The position numbers and the translations under genes are program-made. A stretch of 64,000 nt of DNA, taken from contig NZ_CP024608.1 in NCBI RefSeq assembly GCF_002752675.1, positions 4,402,001 through 4,466,000 on the forward strand. Reading direction: 5' to 3'. Under the pieces are notes generated by a model, which saw only the letters and a list, made by a program, of their open reading frames with translations, was not told the DNA's origin and ran no database searches. Below are positions 1 through 64,000 of this stretch, one piece after another. The stretch is from Massilia violaceinigra (GTDB taxonomy: Bacteria; Pseudomonadota; Gammaproteobacteria; Burkholderiales; Burkholderiaceae_D). The first letter of the stretch is position 1; each line of letters begins with the position of its first letter.

Positions 1-152
1 AGGCCACCCTGGCCGTCGTCGGAAAAGGCGCCGATGACATTGACCAGCGCGGGCGACAGGGTGATCACCCGTCCCTCATGGATCATCAGCAGTTCGTAGG
101 GCGCGTCCGCTGCGCGCAGATGGTTGCGGATCAGGATGGGTTGCGTCGGCAT
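1..152 (-). CDS. Partial gene, amino-terminal 50 codons, possible amidohydrolase
   Basis: Only the beginning of this gene is in the window; it reads leftward off the edge. The start is the ATG at 152-150. The visible peptide begins MPTQPILIRNH and contains LLMIHEGRVITL. An opening 'LIRN...GRV' pattern resembles the amino-terminal beta strands of amidohydrolase-type enzymes, but no metal-binding motif lies in the visible part, so this is a weak guess. It follows the LysR gene at 308-1201 in the same direction after a 155-base gap. Confidence 0.4.
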   Translation of the reverse strand, partial: MPTQPILIRNHLRAADAPYELLMIHEGRVITLSPALVNVIGAFSDDGQGG

Positions 153-307
153 GGTGTCTGGGTCGTGTATGAAGAGTGCAAGCGCGCACCGGCGCGCTTG
201 TCATTCATGCATTTTACCCGCGCGGCTTGATTCATCATCGAGATATCCGGCAGGGCAACGCCGGCGTCTTCTTTTCGCGGCAGAACGCGCCCCGACGCAG
301 AATGGCC

Positions 308-1201
308 TCAGGGCAGTTGCGCGCGCAGCCGTTCGATGGCGAAGTCGGCGAACTGGCGCACGCGCGGCGACAGGTGCAGCGCGTGCGGGTACACCACCTG
401 CAGCGGCTCGCTGGGCGCGCTGTACTGCTTGAGCACGCGCACCAGGGAGCCATCGTCCAGATCCGCGCTCACATCCCACAAGGCTTTGTAGAAGATGCCG
501 CCGCCTTCGCGCGCGATGGCCTGGGCGGCGTCGCCGTCGTTGCAGAAGAAGGTCGGCGTGATGGCGGCCGTCACCGGTTTGCCGTCGCGCTCGAACACCC
601 AGTGCCGGGTCGAGTCGGCGCGGTACACGATGCAGGCGTGCCGCACCAGGTCCTCGGGCGTGAGCGGCTCGCCGTGCCGTTCGATGTAGCCGGGCGAAGC
701 GCACATGATGCGGTAACCGGTGGCGACCGGCCGCGCGATCATGCTCGAATCGTTCAGGTTGCCGAAGCGCAGGGCCACGTCGATGGCCGAGTCGACCAGG
801 TCGACGAAGGCGTCCTCGAGACTCAGTTCGATGCACAGGGCCGGATGCTGGCGCTGGAAGGCGGCCACGATGCCGCTCAGGTAACGGCGCCCGAAGCCGC
901 GCGGCGCCGCCACCCGCAGCATGCCGGCGATGCTGGTGCGGCTGTCGGTCATGTCGGCCTCGGCATCCTGCACCTCGGCCAGGATGCGGATGCAGCGCTG
1001 GTGGAAGCGCGCGCCTTCCTGCGTGAGCGATTGCTTGCGGGTAGTGCGGTTGAGCAGGCGCACGCCGAGCCGGTCTTCCAGCGCCGCCATGCGCTTGCTG
1101 ACCACGGCCAGCGACAAGTCGAGTTCCCCTGCGGCATCGGTCATGCTGCCGGTATGCACCACCCGGGCGAAAATGTTGAGATCGAGAATGTTGTCGATCA
1201 T
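308..1201 (-). CDS. LysR-family transcriptional regulator
   Basis: A 297-residue protein of usual LysR length. The amino-terminal 60 residues form a winged helix-turn-helix (MTDAAGELDLSLAVVSKRM, then ALEDRLGVRLLNRTTR), with a two-lobed effector-binding domain from about residue 90. The LNRTTR signature places it in the large CrgA/DsdC-like LysR subgroup. It is divergent from the metallo-beta-lactamase-fold gene that starts at 1305, with a 103-base AT-rich gap between them, so it probably controls that gene. This is the usual LysR arrangement, but the effector cannot be told from sequence. Confidence 0.9.
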   Translation of the reverse strand: MIDNILDLNIFARVVHTGSMTDAAGELDLSLAVVSKRMAALEDRLGVRLLNRTTRKQSLTQEGARFHQRCIRILAEVQDAEADMTDSRTSIAGMLRVAAPRGFGRRYLSGIVAAFQRQHPALCIELSLEDAFVDLVDSAIDVALRFGNLNDSSMIARPVATGYRIMCASPGYIERHGEPLTPEDLVRHACIVYRADSTRHWVFERDGKPVTAAITPTFFCNDGDAAQAIAREGGGIFYKALWDVSADLDDGSLVRVLKQYSAPSEPLQVVYPHALHLSPRVRQFADFAIERLRAQLP

Positions 1202-1304
1202 CCGATTATCAACGCTATGAAGATAGACATTGTCTTTTTAGCCCATGTATCAATGAAAGTGAAATAAATATAATCGATCTCTTTAACACTTTCAAGGATG
1301 CACC

Positions 1305-2294
1305 ATGAACAACACCGCCATGACCGGCTATCTCGCCGCCGCTTTCCTTGCGTTCGGCACGCTGGCGCCGCACGCGCTGGCCCAGATCGCACCAGTGAGC
1401 ACAATGACGAAAGTCCAGGCTGGCTATTATCATTTCAAGGTGGGCAATGTGAACGTGACGGCCTTGTCCGACGGCACCCTGGCGATTCCGCCGGGCGACC
1501 TGCTGACCAACGTGGCGCCCGGGCAAGTGGCCGCGCGCCTGGCGGCGACGTTCCAAGGCACCCATGTCCATGCCTCCGTGAACGCCTACCTGATCGAGAG
1601 CGGCAGCCGGCTGGTGCTGGTCGATACGGGTAGCGGCGAGCTGTACGGGCCGACGCTCAACAAACTGGTGGCGTCCCTGCAGGCGGTCGGCTACCAGCCG
1701 GGGCAGATCACCGACATCCTGATCACGCATATCCACACCGACCACACTGGTGGGCTGATGAATGGCAAGCGCATGGTGTTTCCCAACGCTACCTTGCACG
1801 TCGATGCGCGCGAGCTGGACTACTGGATGAGCGCCACCAATCGCGCCAAGGCACCCGACAACAAACGCCAGCACTTCGACGAGGCGTTGATGAAGGTAAA
1901 ACCGTATGTCGATGCCGGCAAGGTCAAGCCCTTCAACGGCGCCACGCAGCTTGTTCCCGGCCTGCGCTCGGCGCCGAGCTACGGCCACACGCCGGGGCAC
2001 AGTTTTTACGTGCTTGAAAGCGGCGGCGAGAAACTGGTGTTCTGGGGCGATCTGCTGCACGTGGCCGAAGTGCAGATGCCGGACCCGGCGGTCACCATCG
2101 TATTCGATGTCGATCCGGTAGCCGCGGCCGCCGAGCGCAAGCGCGCGTTTACCGAAGCGGCCAGGGAAAAATACTGGGTGGCGGGCGACCACATCGCCTT
2201 TCCGGGCGTGGGCCGACTGCGCGCCGATGGCGACGGCTATCGCTGGGTGCCGATGCCGTACATGAACGACCACGTTGCGCCAGCGGCCAAATAA
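1305..2294 (+). CDS. Secreted MBL-fold metallo-hydrolase
   Basis: A 329-residue protein with a signal peptide of about 27 residues ending ...PHALAQ. The zinc-binding motif HIHTDHTGG lies near residues 141-149, a second histidine is in YGHTPGHS near residue 226, and WGDLLH near residue 246 supplies the bridging aspartate. These are the ligands of the metallo-beta-lactamase fold. It is a periplasmic hydrolase of the group that holds lactonases, alkylsulfatases and related enzymes; the substrate is unknown. It is transcribed away from the LysR gene at 308-1201. The start is the ATG at 1305, shortly after AAGGATGC. Confidence 0.88.
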   Translation: MNNTAMTGYLAAAFLAFGTLAPHALAQIAPVSTMTKVQAGYYHFKVGNVNVTALSDGTLAIPPGDLLTNVAPGQVAARLAATFQGTHVHASVNAYLIESGSRLVLVDTGSGELYGPTLNKLVASLQAVGYQPGQITDILITHIHTDHTGGLMNGKRMVFPNATLHVDARELDYWMSATNRAKAPDNKRQHFDEALMKVKPYVDAGKVKPFNGATQLVPGLRSAPSYGHTPGHSFYVLESGGEKLVFWGDLLHVAEVQMPDPAVTIVFDVDPVAAAAERKRAFTEAAREKYWVAGDHIAFPGVGRLRADGDGYRWVPMPYMNDHVAPAAK

Positions 2295-2481
2295 TCAGGG
2301 GAGGGAAGCTGGTGCCCGGTGTTGAGGCCACCGGACTAGCCTGTCGCCGCATGACAGAGGCGGCGTACACCTTCAGCGTAAGCGCTTGATTGCAGCGCGA
2401 CGCGATCTGCATCTATCGCGCTAGCTCGCCTGCGCGCGAGGCTTGTGGTAGACAAATCGCGCCGGACTGCCCCGCCATCGT

Positions 2482-3696
2482 TCATTTGCTCGGTTGAATC
2501 GCCGGGGCGGGCCGCAATTCCGATAGCCACAGGCCCAGGCCCAGCGCCGGAAAAGCCATCCCGGCCAGCAACACGGCGTGCCAGCCATAGCTCGCGAATA
2601 CCCATCCGCCGAGTGCCGATCCGAGCGCACCGCCGGCGAAGAACAGCGCCAGGTAAATCGCGTTCAGGCGGCTGCGCACCTCGGGCGCCATGCCGAAAAT
2701 GGCGCGCTGGCCCAGCACCAGGCTGGCCGCCACGCCCATGTCCAGAATGATGGACGCCACCACCAGCACCGCCAGCGCCACGTCGCGCGATCCCGGAATC
2801 AGCAACGGCAGGGCAAAGGCAATCACGCCAAGCGACAGGGCGACACCGGTTGCCGGCAGGGTTTTCCCGGCATCGGCCAGGCGGCCGGCAATCGGCGAGG
2901 CGATGGCGCCAGCCATGCCGACCAGCGCAAAAATCGCAATGCCCGTCTGCGACAGTTGAAACTGCGGCCCCGACAGCATCATCGGCGTGACTGTCCAGAA
3001 CAGGCTGAACGCACCGAACAGGCCGGCTTGGTAGGCGGCGCGGCGGCGCAGCACCGGGGTGGTCTTGAACAGGGTCCAGAGCGAACCGATCAGGCGCGCA
3101 TACGGCAGCGTCGAGTCCGGCACCCGCTGCGGCAGCTTGACGCGCAGCACGGCCGCCAGCACCAGGATAAGCACGGCGGCACCGCCGAACACCACGTGCC
3201 AGTTGCTGGCGTCGGCCACCAGGCTGGCCACCGGACGCGCCAGCATGATGCCCAGCAGCAGGCCGCTGACGACTTTGCCCACCACCTGCCCGCGCGTCGC
3301 TTCCGGCGACAGATGGGCGGCAAACGGCACCAGCACTTGCGCCGCCACGGACCCCAAACCGATGGCCAGCGCCGCCGCCAGGAACACCCAGCCGGTGGTG
3401 CTGAAGGCCGCGGTGAGCAGAGCGATGGCGGTCAGCAGCAGCGCGCCGAGCACCAGGCGGCGGTTTTCCAGCACATCGCCGAGCGGCACGATGAACAGCA
3501 GGCCGATGGTGTAGCCGATCTGGGTGAGGGTGACGATCAGGCCGGCGGCCCCGGCGGACAAACCGGTGGCGCGGCTGATGGGCCCCACCAGCGTTTGCGC
3601 GTAATACAGATTGGCCACGATCAGGCCGGCGGCGACCGCCAGCAGCAGCACCATGCCGGACGACATGGCGCCTGCGTGTTCGGTGTTCGGTTTCAT
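2482..3696 (-). CDS. MFS transporter, 12 predicted membrane segments
   Basis: A 404-residue hydrophobic protein with evenly spaced membrane segments in two halves, as in the major facilitator superfamily. The loop after the second segment (PLGDVLENRRL) matches the MFS motif A region. It is likely an inner-membrane drug or metabolite exporter driven by protons; the substrate is not evident. It is divergent from the LysR gene at 3823 across 126 bases, which suggests that regulator controls it. Convergent with the metallo-hydrolase gene across 187 bases that hold no recognisable gene. Confidence 0.88.
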   Translation of the reverse strand: MKPNTEHAGAMSSGMVLLLAVAAGLIVANLYYAQTLVGPISRATGLSAGAAGLIVTLTQIGYTIGLLFIVPLGDVLENRRLVLGALLLTAIALLTAAFSTTGWVFLAAALAIGLGSVAAQVLVPFAAHLSPEATRGQVVGKVVSGLLLGIMLARPVASLVADASNWHVVFGGAAVLILVLAAVLRVKLPQRVPDSTLPYARLIGSLWTLFKTTPVLRRRAAYQAGLFGAFSLFWTVTPMMLSGPQFQLSQTGIAIFALVGMAGAIASPIAGRLADAGKTLPATGVALSLGVIAFALPLLIPGSRDVALAVLVVASIILDMGVAASLVLGQRAIFGMAPEVRSRLNAIYLALFFAGGALGSALGGWVFASYGWHAVLLAGMAFPALGLGLWLSELRPAPAIQPSK

Positions 3697-3822
3697 ATTG
3701 CATCCTCAAAAATCAACTCGCGTTGAACTGAGGACATTGTAGACAAAGCCGGCCAGGTGATTATATGCCCATAATGCACCTATACTTTTCACAATATATG
3801 AACAATCGACCGGAGAACACGC

Positions 3823-4746
3823 GTGGACAAGGTGAAAGCAATGCAAACCTTCGTGCGGATCGTGGAGGCGAACAGCTTTTCGCGTGCGGCCGAGAGTCTG
3901 CGCCTGCCGCGCGCTTCGCTGACGGCGACGATGAAGAACCTGGAAGCTTTTCTCGGCCGCCAGCTGCTCCAGCGAACCACCCGCAAGCTCTCGCTCACGC
4001 CCGACGGGGCGCAATACTACGCCCACTGCATCGAGATCCTGGCGGCGATCGACGCTTCCGAGCAACCGTTTTTCGGCGCCGGCTCGACGCGGCCCAAGGG
4101 CAAGCTGCGGATCGACCTGCCGTCGGCGTTGGCGCGGAACGTGATCCTGCCGCACATTGCCGCTTTTCATGAAGCCTATCCCGACGTCGAACTGGGCATC
4201 AGCATCACCGACCGCCTGGTCGACATGATTCGGGATGGCATCGATTGCGCGGTGCGGGTGGGGCAGTTGCAGGATTCCTCGATGATCGGGCGCCAGATTG
4301 GCGAGATGCGCTTTGTCACCTGCGCCGCGCCATCCTATCTGGCGCGCCATGGTGTGCCAAAGAGCATTGCGGATCTGCACGCGCATCGCAGCGTGGTGCA
4401 TTTTTCCGCGCGCACGGGGCGGCCCTTCGACTGGGATTTCGTGGTGGGCGACGCGGTGACAAGAATCGCCATCAGCGGCCCGATTGCGGTCAACGATGCC
4501 GGCGCCAACCTTATCTGCGCCTTGCAGGGGCTGGGGCTGACGCAGGCCGCCACCTATCAGGTACGCAAGCACCTGGCCGACGGCTCGCTGGTGCAGGTGC
4601 TGGCCGACACGCCGCCCACGCCCATGCCGGTGTCGCTGCTGTACCCGCAGGGACGGATGGCGGCGCCCACACTGGCCGCGTTTGCCGGCTGGCTGGCGGC
4701 GCTGTTCGACAACGACCCGGATCTGGCGCTAGCCGCCCGGGCGTGA
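3823..4746 (+). CDS. LysR-family transcriptional regulator
   Basis: A 307-residue LysR protein with a GTG start at 3823, preceded by CGGAGAAC. The helix-turn-helix (NSFSRAAESLRLPRASLTA) and following wing (LGRQLLQRTTRKLSLTPDG) are in the first 60 residues, with the effector domain after about residue 90. It is divergent from the MFS exporter gene at 2482-3696 and is its probable regulator. Its end lies 3 bases from the end of the convergent alpha/beta hydrolase pseudogene. Confidence 0.9.
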   Translation: MDKVKAMQTFVRIVEANSFSRAAESLRLPRASLTATMKNLEAFLGRQLLQRTTRKLSLTPDGAQYYAHCIEILAAIDASEQPFFGAGSTRPKGKLRIDLPSALARNVILPHIAAFHEAYPDVELGISITDRLVDMIRDGIDCAVRVGQLQDSSMIGRQIGEMRFVTCAAPSYLARHGVPKSIADLHAHRSVVHFSARTGRPFDWDFVVGDAVTRIAISGPIAVNDAGANLICALQGLGLTQAATYQVRKHLADGSLVQVLADTPPTPMPVSLLYPQGRMAAPTLAAFAGWLAALFDNDPDLALAARA

Positions 4747-4749
4747 TGG

Positions 4750-5838
4750 CTATGGTGCCGAGTGCAGGGCAGCCCACGAGCCGATCAGCTCCAGCGCGCT
4801 CGGGGCGATGGTTTCCCCGATGCCGGCCACTTCCGAAAACGCGCCCGTGCCGGCAGTCTGGAAAAAGTGGTTCAAGCCCGCCAGGCGCTTGACGCTGGCG
4901 TTGGGGTTGCCGGCCAGCGCGCGCGTGAGGGCAGGGATATTCTCTTCCGCCATGACCACCTGGTCTTTTTCGCCGACCAGGGCCAGGATGGCGCAACGCG
5001 GCCGCTGCAGCACCGGCACCGGGTCCGATGCCAGGAAGCTGCGCATCCATGGCGAGAGCAGGGGCGCCAACTCGTCCGGCGACCAGGCGCGGCCGTAGCG
5101 CTTCTGCGCGTCCAGATACAGCTGGCGGGCGCGGCTTTCGCGCTCGGCGGGCGCCACGTCGGCGGTCACGGCGGCGAAGACGGCTTTTTGCAGGGCCAGT
5201 TCGCGCTCGATTTCGGTGGCGCTCTTGCCGGCCATTTGCTGCTTGCGGGTACGGTCGAGCAGCATCTGGTCGCCGCGAATGCCGTTTCCAGCCATCATCA
5301 CGACGAACACAATGCGCGGGTCCTTGCCGGCCACCATCGGCGCGATGATGGCGCCTTCGCTGTGGCCGATCAGGCCGATGCGCTGGGGGTTGATGTCCTT
5401 GCGGGAGCGCAGGAAGGCGACGCCGGCTTCGATGTCGGAGGCGAAGTCGGCGGTGGTGGCGGTGTCGAAGCTGCCGTTCGATTCGCCAATACCGCGCTTG
5501 TCGCTGCGCAGCACGGCGAACCCACGCCGGGTCAGCTCATCGGCGAGGACACGGTAGAACTGGTGGCCGAACAGATCGCCGTCGCGATTGACCTGGCCCT
5601 AGCCGGGAACGATGACGATTGCCGGAAACGGACCGGCGCCGGGCGGCACGGTCAGCGTCCCGGCCAGGCGGTCCGGGCCGCCTGGATTGGCGAAGGTAAC
5701 CGTGGTCTGGGAATAGGGGACGGTTGCCGACGGGGTTTGTGTGTGCTTGGGCTTGTCGCTGGCGTACAGCGGCACGGCGATGACGCCGGCGAGGAGGGCG
5801 ATTGTGCCGAGAATACGGATGGGGGCGTGCTTGAGCAT
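4750..5838 (-). pseudogene. Alpha/beta hydrolase gene interrupted by one in-frame stop
   Basis: Read from the ATG at 5838, codons 1-79 encode a signal peptide and an N-terminal beta domain ending AIVIVPG. A TAG at 5601-5599 follows, after which the same frame stays open to 4750 for another 282 codons. The rest holds the family core: NRDGDLFGHQ, the nucleophile elbow GHSEGA, an acid in GEKDQ and the catalytic histidine in LNHFF. Relatives have a serine at the interrupted place (PGSGxxxRDG), so a TCG to TAG change explains the stop. With the stop repaired the protein would be about 362 residues, normal for these secreted hydrolases. It is a recent pseudogene or a sequencing error; no frameshift is needed. 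Confidence 0.85.
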
Positions 5839-5972
5839 ATGCGGGTTGGGTAATCGGGCAGTTTATCGGGCACCGCCAGAGACCGATGTATGAAAAATTC
5901 GAGGATCATCGGGCCGGGCGCATGGTTTATTGATATATATCATGCAATAATGATTTTCCTAAAACGTTTCAG

Positions 5973-7205
5973 ATGGCATTCATGTTCCCGATCCTTCGTA
6001 CCTTCCGAATCAATCCCTTGTGTCTGGTTATTTCGGGCCTCTTACTCAGCGCCTGCAATGGCTCGTCCGACAGCACACCTGCGCCCGTCCCGCCACCGCC
6101 GCCGCCTGAACCACCTGTCAAGCTCCTGGGCGAAAGCATGGTCGGCAAGCAGTTCAGGCCCGGAGGGATTGCGGTCGATGCATCGGGCACCATCTACGTC
6201 GGCAATGGTTCGCCGGAGCAACTGCCATCCTCGGTCATCACGGGGCCAGTCATTGAAGTCGTGAAGATGTCGCAAACCGGGACGGTTTCTCCCTTCATCA
6301 ATCGAACCAGCACCTATACCAGCGAGGGCGCCGCAGTGGCTCCGGGACAAGTCGTTCAGTTGGTTTTCAATTCCACCAGCCAGACCCTGTATGCGCTCGA
6401 GATGTCCGGTATGGGCTCGTCCTATTCTTATGGCGTCATCCGTCCGATCAGCGCCGCTGGCGTGGTCGGCACGATCCGCCTGGCGGATACGCCGACCCAT
6501 GCGAATGACAGCCGGCTGCCCACCACCATCGCGCAGCGTCCGGTCGCGCTGGCAATCGGCCCGGAAGGTGTGCTTCATGCCTACGGGGCCGGCGACTATG
6601 CCCCGTCCAGCACCCCCGGCGTGGGCTATTTCGGCGTGAGCTTCAATGGCTGGCAGACCGTCAATCCCGACGGCAGCGGGCGGGTCGTGTATTCGCAGGA
6701 ATCGGGCTACAGGAACGGCGGGTACGACCCGCGTGGCCCATTTACTTATACCTATCCCGCCGATCTTGGCGCGACAGCGGGACGGCTGGGCCGTAACGAT
6801 GGCGGCCTGGCCGTCGACAGCGTGGGCAATGGCTACATCGCCGACACGGCCCGCCATGCCATCATCAAGGTCACCCCGACCGGAAGCGCCAGCATTTTTG
6901 CCGGCGCCGTGACGGAGGCGGGCAGCGCCGACGGCACCGGTAAGGCTGCACGCTTCAATCAGCCGACCCAGTTAGTGGTGGACAAGGCCGCCAATGTGTT
7001 CGTGCTCGACCGCGGCAATGCGACCGTTCGCAAGATCACGCCCGCCGGCGTGGTCACGACGGTCCTGGGCGTGGCTGGGCAAGCGCAGACCAAAACCGGC
7101 GAGTTACCCGGTGGGCTGGGAGCGCCGATGGGCCTGGCGATGGATGCGGATGGCCGTTTGTATGTGACTGTGGACAAGGGAGTCGTGCGCGCTAAACTGC
7201 CGTAG
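5973..7205 (+). CDS. NHL-repeat lipoprotein
   Basis: A 410-residue protein with a lipoprotein signal ending LLLSAC, a low-complexity proline linker (PAPVPPPPPPEPP), then repeated beta-propeller blades. The blades show GGLAVDSVGNGYIADTA, LVVDKAANVFVLDRGNATV and GLAMDADGRLYV, the NHL pattern. It is probably an outer-membrane-anchored or periplasmic propeller; such proteins bind ligands or have ring-opening hydrolase activity, and nothing here decides which. The start may be 5973 or the in-frame ATG at 5982; neither has a clear ribosome binding site. Confidence 0.8.
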   Translation: MAFMFPILRTFRINPLCLVISGLLLSACNGSSDSTPAPVPPPPPPEPPVKLLGESMVGKQFRPGGIAVDASGTIYVGNGSPEQLPSSVITGPVIEVVKMSQTGTVSPFINRTSTYTSEGAAVAPGQVVQLVFNSTSQTLYALEMSGMGSSYSYGVIRPISAAGVVGTIRLADTPTHANDSRLPTTIAQRPVALAIGPEGVLHAYGAGDYAPSSTPGVGYFGVSFNGWQTVNPDGSGRVVYSQESGYRNGGYDPRGPFTYTYPADLGATAGRLGRNDGGLAVDSVGNGYIADTARHAIIKVTPTGSASIFAGAVTEAGSADGTGKAARFNQPTQLVVDKAANVFVLDRGNATVRKITPAGVVTTVLGVAGQAQTKTGELPGGLGAPMGLAMDADGRLYVTVDKGVVRAKLP

Positions 7206-7541
7206 GCCTCCTGGCCAAGCGCCGGCATGGGGACTGAGGCTGCGCGCGGGTGTTCGTCGTGCGCAGTTCCCTGCTCCGCAAGCGGCAAGCGCTTGCGCTT
7301 CCCATCCCATCCCGCGAACCATGCGGCGCGCTATGCGGCGCGCGGCCTTCACCGAGAATCGCTACGCCGCTTGGTGATTTTCATAATTGAAACTCCGTTG
7401 CGTTGCTTGCAGAATGAGCCGCAGCCCCGCTACACCGTCCAGTTCATTGATACTAAAGCAATTAGTTTTGGTTATACAATAAATAAAGGAAGCGCTCCCG
7501 ATAAAGAGGTGCGCCAGCGGGGCCTAAGGAGACAATCCACC
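7206..7541. other. Intergenic region upstream of xylR
   Basis: A 336-base non-coding stretch. It holds a 12-base palindrome GCAAGCGCTTGC at 7285-7296, the repeated motif annotated at 7370-7392, an AT-rich promoter-like segment around 7440-7490 with TATACAAT, and a ribosome binding site AAGGAGA at 7526-7532 that sets the xylR start. No gene is seen here. Confidence 0.6.
7370..7392 (+). promoter_or_regulatory. Candidate XylR operator, copy 1 (before xylR)
   Basis: Begins CTTGGTGATTTTCATAATTG and ends AAA. The right part is an inverted repeat TTTCA-TAAT-TGAAA. Copies with 21 of 23 and 18 of 20 matches lie at 16147 and 28861, both also upstream of genes of the xylose/xyloglucan system. It lies about 150 bases before the xylR start, consistent with autoregulation. 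Its role is inferred from position and recurrence. Confidence 0.6.
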
Positions 7542-8765
7542 ATGTTGATGCCAAAATCGCATCGAATCGCATTGCTGTTTAACGCAAACAAGATTTTCGA
7601 TCGTGAAGTTATTGAAGGAATCGCCGCCTATCTGTCGAGCACGCGCAGCTCGTGGGACCTGTTCCTGGAAGAGGATTTCCGCCTGCGCCTGCCCGGCATC
7701 GAAGACTGGCAGGGCGACGGCGTGATCGCCGATTTCGACGACCCGGCGGTCGCCGCCGCCCTCGCGCGCAGCCGCATTCCGGTGGTTGCCGTGGGCGGCT
7801 CCTACGAAAACGTCAACGCCTACCCGGCCGGCGTTCCCTACGTGGCCACCGACAATTTCAAGCTGATCAAACTGGCTTACGAACATCTGATCGAAGCCGG
7901 CCTGCGTCATTTCGCCCTGTTCAGCCTGCCCGAAGCGCAAGAAAACCGCTGGGCCCAGGAACGCGAAAACGCGTTTCGCAGCCTGATGCGGCGCGACCGC
8001 ATGGAAGCCGAAGTCTTCCGCGGCCAGGGCACCAGCGCGCCGTCCTGGGACGAAGCGGTGCAGCAGCAGATCAACTGGCTGCACAGCCTGCCCAAACCCT
8101 GCGGCATCATCGCCGTGACCGATGCCAGGGCGCGCCAGCTGATGCAGGCCTGCATGATCGCCGGCATCGAAGTGCCGGAACAGGTGGCCCTGATCGGCAT
8201 CGACAACGACCCGCTGGCGCGCATGCTCACCCGCATTCCGCTCAGCTCGGTGATCCAGGGCGCGCAGGAAATGGGCCGCGCCGCCGCCCATTTGCTCGAC
8301 CAGATGCTGCACGGCGCGCGCCTGGCCAATACCCGCATCCTGGTGCCGCCGGCCGGCATCAACGTGCTGGCGTCGAGCAAGCACGAACCGGCCAAGCATC
8401 CGCACGTGATGCGCGCGCGCCACTTCATCCGCCAGTACGCCTGCCAGGGCATCAAGACCGGGCAGGTGGCCGATTACGTCGGCATTTCGCGCTCGTCGCT
8501 GAAATCGTATTTCCGCCAGGAGCTCGGCTGCAGCGTGCACGACGAGATCCTGCGCTTCCGCCTGGACGCGGCGATTGCCATCCTCGAGCGCGGCGACTGC
8601 AACCTGGCCAATGTGGCGCTCAGCTGCGGCTTCACCTCGAGCCAGTACATGCACTCCGTGTTCAAGCGCGAGCTTGGCTGCACCCCGCGCGCCTACCAGG
8701 ACCAGGCCCTGCAAGGCCAGGCCGAGCCGGCGCCGGATCCCCAATTTCAACATGCAGATTCGTAA
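7542..8765 (+). CDS. xylR: XylR-type sugar-responsive regulator (LacI-like sensor plus AraC DNA-binding domain)
   Basis: A 407-residue protein. Residues 10-275 look like a LacI/periplasmic-binding sensor domain (RIALLFNANKIFDREV; VALIGIDNDPLARML; RIPLSSVIQGAQEMGRAAA). Residues about 295-395 form an AraC-type pair of helix-turn-helix motifs (VADYVGISRSSLKSYFRQ; NVALSCGFTSSQYMHSVFKR). This fusion is the XylR architecture, which activates xylose genes when xylose binds. The start is the ATG at 7542 behind AAGGAGA; the frame is open further upstream but lacks such a signal. It overlaps the epimerase gene by one base, and three candidate operators in the window fit it as the local regulator. Confidence 0.88.
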   Translation: MLMPKSHRIALLFNANKIFDREVIEGIAAYLSSTRSSWDLFLEEDFRLRLPGIEDWQGDGVIADFDDPAVAAALARSRIPVVAVGGSYENVNAYPAGVPYVATDNFKLIKLAYEHLIEAGLRHFALFSLPEAQENRWAQERENAFRSLMRRDRMEAEVFRGQGTSAPSWDEAVQQQINWLHSLPKPCGIIAVTDARARQLMQACMIAGIEVPEQVALIGIDNDPLARMLTRIPLSSVIQGAQEMGRAAAHLLDQMLHGARLANTRILVPPAGINVLASSKHEPAKHPHVMRARHFIRQYACQGIKTGQVADYVGISRSSLKSYFRQELGCSVHDEILRFRLDAAIAILERGDCNLANVALSCGFTSSQYMHSVFKRELGCTPRAYQDQALQGQAEPAPDPQFQHADS

Positions 8766-9814
8766 TGACGACCAACCAATTCCTTGCCACACCTGCGCTG
8801 CGCGCCGCAGACCAGCTGTTCACCCTGCGCAACGCCAACGACATGCGCCTGACCATCAGCGAGCGCGGGGCGGCGCTGGTGTCGTGGTGGGCGCCGGACC
8901 GGTATGGCAAGGTGGCCGACGTGCTGCTCGGCTATCGCGACGCGCACGGCTATGCCGATAACAGCGCCTATTTCGGCGCCGTCATCGGACGCTGGGCCAA
9001 TCGCATCGCGCGCGGCCGCTTCATGCTCGACGGCGCGCCGGTGCAGACGGCCGTGAATGACCGCGGCAATCACCTGCACGGCGGCGACGATGGCTTTCAC
9101 AAGGCGCGCTGGAAACTGAACGCATCGAACGCCGGCGTGTCGCTGCGCCTTAGCTCGCCGGACGGCGACGGCGGCTTTCCCGGCAAGCTCGACGTGCAGG
9201 TGCATTACCGGCTCGACGACGAAGGCCGCCTCACCATCGACTTCGAGGCGGTGTCGGACGCGCCGACACCGGTCAACCTGACCGCGCATCCGTACTTCAA
9301 CCTGAATGGCGGCAGCGCCGACGTGGGCGACCACATGCTGCAGATCGATGCCGATTTTTATCTCGAGACCGACCCGGGCGGCATTCCGGTCGGGGTGGCG
9401 GCGGTGGGCGGCACGCCGTTCGACTTCCGCCAGCCGGCCGCGATCGGGCCGCGCCTGGGCTGGCCGGATGCGCAGATTCGCCTGGCGGGCGGCTTCGATC
9501 ACTGTTACTGCGTCAAACCGCATGCGATGGGCAGGGCGGGGCCGCTGCGCGAGGTGGCGCGGGTGGTCGACCCGGGATCGGGGCGGCGCCTGCAGGTGTC
9601 GACCACCGAGCCGGGATTGCAGTTCTACAGCGGCAACTGGCTCGATGGCGTGCAGGGCAGGGCGGAACGGCCGTACGCGCGGCACGACGGGTTTTGCCTG
9701 GAAGCGCATGCGTATCCGGATCAGTTGAACGGGCAGTGCGCGGCGGCGGTGATTCTGCGGCCGGGGCAGGTGTACCGGCAGACCACGGTGTACAGGTTGT
9801 CGCTGCAGTCCTAG
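8765..9814 (+). CDS. galM: Aldose 1-epimerase (mutarotase)
   Basis: A 349-residue cytoplasmic-looking enzyme that interconverts alpha and beta anomers of aldoses. Family marks are GAVIGRWANRIARGRF, GNHLHGGDDGFHKARW, the histidine in NLTAHPYFNLNG and the catalytic glutamate in GFCLEAHAYPDQ. The ATG at 8765 overlaps the xylR stop (TAATG), so the two genes are translationally coupled. With XylR and the xylose pathway nearby it most likely supplies the anomer used by xylose dehydrogenase, though galactose freed by the GH35-like enzyme is another possible substrate. Confidence 0.92.
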   Translation: MTTNQFLATPALRAADQLFTLRNANDMRLTISERGAALVSWWAPDRYGKVADVLLGYRDAHGYADNSAYFGAVIGRWANRIARGRFMLDGAPVQTAVNDRGNHLHGGDDGFHKARWKLNASNAGVSLRLSSPDGDGGFPGKLDVQVHYRLDDEGRLTIDFEAVSDAPTPVNLTAHPYFNLNGGSADVGDHMLQIDADFYLETDPGGIPVGVAAVGGTPFDFRQPAAIGPRLGWPDAQIRLAGGFDHCYCVKPHAMGRAGPLREVARVVDPGSGRRLQVSTTEPGLQFYSGNWLDGVQGRAERPYARHDGFCLEAHAYPDQLNGQCAAAVILRPGQVYRQTTVYRLSLQS

Positions 9815-10348
9815 CCGGGCGCGCGCCATGTCGACGTGACCCGTGCGCCGGCTTTTCAACTGGTCGAAAGCCAAACCGAGTGAGCGCCGCACGGCCGCGG
9901 GCGCCATGAGCGCTTCGTGCGATAGGCGAGGTCAGCTAATCCGCAAGCTCCACTTCGATGTGGGAGGGTTTTGATTAAAAAAATGATTGATTGACACGTC
10001 TAGACATATATAATGATATCAAAAGTGCACTTTCGCGCGGCGGAACTGGCAAATCGATGCTCAGGATGATGAGCCGGCGAATCAGGAATTCGTTGAAAAC
10101 GAGAGCTGGTGTCGAAGCGTCTTTCGCAGCAGGTGCCTGACCAGTATTCCTCTTGCCGCGTTAGGACTAGCCTGGCAAGCCTTGGCAGACGCTGGTCGGA
10201 ACGATTAGCTTCGCGCCTGGATGCATTGGAATCGCGATCGCAGTGGACCTGTTTTGTTTGGCTTACGATACGTAGCAGCCGCTAAATGGACCACAAAAAA
10301 TTTGCACGATGAGTGCCGTCCCACCACCTTCCAACACTTGGAGAATGT
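9815..10348. other. 534-base region with a promoter-like signal but no recognisable gene
   Basis: The first 140 bases are GC-rich and featureless; an AT-rich patch follows at about 9970-10025. The remainder up to 10348 has lower GC than its neighbours, no convincing start codon and no family similarity that I can see. It could be a long leader of the small gene at 10349 or decayed sequence. Confidence 0.5.
9987..10014 (+). promoter_or_regulatory. Candidate sigma-70 promoter
   Basis: TTGATT at 9987-9992 and TATAAT at 10009-10014 are separated by 16 bases in a strongly AT-rich patch, unlike the surrounding DNA. A transcript from here would begin near 10021 and reach the small gene at 10349 and its terminator at 10706. 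Function is inferred only from the match. Confidence 0.45.
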
Positions 10349-10684
10349 ATGCCACGTTTAAATATTCGCCGTGACCAGACCGGATCAGCTGTCAGGCCAG
10401 CACTGCAAGGAGAATCTTCCCGGGTTCTGATCGCGCGTGTCAGCTTTCCTAATGGTCTCACTGGTACAGTTTCTGAACATCAAGACATCATTTGGCGCAC
10501 CGCGCATGGCATGACGGGGCTGCATCGGTCGACCAAAGTCCGGGGCATGCCTACCGGTGCCATTGGCTATATCCACAGTATTAATAACGTGTGTATTGCC
10601 GTAAGCCGATTAGACCCAAGGACCGGTACGATCGAACTGGTAGGTGACGTTGGGCATGTCAACGGTGGCATGCACATTTTTTGA
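10349..10684 (+). CDS. Hypothetical small protein, 111 residues
   Basis: I do not recognise this family. The start chosen is the ATG at 10349, preceded by TTGGAGAA. The protein begins MPRLNIRRDQTG, has no signal peptide or membrane segment, and ends GDVGHVNGGMHIF. Its glycine- and isoleucine-rich strands (GAIGYIHSINNVCIAVSRL) suggest a small beta fold. A good rho-independent terminator follows 21 bases after the stop and a promoter-like element stands 340 bases before, so it looks like a single-gene unit. Base composition is less GC-rich than the neighbours, which hints at transfer. Confidence 0.55.
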   Translation: MPRLNIRRDQTGSAVRPALQGESSRVLIARVSFPNGLTGTVSEHQDIIWRTAHGMTGLHRSTKVRGMPTGAIGYIHSINNVCIAVSRLDPRTGTIELVGDVGHVNGGMHIF

Positions 10685-10705
10685 CAGGCATTCGAGCGTT
10701 TTGAT

Positions 10706-10741
10706 GGCCGACAAACTGCTTTTCGCAGCGTCGGCCTTTTC
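10706..10741 (+). terminator. Rho-independent terminator
   Basis: GGCCGAC at 10706-10712 pairs with GTCGGCC at 10730-10736, with an inner stem CTGC/GCAG and a TTTT tail. It closes the small gene ending at 10684 and may also act on the convergent gene ending at 10847. Confidence 0.85.
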
Positions 10742-10846
10742 GCACAGGCCAGGAACGGAAGATGGTCCGGGCGCTTTGGCGCTACCTGGCTTGCTGGCCG
10801 CGCTGGCGCTCGATCCAACGCCTGGCATGGATCGGAAGTCGCCGAG

Positions 10847-11395
10847 TCATATCGCCGATGACGTCGGAACGCGTTTTACGTTAGGCAGCGCTTCGTTTTG
10901 AAGCCATACGATGAATTTCTTCATGTCTGCTTCTCCACCCCGTCGCATCAGCCTCACTTTAATCAGCCGTAATAAACCCTGCTCACTATAACCGTACAGC
11001 GCGGTGCCGGGAATGGCTGCGTAATCGGCGCCCAGCAGGCGTTGTTCGCGCTCGCTGACGGCGGGTGAAATGATCGCCCGGACATCCTTCTCCACGATCC
11101 AGACCATGCCGTCCACCAGACACAAGCGGATCTGAGCGCCGTAATACGCGTAATAGCGGCCGTTCCATTTTTCGGATGCCGAGCGGCGAGCGGCGCGTCT
11201 GATCGCCGATGCGATATTGATGATGTCCGCAGCAAAATGCATGCACCCGCCCACACACCAAAAAATCAATATAAGCGGCAACATCGCGCCAAAGAAGCCG
11301 CTCAATGGCATGGCGATCAGCCAGCCGAGCGTGAGGTAGCAGACGAATCGAATCGAGAGATGAGGCATGGCGCTTACTTGCCGTCGTTGCGGCAT
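10847..11395 (-). CDS. Hypothetical inner-membrane protein
   Basis: A 182-residue protein from the ATG at 11395; an inner ATG at 11368 and an upstream TTG at 11470 are also possible, and none has a strong ribosome binding site. Two adjacent hydrophobic segments near the amino end (FVCYLTLGWLIAMPLSGFFG and the LPLILIFWCVGG stretch) are followed by a soluble, basic domain with YYAYYGAQIRLCLVDGMVWI. I do not recognise the family. It is convergent with the small gene at 10349-10684. Confidence 0.55.
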   Translation of the reverse strand: MPQRRQVSAMPHLSIRFVCYLTLGWLIAMPLSGFFGAMLPLILIFWCVGGCMHFAADIINIASAIRRAARRSASEKWNGRYYAYYGAQIRLCLVDGMVWIVEKDVRAIISPAVSEREQRLLGADYAAIPGTALYGYSEQGLLRLIKVRLMRRGGEADMKKFIVWLQNEALPNVKRVPTSSAI

Positions 11396-11839
11396 TGTCA
11401 AATGGTCGGAGTCCTTGTTTTTCACCGGGCCAGGCAGCGATCCGCCGCCCGAAAACCACACATCATACAACTTGCTGATTGTTTAATCATCTTATCCCGC
11501 GTAGTATGAAGTCGTCGCTGCCGTGACGACCCCGCTTGGGGCTGCCGGCGCCGATCCTGACCTGCGCGAACCCGGCTCCCCGCCTTCCTCGCAACGGCGA
11601 CAGGTACGCGAGGTACCTGTCTCAGTCATCGCTGTTGGATGCTGAAAGCTGTTCCCTACCCACCCAGCTGAACCCGGTCGACCGTGATGCGCTGCGGCTT
11701 GCCGCGACGTTTTTCACGCCGATACGGCATTGCCGCAGGCAAGGCCCCAGCGCGCGGGCAGGGATCGTCATGCGAGGCGCATTGAAGCGTTCAACAAAAG
11801 AACGCGCGCCATTTTCTATTTTCTTCATTGGAGACAACC
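11396..11839. other. Intergenic region upstream of the pectate lyase gene
   Basis: About 440 bases between a leftward and a rightward gene, expected to hold both promoters. I see no clear -35/-10 pair or operator. CTTGCTGATTG at about 11470 resembles the first half of the candidate XylR motif but lacks the second half. A ribosome binding site GGAGA at 11830-11834 sets the pectate lyase start. Confidence 0.4.
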
Positions 11840-13285
11840 ATGAAAACCACCTTACTCGCCGTCAGCCTCATGCTGGCATCCACCGCGCAGGCGGCCCCGC
11901 TCGACGCGAGCACTTTTGTTGGCGCCAGCACGCCCCTGCAAACGGCCCTGTACGGCGTGCGCAACTACTCGGCGCCCGTCCTGGTGAACGGCAAGCACGA
12001 CCCCGCCAGCTACATGGCCGCGCCCAAGCTGCCGGCGTGGCAGTTCGCCCGGGTCGACCCGACCGGCGGCGTGCTCACCTTCGAGCGCCAGAGCGCGCCG
12101 GCCACCGGCTGGCATACCTGGTCGCGCAAGGGCAAGGTGGTGGTCACGGGGGGCGGCGCGGCCCGCTCCGACCGCGTCTACACCGTGTTCAACGGCCAGC
12201 AACTGGTGGCCGCCATCAAGGAAGCCGGCAACGAACCGAAGATCATCCGCGTGGTCGGCCACATCGACTTGCGCTGGAGCCAGAACAATACGGTGTTCAA
12301 GGAATACACCAGCTACGCCGATCAGAAATACGGCGGCTCGATCAACCTGCCGTCGAACACCACCCTGGTGGGCATCAACGACGCCCAGGGCCGGCCGGCG
12401 CGCATGACGGGCACCGCGCTGCTGATCGGCGGCGAACTGGCGCTGGCGCCGGGCGGCGATCCGGAAGCCGATTTCAAGAAGTGGATCAAGGACGGCAAGG
12501 ACGGCGAGGATTATCCGACCTGGACCCGCAACATCATCGTGCGCAACCTGGTGATCGACACGCCGTGGGATGTCAATCCCGAGGACGCGGGCAATGCCTA
12601 CGCCGACGGCATCACCGTCTCGCGCGGACAGAACATTTTCCTCGATCACCTGAGCGTGAGCGATGGCGACACGCCCGAGTCGCTCGCCACCGGCACGTAC
12701 AAGACGCGGCATGACGGCGCGCTCGACGTGGTGCGCGGCAGCGATTACGTCACCATCGCCAACAGCTATTTCGCCAATCACCACAAGACCACGCTGGTCG
12801 GCAATGGCGACGGCGGCCGCGCCTGGAGCGACGAGGGCCGCTTGCATGTGACGTTTTCGGGCAACTGGTGGAGTTCGGTAGCGGCGCGCCTGCCGCTCAA
12901 TCGCTACGGCCAAGTGCACATGTCCAACAATCTCATCACCGGCAACGTGATGACCAAGGAGACCGACGTCAAGTTCGAAAGCGGCACCGATGCGCGCTAC
13001 CGCTCGAACATGCTGGTTGAAAACAGCTACTACAACATCACCGGCCTCAAGCTGTCCGAGTTCTGCGGCAAGGCCATCAAGGGCAAGGGCTTCATCGGCT
13101 TCCGCTCGTCCGGCCACATCTTTACCAGCGACCGCGCCGGCACCAATGCGGTCGACGGCCAGTGCGGCATGGCGCGCCCGGACGCAGCCAACCTGTGGAC
13201 CCCGCCGTATCTGTACGCACTGCAGACGGCGAGCTCGACCCTTCTCGCCGTACCCGCGCAGGCCGGTGCCGGCAAGCTCAAGTAA
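11840..13285 (+). CDS. Secreted pectate lyase, PL1 family
   Basis: A 481-residue protein with a signal peptide ending STAQAA, then a right-handed beta-helix lyase. Family marks are the calcium-site region ENIFLDHLSV-like stretch QNIFLDHLSVSDGD, DGALDVVRGSDYVTIANSYF, NHHKTTLVG and RLPLNRYGQVHMSNN with the catalytic arginine. It cleaves de-esterified homogalacturonan by beta-elimination outside the cell or in the periplasm. Start ATG 11840 follows GGAGACAACC. It lies beside genes for xyloglucan use, in line with a plant cell-wall lifestyle. Confidence 0.88.
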   Translation: MKTTLLAVSLMLASTAQAAPLDASTFVGASTPLQTALYGVRNYSAPVLVNGKHDPASYMAAPKLPAWQFARVDPTGGVLTFERQSAPATGWHTWSRKGKVVVTGGGAARSDRVYTVFNGQQLVAAIKEAGNEPKIIRVVGHIDLRWSQNNTVFKEYTSYADQKYGGSINLPSNTTLVGINDAQGRPARMTGTALLIGGELALAPGGDPEADFKKWIKDGKDGEDYPTWTRNIIVRNLVIDTPWDVNPEDAGNAYADGITVSRGQNIFLDHLSVSDGDTPESLATGTYKTRHDGALDVVRGSDYVTIANSYFANHHKTTLVGNGDGGRAWSDEGRLHVTFSGNWWSSVAARLPLNRYGQVHMSNNLITGNVMTKETDVKFESGTDARYRSNMLVENSYYNITGLKLSEFCGKAIKGKGFIGFRSSGHIFTSDRAGTNAVDGQCGMARPDAANLWTPPYLYALQTASSTLLAVPAQAGAGKLK

Positions 13286-13315
13286 TCACATCACCTTTAC
13301 GATCTGGAGATCACC

Positions 13316-13939
13316 ATGTTTTTTGAGCGATTGCGTATGACTGTCGTTTTTCTTCTCGCGCTGGGCGTGGCGCCCGGGGTGGCCCAAGCGGCCCTGGTGG
13401 CCGACACGGGCACGCCGTCGAACGCCGTCGGCGCTGGCTGGGCTTTTAACAGCGGCCACAGCTACGCGGGCCGGTTTTCCGTTCTGTCCGACCTGACGAT
13501 CAACAGCGTCGAAGGCTACTTCAGCACCGATGCCGGCGCGGTCAGCATCAGCCTGTTCAGCAATCGCGCCGATGGCGAGGGCGGCTTCATTCCGGGTAGC
13601 GCGCTGCGCTCGGCAAGCTTCGCCACCGGCCTGGGCGAGGCGGCATGGCACGGTGCGGCGGGCCTGAACTGGGCGGTGGAACAGGGCAGTTACTGGGTCG
13701 TGTTCACCTCGACCTACGGCAGCGAAAGCCAGGCCAGCATGCCTGGTTCGGTTGCCAGTGCGCTGGACGGTTACGCGCTTGAGCAGGGTGGCCAGTGGCA
13801 TGATGCCGCCGGCCTGGGGCTCGATCAGGGCTTGCGCGTGGACGCCAGCGCCATGGCCGTGCCCGAGCCGGGCAGCATGGCGCTGTTCGGGCTCGGATTG
13901 GCCGTGGTCGGCATGATGAGCCGGCGCAAGCGGGCTTGA
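13316..13939 (+). CDS. PEP-CTERM-sorted exported protein
   Basis: A 207-residue protein with a signal peptide ending VAQAA, a beta-rich body (SYAGRFSVLSDLTINSVEGY) and a carboxy-terminal VPEPGSMALFGLGLAVVGMM followed by SRRKRA. That tail is the PEP-CTERM sorting signal recognised by exosortase, used by biofilm- and exopolysaccharide-forming Gram-negatives. The function of the body is unknown. It starts 30 bases after the pectate lyase stop and follows CTGGAGATCACC, so the two may be co-transcribed. Confidence 0.85.
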   Translation: MFFERLRMTVVFLLALGVAPGVAQAALVADTGTPSNAVGAGWAFNSGHSYAGRFSVLSDLTINSVEGYFSTDAGAVSISLFSNRADGEGGFIPGSALRSASFATGLGEAAWHGAAGLNWAVEQGSYWVVFTSTYGSESQASMPGSVASALDGYALEQGGQWHDAAGLGLDQGLRVDASAMAVPEPGSMALFGLGLAVVGMMSRRKRA

Positions 13940-13959
13940 TGAGTGTATGGCCGAGGGCT

Positions 13960-16035
13960 TCAGGGCTGCTTGGCTGGGGCGCGCGTCAGGCGCCGGGCAG
14001 GGGGGCTTGGCGGCAACGCCGCCATTTTGCCCCCCTCATACAGCTTGAAGCCGCCGACGATCTGTTCCAGGTTGGCGGCCTGCTGCTGCAGGGACTGCGC
14101 CGCTGCCGCCGCCTGTTCGACCAGGGCGGCGTTCTGTTGGGTGGTATCGTCCAGCTCGGTGATTGCCCGGTTGACCTGGCCGATGCCGAGATTCTGTTCG
14201 GCGCTGGCGCCCATGATGGCGCCGATGATGCCGGCCACCTTGTCGGTGCTGGCGACGATCCGCTGCATCGTGGTGCCGGCTTCGGCCACCAGCGCGGCGC
14301 CCTTGTCGACGCCGGCCACCGATTCGCCGATCAGCGCGTTGATTTCCTTGGCCGCCGCGGCCGAGCGCTGCGCCAGATTGCGTACTTCGGAGGCCACCAC
14401 GGCAAAGCCGCGACCCTGCTCGCCGGCGCGGGCCGCCTCCACGGCCGCGTTCAGCGCCAGGATATTGGTCTGGAAGGCGATGCCGTCGATGACGCTGATG
14501 ATGTCGACAATCTTGCGCGACGATTGCTCGATCGAGCCCATGGTGGTCACTACGCTGGACACGATGTTGCCGCCCTGCGCGGCCACGGTGGACGCCTCCA
14601 GTGCCAGCCGGTTGGCCTGGCTGGCGTTGTCCTCGTTGTTCTTGACGGTGCTGGTGAGCTCCTCCATCGAGGCCGCCGTCTCTTCGAGCGAACTGGCCTG
14701 CGCCTCGGTGCGCGAGGACAGGTCCTGATTGCCGGCCGCGATCTCGCGCGAGGCCAGTGCGATCGACTGGGTGCTCATGCCGATTTGCTGGAGCATGCTC
14801 TGCAGGCGCTCGATGAAGGCATTGAAGCTGCTCGAAACGGCGTCGAACTCCATCCCGCCACCGGGCGGCAGGCGGCGCGTCAGGTCGGCGTCGCCGGCCG
14901 ACAGGTCGTCGATGTTGCCCTTCAAAACGTCCAGGCGGTGCATGACCATGCGGATGCCCAGGACGATCAGTATCAGCATCGCGATGGCGACTGGAATCTG
15001 CACCATGCCGAGCGTGTGAAGGATGCGGTCGCTCTGTTGACTGAGCAGATGATTCGGCAGGCTGGTGGCCAGTACCCACGGACTGCCCGCAATGGTGGCG
15101 ATAAACAGGGTGTGGTCGGTGCCATCGCTGCGGTACGCCGATTCCAGCGCGGCTTTGTCGCCCAGCTGCGGCAGTACCTTGACCAGCTGCGCCGCCAGCG
15201 GCGAGCTGGGAGCCAGGTCGCTGATGTTCTTGAGCACGATCTCGCTCTTGATATAGCTGCTGTTGCTGACGATCTTGCCGTCGTGTTCCAGAATCAGAAT
15301 CTGGCCGTGCACGGCCGCTTCCATGTCCGCCACGAGGCGGTTGAAAAAGCCCAGCGTGACGTCGACAGTGGAGACGCCGAACAGCTCATTGTCCTTGTAG
15401 ATGGCCATGGCGCAGTTGGTGCGCGGCTGCGCGCTCGCATCGTCCTTGTAAGCCTTGGCCCAGGCGCACTGGCCTTTGGGTGCCTTGGCGCCACCCTGCC
15501 ACCAGGCTTGCTCGAAATATTTGAGCGACTCGGGCGTATTCCAGTGGGTGTTGACCTGCAGCTTGCCGGCCGCGTCGCGGGCGTAGAAGGTGCTGAATTT
15601 CTCTTTTTCCGGATCGCGCTTTTTCGGTACGGGCCAGATGCCGCCGCCGAACACGTTCGCATCGCCGTACTGGTCGACCAGGCCCGGCAGCAGGGTGTCG
15701 ATCGCGGCGCTGTCCATCAACGCCACGGTCTGGGTGATGGCACGCTGCTGCGCCTCGACCTGCTTGAGTTGTTGAGTGATCTTGATGGCAATGTTGTTGA
15801 CATCATGGCCGATCAGTTGACCTTCGGCGCGTTTCAGCTCCGGCGTGATGAACAGCGCGATGGCCGCCACCGTAATGACCAGCAAGCCGACGAAAATGGC
15901 GGAGAACAGCGCGATGAAGCGCGATTGGCTGGAGCGAAAATAGTCTTTCAAGGCGGGCCTCTGGAGTGGATTGACTGCTGGTGTCGTCGCCGGCAACGCG
16001 AGGGAAGAGTCGAGCGTCGCCACTCGCGCGGGCAC
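13960..16035 (-). CDS. Methyl-accepting chemotaxis protein with periplasmic Cache sensor
   Basis: A 691-residue receptor: a membrane segment near residues 41-62, a large periplasmic sensor of Cache type ([37 protein letters not shown]), a second membrane segment near 345-365, HAMP, and a cytoplasmic signalling domain with the hairpin tip [15 protein letters not shown] region and [20 protein letters not shown] at 16035 is the likely start, though the ribosome binding site is weak. It is divergent from xylX across about 220 bases that hold a candidate XylR operator, so its expression may be tied to xylose. The ligand is unknown; Cache domains often bind small organic acids, amino acids or sugars. 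Confidence 0.87.
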
Positions 16036-16146
16036 AGTTGCTCTGGAAGATTATGCTCACAGGAAACGACTGTCAAACGCCGCACGGTCATTCCGATCAA
16101 TAAGCAACAGCGACGTTCGCCGGCCCTGCTGATAATCATGATCGCC

Positions 16147-16169
16147 CTTGGTGGATTTCATAATTGAAA
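16147..16169 (+). promoter_or_regulatory. Candidate XylR operator, copy 2 (before xylX)
   Basis: Begins CTTGGTGGATTTCATAATTG, ends AAA, and matches the copy at 7370 in 21 of 23 positions, including the inverted repeat TTTCA-TAAT-TGAAA at 16156-16169. It lies 88 bases before the xylX start and about 110 bases before the divergent chemoreceptor start, so it could serve either promoter. Confidence 0.62.
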
Positions 16170-16256
16170 ACACACAACACAAAGGGCACCATCTATCCCG
16201 TGATGCCGGGCAAGGGACATCCCCGGCCGGCATCGATACCAATCGGGAAGAGAGAC

Positions 16257-17429
16257 ATGACAGATTCAGTAAAATCGATGTTGCCGGTCGATGTGGAACG
16301 GGCCTTGCTGGTCGGCCGCGTCTGGCGCGCCGGTACCGGTCCTTCGGTGGTGGTGCTGCGCCAGGGCCAGCTCATCGACATCAGCGCGCACGCCGCCACC
16401 ATGGCCGAGCTGCTCGAACGCGCCGACGCACCGGAAATTGCCCGTAACGCCCCCGGCGACGCGCTCGGCACGCTGGACGAGCTGCTGGCCAACGCCAAGG
16501 CCGGGACCGACAGCACCCGCCTGCTGGCCCCCAACGACCTGCAGGCGATCAAGGCGTGCGGCGTCACCTTCGCCGTCAGCCTGCTCGAACGCGTGATCGA
16601 GGAACAGGCCAAGGGCGACCCGGCCCGCGCCGGCGAACTGCGCGCGGCCATGCAGGAATGCATCGGCGACGACCTCTCGGCCATCAAGCCCGGCTCGCCC
16701 GCGGCGGACAAGCTCAAGCAAGACCTGATCGCGCGCGGCCTGTGGTCGCCCTACATGGAAGTGGGCATCGGCCCCGACGCCGAAGTATTTACCAAGTCGC
16801 AGCCGATGTCGGCCGTGGGTTTTGGCGCCGACGTCGGCCTGCATCCCGATTCCAAGTGGAACAATCCCGAGCCGGAAATCGTCCTTGCCGTCAACAGCCG
16901 CGGCGAAGTGCGCGGCGCCAGCCTGGGCAACGACGTCAACTTGCGCGATATCGAAGGCCGCAGCGCCTTGCTGCTCGGTAAAGCCAAGGACAACAACGCC
17001 TCTTGCGCGATTGGCCCGTTCATCCGCCTGTTCGACGAGCACTTTACGATCGATACCATCCGCAATGCCGAGGTCAGCATGCTGATCGAAGGCGCCGATG
17101 ACGATTTCCACTTGGCAGGCGCGAGCCGCATGCGCGAAATCAGCCGAGACCCGCTCGACCTGGTGGGCCAGGTGTGCGGCAAGCACCATCAATATCCGGA
17201 CGGCTTCATGCTGTTTCTGGGAACCATGTTCTCGCCGATCAAGGACCGTGACGCCGCCGGCGCCGGCTTTACCCATCACCTGGGCGACCGCGTCAGCATT
17301 TCCACGCCCTCGCTCGGCACGCTCGTCAATGAAGTCCAGCGCAGCGACCTGGTCGCGCCGTGGACCTTCGGCGTGCGCGCGCTGTTCGACAACCTGGCCC
17401 GCCGCAGCCTGCCGAGAATGACTCAATGA
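16257..17429 (+). CDS. xylX: 2-keto-3-deoxyxylonate dehydratase (FAH family)
   Basis: A 390-residue member of the fumarylacetoacetate hydrolase family. Its carboxy-terminal half shows FGADVGLHPDSKWNNPEPEI, VAVNSRG-like LAVNSRGEVRGASLGND and NASCAIGPFIRLFD, with the acidic metal ligands of the family. In the Weimberg pathway XylX converts 2-keto-3-deoxyxylonate to 2-oxoglutarate semialdehyde. Length and order fit Caulobacter xylX, as xylB, xylC and xylD follow directly. Start ATG 16257 follows GGGAAGAGAG. It overlaps xylB by 4 bases. Substrate assignment rests mostly on context; an arabinonate-pathway homologue is the alternative. Confidence 0.85.
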   Translation: MTDSVKSMLPVDVERALLVGRVWRAGTGPSVVVLRQGQLIDISAHAATMAELLERADAPEIARNAPGDALGTLDELLANAKAGTDSTRLLAPNDLQAIKACGVTFAVSLLERVIEEQAKGDPARAGELRAAMQECIGDDLSAIKPGSPAADKLKQDLIARGLWSPYMEVGIGPDAEVFTKSQPMSAVGFGADVGLHPDSKWNNPEPEIVLAVNSRGEVRGASLGNDVNLRDIEGRSALLLGKAKDNNASCAIGPFIRLFDEHFTIDTIRNAEVSMLIEGADDDFHLAGASRMREISRDPLDLVGQVCGKHHQYPDGFMLFLGTMFSPIKDRDAAGAGFTHHLGDRVSISTPSLGTLVNEVQRSDLVAPWTFGVRALFDNLARRSLPRMTQ

Positions 17430-18211
17430 GCGAACAGAGCAATCTGACTTACGCGATCTACCCCGATCTTGCCGGTAAAACTGTGCTGGTCACCGGTGGC
17501 GGCAGCGGCATCGGCGCGGAAATGGTGAGCGCCTTTGCACGCCAGGGCGCGCGCGTGTTTTTCGTCGACATTGCCGAGCAAGCGTCGCAGGAACTGGCGC
17601 GCTCGCTGGCCGATTCCGTCCATCCGCCTGTATTCCTGCCTTGCGACCTGACCGATCTGGAAGCGCTCGCTGCCGTGTTTGCCCGCATCGGGCAGGGCGG
17701 CTGGGCGGTCGATATCCTGATCAACAACGCCGCCAACGATGACCGCCACGGCGTCAAGGACGTCACGCCGGCCTATTGGGACCAGCGCATGGCGGTCAAC
17801 CTGCGCCACCAGTTCTTTTGCGCCCAGGCTGCCGCCGAGGGCATGCGCGTCAAGGGCGCCGGCGTGATTCTGAACATGGGATCGATTTCGTGGCACCTGG
17901 CCTTGCCGAACCTGAGCCTGTACATGACTGCCAAGGCCGCCATCGAAGGTTTGACGCGGGGACTGGCGCGCGATCTGGGTGTCGATGGCATTCGCGTCAA
18001 CTGCATCATTCCGGGAGCGGTGCGCACGCCGCGCCAGGAGCAGCTGTGGCACACGCCGGATGAAGAGGTCAGGATCCTGGCCGGGCAATGCCTGCGCGAG
18101 CGGGTGGAAGTGCAGGATGTGGCGGCGCTGGCGCTGTTTTTGTCCTCGGGTAACGCGGGACGCTGCACCGGACGCGACTATTTCGTCGACGCTGGATGGT
18201 ACGGAGCATGA
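17426..18211 (+). CDS. xylB: NAD-dependent xylose dehydrogenase, SDR family
   Basis: A 261-residue short-chain dehydrogenase. The nucleotide-binding motif TGGGSGIG is near residues 25-32, NNAAND marks the central strand, and the catalytic set is the serine in NMGSISWH with YMTAK (tyrosine and lysine). It would oxidise D-xylose to xylonolactone, the first step of the oxidative xylose pathway. The ATG at 17426 overlaps the xylX stop (ATGA), and its own stop overlaps the next start in the same way, showing tight coupling. Substrate is inferred from the xylX-B-C-D order. Confidence 0.85.
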   Translation: MSEQSNLTYAIYPDLAGKTVLVTGGGSGIGAEMVSAFARQGARVFFVDIAEQASQELARSLADSVHPPVFLPCDLTDLEALAAVFARIGQGGWAVDILINNAANDDRHGVKDVTPAYWDQRMAVNLRHQFFCAQAAAEGMRVKGAGVILNMGSISWHLALPNLSLYMTAKAAIEGLTRGLARDLGVDGIRVNCIIPGAVRTPRQEQLWHTPDEEVRILAGQCLRERVEVQDVAALALFLSSGNAGRCTGRDYFVDAGWYGA

Positions 18212-19279
18212 GCATGGAACAGCCTGTTTGTCTGTGGCCGGTGGGTGCCGAGCTGGGGGAAGGCCCGATCTGGCATGCCGCCAGCAATTACGTGTATTTT
18301 GTGGATATCCGCGGGCGCCAGGTGCATCGCTGCGCGGCGGATGGAACGCAGCGGAAGTCGTGGAGTGCGCCGGGGAGGCCGGGGTTTATTGTGCCGGCGG
18401 CCGCTACCTTAAGCTCCGTCGTTCCCGCGCCAGGGCGGCCCTCGGCGGGGGACCAAGTCAGTGGCGGCATGGAGAACTTGGGTTCCCGCCTGCGCGGGAA
18501 CGACGGTGGTGTAGCTGGGGCTGATAACCAAAGCTCCGTCGTTCCCGCGCCAAGGCGGCCCTCGGCGGGAACCCAAGTTCGTACTGGCACCACCGGCTTC
18601 ATCGTCGGCCTCGACGACGGCCTTTACCATTTCAACGACCAAACCGGCCAGTTCTCCCCACTGCGCCCCATCGAAGCTGACCTGCCCAACAACCGCTTCA
18701 ACGACGGCTTTGCCGCCGCGGACGGCTCGCTCTGGTTCGGCTCGATGGACGCCGGCGAAACCGACCCCACCGGCTCGCTCTACAGCCTGCACCCCGGCGG
18801 TCGTCTCACCACCGTCGACAGGCGGCTACATCATCACCAACGGCCCGGCCATGAGCCCGGACGGCAAGACCCTGTACCACACCGATACCCTGGGCAAGAA
18901 GATCTACGCTTTCGACGTCCTGCCCGACGGCACGGCCACGCGCAAGCGCCTGTTCATCGTCACGCAAGCCCCCGGCCACCCCGACGGCATGGCCGTGGAC
19001 GCCGACGGCGGCATCTGGGTCGCCATGTTCCGCGGCGCCCGCATCGACCGCTACAACCCGGCCGGCGAACTGGTGGGCACGATAGCCTTTCCCGTCTCCA
19101 ACATCACTAAATTAGCCTTCGGCGGCGCCGACCTGCGCTCCGCCTTCGTCACCACCGCCTGGAAGGGCTTGAGCGAGGACGAGCGCGCGCGCGAACCGCT
19201 GGCCGGGGGTCTGTTTACCTTCCGCACCGACACGCCGGGCCTGGCCCAGCACACCATTTCGCTACAGGATATCGTTTGA
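18208..19279 (+). pseudogene. xylC: Xylonolactonase (SMP-30 family), repeat insertion plus frameshift
   Basis: The first 67 codons from ATG 18208 are a normal SMP-30/gluconolactonase start (GAELGEGPIWHA; YVYFVDIRGRQVHRC). At about 18411-18581 the frame runs through a REP-like repeat that translates as non-family residues such as SSVVPAPRRPSAGTQV, then family sequence resumes (GFIVGLDDGLYHF; NNRFNDGFAAADGSLWFGSM). After GTC GAC at 18814-18819 an extra A at 18820 shifts the frame; the correct frame continues GGYIITNGPAMSPDGKTLYH to the stop at 19279. The gene should hydrolyse xylonolactone, a step that also happens spontaneously. As written, the protein would be truncated and altered. A sequencing error could explain the single base but not the repeat. 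Confidence 0.85.
18411..18581 (+). repeat. REP-like repeat cluster inside xylC
   Basis: Two direct copies of a 40-base unit (18411-18450 and 18531-18570, starting AAGCTCCGTCGTTCCCGCGC) match at 38 of 40 positions and lie exactly 120 bases apart. An inverted unit at about 18476-18507 (ACTTGGGTTCCCGCC, CGGGAACGACGG) lies between them. Related units occur at 22221-22326. This is the form of REP/BIME elements, which are normally intergenic. Confidence 0.8.
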
Positions 19280-21060
19280 GCACCCACCCAACTCCGCCAC
19301 GCCGCTACCGCTCGCAGGACTGGTTCGACAATCCCGACCACATCGACATGACTGCCCTCTACCTGGAGCGCTTCATGAACTACGGCATCACCGCCGACGA
19401 ACTGCGCGCCGGCCGGCCCATCATTGGCATTGTCCAGAGCGGCAGCGACATCAGCCCGTGCAACCGCATCCACCTGGAACTGGCCAAGCGCGTGCGCGAC
19501 GGCATCCGCGACGCCGGCGGCATTGCCATGGAATTCCCGCTGCACCCGATTTTTGAAAACTGCCGCCGCCCGACCGCATCCATCGACCGCAACCTGGCCT
19601 ACCTGGGCCTGGTCGAAATCCTGCACGGCTACCCGATCGACGCGGTGGTGCTCACCACCGGCTGCGACAAGACCACGCCGGCCCAGATCATGGCCGCCTC
19701 GACGGTCGACATTCCCGCCATCGTGCTCTCCGGCGGACCGATGCTCGACGGCTGGTTCGAGGGCGAACTGGCCGGTTCCGGCAACGCCATCTGGCACGGC
19801 CGCCGCCGCCTCGCCGCCGGCGAGATCGACAATGAAAAATTCCTCCAGATCGCGGCCGCCTCGGCGCCGTCCGCCGGGCACTGCAACACCATGGGCACCG
19901 CCTCGACCATGAACGCGCTGGCCGAAGCACTCGGCATGTCGCTTACCGGCTGCTCGGCCATTCCTGCGCCGTACCGCGAACGCGGCCAGATGGCCTATGA
20001 AACGGGCCGCCGCATCGTCGAGCTGGCGCGTGAGGATGTCCGTCCTTCGCACATCCTCACCAAGGACGCGTTCCTGGACGCCATCGTGGTCAATGCCGCC
20101 ATCGGCGGTTCCACCAACGCCCAGCCGCACATCATGGCCATGGCGCGCCACGCCGGGGTCGAGATCGAATCGAGCGCCTGGATGGAATTCGGCCACGACG
20201 TGCCGCTGCTGCTCAACATGCAGCCGGCCGGCAAATTCCTCGGCGAACGGTTTCATCGCGCCGGCGGCGTTCCGTCCATCATGTGGGAGCTGCAGCAGGC
20301 CGGCAAGCTGCGCGCCGAGCGCCTGACCGTCACCGGCACCACCATGGCGGTCAACCTGCGAGACCGCGCCAGCGTCGACCGTGAGGTAATTTATCCGTAC
20401 GACGCGCCGCTGAAAGCCAAGGCGGGCTTCTTTGTCCTCAAGGGCAACCTGTTCGACTTCGCCATCATGAAGACGAGCGTGATCTCGGCCGACTTCCGCG
20501 CGCGCTACCTGTGCCGCCCCGGCCACGAAAATGTGTTCGAATGCCGCGCCGTGGTGTTCGACGGCTCGGGCGACTACCACGCGCGCATCAACGATCCGGC
20601 GCTCGATATCGACGAAGGCTGCATGCTGGTCATTCGCGGCGCCGGCCCCATCGGCTGGCCGGGTTCGGCCGAAGTGGTCAATATGCAGCCGCCGGACGCA
20701 CTGATCCGGCGTGGCATCCTCAACCTGCCGACCTTGGGCGACGGGCGCCAGTCGGGCACCTCGGACAGCCCCTCGATCTTGAATGCCTCGCCCGAAAGCG
20801 CGGCCGGCGGCGGGCTTGCCTACGTGCGCAGCGGCGACATCATCCGCGTCGACCTGAATACGGGCCGCTGCGACATGCTGGTGGACGACGCAGTCCTGGC
20901 CGAACGCAGGAAGGAACCGATCCCGCCCACGCCGCCGAGCCAGACCCCGTGGCAGGAGCTGTACCGCGCCACCGTGGGCCAGCTGGAACAGGGCGGCTGC
21001 ATGGAAATGGCGCTGCCGTACCGCGGCGTCGGCCACGATTTGCCGAGGCATAACCACTGA
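19276..21060 (+). CDS. xylD: Xylonate dehydratase, IlvD/Edd family
   Basis: A 594-residue enzyme, the length of Caulobacter XylD. Iron-sulfur cysteines are seen in SGSDISPCNRIH, TGCDKTTPAQIM and GHCNTMGTAST; the carboxy half has the GDGRQSGTSDSPSILN segment typical of sugar-acid dehydratases. It converts D-xylonate to 2-keto-3-deoxyxylonate, feeding XylX. The start appears to be the TTG at 19276, which overlaps the xylC stop (TTGA); it has no ATG nearby before conserved sequence begins. Coupling to the damaged xylC could lower its translation. Confidence 0.9.
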   Translation: MSTHPTPPRRYRSQDWFDNPDHIDMTALYLERFMNYGITADELRAGRPIIGIVQSGSDISPCNRIHLELAKRVRDGIRDAGGIAMEFPLHPIFENCRRPTASIDRNLAYLGLVEILHGYPIDAVVLTTGCDKTTPAQIMAASTVDIPAIVLSGGPMLDGWFEGELAGSGNAIWHGRRRLAAGEIDNEKFLQIAAASAPSAGHCNTMGTASTMNALAEALGMSLTGCSAIPAPYRERGQMAYETGRRIVELAREDVRPSHILTKDAFLDAIVVNAAIGGSTNAQPHIMAMARHAGVEIESSAWMEFGHDVPLLLNMQPAGKFLGERFHRAGGVPSIMWELQQAGKLRAERLTVTGTTMAVNLRDRASVDREVIYPYDAPLKAKAGFFVLKGNLFDFAIMKTSVISADFRARYLCRPGHENVFECRAVVFDGSGDYHARINDPALDIDEGCMLVIRGAGPIGWPGSAEVVNMQPPDALIRRGILNLPTLGDGRQSGTSDSPSILNASPESAAGGGLAYVRSGDIIRVDLNTGRCDMLVDDAVLAERRKEPIPPTPPSQTPWQELYRATVGQLEQGGCMEMALPYRGVGHDLPRHNH

Positions 21061-21198
21061 TGACATCCGTGATGACATCCGTGACGAGATAAATGTAGAT
21101 ATGGCAATGAACGGCGGGATTCCGTTATTTCGTTGCCAAAAACACGGCGCTGTGCCGGGTAGCATCCAAGTCGTATAACAATAATGGAGACAAACAAG

Positions 21199-22203
21199 AT
21201 GAAAAAAATTCTGAGCGTAGCGGTCGTATCGGCCATGATGATATTGACCTGCGGCCAGGCCAGCGCCGATGCCAAAAACCCGAAGATCGGTTTTTCGATC
21301 GACGACCTGCGCCTTGAGCGCTGGGCGCGCGACCGCGATTATTTCGTCGCTGCCGCCGACAAGCTGGGCGCCAAGGTGTTCGTGCAGTCGGCCGACGCCA
21401 GCGAGCAAAAGCAGATCGCGCAAATCGAAAACCTGATTTCGCGCGGGGTCGACGCGCTGGTGATCGTGCCTTACAACGCGACCGTGCTCAATAACGCGAT
21501 CAAGGAAGCCAAGAAGGCCAATATCAAGGTCATTTCGTACGACCGGCTGGTGCTCAATGCCGATGTGGATGCGTATATTTCCTTCGACAACAAGGCCGTG
21601 GGCGAGATGCAGGCTGCCGGCGTGGTGAAGGTTCGTCCGAAAGGCAATTACTACCTGCTGGGCGGCGCGCCGACCGACAACAACGCCAAGGTGCTGCGCG
21701 AAGGCCAGATGGCCGTGCTGCAGCCGCTGGTGGACAAGGGCGATATCAAAATCGTCGGCAAGCAGTGGGTCAAGGACTGGAGCCCGTCGGAAGCGCTGTC
21801 CATTGTCGAGAATGCGCTGACGGCCAATAACAACAAGATCGACGGGATCGTGGCATCGAACGACGCCACGGCTGGTGGCGCGATCCAGGCGCTGGCCTCG
21901 CAAAAGCTAGATGGCAAAGTGCCGGTGTCGGGGCAGGATTCCGATATTGCTGCGGTGCGCCGCGTGATTGCCGGGTCGCAGGCGATGACGGTGTACAAGC
22001 CGCTCAAGCTGCTGGCCGGCGAGGCGGCCAAGCTGGCGGTGCAACTGGTGCGCAATGAGAAGCCCGGTTTTAACGGCGAATACGACAACGGTTTCAAAAA
22101 GGTGAAAACGATCCTGCTCAAGCCGACTGCGCTGACCAAGGAAAATATCAATTTGCTGGTGACGGACGGGTTTTACACCCAAGCGCAGATAGCTGGTAAA
22201 TAA
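21199..22203 (+). CDS. xylF: D-xylose ABC transporter, periplasmic binding protein
   Basis: A 334-residue protein with a signal peptide ending ASADA, then a type I periplasmic sugar-binding fold: [57 protein letters not shown] and [19 protein letters not shown]. These are close to the XylF pattern. The ATG at 21199 follows TGGAGACAAAC; an in-frame ATG at 21184 is less likely. It lies 138 bases after xylD, so it may have its own promoter, and it heads the xylFGH importer. Confidence 0.92.
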
Positions 22204-22220
22204 CTGCGGGCATCGCCTCC

Positions 22221-22326
22221 ACTCCGTCGTTCCCGCGCAGGCGGGAACCCAAGTTCGTAGTGCCGCCTGTAGCCTCGATAAGAACTTGGATCCCCGCCGA
22301 GTGCCGCCTTGGCGCGGGGACGACGA
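22221..22326 (+). repeat. REP-like repeat pair between xylF and xylG
   Basis: A direct unit at 22221-22256 contains the hairpin GTTCCCGC-GCAG-GCGGGAAC; a second unit in opposite orientation at about 22282-22326 has GAACTTGGATCCCCGCC. They share sequence with the units inside xylC (18411-18581). The position between a binding-protein gene and its ABC partner is typical of REPs that stabilise the upstream mRNA, which would favour high XylF levels. Confidence 0.75.
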
Positions 22327-22352
22327 GAGGCGGGCGAGGTGCGCCTTTAGTG

Positions 22353-22366
22353 TGAAAACGTTTTCA
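22353..22366. promoter_or_regulatory. Perfect 14-base palindrome, LacI-family operator-like
   Basis: TGAAAACGTTTTCA is its own reverse complement and fits the A/T-flanked central CG form of LacI/GalR-family operators. It lies 16 bases before the xylG start. It could be the operator of a sugar repressor not in this window, or a remnant; no LacI-type gene with its own DNA-binding domain is seen here. Confidence 0.4.
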
Positions 22367-22381
22367 AACACGAGAACCAGT

Positions 22382-23917
22382 ATGTCCGACTATTTGCTTG
22401 AAATGAAGGGCATCGTCAAACAGTTCGACGGCGTCCGCGCGCTCGACGGCATCGACCTGCAAATCCGCGCCGGCGAATGCGTCGGCCTGTGCGGCGAAAA
22501 TGGCGCCGGCAAGTCGACCTTGATGAAGGTTCTTTCAGCCGTCTACCCGCACGGCACCTGGGATGGCGACATCCTGTTCGAGGGCAAACCCCTGCGCGCT
22601 ACCTCCATCCGCGAAACCGAGGCGGCCGGGATCATCATCATCCATCAGGAACTGATGCTCGTGCCGGAACTGTCGGTTACCGAGAACCTGTTCCTCGGTA
22701 ACGAAATCACCGGCTTTGGCGGGCGCATGAATTACCCCGCCATGAACCGGCGCGCCGAGCAGTTGCTGGCCGACTTGAATTTATCCGATGTGAACGTGGT
22801 GCTGCCGGTGATGAACTATGGCGGCGGCCACCAGCAACTGATCGAGATCGCCAAGGCCCTCAACAAGGACGCCAAGCTGCTGATCCTCGACGAGCCGTCA
22901 GCGTCGCTCACTGCCGCCGAAATCAAGATCCTGCTGGAGATTATCCGCAAGCTCAAGGCCAAGGGCGTCGCCTGCGTCTACATCTCCCACAAGCTCGATG
23001 AAGTGGCTGCGATTTGCGACACCATCGCCGTCATCCGCGACGGCAGGCACATCGCCACCACGCCGATGGCCGAACTGGATGTGAACCGCATCATCGCGCA
23101 GATGGTCGGGCGCGAGATGAACCAGCTTTATCCCAAGCAGGAGCGCGCGCTGGGCGAGGTGATCTTCGAGGCGCGCAACGTCACCTGCTACGACATCGAC
23201 AAGCCGGAACGCAAACGCGTCGACAACGTCTCGTTCACGCTCCGCAAAGGCGAAATCCTCGGCATCGCCGGGCTGGTCGGGGCAGGGCGCACCGAGCTGG
23301 TATCGGCGCTGTTCGGCGCCTATCCGGGTGCCAGCCAGGCCGAGGTACGCCTGCATGGCGCCGTGGTCGATACCGGCACGCCGCTCAAGGCCATCCGCGC
23401 CGGCTTCGCGCTGGTGCCGGAAGACCGCAAGCAGCACGGCATCGTGCGCGACCTGGACGTCGGCCAGAACATCACCCTCTCCGTGCTCGATTCGTTTTCG
23501 CGCCTGACCCGCATCGACCGCGAAGCCGAACTGAAAACCGTGCAGGAGCAGATCAACCGCCTCGGACTGAAAACTGCCAGCCCGTTCCTGCCCATTACCA
23601 GCCTGTCGGGCGGTAACCAGCAAAAGGCGGTGCTGTCGAAAATGCTGCTGACAAAGCCGCAGGTGCTGATCCTCGACGAGCCGACCCGTGGCGTCGACGT
23701 GGGCGCCAAATACGAAATCTACAAGCTGATGTTCGAACTGGCCAGCCAGGGCATGTCGATCATCATGGTGTCCTCCGAGCTGGCCGAGGTGCTGGGCATT
23801 TCCGACCGCGTGCTGGTGATGGGCGAGGGCCAGCTGCGCGGCGACTTCGTCAACCAGAACCTGACTCAGGAAACCCTGCTCGCCGCCGCCCTCGACCACG
23901 CTCCAGCCGTGCACTGA
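22382..23917 (+). CDS. xylG: D-xylose ABC transporter ATP-binding protein
   Basis: A 511-residue protein with two ABC ATPase domains, as in sugar importers of the CUT2 class. The first domain has Walker [13 protein letters not shown], signature [14 protein letters not shown] and Walker [12 protein letters not shown]. The second has the usual degenerate P-loop [10 protein letters not shown], signature [14 protein letters not shown] and [11 protein letters not shown]. The ATG at 22382 begins MSDYLLEM; open frame further upstream runs through the repeat pair and is not part of the gene. Works with XylF and XylH at the inner membrane. Confidence 0.92.
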
Positions 23918-23943
23918 ACGACGCTACCTTCGCGATAGAACAC

Positions 23944-25086
23944 ATGAACCCGATCAAATTCAAACAAATCTTCACGCAGTATAAAATCCTGGCCCTGCTG
24001 GCCGCGATTGCCCTCATCTGGCTGTTCTTCAGCTGGAAAACCGATGGCGGCTTCACCTCGGCGCGCAACCTGTCGAACCTGATGCGCCAGATGGCCATTA
24101 CCGGCATCCTGGCCTGTGGCATGGTGTTCGTCATCATCGCCGGCGAGATCGACCTGTCGGTCGGCTCCCTGCTCGGGCTATTGGGCGGCGTGGCGGCGGT
24201 GCTCGATGTGAGCCATCACTTGCCGCTGCCGCTGATCGTGCTGCTGGTGCTGGCGTGCGGGCTGGTGCTGGGCATCTTCAACGGCTACCTGGTGGCGTAT
24301 GCGGGCATACCCTCCTTCATTGTGGGACTGGGCGGGATGCTGGCCTATCGCGGCATCGTGCTCGGGGTGACCGATGGTACAACGGTGGCGCCGGTATCGC
24401 CCGAGATGGTGTACCTGGGGCAGGGCTACCTGTCGCCCGACCTGAGCATCGGCCTTGGCGTGCTGCTGTTCGTGCTGGCCGCGGTGCTGACCTGGCGCCA
24501 GCGCGCCAGCCTGGCGCACCACGGCTTGCCGGTGCCGACCGCCCTGCGCGATGGCGTGCGCCTGCTGGCGATTGGCGCGGTGCTGTATTCGGTGGTGCGC
24601 ACGCTGCACAGCTATGAAGGCATTCCGCTGCCGGTGCTGCTGCTCCTGGTCCTGCTTGCGGTGTTCAGCTACGTGGCCACGCAAACCGTGTTCGGTCGCC
24701 GCATCTATGCGGTCGGCAGCAATATGGAAGCGACCCGCCTGTCCGGCGTGAACGTGCGCGCCGTCAAACTGTGGATTTTCGGCTTGATGGGATTGATGTG
24801 CGCACTGGCGGGGCTGATCAACACCGCGCGCCTGGCAGCAGGGTCGCCTTCGGCCGGTACTTCGGGTGAACTCGATGTGATCGCGGCCTGTTTCATCGGC
24901 GGCACCTCGATGCGCGGCGGCTCGGGCACGGTGTACGGCGCCCTGATCGGCGCGCTGGTCATGGCCAGCCTGGATAACGGCATGTCGATGCTGGACGTCG
25001 ACAGCTACTGGCAGATGATCGTCAAGGGTGCCATCCTCACCCTGGCGGTGTGGGTCGACGTGGTCACGCGCTCCGCGCGCCGCTGA
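23944..25086 (+). CDS. xylH: D-xylose ABC transporter permease
   Basis: A 380-residue membrane protein with about ten hydrophobic segments. The CUT2 permease signature is clear: FVIIAGEIDLSVGSLLGLLG and, near the carboxy end, ACFIGGTSMRGGSGTVYGAL. VGSNMEATRLSGVNVRAVK is typical of xylose and ribose permeases. It starts 27 bases after xylG and is followed 18 bases later by the esterase gene, so uptake and polymer-processing genes appear to be in one operon. Confidence 0.92.
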   Translation: MNPIKFKQIFTQYKILALLAAIALIWLFFSWKTDGGFTSARNLSNLMRQMAITGILACGMVFVIIAGEIDLSVGSLLGLLGGVAAVLDVSHHLPLPLIVLLVLACGLVLGIFNGYLVAYAGIPSFIVGLGGMLAYRGIVLGVTDGTTVAPVSPEMVYLGQGYLSPDLSIGLGVLLFVLAAVLTWRQRASLAHHGLPVPTALRDGVRLLAIGAVLYSVVRTLHSYEGIPLPVLLLLVLLAVFSYVATQTVFGRRIYAVGSNMEATRLSGVNVRAVKLWIFGLMGLMCALAGLINTARLAAGSPSAGTSGELDVIAACFIGGTSMRGGSGTVYGALIGALVMASLDNGMSMLDVDSYWQMIVKGAILTLAVWVDVVTRSARR

Positions 25087-25103
25087 TCAATCACAGGGAC
25101 GCG

Positions 25104-26420
25104 ATGATGAAACGTATAGCCAAGCCCCTGCGCCTGTCGCTCGTGTTGCCGGCGCTGCTGGCCGTCGGTGCCTGCGCCACGCCCGCGAAACAGAGCGATG
25201 AGCTGACGATCTACGCGGCCGGCCCGCGCATCGGATCGAACGTGGTCGTCGCCGATTTTGAAGCGTCGCAGCGGGTTGATGGCGCTTCCGTCCTCGTACC
25301 TAAACCGGCAGTGCCCAAGGTCGCGGAAAGCCGGGTCGGGGTCGATGTCGGCGACAACGCGATGACGCTGCACTTCAAGGACGCCTGGTATGCCAACCTG
25401 CGCGTGGAAAGCGATGCGCCGCTCGACCTGCGTGCGTATGTTCCCGATGGCGTGGTGGCGTTTGACCTGAATGTGGAGGAGATGGCGCAGGGCGGGGTGT
25501 CCTTCAAGGTCAGTTGTGGCAAGGAGTGCGAACGCCAGGTGCCGTATCTGGTGCCGGCGCGCGCCATGGCGGGCAAGGGTTGGCAGCCATTGGTGTTTTC
25601 GATGCGCTGCTTTGCGCGCGACGGCGACGACTTCCGCGCCGTGACCGTGCCGTTCGCACTGGAAGGCAGCGGCAGCGGCAGGGTGGGAATTGCGCATATC
25701 CGCTTCCTCAAAACCGGTACGCCGAATACGGTGTGCCCGGATTACAAGACGCAGTCGGTCACGCCCGAGATGCTCAATCAATCCTGGTCGATCAACAACT
25801 GGCTGCCGCGCCACGAGGCAAAAAAAGCGGAAGTCGAGCGCCGCAATGCCGCTGGCGAAAAAACTGGCATTGTCTTCATCGGCGACTCGATCACCGAGGG
25901 TTGGGAGAAAACCGGCGCGCCAGTTTGGCAGCGCTACTACGCCAAATACAATGCATTGGGACTGGGCTTTGGCGGCGACCATACCGAGAACGTCTTGTGG
26001 CGCCTGCAGCACGGCGCGCTCGAAGGACTCGACCCGAAAGTCGTGGTGCTGATGGCCGGTACCAACAACACCGGCGACCGGCGCGAAAATCCGGTTACTA
26101 CGGCGGCTGGAATCCGTCGCAATATCGAGGAGGTGCAACAGCGCCTGCCGAACGCCAGAATCCTGCTGCTGGCGATCTTTCCGCGCGATGCAAAGCCGGA
26201 CAGCCAGCTGCGCCGCATCAACGATGAGGTCAACAAGATCCTGGCGGGCTTCGACGACGGCAAGCGGATCTTTTTCCTGAACATCAACCAGACCTTCCTC
26301 AACGCCGACGGTACCTTGTCGCGCGAGGTCATGCCCGATCTGCTGCACCTGAACGAGCAAAGCTACGAAGCGTGGGCAAAGGCGATGGCCCCGGCCTTGC
26401 AGCGCCTGATGGGGGAGTAA
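25104..26420 (+). CDS. Lipoprotein SGNH/GDSL esterase with N-terminal GH3 ExoP-like domain
   Basis: A 438-residue protein with a lipoprotein-type signal ending LLAVGAC (Cys24). Residues about 35-220 are beta-rich and resemble the carboxy-terminal galactose-binding-like (ExoP) domain of some GH3 glucosidases: LRAYVPDGVVAFDLNVEEMA, AGKGWQPLVFSMRCFARDGD and VTVPFALEGSGSGRVGIAHI. From about residue 250 comes an SGNH hydrolase with FIGDSITEG (Ser), GFGGDHTENV (Gly), AGTNNT (Asn) and DLLHLNEQSYEAW (Asp-His). It probably removes acetyl groups from xyloglucan fragments, judging from its place between xylH and the GH95 gene (3 bases away). The GH3 resemblance is my reading, not a search. Confidence 0.72.
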   Translation: MMKRIAKPLRLSLVLPALLAVGACATPAKQSDELTIYAAGPRIGSNVVVADFEASQRVDGASVLVPKPAVPKVAESRVGVDVGDNAMTLHFKDAWYANLRVESDAPLDLRAYVPDGVVAFDLNVEEMAQGGVSFKVSCGKECERQVPYLVPARAMAGKGWQPLVFSMRCFARDGDDFRAVTVPFALEGSGSGRVGIAHIRFLKTGTPNTVCPDYKTQSVTPEMLNQSWSINNWLPRHEAKKAEVERRNAAGEKTGIVFIGDSITEGWEKTGAPVWQRYYAKYNALGLGFGGDHTENVLWRLQHGALEGLDPKVVVLMAGTNNTGDRRENPVTTAAGIRRNIEEVQQRLPNARILLLAIFPRDAKPDSQLRRINDEVNKILAGFDDGKRIFFLNINQTFLNADGTLSREVMPDLLHLNEQSYEAWAKAMAPALQRLMGE

Positions 26421-26423
26421 TCG

Positions 26424-28760
26424 ATGAAGACGTCACTGTGCTGCGCGCTGCTGTTCGCGGCCTTCATGCATGACGCCAGTGCCAGCGACCGCATCTTGCG
26501 CTACGACCGCCCGGCGCCCGACACGCCGGAGGGCTGGGAACGCGAGGCGCTCCCGATCGGCAATGGCCGTATCGGAGCGATGATTTTCGGGCAGGTGGCG
26601 CGCGAGCGCATCCAGTTCAACGACATCACCTTGTGGAGCGGCGACGACAAGACGCTGGGCGCCTACCAGCCGTTCGGCGACGTGTTCATCAACCTGCCGG
26701 GGCACGCCGCCGGCGTCAGCCAGTACGCGCGCAAGCTCGATCTGGACAACAGCCTGCACAGCGTCACGTACAGGCACTCCGGGGTGGCGTTCAAGCGCGA
26801 GATGTTCGCCAGCCATCCGGCGCAGGCGATCGTGGCGCGCCTGAGCGCCGACCAGCCGGGCAAGTACAGCGGCTCGATCGAGCTGACCGACATGCACGAC
26901 GCGCGCATCAGCGTGTCCGGCAACCGCATTTACGCCACAGGGTCGCTGGCCGGCTTCGTGCTGCCCGCCACGCCGCCGACCGCACCGACGACGAACGTCA
27001 TGGATTACGCCAGCCAGGTGCAGGTGATCAACGAGGGCGGCACCCTGTCGGTGGAAGGCAACCGGATCGTCTTCACCAACTGCGATGCACTGGTGCTGGT
27101 GCTTGGCGCGGGAACGAGCTACGTCAATGATGCGAGCAAGCGGTTCCAGGGCGCGCACCCCTTGCCGCGCGTTTCAAGCCAGGTCGGCGCGGCAGGGGCA
27201 CGCCCGTGGGCGCAACTGCTCGCCGCGCACCAGCACGATTTCAAGCGCCTCTACGACCGTGTGAGCGTCGATTTCGGCCAGGCATCGGCCACGCGGCGCG
27301 CACTGCCCACCGACCAGCGCATCGAGGCCTACACCGCCGAAGGCAAGGACCCGGGGCTGGAAGCGCAGTTCTTCCAGTTCGGCCGCTACCTGCTTATTTC
27401 GAGTTCGCGCGATTCGCTGCCGGCCAACCTGCAGGGATTGTGGAACAACAGCCTCACGCCGCCGTGGAATTCGGACTACCACACCAACATCAACATCCAG
27501 ATGAATTACTGGCCCGCCGAACCGGCCAACCTGGCTGAATCGGCGATGCCGTTCTTCGACTTCGTTACCGGCGTGGCACCCGTGTACCGGCAGCTGATTC
27601 TCGACACCGCCACCGGCGCGCTGGCACAGCCGCCCAAGGCCGGCGAGGAAAGCTTCCTCACCGCCGCGAACAAGCCGGTACGTGGCTGGGCGCTGCGCAC
27701 TGAATCGAATCCTTTCGGGGCGACCACCTACATCTGGAACAAGACCGGCAACGCCTGGTATGCGCAGCACTTCTGGGAACACTACGCCTTTACCCAGGAC
27801 CGTGAGTTCCTGCGCACCGTGGCCTACCCGATGATGAAGGAAGTGTGCGCGTTCTGGCAGGACCATCTGAAGCGCGTGCCCGATGGCCGGCTGGTGGCGC
27901 CAAACGGCTGGTCGCCCGAGCACGGGCCGATTGAAGATGGTGTCAGCTACGACCAGCAGATCATCTGGGACCTGTTCAACAACACCGTGGAAGCGGCGGA
28001 CGTCCTCGGCACCGACAAGGCCTTCCGCGACCAGATCGCGGCGATGCGCGACCAATTGGTGGGTCCGCGCATCGGCAGCTGGGGCCAGCTGCTCGAATGG
28101 ATGGAAGAGAAAAAGGACCCTGTGCTCGACACCCCCGGCGACACGCACCGTCACGTGTCGCACCTGTTTGGCCTGTTCCCGGGCCGGCAAATCTCGCCAA
28201 CCAAAACCCCGGCGCTGGCTGCGGCGGCGCGCAGGTCGCTCGAAGGGCGCGGCGACGCTGGCACCGGTTGGTCGATGGCGTGGAAGACCGCTTTCTGGGC
28301 GCGCCTGCTCGATGGCGACCACGCTTACAAAATGCTGCGCGGGCAGTTGGCCAAGCCGGGGGCGCGCGCCGCCCAGCAGGCCGGCCCCGGCACCGAAACC
28401 AACAATGCAGGCGGCACTTACGCCAACATGTTCGACGCCCATCCGCCGTTCCAGATCGACGGCAACCTGGGCGCCACCGCGGCCATCTGCGAAATGCTGC
28501 TGCAGTCGCACACGGGCGAGCTGCATCTGCTGCCGGCGCTGCCGTCGTCGTGGCCCGACGGTGCGGTGAAAGGCTTGCGCGCCCGTGGCGGCTTCGAGGT
28601 CGATATCGCCTGGGCCGGCGGCAAACTGACCGGCGCGAGCATCCGCTCGGTGGCGGGGCAGGGCGGCGGGACGGTGCGCTATGGCGATAAGGTAGTTGCG
28701 CTCAGCCTGAAACCCGGCGCTTCCGCGCGCCTGGGCAGCATGCTCGCGGTCCAGAAATAG
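26424..28760 (+). CDS. GH95 alpha-L-fucosidase
   Basis: A 778-residue secreted protein with a signal peptide ending ASAS, typical GH95 length. The amino end has [19 protein letters not shown]; the catalytic barrel has [18 protein letters not shown] near residues 355-372 (the paired asparagines that activate water), [20 protein letters not shown] and [20 protein letters not shown]95 enzymes remove alpha-1,2-fucose (or alpha-galactose) by inversion. In the xyloglucan loci of Cellvibrio and Xanthomonas a GH95 removes fucose from galactosylated side chains, and the same partners follow here. Confidence 0.88.
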
Positions 28761-29149
28761 TAAGCAGGTATGCCAGCTTTGACGCATTTGCGCCGCGATG
28801 GCGACAGGTGCGCATAGCCGCGCGCCGAGCGAACGTTGTTTCCTTAATATCGTTCTGTGTCTTGGTCATTTTCGTAATTGCGGCGGGCGGGCGGAGCTCG
28901 GAGAATAAATGCACAAATTAGCGCGGCTCCGGGCCACCCCTGGCACCAGCCGACGCATATAAAAATCCATACGAGACGCTAGCAATGATGATCAACCACA
29001 GGCCCACGCGGCCCTGTCTCCGTCCGTCTGCGCTCCTTTCAACAATCGCGTTGAGGAGGGCTTGCCTTTATCGATGAACGACACTTTGCAGCACCGCCAG
29101 CACAAACATAAAAAGCAGCCGTGATTCGAACGGAAACAGAGGAGACAAG
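28761..29149. other. Intergenic region upstream of the TonB receptor gene
   Basis: A 389-base stretch without a gene. It contains the third copy of the candidate XylR motif at 28861, an AT-rich patch near 28955-28970 and a strong GAGGAG ribosome binding site at 29139-29145. The position fits a regulated promoter for the receptor, GH35 and GH31 genes. Confidence 0.6.
28861..28880 (+). promoter_or_regulatory. Candidate XylR operator, copy 3 (before the TonB receptor)
   Basis: CTTGGTCATTTTCGTAATTG matches the copy at 7370 in 18 of 20 positions and in the same orientation relative to the downstream gene. The inverted repeat is weaker because the right AAA is missing. It lies about 270 bases before the receptor start. 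Confidence 0.55.
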
Positions 29150-32100
29150 TTGAACAACTACAAGAAAACAGCGATTGCCGTGGCCGTGGCCCAGATCGCA
29201 CTGATGTCGAGCAGCGTGGCGATGGCCCAGGCCGTAACGCCTGCGCCAGTCAAGGAAAGCGCGAGCAGCGATGCCGCCGTGGTGGTCGTCAGCGGCCAGC
29301 GCGCGGCATTGAACTCGGCGCAGAAAGTCAAACAGAATTCCGACGAAATCGTCGATTCGATTGTCGCCGACGATATCGGCAAGCTGCCCGACCGCTCGGT
29401 GACGGAAGTACTGCAGCGCGTGGTGGGCGTGACGATCGACCGCACCATGAGCAAGGCCGATCCTGAACACTTTTCGGTGGAAGGCTCGGGCGTGTCGATC
29501 CGCGGCTTGAACTACGTGCGCTCGGAACTGAACGGCCGCGATTCGTTTTCGGCCAATGGCGGCCGCTCGCTCAATTTCGAGGACGTGCCGCCCGAACTGA
29601 TGGCCGGCGTCGACATCTACAAGAACCCGTCCGCGGAGCAGACCGAAGGCGCCATTGGTGGCCTGGTGAACCTGCGCACCGCCATGCCGTTCGATTTCAA
29701 GGACATGAAGGTGGCGCTGTCGGGGCAGACAACGTACTCCGCGCTGAAAAAGGGCCGCAGCTCGCCGTCGGCCTCGATGCTGTTCTCCAACCGCTGGAAG
29801 ACCGGCATCGGCGAAGTCGGCGCGCTGTTCGACCTGGCCTATTCCGAAAGCGCGACCCGCACCGACGCCCTGCAGGTCGAACCGTATTTTCCGCGCGACA
29901 ATGTCGTCCCCGGCAAAACCGTCTGGATTCCCAAGGGCGCGTCCTGGCGCACGCTCAATTTCGAGCGCCAGCGCGAAGGCGCATACGGCGCCCTGCAATG
30001 GCGCCCGAACCGTGACCTGAACACATCGCTGACGTACTTCAAGTCGCGTTACAAAATGGACTGGGACGAGCAGGCCATCTTTGCCGCCTCCAACCCGTAC
30101 AACATCCTGGTCAGTCCCGGCGCGACCTACGATGACAAGGGCGCTTTCGTGAGCGGCACACTGACCGATCCGGCCGACAAGGGCATCAACTACGGCGGCG
30201 ATACGCGCATTGCGAACCGCAAGTCCGATACCACGGACGTGTCGTGGAACCTGGTATGGCGCCCGAGCAGCAGCTGGACCTTCAAGTCGGACCTGCAAAG
30301 CATCCGCGCCAAGACCGCCAATCTCGATTCGACCGTCGCCACCGGCGTGCAGATGCCCAAGCAGCAGCTGGACCTGGGCGGCGGCAGGCCGAACCTGATT
30401 TTCGACAGCGACGACCTGGCCTACCTGGCCAATCCGAATAACTATTACTGGGCCTTCACCCAGGAGCACGCGGACCGCAGCAAGGCCAAGGGAACCGCGT
30501 GGAAGGGCGACGCCCAGTACGACTTCGATCACAAGGTGCTGCGCGATATCCGCTTCGGCGTGCGCCTGACCAAGCGTGACGCGGTCACCGAAAAAACCAA
30601 CCCGGACTACAACTGGGTCGCCGTTTCGCAGCCGTGGCAACTGGGCTGGAATATCGGCCAACTGGCGTCGCTGGGCGACCCGCGCTTTGCCGGCAACACG
30701 CGCGTGCACAACTTTAACAATTTCTTCGGCGGCAAAGTGTCGGTGCCATCGCTGGTGGTGCCAAATACCTCGCTGGCCACGGGTTACCCCGACAGCTACG
30801 CAGGACTGCACAAATACCACGACATCCTGTGTAACGAGAACGCCGCCGCCAAGGGCGCCACGCCCGATTGCGCGCCATGGAAGGCTGCATCCTACGGCAC
30901 CGATCCGGCGGGCTCGAACGAGCAGACCGAAAAGACCGGCGCCATCTACACGCAGGCGCGCTTCGGTTTCGACGATCTGGCGATGCCGATCGATGGCAAT
31001 ATCGGCCTGCGCTATGTGAAGACCGACATGAAGGCGAGCGGCTACACGGTGTTCAGCTACACCCGCCCGACCATCCCCGCAGGCTACCAGACCATCGGCC
31101 CGGCCATCCCGAACATCCCGGCGTTCGTGCGCCCGCAGGATTACAGCAATTCGTACAGCAACGTGCTGCCAAGCCTGAACCTGCGCATGAAGGCCAGCGA
31201 CAAACTGCAATTCCGCTTTGCTGTCGCCTCGGCTCTGTCGCGCCCGGATTTTTCGCAATTGCAGGGCTATACGACGCTGTCGCAGAAAGTGAACACCACC
31301 TCCAACGACGCTGCCGCCATCGTGCGCGTGAACAGCGTGGCCTTGACTGGCGAAGGCTCCGGCAATCCTGCGCTCAAGCCGGTCACGTCGCGCCAGGTCG
31401 ACCTGACGGCCGAATGGTATTTCGCACCGGCCGGCTCGCTGACCCTTGCGGTGTTTAACAAGCAGCTCAAGGACATCATCGTCGACCAGAGCTACAACTT
31501 CCAGCTGCCCGACGTGAATGGCGTGATGAACGACTTCACGGTGACCGCACCGATCAACGGCGCCAAGGGCAGGGCGCGCGGTTTCGAGCTCGCATACCAG
31601 CAGTATTTCGACAATCTGCCGCAATGGCTGTCGGGCCTGGGCGTGCAGGCCAATTTCACCTTCGTCGACGGCAAGAAGACCATGTATTCGTCGGTGTTCC
31701 AGGAATACTGCGCCGGTGGCGCCGGCAATAACGCGGCCAACCTGAACCTGAACATGAACGGCTGCGACACCAACGGCCGTGCCTTCGGCAATCTGCCGCT
31801 GTACAACCAGTCGCGCCGTTCGTACAACCTGGCGCTGATGTACGACAAAGGCCCCCTGTCGTCACGCCTGGCGTACAACTGGCGTTCGCGCAGCCTGCAG
31901 GGAGTCAATGTGAACGGCACCCGCGGCGACGATGGTACCGACACCAATCCGGCCAGTTCGACGGTCGGCGCCCACAATGTGAGCTACGGTTTGCCGACCT
32001 GGGCGGCGGCGTACGGCCAGCTCGATGCCTCGATCTTCTACAAGATCACCGAGCAACTGTCGTTCGGCCTGGAAGCGCAGAACATCAACGATGCGAAGTT

Positions 32101-32194
32101 CAGGCAGGAGATGGACCAGACAATAGGCGCCAAGGGGCGTGCCTGGTTCGTCACCGGTCCACGCTACACGGCGCAGATGCGCTACAGCTTCTGA
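29150..32194 (+). CDS. TonB-dependent receptor, oligosaccharide type
   Basis: A 1014-residue outer-membrane receptor. A signal peptide ends AMAQA; the plug domain shows VVVSGQRAALNSAQK, VADDIGKLPDRSVTEVLQRV and GVSIRGLNYVRSELNG; the barrel ends ...YTAQMRYSF with the terminal aromatic residue needed for insertion. It matches the Caulobacter/Xanthomonas-type carbohydrate receptors rather than siderophore receptors. The TTG start at 29150 has a strong GAGGAGACAAG before it. It overlaps the GH35-like gene by one base, so it very likely imports xyloglucan fragments for the enzymes encoded around it. Confidence 0.9.
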   Translation: MNNYKKTAIAVAVAQIALMSSSVAMAQAVTPAPVKESASSDAAVVVVSGQRAALNSAQKVKQNSDEIVDSIVADDIGKLPDRSVTEVLQRVVGVTIDRTMSKADPEHFSVEGSGVSIRGLNYVRSELNGRDSFSANGGRSLNFEDVPPELMAGVDIYKNPSAEQTEGAIGGLVNLRTAMPFDFKDMKVALSGQTTYSALKKGRSSPSASMLFSNRWKTGIGEVGALFDLAYSESATRTDALQVEPYFPRDNVVPGKTVWIPKGASWRTLNFERQREGAYGALQWRPNRDLNTSLTYFKSRYKMDWDEQAIFAASNPYNILVSPGATYDDKGAFVSGTLTDPADKGINYGGDTRIANRKSDTTDVSWNLVWRPSSSWTFKSDLQSIRAKTANLDSTVATGVQMPKQQLDLGGGRPNLIFDSDDLAYLANPNNYYWAFTQEHADRSKAKGTAWKGDAQYDFDHKVLRDIRFGVRLTKRDAVTEKTNPDYNWVAVSQPWQLGWNIGQLASLGDPRFAGNTRVHNFNNFFGGKVSVPSLVVPNTSLATGYPDSYAGLHKYHDILCNENAAAKGATPDCAPWKAASYGTDPAGSNEQTEKTGAIYTQARFGFDDLAMPIDGNIGLRYVKTDMKASGYTVFSYTRPTIPAGYQTIGPAIPNIPAFVRPQDYSNSYSNVLPSLNLRMKASDKLQFRFAVASALSRPDFSQLQGYTTLSQKVNTTSNDAAAIVRVNSVALTGEGSGNPALKPVTSRQVDLTAEWYFAPAGSLTLAVFNKQLKDIIVDQSYNFQLPDVNGVMNDFTVTAPINGAKGRARGFELAYQQYFDNLPQWLSGLGVQANFTFVDGKKTMYSSVFQEYCAGGAGNNAANLNLNMNGCDTNGRAFGNLPLYNQSRRSYNLALMYDKGPLSSRLAYNWRSRSLQGVNVNGTRGDDGTDTNPASSTVGAHNVSYGLPTWAAAYGQLDASIFYKITEQLSFGLEAQNINDAKFRQEMDQTIGAKGRAWFVTGPRYTAQMRYSF

Positions 32195-33843
32195 TGGCGC
32201 GCCACGTGAACCGCTTGCTCGTCGCAGCGCTTGCCGTAGCGGCCACCAGCGCGGCGGCCGCCCCACCGCTGCCGCAGCTGGTGCAAAAGGATGGGCGCCA
32301 TGCGCTCATGGTCGATGGCGCGCCGTTCGTGATGCTGGGCGCCCAGGCCCACAATTCGAGCAATTATCCGGCCGCGCTGAAAAAGGTGTGGCCGGCGATC
32401 AGGGACATGCACGCCAATACGCTTGAAATTCCCGTGGCGTGGGAACAGATCGAGCCGGTCGAAGGCAAATTCGATTTCAGCTATGTCGATACGCTGGTGG
32501 CCGAGGCGCGCAAGAACAAGGTGCGTCTCGTGCTGCTGTGGTTCGCCACCTGGAAGAACACCAATCCGCAATACAGCCCGGAATGGGTCAAGTTCGACAA
32601 CCAGCGCTTCCCGCGCATGGTCGACAAGGATGGCAAGGTCAATTACTGCATGTCGCCGTTCGGCGAAGAGACACTCAAGGCCGATAAAAAGGCCTTTGTC
32701 GCGCTGATGGCCCACATCAAGAAGATCGATGAAGCGCATCGCACGGTCATCATGATGCAGGTGCAGAACGAAGTCGGCACGTATGGGCTGGTGCGCGATT
32801 ATGGAGCGAAGGCGCAGGCGGCGTTTGCGCAGGCGGTGCCGCAGGCTGTGCTGGAGCGCCAGAAGTCGCCGGTGAAGCTGGCGGCCAGGGGCACGTGGTC
32901 CGAGGTGTATGGCGACTACGCCGAGCAGTATTTCCATACCTATGCCATCGCCAGCTATATCGGCGATATCGCCAGGGCCGGACGCGCGGTGTACAACCTG
33001 CCGATGTACGTCAATAACGCCCTGCGCGATCCGATCGAGCCGATGGCGCCGTGGAAGGGCAATTTCGCCAGCGGCGGGCCGACCTACGATGTCATCGACA
33101 TCTACAAGGCGGCCGCACCGGCGATCGATTTCGCCGCGCCGGATATCTATATGCCGCAGTCGGCCAAGTTTACGGGAACGCTCGACCGCTTCCAGCGGCC
33201 CGATAACCCGCTGATGGTGCCGGAACTCGGTAACGCGGCCACCTACGCACGCTACACCTACCAGGTGCTCGGACGCGGCGCGCTGGGGTTTGCGCCGTTC
33301 GGCATCGATTACGCCGACTACAGCAATTTCCCGCTCGGCTCCAAGCTGACCGACAAGACGATGGTCGAACCGTTCGGATCGATCTTTGCCGTGTTCCGGC
33401 CGATGGAGCGGCAGTGGGCCAAGTGGGCGTTCGAGGGCCGTACCTACGGCGTGGCTGAAAGTGACGAGCGCACCGAGCAAACGATCGCCATGAAAAACTG
33501 GAAAGCCACTGTGTCGTTTCGCCAGTGGCGCTTCGGCGAAAAGGAATGGAATCCCGAAATCAAGGATGAACCGGCGAATACCGAGAAGCCGAGCGGCGGC
33601 GTCTCGATTGCCCAGATCGGTGAGAACGAATTCATCGTCGTCGGCCAGCAGGTGCGCCTGCGGCTGGGCGGCGCCGGCAGCAACGAGGGCAAGCCGACCA
33701 TGCTGGCACGGGTGGAGGAGGGCAGTTTCGACCCTTCCGGCAAATGGGTCATGGAGCGCAACTGGAATGGCGACCAGGTCGACTACGGCATCAACCTGCC
33801 GGCCAAGCCAATCGTCCTGAAAATCAGAATCGGCACCTACTAA
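32194..33843 (+). CDS. GH35-like beta-galactosidase (DUF5597-containing)
   Basis: A 549-residue secreted enzyme with a signal peptide ending TSAAAA. The (beta/alpha)8 domain has PFVMLGAQAHNSSNYP, IPVAWEQIEPVEGKFDF, the probable acid/base Glu193 in QVQNEVGTYG and nucleophile Glu344 in MVPELGN. The carboxy part (about 400-549) matches the accessory domain seen in Cellvibrio Bgl35A-type enzymes. It would remove beta-galactose from xyloglucan side chains after defucosylation. It overlaps the receptor gene by one base and is followed by GH31 after 20 bases. Confidence 0.83.
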   Translation: MARHVNRLLVAALAVAATSAAAAPPLPQLVQKDGRHALMVDGAPFVMLGAQAHNSSNYPAALKKVWPAIRDMHANTLEIPVAWEQIEPVEGKFDFSYVDTLVAEARKNKVRLVLLWFATWKNTNPQYSPEWVKFDNQRFPRMVDKDGKVNYCMSPFGEETLKADKKAFVALMAHIKKIDEAHRTVIMMQVQNEVGTYGLVRDYGAKAQAAFAQAVPQAVLERQKSPVKLAARGTWSEVYGDYAEQYFHTYAIASYIGDIARAGRAVYNLPMYVNNALRDPIEPMAPWKGNFASGGPTYDVIDIYKAAAPAIDFAAPDIYMPQSAKFTGTLDRFQRPDNPLMVPELGNAATYARYTYQVLGRGALGFAPFGIDYADYSNFPLGSKLTDKTMVEPFGSIFAVFRPMERQWAKWAFEGRTYGVAESDERTEQTIAMKNWKATVSFRQWRFGEKEWNPEIKDEPANTEKPSGGVSIAQIGENEFIVVGQQVRLRLGGAGSNEGKPTMLARVEEGSFDPSGKWVMERNWNGDQVDYGINLPAKPIVLKIRIGTY

Positions 33844-33863
33844 AAACTATTGGAGATCACAGA

Positions 33864-36740
33864 ATGCGTCTTAAATCACTGGTGGGAACCGCTTCCTGCC
33901 TGGCGTTGATGGCTTCAGGCCACGCCCTCGCGGACACCTTCGAGAAAACCGGCAGCGGCGTGGTCGTCAAGCCCGACCAGGGCGCGGCGAAGGAAGTGCG
34001 CCTCGAGGTCATGAGCGAGAACATCATCCACGTCGTCAAATCCGACCAGCCGGGCAAGGAGTTCACGCCTTCGATGATGACGGTGGCCAAACCGTGCGCC
34101 TGCCAGTTCACGGTCAGCGATGCCGACAAGGACGTGGTGACGCTTAACGCCGGCAAGATCTCGGCCAGGGTGTCGCTGAAAACCGGCCTGGTGAAGTTCT
34201 ATAACGCCAGGGGCGACGTGTTCCTCACCCAGTCGTCCGAGCGTCTCACGCCGGTGAAGGTCGACGGCAAGCCGTTTTTGGCGATCAAGCAGGGCTTCAA
34301 TCCGGGCTTGAAAGATGCGTATTACGGCCTGGGCCAGCACCAGAACGCGCAGATGAACATGAATGGCGAGGACGTTCTGCTGGCGCAGCACAATATGGAT
34401 GTGGCGGTGCCGTTCGTTATCTCCGACAAAAACTATGGCGTCCTGTGGGATAACAATTCGATCTCGCGCTTCGGCGACCCGACACCGTACGGCCCGATGA
34501 AGCGCGACCTGAAACTGGTCGACGCCAGCGGCAAGGCCGGCGGCCTGACCGCGCGCTACTACGTGGGCGACAAGCTGGTGCTGACCCGCCACGAAACCGA
34601 CATCGACTACAAATACCTCAAGGATGTCGCCGAAAACTGGCCGAAGGAACTCGGCCCGCTGAAAGACCTGAAGGACGTCAAGGTGGTGTGGGACGCTACC
34701 CTCAGTTCGGCCAAGGCCGGCGTGCATAAGATGCAGCTGTATTCGTCCGATTACGCGACCTTGACGCTCGATGGCAAGCAGGTGCTCGACGTCTGGCGCC
34801 AGGGCTGGAACCCGTGGTACCACAATTTCGAGGTGAAGTTCGCCGCCAACAAGCCGGTCAAGCTGCACCTGGAATGGAAACCGACCGGCGGCATGATCGC
34901 GATCACGCACAACGATCCGCTGCCGCAGGCGGAGCGCCATTCGCTGACGTTTTCGTCCGAGATCGCCCAGGCCATCAATTACTACGTCATCAACGCCGAC
35001 AACATGGACAGCGTGATCGCCGGCTACCGCCACCTGACCGGACAGGCGCCGATGATGCCGAAGTGGGCCTACGGCTTCTGGCAGTCGCGCCAGCGCTACG
35101 AAACCCAGGACCAGATCCTCGGCGCGGTGCGCGAATACCGCAAGCGCGGCTGGCCGTTGGATAACATCGTGCAGGACTGGTTCTACTGGCCCGAAAACGG
35201 CTGGGGCTCGCACGATTTCGACAAGTCCCGCTTTCCCGACCCGAAAGGCATGGTCGATGAGATCCACAAGAACAATGTGCGCGTGATGCTGTCTATCTGG
35301 GGCAAGTTCTATGCCGATACGGACAACTACAAGGAATTCGCGTCCAAGGGCCACATGTGGACCAGGAACGTCGAAAACGGCGACCTTGACTGGGTCGGCC
35401 CGGGCTATAAAAATGCCCACTACGATCCGTACACGCAGGAAGCGCGCGATATCTATTATCGCCAGGTCAAGACCAAGCTCGGTGGCCTCGGATTCGATTC
35501 GTGGTGGATGGATAACAGCGAGCCGGACGTGCTGTCGAATACCCGCCCCGAGGATTTCAAGAAGCTGATCGGGCCGACCGTGTACGGCGCCGGCGAAATC
35601 ACCTACAACACCTACAGCATGCCGCACACGCAGGCGCTGATCGAGGGCCTCACACGCGACCAGCCCGATACGCGCCAGCTGATCCTGTCGCGCTCCGGTT
35701 TCGCCGGCATCCAGCGCAACGCGGTGGCGGTGTGGAGTGGCGATACGGTGGGACGCTGGAATAACCTGTACGACCAGATTTCGGCTGGTGTCAATTTCTC
35801 GATGTCGGGCATTCCCAACTGGACCCACGATATCGGCGGCTATGCCCAGGAAGTGCGCTTCCAGGGTGGCGACGTGGGCTCGGCCCAGGAAAACCGCAGC
35901 ACCGGCACCGCCACGGTCAAGCCGGAAGACCTGAAGGAGTGGCAGGAACTGAATCTGCGCTGGTTCCAGTTCGGTGCCTTTACGCCGCTGTTCCGCTCGC
36001 ACGGCGAAGTGGTCAAACGCGAGATTTACAACATCGCGCCGGACAAGTCGGAGATGCAGGACTCGATGGTGTGGTACCTGAAACTGCGCTATCGCCTGAT
36101 GCCGTACATTTACGCGTCGGCTTCGGATATCTATTACCACTCCGGCACCGTGATGCGCGGGCTGGTGATGGATTTCCCGAAGGATGACCAGGTCAAGGAT
36201 ATCAAGGATCAGTACCTGTTCGGACGCGACCTGATGGTGGCGCCGGTGCACGTGTACGGCGCGCGCGAGCGCACGGTGTACATGCCGAAAGGGGCCGCAT
36301 GGTACGACTTCTATACCGGCGCGCTGCACCAGGGCGGCAAGACGGTGGCCATGCAGGCCCCGGTCGCGCGCATGCCGCTGCTGGTCAAGGCCGGTGCGAT
36401 CCTGCCGATGGGACCCGTGACGCAGTATGTCGATGAAAAACCGGACGCCCCGGTCACGCTCAATATCTACACCGGCGCCGACGGCAAATTCAGCCTGTAC
36501 GAGGATGATGGCGTCACCAATGCCTACACCCGCGGGGAATTTACCCGCATTCCGCTCAGTTACGACGATAAAACCAAAACCGTGACCATCGGCGAGCGCA
36601 CTGGCCAGTACAAGGGCATGGTCGCCAAGCGTCAGTTCAAGGTTCGCTTCATTAAGGCTGGCGTATCGAGTTCCGACAACTTCGATCAGGCCGACAAGGA
36701 AGTCAGTTATGAGGGCAAGGCGCTGACCATCAATATGTAA
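33864..36740 (+). CDS. GH31 alpha-xylosidase with PA14 insert
   Basis: A 958-residue secreted enzyme with a signal peptide ending HALA. After the amino-terminal beta domain comes a PA14-like insert near residues 255-350 (AGVHKMQLYSSDYATLTLDG; VLDVWRQGWNPWYHNFEV), then the catalytic barrel with WPLDNIVQDWFYW and WWMDNSEPD, where Asp550 is the probable nucleophile. The PA14 insert and length are characteristic of the xyloglucan-specific Xyl31A group, which removes terminal alpha-xylose from oligosaccharides. Start ATG 33864 follows TGGAGATCAC. A strong terminator follows. The freed xylose would enter via XylFGH. Confidence 0.9.
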   Translation: MRLKSLVGTASCLALMASGHALADTFEKTGSGVVVKPDQGAAKEVRLEVMSENIIHVVKSDQPGKEFTPSMMTVAKPCACQFTVSDADKDVVTLNAGKISARVSLKTGLVKFYNARGDVFLTQSSERLTPVKVDGKPFLAIKQGFNPGLKDAYYGLGQHQNAQMNMNGEDVLLAQHNMDVAVPFVISDKNYGVLWDNNSISRFGDPTPYGPMKRDLKLVDASGKAGGLTARYYVGDKLVLTRHETDIDYKYLKDVAENWPKELGPLKDLKDVKVVWDATLSSAKAGVHKMQLYSSDYATLTLDGKQVLDVWRQGWNPWYHNFEVKFAANKPVKLHLEWKPTGGMIAITHNDPLPQAERHSLTFSSEIAQAINYYVINADNMDSVIAGYRHLTGQAPMMPKWAYGFWQSRQRYETQDQILGAVREYRKRGWPLDNIVQDWFYWPENGWGSHDFDKSRFPDPKGMVDEIHKNNVRVMLSIWGKFYADTDNYKEFASKGHMWTRNVENGDLDWVGPGYKNAHYDPYTQEARDIYYRQVKTKLGGLGFDSWWMDNSEPDVLSNTRPEDFKKLIGPTVYGAGEITYNTYSMPHTQALIEGLTRDQPDTRQLILSRSGFAGIQRNAVAVWSGDTVGRWNNLYDQISAGVNFSMSGIPNWTHDIGGYAQEVRFQGGDVGSAQENRSTGTATVKPEDLKEWQELNLRWFQFGAFTPLFRSHGEVVKREIYNIAPDKSEMQDSMVWYLKLRYRLMPYIYASASDIYYHSGTVMRGLVMDFPKDDQVKDIKDQYLFGRDLMVAPVHVYGARERTVYMPKGAAWYDFYTGALHQGGKTVAMQAPVARMPLLVKAGAILPMGPVTQYVDEKPDAPVTLNIYTGADGKFSLYEDDGVTNAYTRGEFTRIPLSYDDKTKTVTIGERTGQYKGMVAKRQFKVRFIKAGVSSSDNFDQADKEVSYEGKALTINM

Positions 36741-36754
36741 GGCGACGTTTCCGC

Positions 36755-36792
36755 AAAAGCCCGCCGGTGAGGTTCCCGGCGGGCTTTTTTTC
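36755..36792 (+). terminator. Rho-independent terminator after GH31
   Basis: AAAAGCCCGCCGG pairs with CCGGCGGGCTTTT around a short GTGAGGTTC-type loop, followed by a T run to 36792. It lies 14 bases after the GH31 stop and closes the xyloglucan operon before nosZ. Confidence 0.93.
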
Positions 36793-37005
36793 GTCCTTAC
36801 GCCTGTCCGGTAGCGAGCGCCATACGCATTCCGGCGTAGCCCGCTTACGCCTTTTCCCGCCTCCGATCGCCCGTCTTGCTCATAGGCACTGCCGGGTCGG
36901 GTCTTTACACTTATCCAGTCGGCATACGTTTCCCGAAGGTCGATGCGAACGAGCGATTGAACCAGGGGGAGCGTTCCCCCTTGCCCAGAACCGGAGAGTG
37001 AAATC

Positions 37006-38928
37006 ATGAAGAAGAACAGTCCAGCAACGTCCAGTCCCGCCATTGCCGGCAGCCGCCGCGATTTTCTCGGCAAGAGCGCCCTGGCCGGCCTGGCCACCGC
37101 AGGCGCCACCATCGGTCTGACAGGATGCAAGGAAGAGGCCGCGCCAGGCAAGGCGGCCGTGCCCGCCAAAGCCGCCGACACCGGCGAGCACATCAAACCC
37201 GGCCAGCTCGATGCCTATTACGCCTTCATCAGCGCCGGCCACGGCGGCGAAGTGCGCGTGCTCGGCCTGCCGTCGGGCCGTACCTTGAAGCGCATCCCCG
37301 TGTTCAATACCGATTGCATGGTCGGCTGGGGCATCACCAACGAATCGAAGGCGATCATGGGCACCAAGCCCGATGGCAGCCTGCAGTACACCACGGGCGA
37401 CACCCACCACGTGCACGGCAGCTACAAGGACGGCACGTACGACAGCCGCTGGCTGTTCGTCAACGACAAGATCCATTCGCGCCTGGCCCGCATCCGCATG
37501 GATACGATGGAGTGCGACAAGATCACCAGCCTGCCGAACGTGATGGGCTTCCACGGCATTTTCCCGGACAAGCGCGACCCGGTCGACGCCGCCATCAATT
37601 ACACCACGCGCGTATTCTGCGGCACCGAATTCCATACGCCGCTGCCCAACGACGGGCGCGACCTGGACGATCCGACCAAGTGGGGCTGTCTGTTTACCTG
37701 CGTCGACGCGGCCAGCATGGAAGTGCGCTGGCAGTGCCGCATCGACGGCAACATGGAGCTGGTTGCGTCGTCCTACGACGGCAAGCTGGCCGCCGCCACC
37801 CAGTACAACACCGAAGGCGGCGCCGACCTGGCCGGCATGATGTCGGCCGAGCGCGACGCCTGCGTGTTCTTCAACGTGGCCCGCATCGAGCAAGCCGTCA
37901 AGGATGGCAAGTCGACCACCATCGGCGGCTCCAAGGTGCCGGTGGTCGACGGTCGCAAGGCCGCCAACGCCGATCCCGCCACCGCGCTGACCTGCTACGT
38001 GCCGGTCGGTAAGAACCCGCACGGCGTCAACGCCAGCCCGGACGGAAAATATTTCGTTTGCGCCGGCAAGCTGTCGCCGACCGCGACCGTGATCGAACTG
38101 ACCAAGGTCCTCGGCTGGTTCGGCGGCGAAGTCAAGCAGCCGCGCGATTGCGTGGTGGCCGAACCGGAACTGGGGCTGGGTCCGTTGCACACCGCGTTCG
38201 ACGGCAAGGGCAATGCCTTTACCTCGCTGTTCCTCGACAGTCAGGTCGTGAAATGGAACGTGGATGCGTCGATTGCCCAGTTCAAGGGAGACAAGGCGGC
38301 CAAGGTGGTGCTCGACCGCATCGACGTGCATTACCAGCCGGGCCACGGCTACGCATCGATGGGTGAAACCAAGGAAGCGGACGGCAAGTATTTCAACTCG
38401 GGTAACAAGTTCTCGAAAGACCGTTTCCTGCCGGTCGGCCCGCTGCACTGCGAAACCGAGCAGCTGATCGACATCAGCGGCGCCAAGATGAGCCTGATGG
38501 CCGACCATACCGCCTATCCGGAACCGCACGACGGCATCATCGTGCGCCGCGACGTGGTCAATACGCGCCAGATTCACAACATGGCCGACTTCCCGAACGC
38601 GGTCACGCCCGAAACCGCCGGCATCGAGCGCAAAGGCAACAAGGTGCAGGTACGCATGATGTCGCAGGCGCCGTCCTTTAGCATGCCGGTGATTAAAGTC
38701 AAGGTGGGCGACGAGGTCACGCTGACGCTGACCAACTACGACAAAGTGGAAGATTTGACGCACGGTTGCGCAATTCCGACGCATAACATCAACTTTATCG
38801 TCAACCCGCAGGAAACCAAATCGGTGACCTTCAAGGCGGACCGTGCCGGTGCATACTGGATTTATTGCACCCACTTCTGCCACGCACTGCATCTGGAAAT
38901 GCGCAGCCGCCTGCTGGTCGAAGCGTAA
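37006..38928 (+). CDS. nosZ: Nitrous-oxide reductase, Tat-exported (clade I)
   Basis: A 640-residue periplasmic copper enzyme that reduces N2O to N2. The Tat signal SRRDFLGKSALAG is near residues 17-29. The body has the CuZ propeller segments (GDTHHVHGSYKDGTYD; FHGIFPDKRDPVD; GKNPHGVNASPDGKY), and the carboxy-terminal CuA site is CTHFCHALHLEM near residues 620-633. Length and Tat signal are those of clade I enzymes. Start ATG 37006 follows CCGGAGAGTG. I see no FNR/DNR box (TTGAT-N4-ATCAA) in the 213 bases between the GH31 terminator and this gene. Confidence 0.96.
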   Translation: MKKNSPATSSPAIAGSRRDFLGKSALAGLATAGATIGLTGCKEEAAPGKAAVPAKAADTGEHIKPGQLDAYYAFISAGHGGEVRVLGLPSGRTLKRIPVFNTDCMVGWGITNESKAIMGTKPDGSLQYTTGDTHHVHGSYKDGTYDSRWLFVNDKIHSRLARIRMDTMECDKITSLPNVMGFHGIFPDKRDPVDAAINYTTRVFCGTEFHTPLPNDGRDLDDPTKWGCLFTCVDAASMEVRWQCRIDGNMELVASSYDGKLAAATQYNTEGGADLAGMMSAERDACVFFNVARIEQAVKDGKSTTIGGSKVPVVDGRKAANADPATALTCYVPVGKNPHGVNASPDGKYFVCAGKLSPTATVIELTKVLGWFGGEVKQPRDCVVAEPELGLGPLHTAFDGKGNAFTSLFLDSQVVKWNVDASIAQFKGDKAAKVVLDRIDVHYQPGHGYASMGETKEADGKYFNSGNKFSKDRFLPVGPLHCETEQLIDISGAKMSLMADHTAYPEPHDGIIVRRDVVNTRQIHNMADFPNAVTPETAGIERKGNKVQVRMMSQAPSFSMPVIKVKVGDEVTLTLTNYDKVEDLTHGCAIPTHNINFIVNPQETKSVTFKADRAGAYWIYCTHFCHALHLEMRSRLLVEA

Positions 38929-38940
38929 GCCTTGTCAGCG

Positions 38941-41133
38941 ATGCGCGCCGTGAATGTCCTCCTGCGCCTGTTCGCCTTGCTGCTGTTGCTGGCGGCGGGC
39001 CCGGCGCGCGCATCGGTCTACTCGGCCGAGCTGTCCCAGCAACTGCTGCATGGCCCCGACCTGTGCGCCGGGGCGCCTTGCCGCGATGTCATGCCGCAGG
39101 CGCATAAGTTTTCCCTGCGTAAGGGCCGGCCGAGCTATGTCGAGGCCATCGCCGTGGGGCCGGACAAGGCTGAGCGCGTGGTCGGCTATGTGTTCCTGTC
39201 GACCGACGTGGTCGACATTCCCGCGTATTCGGGCAAGCCCATCATCACCCTGATCGGCATGGATACGCGTGGCATCATTACCGGGGTGCGCGTCCTGAAG
39301 CACTCCGAACCTATTCTGCTGGCGGGGATCGACGAATCGACCCTGCTCAAATTTATCGACCAGTACATCGGCAAGTCCGGCGATGCCAAGCTGGAAATCG
39401 GCCATGGCGACGAGGCTAGCGGCACTGTCGGGCTGGACGCCATCAGCGGCGCTACGGTCACGGTGATTGCCGAAAACCAGGTCATTTCGCGCAGCGCCTA
39501 CGACATCGGACGCCAGGTCGGCATCTTCAAGACCGAGGTGCGTCCGGCGCCACGCTACACGGCCCTCAACGAGCGCCTGAGCTGGCAGCAACTGTTGGAT
39601 GAAGGCAGCGTGGCGCGCTTCCAGCTGCAGCGCAAGGATGTGGGCCTGGCCGGCGACGCCACCTACATCGAACTGTATTTCGGCCACCTGAACGTACCCA
39701 CGGTCGGCATCAGCCTGTTGGGCGAGCCGGTATACCGGCGCCTGATGGCTGACCTCAAACCGGACGAGCAAGCCATTTTCATCATCGCCAACGGCGAGGC
39801 GTCGTTCAAGGGTTCCGGCTTTGTGCGCGGCGGCATCTACGACCGCGTCCAGGTGCGCCAGGACCCGCAAAGCTTCACCTTCCGCGATACCGATTACCTG
39901 AATCTGTACGGCCTGCATGCGCCGGGCGCGCCGGCGTTTACCGAGTCGGCCGTGTTCATCGTGCGCTCGGCCAATTTCAACCCCGCCTGGCCGTGGCAGC
40001 TCACTTTCCTCGCCAACAAGGCCGATGCGCAGAGCGGCGCCAAGACCTTTGTCCACTTCAACGCACCTTACTGGCTGCCGGCGCGCTACCTGGAGGGCGG
40101 GCGCCCGCACATCGTCCAGCCCGAGGCGAGCTGGCGCGCCATCTGGAAGGGCAAGATCGTCCAGATTGCACTGTTCCTGCTGGTGCTAGCCTTTACGGCC
40201 GTCATGTATTCGCAGCGCGACCGGCTGGTGCGCGCATCCAAACGCAAGCACAAGCCCTGGATCGAGCGCCCGCGCCATGTGCTGTGGCTGGTCAGCGTGG
40301 TATTCCTCGGTTTTTACCTCAAGGCCCAGCCCAGCATCACCCAGGTGCTGACGTGGTTCCATTCACTGCTGCACCAGTGGAAGTGGGAACTGTTCCTGTC
40401 CGATCCGTTCATTTTCCTGTTCTGGTGGTTCATCATCGTCAGCGTGCTGGTGTGGGGCAGGGGCGTCTTTTGCGGCTGGCTGTGTCCGTTCGGATCACTG
40501 CAGCAGCTGGCGCTCAGCATCGGCAAGGCGGTCGGGCTGGGACGCTTCCAGAAACTGCTGCCCAAGCCGCTGCACGACAAGCTCAGGTGGCTCAAGTACG
40601 TCATCTTCGCCGTTCTGCTGGCAGTGTCGTTCTATTCCATGGAAACGGCGGAGCAGCTGGCCGAGGTCGAACCGTTCAAAACCACCTTCATCGTCGGCGT
40701 ATGGAACCGTACGTGGCCGTTCTGGGTCTTTATCGGCGCCATCCTGGGCTGGTCGTTCCTGAGCGAGCGGCCGTATTGCAAATACCTGTGCCCGTTGGGC
40801 GCCGGACTGGCGATTCCCGGCAAGTTCCGCTTGTTCGGGCTCAAGCGCAAGGCCGAGTGCCAGACCTGCCATGCCTGCGCCGCCGGGTGCGGCTCGCATG
40901 CGATCGACAGCGCCGGCCGCATCGACCAGATGGAATGCATGCTGTGCCTCGACTGCATGATTCTTTATTACGACGACCATGCCTGTCCGCCGCTGGTCAA
41001 GGAACGCAAGCTGCGCGAAAAGCATGGCCAGGCGCTCACGCCCATCGATGCCGGCGGCTACTTCATCGCCCTCGATTCGGTACGCGATGCGCTCAAGGCC
41101 AAGGCGGCTTCGTCGGCCGGGGAAAAGCCGTGA
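38941..41133 (+). CDS. nosR: NosR, membrane iron-sulfur flavoprotein for N2O reduction
   Basis: A 730-residue protein with a signal peptide ending GPARA, a periplasmic FMN-binding domain (VGLDAISGATVTVIAENQV near residue 165-185), several membrane segments from about residue 400, and polyferredoxin cysteines: GWLCPFGSLQQ, CKYLCPLGAG, CQTCHACAAGC and CMLCLDCM. NosR passes electrons to NosZ and is needed for its expression and activity. The ATG at 38941 is chosen; a TTG at 38932 is also in frame. Here nosR follows nosZ, whereas in most clusters it precedes it. It overlaps nosD by 4 bases. Confidence 0.94.
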   Translation: MRAVNVLLRLFALLLLLAAGPARASVYSAELSQQLLHGPDLCAGAPCRDVMPQAHKFSLRKGRPSYVEAIAVGPDKAERVVGYVFLSTDVVDIPAYSGKPIITLIGMDTRGIITGVRVLKHSEPILLAGIDESTLLKFIDQYIGKSGDAKLEIGHGDEASGTVGLDAISGATVTVIAENQVISRSAYDIGRQVGIFKTEVRPAPRYTALNERLSWQQLLDEGSVARFQLQRKDVGLAGDATYIELYFGHLNVPTVGISLLGEPVYRRLMADLKPDEQAIFIIANGEASFKGSGFVRGGIYDRVQVRQDPQSFTFRDTDYLNLYGLHAPGAPAFTESAVFIVRSANFNPAWPWQLTFLANKADAQSGAKTFVHFNAPYWLPARYLEGGRPHIVQPEASWRAIWKGKIVQIALFLLVLAFTAVMYSQRDRLVRASKRKHKPWIERPRHVLWLVSVVFLGFYLKAQPSITQVLTWFHSLLHQWKWELFLSDPFIFLFWWFIIVSVLVWGRGVFCGWLCPFGSLQQLALSIGKAVGLGRFQKLLPKPLHDKLRWLKYVIFAVLLAVSFYSMETAEQLAEVEPFKTTFIVGVWNRTWPFWVFIGAILGWSFLSERPYCKYLCPLGAGLAIPGKFRLFGLKRKAECQTCHACAAGCGSHAIDSAGRIDQMECMLCLDCMILYYDDHACPPLVKERKLREKHGQALTPIDAGGYFIALDSVRDALKAKAASSAGEKP

Positions 41134-42392
41134 CTGCCCGCGCCGCCAGCCTTGCCCTGATGCTGGCTCTGTACGCCGGCGCAGCGAGCGCCGCCGTGCT
41201 GCACGTGCGCGCGGGAGAATCGATCGGTGCCGCCGTGCGCGCCGCAAGCGCGGGCGACACGGTGCTGGTCGCGCGCGGCCATTACAACGAACGGCTGCTG
41301 ATCGACAAACCGCTCACGTTGCGCGGCCAGGAACGCCCGACCATCAGCGGCCAGAACAGCGGCGACGTGATCCGGGTAAGCAGCAGCGATGTGACCATCG
41401 ACGGCCTCATCATCAGCGACAGCGGCGCCGACCTCGACCGCCAGAATGCGGGTGTGTACGTGGTCCCCGGGTCCGACCGTTTCGTGCTGCGCAACTGCGT
41501 GGTCAGCTACTCCCTGTTCGGCGTATTCCTGGATAAATCGGACCATTCCACCCTGACCGGCAACACCATCACCGGCAAGCGCGATCTGCAATCGGCCGCG
41601 CGCGGCAACGGCATCCAGGTCTTCAACAGCGCCCACGTGGAAGTCATCGACAACAACATCAGCTATGCGCGCGATGGCATTTACGTGGACCTCTCGCGCC
41701 ACGCCCTGTTTCGCGGCAACAAAATCCACCACCTGCGCTATGGCACCCACTACATGAACACCAACCACAGCACCTGGGAAAACAACGAGTCCTACCAGAA
41801 CCGTGGCGGGCTGGCGCTGATGGAAGTGCGCAACCTGGTGGTGCGCAACAACGTGGCCTGGGGTAACGAGGATCACGGCATCATGCTGCGCACCATCCAG
41901 GATTCGGTGATCGAAAACAATGTGGTGGCGGCCAACGGGCGCGGCTTCTTCATTTACGACGCCGAGTACAACGTGCTGCGCAACAACGTGGTCATCAATA
42001 ACCGCACCGGCGTGCACCTGTCGGCCGGGTCCTCGAACAATGAGGTGGACGGCAACGACTTCATCGGCAACGAGGAAGCCGTCAAGTTCGTCGCTTCGCG
42101 CGATGTCGCATGGGGCCGCACGCGCGGCAATTACTGGAGCGGCTACAACGGCTGGGACCAGGGCGGCGATGGCGCCGGCGATGTGGCCTACGAAGCGAGC
42201 GACCTGATCGACCGCCTCAACTGGCAATACCCGCTGGTCAAGCTGCTGCTGACCAGCCCGTCGGTGAGCACCTTGCGTTTCGTGGCGCGCCAGTTCCCGG
42301 TTCTGCGCGCGCCCAGCGTGGTCGACCGGCATCCGCGCATGCGGCCCAACAATTCTGACTGGCATCGCTGGAATGACAAACATGTCCATTGA
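41130..42392 (+). CDS. nosD: NosD, periplasmic copper-site maturation protein
   Basis: A 420-residue protein with a GTG start overlapping the nosR stop (GTGA). A signal peptide ends AASAA. The body is a right-handed beta-helix with repeated NNV/NTI turns (NCVVSYSLFGVFLDKSD; NNISYARDGIYVDLSRH; NNVVINNRTGVHLSAGSS), the CASH/NosD repeat, ending near GNYWSGYNGWDQGGDGAGD, a strong NosD signature. NosD works with the NosFY ABC complex to assemble the CuZ centre. It overlaps the nosF start by up to 20 bases. Confidence 0.94.
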   Translation: MTARAASLALMLALYAGAASAAVLHVRAGESIGAAVRAASAGDTVLVARGHYNERLLIDKPLTLRGQERPTISGQNSGDVIRVSSSDVTIDGLIISDSGADLDRQNAGVYVVPGSDRFVLRNCVVSYSLFGVFLDKSDHSTLTGNTITGKRDLQSAARGNGIQVFNSAHVEVIDNNISYARDGIYVDLSRHALFRGNKIHHLRYGTHYMNTNHSTWENNESYQNRGGLALMEVRNLVVRNNVAWGNEDHGIMLRTIQDSVIENNVVAANGRGFFIYDAEYNVLRNNVVINNRTGVHLSAGSSNNEVDGNDFIGNEEAVKFVASRDVAWGRTRGNYWSGYNGWDQGGDGAGDVAYEASDLIDRLNWQYPLVKLLLTSPSVSTLRFVARQFPVLRAPSVVDRHPRMRPNNSDWHRWNDKHVH

Positions 42393-43293
42393 ACTTGACG
42401 CGGTGAGCAAATCCTTCGGCGCGGTCGAGGCGATCCGCAATGTGTCCCTCAACATCGGGCAGGGCGAGATGTTCGGCCTGATCGGGCATAACGGCGCCGG
42501 CAAGAGCACCCTGTTCAAGCTGATGCTCGGCCTGCTGCCGGCCAGCGCCGGGGCCGTGCGCGTCGGCGGCGTGGCCACTTCCAGCGCGCAGTTCCGCCAG
42601 GTGCGGCGCCGCATCGGCTATCTGCCGGAAAGTTTTGTGAGCTACGACAACCTCTCCGGCCTGGAAGTGCTGCATCTGTTCGCCGACCTCAAGCAGGTGG
42701 CGCGCGCCGAATGCGGGCGCGTGCTGCGCCGGGTCGGCCTGGCCGATGCCGCCACGCGCCGCCTGCATACTTACTCGAAAGGGATGCGCCAGCGCCTCGG
42801 GTTCGCGCAAGTGCTGCTGGGCGACCCAACGCTGATCTTTCTCGACGAGCCGACCAACGGGCTCGATCCGGAAGGCATTGCCGCTTTCTACGGCATCCTG
42901 CGCGAAGCGCAGGGGCGCGGCGCCACCATCGTGATTACTTCGCACATCCTGGCCGAAATCCAGGACCGAGTCGACCGCCTCGTCATGCTCGATGCGGGCA
43001 AGGTAGCCGCGCTCGGCACCCTGGCCGAGTTGCGCTCGCGTCAGGTGCTGCCGTCGCATATCGAGGTGCTGATGCGGCCCGGCTGCGGGGCCGGCGTGGA
43101 AGCGGCGCTGGCGCATCTGCCGGGCCTGACGCTCAAGCTCGATGGCGACCAGGCCGGCATCGCCTGCGCGGCCGCGCAAAAGGCGCCGGTGCTGGCCGCG
43201 CTGGCCACGATGCTGGTCGATGTGACGATCCGCGAACCCTCGCTGGAAGACCTGTTCCTTGGCTATGGAGGCCACCATGCAAGCGCGGATTGA
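42373..43293 (+). CDS. nosF: NosF, ABC ATPase for NosZ maturation
   Basis: A 306-residue ABC ATPase: Walker [13 protein letters not shown], a signature around TYSKGMRQRLGFAQVLLG, Walker B LIFLDEPTNGLDP and the switch histidine in VITSHILAE. Its partner is the permease NosY, whose gene starts within its end (17-base overlap). The start may be 42373 or the ATG at 42382; both lie within nosD. Confidence 0.93.
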   Translation: MTNMSIELDAVSKSFGAVEAIRNVSLNIGQGEMFGLIGHNGAGKSTLFKLMLGLLPASAGAVRVGGVATSSAQFRQVRRRIGYLPESFVSYDNLSGLEVLHLFADLKQVARAECGRVLRRVGLADAATRRLHTYSKGMRQRLGFAQVLLGDPTLIFLDEPTNGLDPEGIAAFYGILREAQGRGATIVITSHILAEIQDRVDRLVMLDAGKVAALGTLAELRSRQVLPSHIEVLMRPGCGAGVEAALAHLPGLTLKLDGDQAGIACAAAQKAPVLAALATMLVDVTIREPSLEDLFLGYGGHHASAD

Positions 43294-44113
43294 GTGGGGC
43301 CAGGTGCGCGTGATCGCCGCCAAGGAATTCCGCGACCGCATCCGCAACCGCTGGGTGGTGGCGGTGGCTGTCATTTTCGCCCTGTTTGCGCTGGCGATTG
43401 CCTATTTTGGCGCGTCGCAGCAGGGCGAGGTCGGCTTTCGCAGCATCGATGTGACGGTGGCCAGCCTGGTCAGCCTGGTGATCTACCTGGTGCCGCTGAT
43501 CGCGCTCATTCTCGGCTACGACGCCATCGTCGGCGAGCGCGAACGCGGCTCGCTCGAACTGATGCTGTCGATGCCGATCACCCGCTTCGAGATTTTGCTG
43601 GGCAAGTATTGCGGCCTGGCCGCCGCCCTGGCCAGTTCCACCGTGCTCGGTTTCGGGGCCGGCCTGCTGCCGCTGGCGGCCGAGCTGACGGTGCGCGACG
43701 GCTACCACTACGCCGGCTTTGTCGGCAGCGCCATTTTGATGGGCATGGCATTCCTGAGCATCTCGATGCTGGTATCGGTGCTGGCGCTCGACCGCGTGCG
43801 CGCCAGCGGGGTGGCAATCGGCCTGTGGTTCTTTTTCGTGCTGATTTTCGACCTGCTGCTGATGGGAGCGCTGGTGCTGAGCCAGGGCCGCCTGGGCAGC
43901 AACACTTTCGCGGCACTGCTCATGCTCAACCCCGCCGATGTGTTCCGGCTGCTCAACATCTTCAGCTCGGAGCAGGCGCAAAGCATGTACGGCCTCGCCA
44001 CCGTGATGCCCGGCGGCCTGACCGATCCGGCGGTCCTGCTGGCCATCATGGCCGCGTGGGTCGTCATTCCCTTCTTACTTGCCAACTGGAGTTTCAAATG
44101 TCCTTCAAGATAA
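43277..44113 (+). CDS. nosY: NosY, ABC permease for NosZ maturation
   Basis: A 278-residue protein with about six hydrophobic segments, of the ABC-2 permease type (VGERERGSLELMLSMPITRFE is the usual cytoplasmic coupling segment; LSISMLVSVLALDRVRASG follows). ATG 43277 stands behind GGAGG. Length matches known NosY. Its end overlaps the nosL start by 16 bases, showing strict coupling. Confidence 0.93.
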   Translation: MQARIEWGQVRVIAAKEFRDRIRNRWVVAVAVIFALFALAIAYFGASQQGEVGFRSIDVTVASLVSLVIYLVPLIALILGYDAIVGERERGSLELMLSMPITRFEILLGKYCGLAAALASSTVLGFGAGLLPLAAELTVRDGYHYAGFVGSAILMGMAFLSISMLVSVLALDRVRASGVAIGLWFFFVLIFDLLLMGALVLSQGRLGSNTFAALLMLNPADVFRLLNIFSSEQAQSMYGLATVMPGGLTDPAVLLAIMAAWVVIPFLLANWSFKCPSR

Positions 44114-44607
44114 ACCGCCTGCTGGCGGCGCTCGCCGCCGCCGGCTTGCTGGCCGCCTGCAGCGAGCACGCCCTGACCGTGGCCGCCCACGAGCCGGGCA
44201 GTGACACCGCCTGCGCGCTCGACGGCATGGTGCTGCTCGACTTCCCCGGCCCCAAGGCGCAGATCCAGTATGCCGAAGGCAAGGCCGACTATTACTGCGA
44301 CCTCATGGAATTGTTCACGGTGATGCTCGCACCCGAGCACAAGCGGCGCATCGCCGGCGTGTTCGTGCAGGACATGGGAAAGACGGCCTGGGACAAGCCG
44401 AGCGGGCACTGGATCGCCGCCAAGGATGCGCTGTATGTGGTCGGCAGCAAGAAGCAGGGTTCCATGGGGCCGACCTTCGGCTCCTTCTCGGATGCCGCCC
44501 AGGCGGCCGCGTTTGCCAAAGCCGAGGGCGGCAAGGTGCTGCCCTACAGCCAGATCACGGTGGCGATGCTCGACACGGGCCACGCCGCCGGCGACATGCG
44601 CCATTGA
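44098..44607 (+). CDS. nosL: NosL, copper-chaperone lipoprotein
   Basis: A 169-residue lipoprotein with lipobox LLAAC. The family pattern is present: CALDGMVLLDFPGPKAQIQ, the CDLMELF segment with a cysteine-methionine copper site, HWIAAKDALYVVGSK and PTFGSFSDAAQAAAFAKAEG. NosL delivers Cu(I) to the outside of the membrane for NosZ maturation. The ATG at 44098 lies within the end of nosY. Confidence 0.92.
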   Translation: MSFKINRLLAALAAAGLLAACSEHALTVAAHEPGSDTACALDGMVLLDFPGPKAQIQYAEGKADYYCDLMELFTVMLAPEHKRRIAGVFVQDMGKTAWDKPSGHWIAAKDALYVVGSKKQGSMGPTFGSFSDAAQAAAFAKAEGGKVLPYSQITVAMLDTGHAAGDMRH

Positions 44608-44640
44608 TTGTCCGTTTTTTTTAACGACTGGAAGTACATC

Positions 44641-45078
44641 ATGAAAACCACTACCTTGCTATCCCTGTTGATCGTTGCGGCCCTGGCGGCCTGCGGCGAC
44701 AAGGCGCCGCCTTCCGATGCCGCAGCGTCCGGCCCGAGCGCTACCGCACCGGTCCCCGAACCGGCGCCTGCGCCTGCACCTGTGGCACCACCTGCGCCCA
44801 CGGCGGCTGCGGCGCCAGCCCCGAGTGCGGCCGAACTGGCCGCCGGCGAAAAGATCTACACAGCCGCCTGCGTGTCCTGCCACGGCGCCGCGGTCATGGG
44901 TGCGCCGAAACTGGGCGACAAGCCGTCCTGGACGCCGCGCATCGCCAAGGGCATCGACGTCCTGTATGCCAACGCCACGAATGGCTTGAACCTGATGCCG
45001 CCGCGTGGTGGCAACGCCGCCCTCAAGGATGAGGAAATCAAGTCGGTGGTCGACTTCATGGTCAGCAAGGGACGCTGA
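44641..45078 (+). CDS. Lipoprotein c-type cytochrome, single haem
   Basis: A 145-residue protein with a lipoprotein signal (LLIVAALAAC), an Ala-Pro linker of about 35 residues and a single cytochrome c domain with haem motif CVSCH and a likely methionine ligand in LNLMPPRGG. It resembles cytochrome c5-type donors. Placed 33 bases after nosL and 43 before nosX, it probably carries electrons to NosZ from the periplasmic face; the length of the flexible linker suits a tethered electron shuttle. Confidence 0.86.
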   Translation: MKTTTLLSLLIVAALAACGDKAPPSDAAASGPSATAPVPEPAPAPAPVAPPAPTAAAAPAPSAAELAAGEKIYTAACVSCHGAAVMGAPKLGDKPSWTPRIAKGIDVLYANATNGLNLMPPRGGNAALKDEEIKSVVDFMVSKGR

Positions 45079-45121
45079 CGAGAGCAGGGCGGTGCTGCCG
45101 CCCTGTCCAGGGGAGAACAAC

Positions 45122-46159
45122 ATGCACGCATTTCAAGCAACACTGATCGCGGCGGCGCTGTGCCTGCTGGCGCTGGCGGGCTGCCAGCGCGCCGACACGG
45201 TCCATCGCACCCGCGGGCACGTGTTCGGCACCGCGGTCGAGATCAGCATCCACGGCGGCTCGCCCGAACGCGCGGACGCGCTCAGCGGCGCCGTACTGAA
45301 CGAATTCGACCGGCTGCACCACAAATACCATTCCTGGCAGCCGAGCATGCTCACCTCGCTCAACGAGGCCATCGCGCGCGGCGAACCGTTCACGGCCGAC
45401 GCTGAAATGGTCGCGCTGCTGCAATCGGCGACCGTGGTGGCCGAGCGCTCGGGCAACCTGTTCAACCCGGCCATCGGGCGCTTGATCCGGCTGTGGGGTT
45501 TCCAGAGCAGCGACATCGCGCCCCAGGCGCCGCCGGCGCACGAGATCCGGCGCTGGCTCGACGCGCGCCCGCGCATGTCGGACCTGCGCTTCCAGGGCAA
45601 TACGATTTCGAGCACCAACAAGGCGGTGATGATCGACCTGGGCGGCTACGCCAAAGGCTATGCGCTCGACCGCGCGGCGCAGCTTTTGCGCCAGGGCGGG
45701 GTCAAGGCGGCGCTGGTGAACGTGGGCGGCAATGTGATCGCCATCGGCCAGCCAGGGGAGCGCCCGTGGCGGGTGGGCATCCAGGATCCGCGCGCGGCCG
45801 GCGCCGTGGCGCACGTGGCCCTGCGCGACAACGAGGCGATGGGCACCAGCGGCGATTACCAACGCTATTTTCTCAAGGATGGCAAGCGTCACCCTCACAT
45901 CATCGACCCGCGCAGCGGTTATCCGATCGACCTGGTGGCGTCGGTCACGATCGTCACGTCGGGGGGAGGGGATGCCGGTTTGCGGTCGGACGGTAACTCG
46001 AAACCCTTGTTCATCACCGGCCCGGCCGGTTGGGAAGCGATGGCCGCGCGGATGGGCCTGGGCGAGGTGATGCTGATCGATGCGCAGGGCAAGGTGCACA
46101 CGACGGCGGCGATGCGCTCGCGGCTGGCTGCATCGCAGGGGGCAAAGGGCACGCACTAG
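45122..46159 (+). CDS. nosX: FAD:protein FMN transferase, ApbE/NosX type
   Basis: A 345-residue lipoprotein-like protein (LLALAGC) of the ApbE family. Marks are RTRGHVFGTAVEISIHGG, ALVNVGGNVIAIGQPG, DLGGYAKGYALDRAA and the metal-site region EAMGTSGDYQRYF. It attaches FMN covalently to a threonine of NosR (in SGATVT at 39449-39466) and so closes the nos cluster functionally. Start ATG 45122 follows GGGGAGAACA. Whether it also modifies other flavoproteins cannot be told. Confidence 0.9.
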   Translation: MHAFQATLIAAALCLLALAGCQRADTVHRTRGHVFGTAVEISIHGGSPERADALSGAVLNEFDRLHHKYHSWQPSMLTSLNEAIARGEPFTADAEMVALLQSATVVAERSGNLFNPAIGRLIRLWGFQSSDIAPQAPPAHEIRRWLDARPRMSDLRFQGNTISSTNKAVMIDLGGYAKGYALDRAAQLLRQGGVKAALVNVGGNVIAIGQPGERPWRVGIQDPRAAGAVAHVALRDNEAMGTSGDYQRYFLKDGKRHPHIIDPRSGYPIDLVASVTIVTSGGGDAGLRSDGNSKPLFITGPAGWEAMAARMGLGEVMLIDAQGKVHTTAAMRSRLAASQGAKGTH

Positions 46160-46278
46160 GTTTAGTTTCCGTGCGGGAATCAAAATGAAAGAAGGGTTAC
46201 TTCCCGCTACAATAGCGATTCGACAACATGCGGCTGGGTCCAGCCCTGTTGGCCCCACTATGATCACCGGAGAATAAC

Positions 46279-46701
46279 TTGCGTAAAAACTTAATCAAAA
46301 TTTCAATGCTGTGCGCCGCGGTACTGATGGCAGGTTGCGAAACTACCGGGACGAAGCAGGCCGACCCGAATGCCGTCGAAGCACCGTCGCCGAAGAATCC
46401 GGAATTCGCAGGCGAAATGGCCAAGTTCAATGCCCAGTTTCCGAACGCGAAAGCCACCCAATACGAGAACGAATCGATCGCCTTCAATAACGAGCGCAAG
46501 CTCGACCAGAAAGGCAATTGCCACGGCAAGTCGAAATTTCCGATCACGATCGTGCTGATCCTCGATGCGGAAGGCAAAGTCACCAAAACCATGACCGATG
46601 TCGAGAACGCCAAGGCAAGCTGCTTCCGCAACGCGTATGCCGGCGTACAGTTCCCGCGTCCGCCAACGGCGCCGTACCGCAAGGCCATCCTGCTGAACTA
46701 A
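46279..46701 (+). CDS. Hypothetical lipoprotein
   Basis: A 140-residue protein with lipobox LMAGC and a carboxy-terminal segment (FPITIVLILDAEGKVTKTM, then SCFRNAYAGVQFPRPPTAPY) resembling the TonB-like/AgmX beta module of small lipoproteins. Two cysteines in this part could form a disulfide. The start is a TTG at 46279 behind CCGGAGAATAA. Function is unknown; no partner is evident. Confidence 0.7.
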   Translation: MRKNLIKISMLCAAVLMAGCETTGTKQADPNAVEAPSPKNPEFAGEMAKFNAQFPNAKATQYENESIAFNNERKLDQKGNCHGKSKFPITIVLILDAEGKVTKTMTDVENAKASCFRNAYAGVQFPRPPTAPYRKAILLN

Positions 46702-46946
46702 GCGACTTTCTCCCGCCGCGCAGCAACGCCTTTGCTGGTTTCACGCAAGGGCGGAGCATGGCGCTTGCTTGAGCGGGAATGATCGACGAATAGCGGGCAA
46801 TGCATGTCTGAACGTCGTCAAGCTGCGTCACCCAATTCGTCCGGGGGCTCCGGAACGCTGGGTTGAAATGCTTCTATCGTCTTTGCTTGCCATGGCAACT
46901 GGCTGTGTCAGCCAATGCGGCCTCGTTCAATCGGACGGGGTGATCC

Positions 46947-47153
46947 CTACATGTAGTAATACATAATCGATAGCCATAACCCGACGTCAGCCTCGTTCAT
47001 CCGGCGCATGTGCGGCGTGATTTTGGCGAGGATCGGTTTCACCGGAACCGGGTCGGTATCGAGCCAGGCCGCAGCGGTTTGCTTGACGTCCTCATCGCCG
47101 ACATAGGTGTCCATGAAGTACCGCAGGGCGCTCTTCAATTCGGCTTCATTCAT
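46947..47153 (-). CDS. Hypothetical small protein, 68 residues
   Basis: ATG at 47153 is preceded (on its strand) by CGGAGAGACG. The protein begins MNEAELKSALRYFMDTY and looks helical and acidic, with no membrane segment. I do not recognise it. It lies 57 bases downstream of the tetR stop in the same direction, so the two may be co-transcribed. Confidence 0.6.
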   Translation of the reverse strand: MNEAELKSALRYFMDTYVGDEDVKQTAAAWLDTDPVPVKPILAKITPHMRRMNEADVGLWLSIMYYYM

Positions 47154-47210
47154 CGTCTCTCCGCCTCTGAAACTGCGAGGCCCGCAGTGTGCGCCTGCGG
47201 GCCGCCTGCA

Positions 47211-47852
47211 TCAACGTGTTCCTTGATCCCCATCGGCCACGCCCAGTGCGCGCAGCGAAAACGCGGTCACATGGCGCGCGATCTCGCGGATGCCGGCTTC
47301 GTCGTAGACGATGTCGGGTGCCATCATTTCATTGACTGGCTTCGAGTGGCTGTAATACAGCATCTGCCCCAGGATGCTGAACAGGTTGTTGCGGATCTCG
47401 ACCTCGCTCGTGCCCGGCGGGGCGATGTCGCGCACCAGTTCCTGCATCACTTCCTGAAGCGGCTGAATCAGCGTGTCGACGATATGGCGCAGGGCGGCGG
47501 TTGGCTCCACCAGTTCCCAGCTGATCAGCCGCGAGATCAATGAATGCGGACCGCTGGTCATCATGTCGACCAGCAGGCGTTCGATCAGATGCGCCAGGCG
47601 CAGCGTGGCAGGCACCGACGCGTCGCGTGCCGGCACGGTCAGTTCGTCCATCTCGGCGCTGCCACCCTCGCGGTCGATGATCGCCAGGTACAGCCCGTCC
47701 TTGCTTCCAAAATAATAGTTGACCATCGCCAGGTTGGCACCGGCGCGTTCGCAGATCTTGCGCACCGACGTCGCCTTGAAACCGTTCTCGGCAAAGCACT
47801 CCGTTGCCGCAGTGATGATGCGGTTGCGGACATCGTTGTCGTCAGCTTTCAT
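47211..47852 (-). CDS. TetR-family repressor of the adjacent efflux operon
   Basis: A 213-residue protein. The amino-terminal helix-turn-helix is ECFAENGFKATSVRKICERA followed by NLAMVNYYFGSKDGLY; the rest is a helical ligand domain of the CerR type. The ATG at 47852 is chosen; a TTG at 47858 is nearer the AGGAG site. It is divergent from the RND operon, with palindromes of one family on both promoter sides, so it most likely represses both itself and the pump until a compound binds. Confidence 0.88.
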   Translation of the reverse strand: MKADDNDVRNRIITAATECFAENGFKATSVRKICERAGANLAMVNYYFGSKDGLYLAIIDREGGSAEMDELTVPARDASVPATLRLAHLIERLLVDMMTSGPHSLISRLISWELVEPTAALRHIVDTLIQPLQEVMQELVRDIAPPGTSEVEIRNNLFSILGQMLYYSHSKPVNEMMAPDIVYDEAGIREIARHVTAFSLRALGVADGDQGTR

Positions 47853-47878
47853 CTTCAAGACACTCCTGGTTTTTGCGA

Positions 47879-47896
47879 ATTAAACGTGTGTTTAAT
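47879..47896. promoter_or_regulatory. Candidate TetR operator upstream of tetR
   Basis: ATTAAAC-GTGT-GTTTAAT: perfect 7-base arms with a 4-base centre. It lies 27-44 bases before the tetR start, where it would block the gene's own promoter. The same AAAC-N4-GTTT core recurs three times near the RND promoter. Confidence 0.7.
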
Positions 47897-48002
47897 TTCT
47901 AATTTTTGAATTGTACATAGCAGCTCCTGCCTTGTCCATGCGTTTCCATTGGCGGGCATCGGCAATGCCGGCAATGCCACATTATCAAATCACAATTTCT
48001 GG

Positions 48003-48066
48003 TTGACAACTAAACAGCTGTTTGATACAGTTGTATTAAACGGTTGTTTGAAACACTTGTTTGGCG
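48003..48066 (+). promoter_or_regulatory. RND operon promoter with overlapping operator array
   Basis: TTGACA at 48003-48008 and TACAGT at 48026-48031 are 17 bases apart. The perfect palindrome AAACAGCTGTTT (48012-48023) fills the spacer. Further half-matched sites of the same AAAC-N4-GTTT form lie at 48036-48051 and 48050-48063. A repressor on these would cover the promoter and the start of transcription. Confidence 0.72.
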
Positions 48067-48128
48067 CCGTCAAGGCAAGCCCAGGCTTGCCGCGACAGGC
48101 ACCAACCGTTCAACTAACGAAAGCCAAC

Positions 48129-49361
48129 ATGCAATCGAACCTCTTCCCCCGCTCCGCCAAGCCGGCCGCCGGCGCTCCCGTCCTGCTGGCCCTTGGCGCC
48201 GCCGTCCTGCTCGCCGCCTGCGGCAACAAAGCGCCACCCGCGCCACCGCCGTCCGGCCCGCCGCAAGTCGTGGTGCACACGGTCGCGGCCCAGCCGATGA
48301 CCGTGACTACCGAGCTGGCCGGGCGCACCTCCGCTTACCAGGTGGCCGAAGTACGGCCCCAGGTTGGCGGCCTGATCCTCAAGCGCCTGTTCGTCGAGGG
48401 CTCCACCGTCAAGGCCGGCACGGCGCTGTACCAGATCGATCCGGCCAGCTTTGTCGCTTCGGTCAATTCGGCCAAGGCCACCCTGGCCAGCGCCAGGGCC
48501 AGGTTGCTGGCGGCCGAGCCGAAAGCGAAGCGCTACCAGGAATTGCTGGCCATCGAAGGCGTCAGCAAGCAGGATAGCGAAGACGCGCTCGCCAGCGCGG
48601 CCCAGGCCCGCGCCGAAGTCGCATCGGCCCAGGCTGCGCTCGACGTCGCCAATATCAATCTGAAATACACCAATGTATACGCGCCAATCGGCGGCCACAT
48701 CAGCCGCTCGAACGTGACCGCCGGCGCCCTCGTGACCGCCGGTCAGGCCGATGCGCTGACCACCGTGCAGCAGCTCGATCCGATTTATGTCGACGTGACC
48801 CAGTCCAGCACCGAACTGCTGGCGCTGCGCCGCCGCTTCGAGAGCGGCAAACTCAAACAGGCAGAGGGCGGCCAGGCCACGGTCAGCCTGCTGCTGGCCG
48901 ACGGCAGCAAGTACAGCGCGCCCGGCAAGCTGCAGTTCGCCGATGTGAGCGTCGATGCCGGCACCGGCAACGTCACCCTGCGCGCGCTGTTCCCGAACCC
49001 GAAGGGTGAACTGATGCCCGGCATGTATGTGCGCGCCGTGCTCGACAGCGGCCTGGATGACAAGGCCATCACCGTGCCGCAGGTCGGCGTCACGCGTAAC
49101 CAGCGCGGGGAAGCGACCGCACTGGTATTAACCAAGGAAAACAAGGTCGAGCAGCGCGTGCTGAGCACCGGCGCGGCCGTGGGCGACCAGTGGGTGGTCA
49201 ACGCCGGCCTGGTTCCGGGCGAGCGGGTGATCGTCGAAGGGGTGCAGAAAGTGCGTCCCGGCGCGCCCGCCGTGGCTGTCCCGGCAGGTGCCCCAGCGCC
49301 CGGTGCCCAAGGCGTGGCAGGCACTCCCGCTGCAGGCCGTGCGACCCCTGCAGGAGCATAA
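48129..49361 (+). CDS. RND efflux periplasmic adaptor, AcrA/MexA family
   Basis: A 410-residue lipoprotein (LLAAC) with the adaptor layout: beta-barrel strand [20 protein letters not shown], lipoyl halves around [20 protein letters not shown] and [15 protein letters not shown], a helical hairpin between them rich in alanine, and a carboxy barrel ([20 protein letters not shown]). An alanine-proline tail ends it. It bridges the inner-membrane pump and the outer-membrane channel encoded next. The pump gene begins 2 bases after its stop. Confidence 0.93.
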
Positions 49362-49363
49362 CC

Positions 49364-52300
49364 ATGGCCCGTTTCTTTATTGACCGTCCGATCTTTGCGT
49401 GGGTTATCGCGCTGGTGATCATGCTGGGCGGCGTGCTGGCCATTCTGGGCTTGCCGATTTCGCAGTATCCGAGCATTGCGCCGCCATCGATTTCGATCAG
49501 CGGCAGCTATCCGGGCGCGTCCGCCAAGACGGTGGAAGACGCTGTCACCCAGGTCATCGAACAAAAGATGAAGGGGATCGATGGCTTGCAATACATGTCG
49601 TCGAGCAGCGATTCGAGCGGTTCGGTCGGCATCACGCTGACGTTCAGCAACGGTACCGATCCGGACATCGCACAAGTACAGGTGCAGAACAAGCTGCAAC
49701 TGGCCACACCGCTGCTGCCGGCCGCCGTCACCCAGCAGGGCCTGGTGGTGAGCAAGTCCACCATGAACTTCCTGATGGTGCTCGGTTTCGTCTCGGAAAA
49801 CGGCAGCATGCAGCAGGCCGACCTGGGCGATTACGTCGCTTCCAGCGTGGTCGATTCGCTCAGCCGCGTGGAAGGCGTGGGCGACGTGACCCAGTTCGGC
49901 TCGCAATACGCAATGCGGATCTGGCTCGACCCGGCCAAGCTGCTCAATTACCAGCTGACCCCGGCCGACGTGAGCAGCGCCATCCGCGCCCAGAATGCGG
50001 AAGTGTCGGCGGGTGAACTGGGCGGCGCGCCATCGCGTCCCGGCCAGCAGCTCAATGCCACCGTGTCGGCCCAGAGCCGCCTGCAAACCAAGGAACAGTT
50101 TGGTGCGATCTTGCTCAAGACCCGTGCCGACGGCGCCGTGGTGCGCCTGAGCGACGTGGCGACCATGGAACTGGGCAGTGAAAGCTACAACATCGTGGCA
50201 CGTTTCAACGGCAAGCCTGCCGCCGGCGTGGCGATCAAGCTCGCCACCGGCGGCAACGCGCTCGACACGGCCAAGAACGTCAAGGCCAAGGTCGAGGAAA
50301 TGCAGAAGAACTTCCCGGCCGGCATGAAAGCCGTGGTCGCCTTCGATACCTCGCCCTTCGTCAAGCTGTCGATCGAGGAAGTGGTCAAGACCCTCATCGA
50401 AGCCATCGTGCTGGTGTTCCTGGTGATGTACCTGTTCCTGCAGAATTTCCGCGCCACCCTGATTCCGACCATGGCCGTGCCGGTCGTGCTGCTCGGCACC
50501 TTCGCCGTGCTCAGCATTCTCGGTTACTCGATCAATACCCTGACCATGTTCGCCATGGTGCTGGCGATCGGCCTCTTGGTCGATGACGCCATCGTCGTGG
50601 TCGAAAACGTCGAACGCATCATGAGCGAAGAAGGGCTGTCGCCGAAAGAAGCGACCAAGAAATCGATGACCCAGATCACCGGCGCGCTGGTTGGTATCGC
50701 GCTGGTGCTCTCGGCCGTGTTCGTGCCGATGGCCTTCTTCAGCGGTTCGACCGGCGTGATTTACCGCCAGTTCTCGATCACCATCGTGTCCGCGATGGTG
50801 CTGTCGGTACTGGTTGCCATGGTATTCACGCCGGCGCTGTGCGCCACCTTGCTCAAGCCGGTCGAACAGGGTCACAAGGCCGGCACCACGGGCTTTTTCG
50901 GCTGGTTCAACCGCAGTTTCGACAAGAGCAGCCGCCGCTACCAGGGCTGGGTCGGTACCCTGATCGCCCGCACCGGCCGCACCATGGTGGTGTACGCCGT
51001 GCTGGCGCTGCTGATGGCCGTCGGCTTCCTGCGCCTGCCGACCTCGTTCCTGCCGGCGGAAGACCAGGGCATCCTGTACACCCTGGTGCAATTGCCGGTC
51101 GGCGCTACCCAGGAGCGCACGCTCAAGGTGGTCGAGCAGGTCGAGCAGCATTACCTGAACGAGCAGAAGGATGCGGTCGCCTCGGTGTTCTCGGTGGCCG
51201 GCTTCAGCTTTGCCGGTAACGGCCAGAACGCGGCCATGGCGTTCGTCAAGCTCAAGGATTTCGACGAGCGCGGCAGCGAGCTCTTGCGCGCCCCGGCCAT
51301 CGTCGGCAAGGCCATGTGCCGCTTCATGCAAATCAAGGATGCGATGGTGTTCGCCATCGCCCCGCCCGCGGTGATGGAACTCGGCAACGCCAACGGCTTC
51401 GACCTGATGCTCAAGGATGAAGGCGGCCTCGGCCACGAAGCGCTGATGGGCGCGCGCAACCAGCTGCTCGGCATGGCTGCGCAAAGCAAGATGCTGGTGC
51501 AGGTTCGTCCCAACGGCCAGGAAGATTCGCCCCAGTACAAGCTGGAAGTGGACCAGCAAAAAGCCAGCGCGCTCGGCCTGTCGCTGGCCGACATCAACAA
51601 TGTGCTGTCCACCTCGTGGGGCGGCGCGTATGTGAATGACTTCGTCGACCGCGGCCGCGTCAAGAAGGTGTACATGCAGGGCGCGTCGGATGCGCGCATG
51701 GCGCCGGAAGACATCGGCAAATGGTACGCCCGCAATGCCAGCGGCGAGATGGTGTCGTTCTCGACCTTTGCCACCGGCAAATGGATCTACGCCTCGCCGC
51801 GCCTGGAGCGCTACAACGGCACGCCGTCGCTCAACATCCAGGGTGTGGCCGCACCCGGTTTCAGCTCGGGCGACGCCATGCTGGAAATGGAAAAGCTGGT
51901 CGCCAAGCTGCCGCCAGGGATCGGCTTCGAGTGGAGCGGGGTGTCGATCGAAGAGCGCGCCGCCGGTTCGCAAACCACCATGCTGTATGCCATGTCGCTG
52001 CTGATCGTGTTCCTGTGCCTGGCCGCGCTGTATGAAAGCTGGTCGATTCCATTCTCGGTGCTGCTGGTGGTGCCGCTGGGTGTGCTCGGTACCGTGCTCG
52101 GCACCATGCTGTTCGGCCTGTCGAACGATGTGTATTTCCAGGTGGCGCTGCTGACGGTGGTGGGTCTGGCTGCCAAGAACGCCATCCTGATCGTCGAGTT
52201 TGCCAAGGAGCTGGAAGATGGCGGCATGGACGTGAGGAAAGCGACCCTGGAAGCGGTGCACCTGCGCCTGCGTCCGATTTTGATGACTTCGATTGCGTTC

Positions 52301-52510
52301 GGTCTCGGCGTGTTGCCGCTGGCGATCAGCAGCGGGGCCGGCTCGGCCAGCCAGAATGCCATCGGTATCGGCGTGCTGGGCGGCATGCTGACGTCGACTT
52401 TCCTGAGCATCTTCTTTGTGCCGGTGTTCTTCGTGGTGGTCCGCGCTTTCGTGGTCCGCAAAAACAAGGTGGCGCCCGCGTCCGCCATCGCTTCCGTGGA
52501 GGGGCATTGA
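49364..52510 (+). CDS. RND efflux pump, AcrB/MexB (HAE1) family
   Basis: A 1048-residue inner-membrane transporter, the normal HAE1 size. It starts [20 protein letters not shown]; the proton-relay aspartates are in [20 protein letters not shown]; the partner lysine lies in [16 protein letters not shown]. Twelve membrane segments and two large periplasmic loops are visible. It exports hydrophobic drugs or plant phenolics with the adaptor and outer-membrane factor; the exact substrates are unknown. Confidence 0.95.
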
Positions 52511-52511
52511 C

Positions 52512-53969
52512 ATGAATAGCTCAATTAGTTCGACCTTGAAACTGACCGTACTCGCAGCCGTGATCAGTGGCTGCACAATGATGCCCAAGTACCAGCAGCC
52601 GGTGAGCCCGGTCGCTGCGGCTTGGCCTACCGGCACGGTGTACCCGGCGCCCGCCGCCGCGGGCGCCACAGCGGCCGCCGACATCGCCTGGCGCGATTAC
52701 TTCGCCGATGAGCGCCTGAAGAAACTCATCACGCTGGCCCTGGCCAACAACCGCGACCTGCGCGTCGCGGCACTGAACATCGACAAGGCGCGCGCCCAGT
52801 ACCGCATCGAGCGCGCGGCGCAGTTGCCGTCGGTGGCGGCCGGCGCCAGCCAGAGCGCCCAGCGCACGGCCGACAAGATGAGCGCGGGCGGGCAGGGCGC
52901 CGTGAATCGGCAGTATGGCGTGAACCTGGGCGTGGCCGCATGGGAGGTCGACCTGTTCGGCCGCGTGCGCAGCCTGTCGGAAGCGGCGCTGCAAACCTAT
53001 CTGGGCACCGAGGAAGCGCGCACCAGCGTGCAGATGTCGCTGGTGGCCGAGGTGGCCAACGCCTACCTGACCCTGATGGCCGACCAGGAACGTCTGCTTC
53101 TCGCGCGCCAGACCCTGGCCAGCCAGCAGCGCTCCCTGGCCCTGAGCGAAAGTCGCGTCAAGGCCGGGGCGGCGGCCGGGCTGGACCTGTACCAGGCCCG
53201 CACCACCGTGGAAACGGCGCGTGCCGATGCCGCCGCCTACACCGCCCAGGTGGCGCAGGGCCAGAATGCGCTGACCCTGCTGGCCGGCGCCGCCGTACCA
53301 GCCGAACTGCTGCCGAATGCCGGCTTGGCGGACGTGACCGCGCTCACCGCGGTCAGCGCCGGTTTGCCGTCGGACCTGCTGTACCGCCGGCCGGACGTGC
53401 TCGCGGCCGAGCGCACGCTACAAGCAAGCAACGCCAACATCGGCGCGGCGCGCGCGGCCTTTTTCCCGCGCATCACGCTTACCGGGCAGGCCGGCACGGC
53501 CAGTTCCAGTCTGTCTGGCCTGTTTGACGGCGGCTCGGGCGTGTGGAGTTTCGCGCCGTCGATCAGCCTGCCGATTTTTGACAGCGGCGCCAACCGCGCC
53601 AATCTGGAGGTGGCCAAGGTCAACCGCGATATCGGCGTGGCGCAGTACGAGAAGACCATCCAGACCGCGTTTCGCGAAGTGGCCGACGCCCTGGCCCAGC
53701 GCGGTACGGTGGACGAGCGCCTGAACGCGCAGCGGCAACTGGTGGAAGCGTCCGACAAGAGCTATCGGATTTACGAAGCGCGCTACAAGAATGGCGCCGA
53801 TACGTTCCAGAATGCGCTGATCGCGCAGCGGGCGCTGTATGCGGCGCAGCAAGGCCTGATTTCAGTCAGGCTGGCCGAGCAGACCAGCCGGGTCACCCTC
53901 TACAAGGTGCTCGGCGGCGGCTGGCGGGCTGGCGATGGCGTGGCCGTGGCGGTGGCGACGCAGGGGTAG
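52512..53969 (+). CDS. RND efflux outer-membrane factor, NodT/OprM family
   Basis: A 485-residue lipoprotein (AVISGC) with the two duplicated helical/barrel halves of TolC-like channels: LALANNRDLRVAALNIDKAR, VDLFGRVRSLSEAAL, SGLPSDLL-like AGLPSDLLYRRPDVLAAERT and SISLPIFDSGANRANLEVAK. It begins 1 base after the pump stop and completes the tripartite operon. A terminator follows at 53992. Confidence 0.93.
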   Translation: MNSSISSTLKLTVLAAVISGCTMMPKYQQPVSPVAAAWPTGTVYPAPAAAGATAAADIAWRDYFADERLKKLITLALANNRDLRVAALNIDKARAQYRIERAAQLPSVAAGASQSAQRTADKMSAGGQGAVNRQYGVNLGVAAWEVDLFGRVRSLSEAALQTYLGTEEARTSVQMSLVAEVANAYLTLMADQERLLLARQTLASQQRSLALSESRVKAGAAAGLDLYQARTTVETARADAAAYTAQVAQGQNALTLLAGAAVPAELLPNAGLADVTALTAVSAGLPSDLLYRRPDVLAAERTLQASNANIGAARAAFFPRITLTGQAGTASSSLSGLFDGGSGVWSFAPSISLPIFDSGANRANLEVAKVNRDIGVAQYEKTIQTAFREVADALAQRGTVDERLNAQRQLVEASDKSYRIYEARYKNGADTFQNALIAQRALYAAQQGLISVRLAEQTSRVTLYKVLGGGWRAGDGVAVAVATQG

Positions 53970-53991
53970 GGCGGCGCAAGCAGGTAGGCAC

Positions 53992-54026
53992 AAGCATCCG
54001 GACGCTGCATGCACCCGGATGCTTTT
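53992..54026 (+). terminator. Rho-independent terminator, RND operon end
   Basis: AAGCATCCGG (53992-54001) pairs with CCGGATGCTT (54015-54024), with a short T run. It lies between convergent operons and, being symmetrical (AAGC at one end, GCTT at the other), may stop transcripts from both sides. Confidence 0.85.
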
Positions 54027-54100
54027 CCGCCGGCAGGGCGGGCGAAGATCCGGAAAGAGGTGTGATATTTCATGTGCGCCGTCTCGCCGGCGCCGCACCA

Positions 54101-56773
54101 TCACGTTTGCTTCGTTCCCAGACAATATTGATTGCGTCCAGCCGCCTTGGCCTGGTACAGCGCCGCGTCGGCCTCCCTGGCCAGTTCGCGCGCGTCGGGC
54201 TGGGCGCTGTCGGTCCAGGCGATGCCGATGCTGCTTGACACCTGGCGCGCCATGTCGCCGACTGAAAACAGCGGCCGCATCGCGTCCACGATCTTGGCGC
54301 CGATCCCGGCGCACTCCTCGGGCGAGCGCACGCCTTCGAGGATGATGGTGAATTCGTCGCCCGCCAGGCGCGATACCGTATCGGTTTTCCTGACCGCGCC
54401 CAGCAAGCGCCTGGCGAACTCCCTGAGCACCTCGTCGCCCCACGCGTGACCGAGCGTATCGTTGATCTGCTTGAAGCGGTCGATGTCGAGGTACATCAGG
54501 GCGATGCCAGTGCGGTTGCGCACACTGCGGGCCAGCGCCGCTTCCAGCTCGGCTTCGTAGCTGCGGCGGTTCGGCAACCCGGTCAGCGTATCGGTATTGG
54601 CCAGCGCCTTCAGGTTGGCCTCGTGCCGGCGCGCGGCCGTCACGTCGGTCGAGAGCAGGTAGGCGCCCAGCACCACGCCATCGCGCATGTGCGGTATGTA
54701 CACCGAGTGAAGAATGCGGCTTTCGCCCCCGTGTTCGACTTCCATTTCCAGCTGCACGGTGTGGCCTTCCAGGCAGCGCCGCAGTTGTTGTTCGCGCTGG
54801 CCGTGGAAGTGCGCGGGGAAGACGTCGGTGATGGATTTTCCCACCATGTCGGCCGGATCGATGCCGTACCACTGCTTGTACATGGCATTGGCGAAGCGGT
54901 AGCGCAGATCGATGTCGAGGTACGAAATGAGCGCCGGCAGGTTGTCGGTGACGGTGCGCAGGCGCTCCTCGCTGTCGCGCTGGCGGATTTCGCTGCACTT
55001 GCGTGCGGTGATGTCGAAGGCCATCGCGTAAAAACCGTTGACCGAGCCGCTGGTGTCGATGTCGGGGATATACGAGGCGTGGTAATACGAGCGCCGCCCC
55101 TCGACCGTGATTTCATCCTCGAACGAGACGCGCTTGCCCTGCATCGCCAGCTTGATGAACTGTTCGACTTTCTCGAATTCCGGCGCGCTGTAGGCCTGGC
55201 GCACTGGTTGGCCGATCAATTGTGCGTTTTCGCGTCCGTAGAAACGCAGCGCCTGCGAATTGAGGAAAGTGAAATTGCCGGCCTTGTCGACCTGGCCGAT
55301 CAGGGCCGGAAGGTTTTCGGTAATCGCCCGCAGGCGCTGCTCGTTCAGTTTCAGCTTGCGCTGCGATTCGCTCAATTCCGTGATGTCCTTCATCGCCACC
55401 ACCGCGCCCATGGCTTCGCCATTCGGGCCGATCATGCGCCGCCCGCTGGCCAGCACGCAGCGACGGTTCAGGCCCTTGGGCGCGATCAGCATGGCGCAAT
55501 CCTTGACCGTTTCGCCGTGCAGCGCGCGCACCAGCGGCACGTCGCGCTCTTCCAGCAGGCGCGTGCCATCGGCCGAAAACAGGCTGTAATGCGAGGCCCA
55601 GTCGCCGCTTGGCAGCGCCTGCGGCGGCAGGCCGTGGAATTCGCGCGCGGCGCGGTTGAACAGGGTCAGCGCGCCGTCGGCCGAGCAGGCCACCACGCCG
55701 ACATCGAGCGTTTCGAGCACGGTGTCGAGCAGTTGCTGTTTCTGCATCAAGGCCAGCTTGGCCTTGATGCGCTCGGAGACATCGTGCAGGAAAGCGCCGA
55801 AAAATGTCTCGCCGCCGGCCTGGAAGGCGTTGATCGTCATCTCGACCGTGATATCGCCATGGTCTCGGGTGCAGGCGGGCATTTCGATGCGCGTGTTGAT
55901 CACGCTGCCCGCGCCCTGGCGGGTGAAGCTCCGCATGCCGGCGCGGTGCGCCTCGCGGTAGCTTTCGGGGATGATCAGCGTGGCCAGTTCCTGGCCCAGC
56001 GCTTGCTCGCGCGTCCAGCCGAAGGTGCGCTCGGCCGACGGATTCCAGTCCACCACCATGCCGTTCGCGTCGGTGCTGACAAATGCGCTGAACGAGGAAC
56101 TGATGATGGTGCGGATGCGCTCCTCGTTGGCGCGCAGCGTTGCTTCGGCGCTGAGGCGCTGGCGGATTTCGCGCTTGAGCGTGTCGTTGGCGTCGCGCAG
56201 GGAGGCTGTGCGCTCGTCGATGCGTTTTTCCAGTTCGATATTGAGCGCCTGCAGCGCCCCTTCGGCGCTTACGCGCGCGGCGATCAGCGTGCCCTTGTTC
56301 AGTTCATCTTCGACCAGGCTGGCGAAGTCGCGCAGGCTCTGGCGCGCCGCGTCGTCGAACTGGCGCGGCACGGTATCGATGATGCACAGCGTGCCGACCG
56401 CTTCGCCATCGTGCGAGAACACGGGCTGGCCGGCGTAGAAGCGGATAGCAGGTGCGCCAGTCACCAGCGGATTGGCGTGAAAGCGCGCATCTTGCAGTGC
56501 ATCCTCGACCACCAGCATCTCGCGCCTGGCCACCGCGTGGGTGCAGAAGGAAATTGAACGCGGCGTTTCGGCCGCGTCCAGCCCGACGCGCGACTTGAAC
56601 CACTGGCGCTCTTCGTCGACCAGCGACACCAGGGCGATCGGTACCGCCATGGTGGCTGCGGCCAGGCGGGTCAGCCGGTCGAAGCGTTCTTCCTGGGGCG
56701 TATCGAGCACGCGCAGCGCGCACAACGCGCGCACGCGCCGCAGGTCGTCGGAATAAGGGAGGTCGATGTCCAT
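54101..56773 (-). CDS. Diguanylate cyclase with GAF and four PAS domains
   Basis: An 890-residue cytoplasmic protein. A GAF domain is near residues 20-165 (RLTRLAAATMAVPIALVSLV; FYAGQPVFSHDGEAVGTLCI), a coiled coil at about 170-210, then four PAS units (starting near TIISSSFSAFVSTDANG, VLETLDVGVVACSADG, ENLPALIGQVDKAGNF and DNLPALISYLDIDLRY), and a carboxy-terminal GGDEF domain with DTLTGLPNRRSYE, NDTLGHAWGDEVL and active-site SRLAGDEFTIIL. AGDEF is a tolerated variant of GGDEF, so cyclic-di-GMP synthesis is likely. No membrane segment or EAL domain is seen. Start ATG 56773 chosen as the first before conserved GAF sequence. Confidence 0.87.
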   Translation of the reverse strand: MDIDLPYSDDLRRVRALCALRVLDTPQEERFDRLTRLAAATMAVPIALVSLVDEERQWFKSRVGLDAAETPRSISFCTHAVARREMLVVEDALQDARFHANPLVTGAPAIRFYAGQPVFSHDGEAVGTLCIIDTVPRQFDDAARQSLRDFASLVEDELNKGTLIAARVSAEGALQALNIELEKRIDERTASLRDANDTLKREIRQRLSAEATLRANEERIRTIISSSFSAFVSTDANGMVVDWNPSAERTFGWTREQALGQELATLIIPESYREAHRAGMRSFTRQGAGSVINTRIEMPACTRDHGDITVEMTINAFQAGGETFFGAFLHDVSERIKAKLALMQKQQLLDTVLETLDVGVVACSADGALTLFNRAAREFHGLPPQALPSGDWASHYSLFSADGTRLLEERDVPLVRALHGETVKDCAMLIAPKGLNRRCVLASGRRMIGPNGEAMGAVVAMKDITELSESQRKLKLNEQRLRAITENLPALIGQVDKAGNFTFLNSQALRFYGRENAQLIGQPVRQAYSAPEFEKVEQFIKLAMQGKRVSFEDEITVEGRRSYYHASYIPDIDTSGSVNGFYAMAFDITARKCSEIRQRDSEERLRTVTDNLPALISYLDIDLRYRFANAMYKQWYGIDPADMVGKSITDVFPAHFHGQREQQLRRCLEGHTVQLEMEVEHGGESRILHSVYIPHMRDGVVLGAYLLSTDVTAARRHEANLKALANTDTLTGLPNRRSYEAELEAALARSVRNRTGIALMYLDIDRFKQINDTLGHAWGDEVLREFARRLLGAVRKTDTVSRLAGDEFTIILEGVRSPEECAGIGAKIVDAMRPLFSVGDMARQVSSSIGIAWTDSAQPDARELAREADAALYQAKAAGRNQYCLGTKQT

Positions 56774-56982
56774 GATGCTTCCCGGTCGGTGACGCCCAGC
56801 GTCAGCATTTTGCAACAGTGCAAAGGATCGGCGGATGCGTGGCCGGAGGAATTCGGTGATTGCGTGGACGCGCAGGCGGCGCTGGGGCCTCGGTCCTGCC
56901 CTGACATCGGGTTCTATCACTATACAAAATTTCCGTAGGGAACGCAATTTCTTCTGAAAGATATATTTTACTCAACCATCGT

Positions 56983-57003
56983 ATTGAGAATCATTTACAT
57001 TTG
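56983..57003 (+). promoter_or_regulatory. Candidate Fur box
   Basis: ATTGAGAATCATTTACATTT resembles the Fur consensus built from GATAAT/ATTATC hexamers, with the typical GAGAATCATTTACAT form seen before siderophore genes in betaproteobacteria. It lies about 50 bases before the first gene of the iron-uptake operon. Confidence 0.7.
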
Positions 57004-57053
57004 GGGTAAGATGCGGCCGTCTCCCCAGTCCCACGGGCGAGTTGAAAGCCAGT

Positions 57054-57320
57054 ATGTTGTTCGCCCTTGCCCTGATCCTGACGCTGCTCTCCGCCGTGTG
57101 CTGCAATTTCAGCACGCCCAGGGCCGAACCACGTTTGCCGGCCGCGCTGGGCTGGGCGCTGGGGGCGGCGCCGCTGCTGCTGGCGGTTGTCATCCTCGCC
57201 GCGCGCGCGAGCACCTTCACTGCCATCCTGACCGTGCTGACCATCTGGATGATCGCCCTGCCGCTGGTCGGCGTGCTGCGCGCGGTGCGCCGCGCGCGCG
57301 CGGGGAGGGCGCATGGCTAA
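57054..57320 (+). CDS. Small membrane protein of iron-uptake operon (DUF3325-like)
   Basis: An 88-residue protein with three hydrophobic segments, beginning MLFALALILTLLSAVCCNFS. An in-frame TTG at 57042 could also start it. Similar small proteins (DUF3325/DUF3649) commonly accompany a PepSY protein and a TonB-dependent siderophore receptor, as here. Function is not known. It overlaps the next gene by 8 bases. Confidence 0.6.
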   Translation: MLFALALILTLLSAVCCNFSTPRAEPRLPAALGWALGAAPLLLAVVILAARASTFTAILTVLTIWMIALPLVGVLRAVRRARAGRAHG

Positions 57321-57618
57321 GGACAGCGCGCAGCGCGACCAGGTGCTCCTGCATAACGGCGTGGTCGCACTGGTGCTGGGCTACCCGCTGGCGATCGCGC
57401 TGAGCGGCGCGCTGCACCAGCTGATGCAATGGCTGGACGCCGGCCCGATCGTCGGGCAACTGACAATGTGGGTCGTGTATCCGCTGTGGGTCAGCGTGAT
57501 CGCGCTGATTTTCCTGGTGCCCAGCAAGCGCGCCTGCTGGACCTGGCTGGCGCTGGCCAACGCGCTGGCCGCTGCCGCCTGCTACCTCCTGATGCGGGCC
57601 GGCGGGAGCGCCGCATGA
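57313..57618 (+). CDS. Small membrane protein of iron-uptake operon (DUF3649-like)
   Basis: A 101-residue protein with three hydrophobic stretches (VVALVLGYPLAIALSGAL; MWVVYPLWVSVIALIFLVP; LALANALAAAACYLLM). Overlaps both neighbours (8 and 4 bases), so it is tightly coupled to the PepSY gene. The family assignment is by pattern and context. Confidence 0.65.
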   Translation: MAKDSAQRDQVLLHNGVVALVLGYPLAIALSGALHQLMQWLDAGPIVGQLTMWVVYPLWVSVIALIFLVPSKRACWTWLALANALAAAACYLLMRAGGSAA

Positions 57619-59252
57619 AGCCGGAGATCGTGCGCACCTATAAAGTGGTGCATACCTGGGTCGGCATCCTCAGCGGCGTGATGCTGTTCATCGCCTTTTA
57701 CGCCGGCGCGTTCACCATGTTCAAGCCGGAAATCGGGCATTGGGCCGAGGCTGTCCCCAGCGCGCAGCAGGCTGCCAGTTCGCCGGTCGATGCGCTGGCG
57801 CGCGCCTTTTTCGCCGCGCGCGACGATGCCATCGGCAGCGCTGTGCTGGTGCTCGACCGCGAGCGGCCAGGTTTCGGCCGCATGCGCTATGCCGACAAGC
57901 AGGGCGCCAGCTGGCAGGTGACCCTGGACGCAGCCGGCCAGCTGCAAACGAGTGCCGCGCAAACCGGGCCGGCCGGCCACTTCGTCGACGAAGTGCACCG
58001 CAACGGCGGCCTGCCGCTGGCCGGCGCCGTGGCCGAGCCGATCATCGGCTTCGTGGCCCTGCTGTACGCGCTGGCGCTCATATCCGGCGTGGTGATTCTG
58101 CTGCCGTCGCTGGTCAAGGATTTGCTCCTGCTGCGCATCACCGCCAACGTCAAGCGTTTCTGGCTCGACGCGCACAACCTGATCGGCATCACCAGCCTGC
58201 CGTTCCACCTGGCCATTGCCCTGACCACCGCCGGCTTCTGCCTGCACGACTGGGTCTACGACACGCAGGACGCCACCATTCACGCCATCGGCAAACAAGC
58301 CGACGCGGCGCCGCGCGCCAAGGGCAAGGCCGACCCCGGCGCCAGCGCAACCTGGGTGGCGCCGTCCAGCCTGCTGGCCAGCGCCCGGGCGCGCTCCGCC
58401 AGTTTCACGCCGACCGAACTGACCTACCGCGGCCTGAACAGTCCCAAACCGCAAGTGAACATGGGCGGCGAAGACTGGAGCGGCCACATGCGCGCCCCGC
58501 GCGCCGGTTTCATGAACTTCAATCCCGTCACCGGCCAGCTCAACAAGGGCATCAGCCTGCTGCCGCACCAGCAAACCAATTGGGAAGCGAGCCTGTCCGC
58601 CATCTTCGCGCTGCACTTCGGCAGCTTTGGCGGGGTACCGGTGCGCGTGGCATATGCCGTGATGGGCGTGCTCGGCGCGATCCTGTTCTATACCGGCAAC
58701 CTGCTGTGGATCGAATCGCGCCTGCGCAAGAACCGCCAGCTGGCCGTTCCCCTCGAACAGCCGCGCCATGTGCGCTGGGTGGCCGCGCTGACGGTCGGGC
58801 TGTGCCTGGGCGCGGTTATCGGGCTGCCGCTGGGCCTGGTGGCATTGCGCTGGGAAGCCAGCCTGGGTCTGGACATGGCCGGCATCGGCCTGTCCGTCTT
58901 TAACACCGCGCTCGGTGCGGGCCTGCTGGCGGCGCTGGTGAAGGGCGCCGCCTGGGCCGGCTACCGGCTCACGCTCGCCGCGGTGCTGGCGACCTTGCTG
59001 GTTCCGGCGACCAGCCTGCTGGCCAGCGTGTTCCCCGGCATGCCGATCGCCAAACCGTACGTAACCGATTACCTGTGGATCGACGGCCTGTCGCTGCTCG
59101 GCGGCCTGGCGCTGCTGTGGATGGCGGCGCGCGTGCGCCGGCGCGGCCGCTCCGGCGAGCAGCACAGCGTCTGGCGCGAGCCGGCGCCGCTTGCGCCATC
59201 CCCTGACACCAATTCAAGCCAAATCACTTCTAACCGAATGGAGCAAATGTAA
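57615..59252 (+). CDS. PepSY-associated membrane protein (siderophore-iron reduction type)
   Basis: A 545-residue inner-membrane protein with a first membrane segment at RTYKVVHTWVGILSGVMLFI, a long periplasmic loop, and further segments at about 135-160, 190-215 and several in the carboxy third. The HTWVG and LDAHNLIGITSLPFHLAIAL histidines match PepSY-TM proteins such as PiuB/FhuF-type reductases thought to release iron from ferric siderophores. Its stop overlaps the receptor start (TAATG). Confidence 0.83.
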   Translation: MKPEIVRTYKVVHTWVGILSGVMLFIAFYAGAFTMFKPEIGHWAEAVPSAQQAASSPVDALARAFFAARDDAIGSAVLVLDRERPGFGRMRYADKQGASWQVTLDAAGQLQTSAAQTGPAGHFVDEVHRNGGLPLAGAVAEPIIGFVALLYALALISGVVILLPSLVKDLLLLRITANVKRFWLDAHNLIGITSLPFHLAIALTTAGFCLHDWVYDTQDATIHAIGKQADAAPRAKGKADPGASATWVAPSSLLASARARSASFTPTELTYRGLNSPKPQVNMGGEDWSGHMRAPRAGFMNFNPVTGQLNKGISLLPHQQTNWEASLSAIFALHFGSFGGVPVRVAYAVMGVLGAILFYTGNLLWIESRLRKNRQLAVPLEQPRHVRWVAALTVGLCLGAVIGLPLGLVALRWEASLGLDMAGIGLSVFNTALGAGLLAALVKGAAWAGYRLTLAAVLATLLVPATSLLASVFPGMPIAKPYVTDYLWIDGLSLLGGLALLWMAARVRRRGRSGEQHSVWREPAPLAPSPDTNSSQITSNRMEQM

Positions 59253-61390
59253 TGCGAGTTGTCCCTGTGTGTGCTTTCCGTGCCATTCCCATGGCCTGTA
59301 TGACCATGATCGCCACCGTGGCCCTGCCGGCAATGGCTCAGGCGCCCGTCGAGACCATGAAAGAAATCACCGTCAAGGCCGCTGCCGAAACGGCCGACAG
59401 CCTTCCCGCGGCCGCACCCGGCGGCAAAGTCGCCAAGGGCGCCCGTCTCGGCGTGCTCGGCAACGTGAGCGTGATGGACACGCCGTTCAACATCACCGCC
59501 TACACGTCCCAAACCATCGCCGACCAGCAAGCCCAGACCATCGGCGCCGTGCTCAAGAACGACCCGTCGGTACGCACCACCACCAACGAAGGCCATCTCG
59601 TCGAGAACTTTAATATCCGTGGTTTTGGCGTGAGTTCGGGATCGATGGCGATCAATGGCGCTTACGGCCTGGCCCCTGAGCAAAACACTCCGACCGACAT
59701 GTTCGAGCGCGTCGAAGTGCTCAAGGGTCCCGGCGCGATGATGATGGGCCTGCCGCCGGCGGGCGACGTGGGCGGCGCGGTCAATCTGGTGCCCAAGCGC
59801 GCCGGCGCCACCCCGCTGACCCGCGTGACGACCTCTGTTGCGACCAAATCGAACGTCGGCGTGCACGCCGATGTGGCGCGCCGCTTTGGCGCTGACCAGA
59901 GCCTGGGCGTACGCGTCAACGGTGTGCTGTCCGGCGGCAAAACCTGGCTGGACCACCAGACCAAGCGGCGCGAGATCGGCCACGTGGCCGTCGACTACCA
60001 GGGCAAGGGCTGGAACGTGGAGATGGACGCCTACTCGCTGACCAACAAGGTGCGCAAGGGCGCGCCGATGCAGCCTGTCCTCACCGGCTGGACCCGCGTG
60101 CCGAAGGCGCCGCACGGCTCCACCAACTTCTTCTATGGCGAAGATGTGTACGGCAACACCGAAACCCAGGGCCTGATCGTGCGCGGCCAGGTCGAGCTGG
60201 GTGCCGGCTGGAGCGCCTTCGCCTCGGCCGGCACGGCCAAGCATTCGTATGACGGCTTCATCTTCGGCACCCGTCCGGTGCTGCCGGTGTCGGGCGGCGA
60301 CAGCGGCAAGGCGACCGGCACGGCCTACAATTCGTGGGGCGAGTACGAAACCAGCACCTTTGAAACGGGCGTGCGCGGCCAGTTTGCCACCGGCGCCATC
60401 GCGCACAAGGTCACCGTGGCGGCCAATGTGATGAATTACGAGGGCGGCAGCCGCGGCAACGGCACCTTGGCCATTAACAGCAACATCTACAACCCGACCC
60501 CGATCATCATGCCGGCCGGGAAAGATGCGTCGACCTACAGCCAGTTCAACGACGACGTGATGACCGCCGTCAGCGTGGCCGATTCGATGTGGTTTGCCGA
60601 CGGCAAGCTGCAGGTCACCATCGGCGCGCGCGCGCAAAAGGTGCACCAGAAGCTGAGCAACTACGAAGAAACCGCCGTCACGCCGCTCGCTGGCGTGGTG
60701 GTCAAACCGTGGGGCGAGAACGTCTCGCTGTATGCCAACTACGTGGAAGGGCTGAGCGCCGGCACCACCGTCAAGGCGCCGTACGCGAACGAAGGCGAAA
60801 CGTTCAAACCGTACAAGTCCAAGCAGGCCGAAGTCGGCGTGAAATGGGCGATGAATACGCTGACGCAGACCTTGAGCCTGTTCCAGATCAGCAAACCGGC
60901 GCTGATCGAGTCGAACAACCGCATGACGACCGACGGCGAGCAGCGAAACCGTGGCGTGGAGTGGAATGTCTTCGGCAAGGCCGGCAAGGACATCACCCTG
61001 CTCGGTGGCATGGCATACACCAAGGCCGAGCAGACCAAGACCGCCAAGGGCCTCAATCAAGGCAAGGCGCAGTTCGGTATTCCGCGCCTGACGGCCAACA
61101 TCGGCGTCGATTACGCGATTGCCGCCGTGCCGGGGTTGGAACTGAGCTCGCGCGTGAACTACACCGGTTCGCAGTGGCTGTCGCAGGACAATGCCCTGAA
61201 GCTCGATTCGTGGACGACCCTGGACCTGGGCGCGCGTTACGCGACGCGCTTTGGCGCGATGCCGGTGGTGTTGCGTGCCTACGTGACCAACGTGGCCGAC
61301 AAGGAGTACTTTGAAAGCGCGTGGGGAGCAGGGCGTGTGAACGTGGGTGCGCCGCGCGCCGTGCGTTTGTCGGCGGCGTTCGATTTCTGA
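59252..61390 (+). CDS. TonB-dependent siderophore receptor
   Basis: A 712-residue outer-membrane receptor with signal peptide ending AMAQA, a TonB-box-like KEITVKA near residue 35, plug segments NFNIRGFGVSSGSMAINGAY and FERVEVLKGPGAMMMGLPP, and a barrel ending VRLSAAFDF. The size and the plug are those of ferric-siderophore (hydroxamate/catecholate) receptors. It is the last gene of the Fur-controlled operon and is followed by a double hairpin terminator. Confidence 0.93.
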   Translation: MRVVPVCAFRAIPMACMTMIATVALPAMAQAPVETMKEITVKAAAETADSLPAAAPGGKVAKGARLGVLGNVSVMDTPFNITAYTSQTIADQQAQTIGAVLKNDPSVRTTTNEGHLVENFNIRGFGVSSGSMAINGAYGLAPEQNTPTDMFERVEVLKGPGAMMMGLPPAGDVGGAVNLVPKRAGATPLTRVTTSVATKSNVGVHADVARRFGADQSLGVRVNGVLSGGKTWLDHQTKRREIGHVAVDYQGKGWNVEMDAYSLTNKVRKGAPMQPVLTGWTRVPKAPHGSTNFFYGEDVYGNTETQGLIVRGQVELGAGWSAFASAGTAKHSYDGFIFGTRPVLPVSGGDSGKATGTAYNSWGEYETSTFETGVRGQFATGAIAHKVTVAANVMNYEGGSRGNGTLAINSNIYNPTPIIMPAGKDASTYSQFNDDVMTAVSVADSMWFADGKLQVTIGARAQKVHQKLSNYEETAVTPLAGVVVKPWGENVSLYANYVEGLSAGTTVKAPYANEGETFKPYKSKQAEVGVKWAMNTLTQTLSLFQISKPALIESNNRMTTDGEQRNRGVEWNVFGKAGKDITLLGGMAYTKAEQTKTAKGLNQGKAQFGIPRLTANIGVDYAIAAVPGLELSSRVNYTGSQWLSQDNALKLDSWTTLDLGARYATRFGAMPVVLRAYVTNVADKEYFESAWGAGRVNVGAPRAVRLSAAFDF

Positions 61391-61410
61391 TAGCTTATGC
61401 TGGCGCTGCG

Positions 61411-61482
61411 CCCTGTTGCTGCCTGGTAGGCGGCAACAGGGTGTGAGCGAATAATCAGGCCCGCCATGCAGCGGGCTTTTTT
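61411..61482 (+). terminator. Tandem hairpins with rho-independent terminator
   Basis: First stem: CCCTGTTGC (61411-61419) with GCAACAGGG (61433-61441), 9 perfect pairs. Second stem: GCCCGC with GCGGGC (61459-61476) followed by six T residues. The second is a standard terminator for the siderophore operon. Confidence 0.88.
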
Positions 61483-61518
61483 ATCTGTTATTTATCTTCA
61501 GTCGAAAGGGTCGGCACC

Positions 61519-61965
61519 ATGGAAGCGAAAATCGAGTTTGTCAAAAACTGGTCGGATGACGACATGTCGCAATTGACAATATCGATCTCCGATGGCGCGT
61601 CCCGATTTTCTCATGAGGTTTATGTCGGCCATGAGCAGCTGCGCAATGCCGTGCGCGGACTGGATGTATTCAAGGACGACGTTGACGGCGGCATGTATGA
61701 CCTGCGTTTCGGTGCCTTCGGCCCTGACTTTGCCGCTGGCGCGTTTCATGCGCGCTTTCAGTTCGATCAACAGGCAGACCTGCTCATTACGGTGCATGCT
61801 CAATCGCGGTTCGTTGAGTTCCCCATCAATCAAGTGGCAAGTGAGGTAACGCTTTACCTCACGGCGCTGCCCAGCCAGCTCGACGATTTTGTCCGCGCCT
61901 TGCGCGCCGTGAGCGACGGGCATGCCGATAGCGCTACCCTCGACGCAGCCGGGCCATATTTTTGA
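61519..61965 (+). CDS. Hypothetical protein, 148 residues
   Basis: ATG 61519 follows CGAAAGGGTCGG. The protein begins MEAKIEFVKNWSDDDM and includes RFSHEVYVGHEQLRNAV, GMYDLRFGAFGPDFAAGAFH and FHARFQFD; it is acidic, without signal or membrane segment. I do not recognise a named family. It ends 5 bases from a clpV fragment on the other strand, which places it at the edge of an old type VI secretion cluster; it could be an immunity or accessory gene of that system, which is inference only. Confidence 0.65.
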   Translation: MEAKIEFVKNWSDDDMSQLTISISDGASRFSHEVYVGHEQLRNAVRGLDVFKDDVDGGMYDLRFGAFGPDFAAGAFHARFQFDQQADLLITVHAQSRFVEFPINQVASEVTLYLTALPSQLDDFVRALRAVSDGHADSATLDAAGPYF

Positions 61966-61969
61966 CACG

Positions 61970-62297
61970 AATTCCTGAATGTACACGAACTCCCCGTGCG
62001 CGACCCCGACCTCGATGTCGGCCATTGCGCCGCCTTCCATCGTCCTGGTAAGGAACTGTCGGCTGATATCGGGCAGCATCGAATTGGTCAGGATTGCGTC
62101 GATCATCCGGCCGCCCGACTCGCTCTCGGTACAACGCAGCGTCACCAGCTCGACCACCGCATCGCTGTACCCGAATCGAATCCCGTAACGCTGCTCGACC
62201 CGCGCCTTAATGCGGTCCAGTTGCAGGCGGATGATCTGCTCCAGCATGGCCGGTGCCAGCGGATAGGCGGGAATGCTCACCAATCTGGCCAGCCATG
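61970..62297 (-). pseudogene. Carboxy-terminal fragment of clpV/tssH (type VI secretion ATPase)
   Basis: On the minus strand the frame reads WLARLVSIPAYPLAPAMLEQ, IIRLQLDRIKARVEQRYGIR, VTLRCTESESGGRMIDAILT and SMLPDISRQFLTRTMEGG, then ADIEVGVAHGEFVY: the last ~105 residues of ClpV1. The sensor-2 type motif SGGRMIDAILTN is intact. No start, AAA modules or amino-terminal domain are present; homology stops abruptly near 62297, next to a tssM fragment on the other strand. The frame runs on past the expected stop. It is a gene remnant. Confidence 0.82.
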
Positions 62298-62602
62298 TCG
62301 ATACGGGGGCCGCCGGGGCAACCGCCGCGGCGCGTTTCCAGGTGCCTGGCGGCAAAGGCAGCGAGCAAGTGCAGCGGCTGCCCGGGTCCGCCGCCAGCGC
62401 AGCCTTGCATACCGAGGGGGCCTGGGCCGGGCTGCACATGCTCGACCTGGGGCGCCCGCACGAAAACGCGCAAGCCGACCGCTTTGCGCTCAGTGTCGAC
62501 GTCGACGGGGTGGCCCTCAGATATGAACAGAAGGCCAGCAGTGTCAACAACCCGTTTCAGCGCGAGATTGCCGAGGCCAGCCGCTGCCTGACCCGCTTGT
62601 GA
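62273..62602 (+). pseudogene. Carboxy-terminal fragment of tssM/icmF (type VI secretion)
   Basis: From about 62320 the plus-strand frame reads EGAWAGLHMLDLGRPHENAQ, DRFALSVDVDGVALRYEQKA and SSVNNPFQREI, which matches the extreme carboxy end of TssM proteins (EGPWA, then ASSVNNPF near the end). The remaining ~1000 residues are absent. The ATG at 62273 is incidental. Its last 59 bases overlap the convergent regulator gene. Confidence 0.75.
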
Positions 62603-63398
62603 GGTAGTCGCCGCACTGCCGCGGGCTGCGCCCGCTGGTGTGGCGCAAGGCATAGCCCTGGCGGTAAATGCTGACCAGGCCCAGCGCGCAACCGCTCAGT
62701 TGTTCGAGCTTGAGGCGCAGCTCGAAGATGCCGACGCGAATATTGCTGCGCGTGTCGGCCTTGCCCTGCGTCTGGAAGAATTCGGACAGTTCGCCGAACG
62801 AGACCACGCCGCCCGTGCGGCTGAGAAACAGATCGACCAGCATGAATTCGGCGCGGCTCAGGCGGATGGTGCGGTCCTGGTAAGCCACCGAGAGCGACGC
62901 GGCGTGCAGCGTCAGCGATGGCGCGGACGGGAATGCCGCTCGCGGCTGGACCGCGTCGAGCGTGCCCTGGTACAGCGTTTGCATACGGCGCAGCAGCAGC
63001 GATGCGCGGCGCAGCAGGTCGGTCGGGCTGACCGGCGCGAATACCCAGTCGGCCGCCAGTACCAGGCTGTCGGTGGCGCTGGGCGGAGGCTGATTGGCGT
63101 CGACCGCCAGGATCAGGGGCGCGGGACAGAGGCGCTGGCCGGCCAGGCCGCGCGCCATGCGCTGGGCCGGGGCGATGGCGTCGAGCAGATGGTATTCGCG
63201 GCTGTCGACCAGCAGGATATTGGCCAGGCTGGCGTCGCACAGGAAGTCGGCACTGCCGCCGTGCACATTGAGCACCGAGACGTCGAGTTCGGTGAAGGCG
63301 AGCAGTTCATTGCAAGCGCCAGCGGAGCGAAACTCACGAATGTTTGCCATGCAGCTTTCATGCAATTGCTTTCCGCCAACATAAATATGTGCGCGCAT
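62544..63398 (-). CDS. OmpR-type winged-helix regulator with atypical receiver
   Basis: A 284-residue protein starting at ATG 63398 behind AAGGATAATCT. Residues about 30-145 look like a receiver-like fold (SVLNVHGGSADFLCDASLA; ILLVDSREYHLLDAIAPAQ) but lack an obvious acidic pair and phospho-aspartate motif. Residues about 165-260 form an OmpR/PhoB winged helix (IRLSRAEFMLVDLFLSRTGG; RSNIRVGIFELRLKLEQLSG). No histidine kinase lies next to it. It may be a phosphorylation-independent regulator. The terminal 25 residues overlap the tssM fragment and look non-conserved. Confidence 0.75.
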   Translation of the reverse strand: MRAHIYVGGKQLHESCMANIREFRSAGACNELLAFTELDVSVLNVHGGSADFLCDASLANILLVDSREYHLLDAIAPAQRMARGLAGQRLCPAPLILAVDANQPPPSATDSLVLAADWVFAPVSPTDLLRRASLLLRRMQTLYQGTLDAVQPRAAFPSAPSLTLHAASLSVAYQDRTIRLSRAEFMLVDLFLSRTGGVVSFGELSEFFQTQGKADTRSNIRVGIFELRLKLEQLSGCALGLVSIYRQGYALRHTSGRSPRQCGDYLTSGSGSGWPRQSRAETGC

Positions 63399-63766
63399 AG
63401 ATTATCCTTATGATTGTTTTTGATACGGCGGCAGTCTCTTGGCCGCTGGGCCGGTCGCGACAGGCGCCCGTGAGTACATCAAAGCATGAAGTGCCGCACT
63501 GGCTACCTATCGAAAGTTAGGTTCGCTTTCCCTCTCGCCACCCAACTAAATTCCTTACGAAAACTTGTATATCCGGCACGAACTATTCTGGCGAGCAATT
63601 GTGCATGCCGTGCAGGCCGGTGCGGTGAAAAAGTAACAATTCACTCTTTTCGTTAGATGCTTTTCGGTTAATATGTAATGCAATTGTCACAAATCTAACC
63701 ATCATGGTTCACGATTTGGCGGTGGCATATGCAGCCGCCAGTTCTGTGTTTTCGCTCGCCCGTCCC
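63399..63766. other. Intergenic region between divergent regulators
   Basis: A 368-base stretch, AT-richer than its neighbours at 63630-63710, expected to hold both promoters. An in-frame ATG at 63704 could extend the next gene by 21 codons. No operator-like repeat stands out. Confidence 0.45.
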
Positions 63767-64000
63767 ATGCAAAACGAATCGAAATTTCATCCGCCGGCAT
63801 TGCCGGCCCGGTTTTTCCCCGTTCCGCGCCTGCATGAGCGCATCGCGGCGGTGGCGGCCGCCCGCATCGTGTGCCTGACCGCCCCGGCCGGTTTCGGCAA
63901 GAGCACGACCATGGCGCAGCAGCTGGCCGCGCTGGCAGCGCGCGCGGTGGGCACCTGCTGGATCAATCTCGACGAAGCCGACAACGATGTCGAGTGCTTC
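63767..64000 (+). CDS. Partial MalT/LuxR-type ATP-dependent regulator
   Basis: Only the amino-terminal 78 codons are present; the gene runs off the right edge. The sequence begins MQNESKFHPPALPARFFPVP and contains the Walker A motif APAGFGKSTTMAQQ and ISLDEADND-like INLDEADNDVECF, as in MalT-type STAND regulators that end in a LuxR DNA-binding domain. The ATG at 63767 matches family starts; 63704 is an alternative. Target unknown. Confidence 0.75.
   Translation, partial: MQNESKFHPPALPARFFPVPRLHERIAAVAAARIVCLTAPAGFGKSTTMAQQLAALAARAVGTCWINLDEADNDVECF

Follow-up and report, generated by a model that had tools for sequence, protein, structure and literature searches.

A promoter module in front of three xylose and xyloglucan units of Massilia violaceinigra and its probable reading by an AraC-type XylR

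What do three gene units of the soil bacterium Massilia violaceinigra, linked to xylose and putatively to xyloglucan, share in front of their first genes, and which protein would read it? In the window, the 64,000-nucleotide stretch of DNA analysed here, a sequence-only reading had reported a motif that recurs three times in one orientation with two mismatches or fewer to its first copy. We recovered this 20-mer at 7370-7389 (0 mismatches), 16147-16166 (2 mismatches) and 28861-28880 (2 mismatches), all within 21.5 kb on a single strand, the + strand, on which every window feature named below also lies. As claimed, each copy reads into its named gene, xylR (7542), xylX (16257) or the TonB receptor gene (29150), and a chance origin is very improbable: the motif had no match in any of 100 dinucleotide shuffles. 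Across the whole genome (7,530,059 bases, 2 contigs), the only matches at up to 3 mismatches were the three window copies, and the reversed-pattern control gave 0 matches at the same threshold. A genome scan with the degenerate core TTGGTSANTTTCRYAATTG returned 3 sites at up to 1 mismatch, 0 at 2 mismatches and 7 at 3 mismatches, compared to 4 in the control. Scatter over unrelated genes, which the earlier reading had named as counter-evidence, was not seen in the genome-wide motif scan.

The first unit opens with the regulator. The xylR gene (7542..8765) encodes a protein of 407 aa with PBP1_XylR and Peripla_BP_3 sugar-binding domains followed by a C-terminal AraC HTH, all three above their Pfam cut-offs. 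The protein showed 46% identity to E. coli XylR over 386 aa and matched the solved E. coli XylR (4fe4/4fe7) at E 5e-113; rows L011, L058 and L078, whose translations were out of frame, were left out of the XylR identity comparison. By sequence, the protein belongs with the AraC-type XylR regulators and resembles that of E. coli. A gene for a galM-like aldose 1-epimerase (8750..9814, start predicted; Aldose_epim) lies downstream of xylR, and xylXBCD and xylFGH are found 7.5-16 kb downstream.

The second unit begins with a xylX-like gene (16257..17429) for a putative, FAA_hydrolase-like 2-keto-3-deoxyxylonate dehydratase. Because the Pfam FAA_hydrolase score was below the cut-off (19.9 vs 23.9 bits), this assignment leans also on operon context; an NCBIfam match was absent for XylX. 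It is followed by xylB, encoding D-xylose 1-dehydrogenase (17423..18211; NF053674, 422 bits vs a cut-off of 400), and by genes for a xylC-like lactonase (18196..19110; SGL) and a xylD-like dehydratase (19276..21060; ILVD/EDD). Weimberg XylB is present by a curated model, and XylC and XylD at family level only, while the scanned ORFs from xylX to GH31 contained no 2-oxoglutarate semialdehyde dehydrogenase. Further on lie xylFGH for a xylose ABC transporter (21184..25086; TIGR02634 and TIGR02633 above cut-off, permease BPD_transp_2), a GDSL esterase with an Exop_C domain (25107..26420, start predicted) and a GH95 putative alpha-L-fucosidase (26424..28760). The solved relatives of the esterase are distant GDSL/PAF-acetylhydrolases, and its role as a xyloglucan acetylesterase is only a guess. 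The third unit comprises the TonB-dependent receptor (TBDT; 29150..32194; TonB-Xanth-Caul, 644 bits), a GH35 beta-galactosidase (32194..33843; best solved relative 3u7v at E 7e-183, then Bgl35A 5jaw at E 1e-166) and a Xyl31A-like GH31 alpha-xylosidase (33744..36740; best match 2xvg, 1018 bits). The gene set of a Cellvibrio-type xyloglucan locus (GH31, GH35, GH95 and TonB receptor) is complete here, and xyloglucan is the likely substrate.

The conserved module runs from an upstream box RNAATCRTKA through the core TTGGTGANTTTCRYAATTG, whose last TTG doubles as the -35, to a -10 box CANAAT that follows a 17-bp spacer. The upstream box emerged from column conservation outside the search core. At site 1, the upstream box agaatcgcta (7355..7364), a putative first XylR half-site, was invariant at 8/10 positions in six close relatives; the core TTGGTGATTTTCATAATTG (7371..7389), with its last TTG as the -35, had a matrix score of 50.2, and the -10 box CAGAAT (7410..7415; 6/6 invariant) follows TTGAAA after the 17-bp spacer. 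At site 2, the upstream box ataatcatga (16132..16141; 10/10 invariant in six genomes) precedes the core TTGGTGGATTTCATAATTG (16148..16166; matrix score 31.4 bits) and the -10 box CACCAT (16187..16192). At site 3, the upstream box aatatcgttc (28846..28855; 7/10 invariant) precedes the core TTGGTCATTTTCGTAATTG (28862..28880; matrix score 50.5) and the -10 box GAGAAT (28901..28906; 5/6 invariant). All three sites carry RTAATTG at the -35, the 17-bp spacer and an ANNAT -10. Among direct-repeat shifts between the putative half-sites, 22 scored highest (3.66) and 16 was almost level (3.50).

The sequence-only reading had pointed to an inverted repeat, TTTCA-N4-TGAAA. Only the first two copies have this repeat; copy 3 reads TTTCG-TAAT-TGCGG at that position. 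In 35 contexts from relatives, column 20 of the right arm was C in 23/35, and columns 21-22 were nearly information-free. The inverted repeat was dropped as the operator because its right arm, gone in copy 3, varies among relatives. As far as the letters tell, the conserved object is instead an AraC-type element that looks tandem and is fused to a promoter with -35 and -10 boxes.

The LacI-type XylR proteins of Caulobacter and Xanthomonas are repressors with palindromic operators and exert xylose- or xylan-linked control over TonB receptor and hydrolase genes. By analogy, the XylR of the window might repress from TTTCA-N4-TGAAA, a reading that draws on the repeat in copies 1 and 2 and on the LacI-like sugar-binding domain of XylR. 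We consider it very unlikely given the unconserved right arm, a core that adjoins the -35, and a conserved upstream box on the activator side. Moreover, the DNA-binding domain of the LacI-type proteins is unrelated to that of the Massilia XylR; in place of the LacI HTH and palindrome of a LacI-type regulon, we found an AraC HTH and no conserved palindrome.

The crowding of the three copies on one strand within so short a distance could also reflect recent duplication inside the locus, the likeness then owing nothing to a protein that reads it. This explanation is extremely improbable and was dropped because the flanks are unlike: the likeness ends at the module and extends neither to the upstream flank nor to the spacer or the downstream sequence. 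After redundancy was removed, the module was present in 57 contexts, drawn from relatives in several genera, and it is the best-conserved part of the TBDT leader. In the footprint of site 3 across six TBDT orthologues, 17/19 core columns were invariant, compared to 51/315 in the surrounding sequence.

We then turned to 80 named XylR loci (1.67 Mb) from Massilia, Duganella, Janthinobacterium and kin. These loci contained 136 cores at up to 2 mismatches (reversed control: 0) and 119 at up to 1 mismatch. The -10, scored as A..AT, stood at one fixed offset in 111/119 cores (runner-up offset: 7), and the upstream box, scored as [AT]TC[AG], at one upstream offset in 99/119 (runner-up offset: 25); neither feature had played a part in picking the 119 cores. 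Removal of near-identical contexts reduced 63 contexts to 35, in which some background matches remain, and 119 to 57 for the matrix. The genes near the 136 sites were labelled xylX (31), esterase (28), TBDT (22), galM (11), xylR (8) and xylB (6), and the rest were 18 other labelled sites (17 sugar-related) and 12 unlabelled ones, where the label is that of the best-scoring gene starting within 800 bases and sometimes other than the first gene. The results showed that the motif leads sugar genes in most cases in the relatives' loci. A site reading into xylR itself was found in only 9/80 loci, and 7/80 had no site in the stretch examined, while the TBDT orthologue was preceded by a site in 7/7 of the genus-sample genomes that have one.

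For sites unmatched to window proteins, a Pfam scan covered 20 ORFs, leaving aside several short ones and the sites L135, L157 and L166 (at 3746); well-boxed sites at L142, L159 and L131 lead ORFs without a Pfam match. Candidates at L163, L164, L174, L135 and L161 (at 18116) were discarded because the -10 was missing, and most also lacked the upstream box. L124 and L157, in which the -10 lies one base further than the usual offset, were retained.

The xylA and xylF promoters of E. coli both fit RTAATTG-N21-ANNAT, compared to 0 fits in a 40-kb E. coli control. Their regulator is homologous and of like domain make-up, and the RTAATTG overlapping the -35, the 17-bp spacer and the ANNAT -10 are common to xylA, xylF and the Massilia module; xylF also shares an upstream AATCRT box. 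The E. coli XylR sites are described in PMC7567609 as adjacent in pairs, three bases apart at xylF. The Massilia core, however, holds TTGGTGA, which is absent from E. coli, and the putative repeat period is about 22 in Massilia vs 21 in E. coli. Since TTGGT is not shared, the likeness goes no further than RTAATTG and the spacing. Carried over to E. coli as proof, the full matrix failed: built from relatives of the window, it missed the E. coli operators, and the xylA promoter (-12.7 bits) fell below the background of the 40-kb control (up to +1.4). The targets differ as well, with a Weimberg-type oxidative route, xyloglucan genes and xylFGH in Massilia vs xylose isomerase and xylulokinase in E. 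coli.

The association with XylR was assessed from per-genome match counts in 294 family genomes; module places together with their loci were obtained for 8 genomes. The core alone was found in 82/96 genomes with XylR vs 59/198 without it (p 3e-20), and the latter exceed the reversed control (about 15/294). The reverse complement of the 20-mer, ATGAAAATCACCAAG, resembles a gene start, a likeness that may inflate the number of 3-mismatch background matches where XylR is absent. The -10 was joined to the search pattern to cut background from gene-start-like matches. With the -10 included, matches at up to 3 mismatches were present in 87/96 genomes with XylR vs 46/198 without it (p 2e-29), and at least 3 such matches occurred in 31 vs 4 genomes. 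The 87 positives include background, as G007, whose XylR is merely 41% identical, was counted via two 3-mismatch places on other contigs. The combined pattern was missing at 3 mismatches in 9/96 genomes with XylR, of which G140, G152 and G171 retained the core. The most matches per genome at up to 3 mismatches were 15-16, in G183, G282 and G288. A class-wide XylR search at E 1e-70 in 369 evenly drawn genomes found the window genome alone.

The 46 positive genomes without XylR raise the alternative that another regulator, global or tied to TonB receptor loci, binds the motif and that XylR is merely its neighbour. G003, moreover, keeps two sites without XylR, and the binding of XylR to the sites is itself a prediction. 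We nevertheless hold this alternative to be improbable in view of the strong genome-level association and a geometry equal to that of known E. coli XylR promoters. In six genomes without XylR, 18/19 matches had 3 mismatches and one had 2, and by mismatch count these look like background, as expected; the XylR locus of G003 is visibly eroded, a deletion remnant.

We consider it highly probable that the motif is the main operator part of the adjacent XylR, fused to a promoter, and that xylose-bound XylR would activate the three promoters. A XylR dimer holding D-xylose would occupy two adjacent elements with a spacing of about 22 bp, the RNAATCRTKA box and the core TTGGTGANTTTCRYAATTG. With the -35 TTG at the end of the core and the -10 box 17 bp further on, bound XylR would contact RNA polymerase and activate transcription (class II). 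Promoter 1 would drive xylR-galM, through which XylR would boost its own level; promoter 2 would drive a putative operon of xylXBCD, xylFGH, the esterase and GH95, and promoter 3 the TonB receptor, GH35 and GH31. If xylose activates all three promoters, the sugar released from the side chains of xyloglucan would therefore induce its own breakdown and further xyloglucan import. The earlier proposal of a XylR regulon joining xylose catabolism and polymer uptake thus stands in silico, but its inverted-repeat operator does not; the family-wide co-occurrence of motif and XylR, the mostly sugar-related genes that follow the motif and the E. coli promoter geometry all argue for the regulon.

Related systems place this model in context. 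The outer-membrane transporters of the Xanthomonas XyGUL are TonB-dependent. Like that locus, as described in PMC8245568, the Massilia locus combines GH31, GH35, GH95, an esterase and outer-membrane transport, putatively for xyloglucan, with the acetylesterase role here a guess; the Xanthomonas locus differs in an additional GH74 endo-xyloglucanase, and its esterase is the founding member of CE20. The XyGUL of Cellvibrio japonicus, which serves fucogalactoxyloglucan, likewise has GH31, GH35, GH95 and a TonB receptor, and according to its authors (PMC4285296) it appears to be without a sensor/regulator. The GH31 of the window is nearest to C. japonicus Xyl31A, and Bgl35A is the second-best solved relative of its GH35. 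Unlike the C. japonicus locus, the Massilia locus lies beside xylR, with a putative XylR operator, an esterase and xylose catabolism. In Vibrio sp. EA2, the nearest published precedent (PMC12125979), XylRA, a XylR homologue that likewise has LacI-like and AraC domains, activates a beta-1,3-xylan locus; its effector is xylose rather than oligosaccharides, and its operator, proven by gel shift, consists of two AT-rich direct repeats. The proposed model would similarly put polysaccharide genes under a xylose activator. The Vibrio system serves xylan, with an isomerase pathway and ABC and MFS uptake, whereas that of Massilia would serve xyloglucan, with a TonB receptor.

The kind of operator is already known from E. 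coli and Vibrio. For this group, in line with the sequence-only reading, we found no description of a XylR operator in the open-licence literature (RegPrecise and most subscription papers lying outside that scope), and the XylR switch and its target list look undescribed in this bacterial family. There is about an even chance that in Massilia, Duganella and kin the AraC-type XylR, otherwise a xylose activator of narrow range, became a hemicellulose master switch, with the module fronting TonB receptors and many hydrolase families, and XylR duplicated, the operators of its diverged copies having changed. If so, a single monosaccharide, xylose, would be read to decide on polymer foraging. The model predicts that the signal is a monosaccharide and not an oligosaccharide, a strategy termed uncommon by the Vibrio authors (PMC12125979). 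It offers a sequence-level candidate for how the xyloglucan loci of some Proteobacteria get switched on. The short, highly specific promoter module allows XylR targets to be listed over hundreds of genomes, and the set of XylR paralogues is material for studying the joint change of operators and regulators.

A 20-base motif occurs in the window at 7370, 16147 and 28861, all on the forward strand and with 0, 2 and 2 mismatches, respectively, upstream of xylR (site 1), xylX (site 2) and a TonB receptor gene (TBDT; site 3). No match arose in 100 shuffles, and a scan of the whole genome (7,530,059 bases) at up to 3 mismatches detected no copy of the motif beyond these three and zero matches to the reversed-pattern control. 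With the degenerate core TTGGTSANTTTCRYAATTG, the genome yielded the same three places only at up to 1 mismatch, none at 2 mismatches, and seven at 3 mismatches compared with 4 control matches. A matrix built from relatives only scored the three sites at 50.5, 50.2 and 31.4 bits, the next place in the window reaching 0.9. These results confirm the sequence-only reading that one motif precedes xylR, xylX and the TonB receptor, and at up to 3 mismatches these are its only copies genome-wide.

The regulator gene beside site 1, xylR (7542-8765), encodes a protein that combines the XylR N-terminal domain with a periplasmic-binding-type sensor and an AraC-type helix-turn-helix. This product matches the solved E. 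coli XylR over the full length (46% identity), and the nearest named relatives are in Massilia atriviolacea (98%) and M. mucilaginosa, M. frigida and M. rubra (97%). Directly after xylR lies galM, followed at 11828-13939 by a pectate lyase gene and a gene for a small protein whose tail is PEP-CTERM-like, a stretch without a module of its own, and then by the gene for a chemotaxis receptor whose sensor domain is of the dCache type (13960-16035, reverse strand). The receptor gene diverges from the xylX operon, and site 2 sits in the gap separating them. The putative site 2 unit comprises, in order, xylX (a weak Pfam match), xylB (a D-xylose dehydrogenase exceeding the curated cut-off), xylC, xylD, xylFGH, a GDSL esterase gene and GH95. 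The putative site 3 unit comprises the TonB receptor, GH35 and GH31 genes; the nearest solved structure is Xyl31A for GH31 and 3u7v, with Bgl35A second, for GH35. In C. japonicus, Xyl31A and Bgl35A are described as belonging to a xyloglucan locus, together with a TonB receptor and a fucosidase of family GH95 (PMC4285296). Because no terminator-like site was found on the forward strand between GH95 and site 3, transcription from site 2 may possibly read through into the site 3 unit. A long stretch (28907-29149) separates the module from the TonB receptor start, with 288 bases from core to start, compared with 109 for xylX and 171 for xylR in the window; this distance was 264-386 bases in 7/10 TBDT-labelled sites of relatives' loci. 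The stretch may form a structured leader. A nitrous oxide reductase cluster (37006-46159: NosZ-like propeller, NosR-like, NosD, ABC ATPase, NosL, cytochrome c, ApbE) starts straight after the xyloglucan genes.

We then aligned 35 non-redundant sites from relatives, leaving out the window genome, and conservation ran past the 20-mer on both sides. The named XylR loci (L175-L254, n = 80, 1,667,204 bases; the top 80 of 428 relatives) contained 96 exact cores, 23 with 1 mismatch and 17 with 2, compared with zero matches to the reversed core pattern. Among the 119 cores with up to 1 mismatch, A..AT followed at a single offset in 111 (next best offset, 7) and [AT]TC[AG] preceded at a single offset in 99 (next best, 25). 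The module starts with RNAATCRTKA, continues after six free bases with TTGGTGANTTTCRYAATTG and ends, 20 bases further on, in CANAAT; with TTGNNN and CANAAT read as hexamers, 17 bp lie between them, the spacing of a sigma-70 promoter. The upstream box resembles the core, as though one half-site occurred twice at a putative distance of 22 bp; a repeat shift of 22 scored highest, with 16 nearly equal. The column following TTG is C in most sites, and the two after it carry almost no information; the TGAAA arm of the inverted repeat therefore looks accidental in the first two copies. The inverted-repeat form TTTCA-N4-TGAAA, put forward in the sequence-only reading as a possibly undescribed XylR operator, has the wrong symmetry. 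The motif itself is real and well conserved, and apart from the symmetry it was mostly read correctly.

Comparison with E. coli MG1655 showed that the xylA and xylF promoters both carry RTAATTG-N21-ANNAT, as in the module. This pattern occurred at just those two places in 8.3 kb of E. coli, and was absent from a 40-kb E. coli control containing 14 RTAATTG. The xylF promoter also has an upstream AATCRT box, one base closer. The remainder of the core is unlike that of E. coli, and the full relatives-derived matrix did not detect the xylA and xylF promoters. The regulator is thus homologous over its full length and the promoter geometry kept, while the presumed recognition sequence has partly changed.

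Conservation in close relatives was concentrated in the core. Across six close genomes, invariant columns numbered 17/19 in the core versus 51/315 in the surroundings at the TBDT site and 15/19 versus 92/215 at the xylR site; at the xylX site they were 18/19 versus 57/185 in six genomes including G003, a genome carrying a locus remnant. In a sample of 17 genomes of the genus, a site at up to 1 mismatch preceded the TBDT orthologue (71% or more) in 7/7 genomes that have one, two of these sites having escaped the first pattern.

To relate the module to XylR, we drew 294 family genomes evenly, of which 96 had XylR (E 1e-60 or better). The core at up to 3 mismatches was present in 82/96 genomes with XylR compared with 59/198 without, the reversed control matching about 15/294. 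Core plus -10 was found in 87/96 versus 46/198 genomes, three or more such matches in 31 versus 4, and the mean per genome was 2.89 versus 0.32. In six XylR-lacking genomes checked closely, 18/19 matches had 3 mismatches and one had 2. In G003, XylR is gone and an exact site is kept; its locus (L155, G003:C4:165000-184900) retains galM and xylX fragments, the latter adjoining a GH31 fragment, with both operators left, and looks like a recent natural deletion remnant.

Paralogues were examined in G012, a genome with ten XylR-like matches (38-85% identity, one partial with stops; contigs C84, C69, C71, C23, C19 and C3) and 12 module matches. Sites were good near the 85% copy, absent or weak near the 69-79% paralogues, and not found in the retrieved stretches around the 36-58% paralogues (2 mismatches, or 4 with -10). 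By the same thresholds none occurred in the stretch retrieved around the 41% XylR of G007, a genome that is among the 87 because of two places with 3 mismatches outside that stretch. G012 also has seven other TBDT paralogues; the five retrieved (L150-L154) showed no site, the L150 match being cut at its start.

For the 136 sites of the named XylR loci, we took the best-labelled gene whose start lay no more than 800 bases away. The labels were xylX (31), GDSL esterase (28), TBDT (22), galM (11), xylR (8), xylB (6), GH3 (6), GH42 (3), xylF (3), GH29 (2), BD-FAE-type esterase (2), GH31 (1) and a protein without Pfam match (1), with 12 unlabelled. Because these loci are centred on xylR and so biased to xyl genes, we inspected ten sites from G012, G193 and G288 contigs on which no XylR is listed: nine precede TBDT, esterase, GH31, GH39, GH97 or GH43 genes, and the tenth (L135) lacks a -10. 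Sites in other regions precede GH3, GH29, GH42, Trp-halogenase-like and galactarate-dehydratase-like genes, and a few sites with good boxes (L131, L142 and L159) precede ORFs without Pfam match. Since a site reads into xylR within 500 bases in only 9/80 XylR loci, XylR self-control probably occurs in some lineages, including that of the window.

A XylR dimer loaded with xylose would occupy both box and core, immediately upstream of the -35 and overlapping it. Such an arrangement is that of a class II AraC-type activator. GH31 would release xylose from xyloglucan and XylFGH would import it; imported xylose would then raise XylR via site 1, catabolism and uptake via site 2, and, via site 3, the import and trimming of xyloglucan, which would make a positive loop. 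A XylR homologue of Vibrio sp. EA2 plays a like role for beta-1,3-xylan, binds xylose and not oligosaccharides, and shifts probes bearing AT-rich direct repeats (PMC12125979), and in Burkholderia sacchari mild xylR overexpression improves growth on xylose and strong overexpression is harmful (PMC5952831). Binding, xylose as effector and activation are predictions for M. violaceinigra. Judged from sequence, this is an E. coli-type XylR with a putative family-specific operator and a regulon that would be enlarged to include xyloglucan use.
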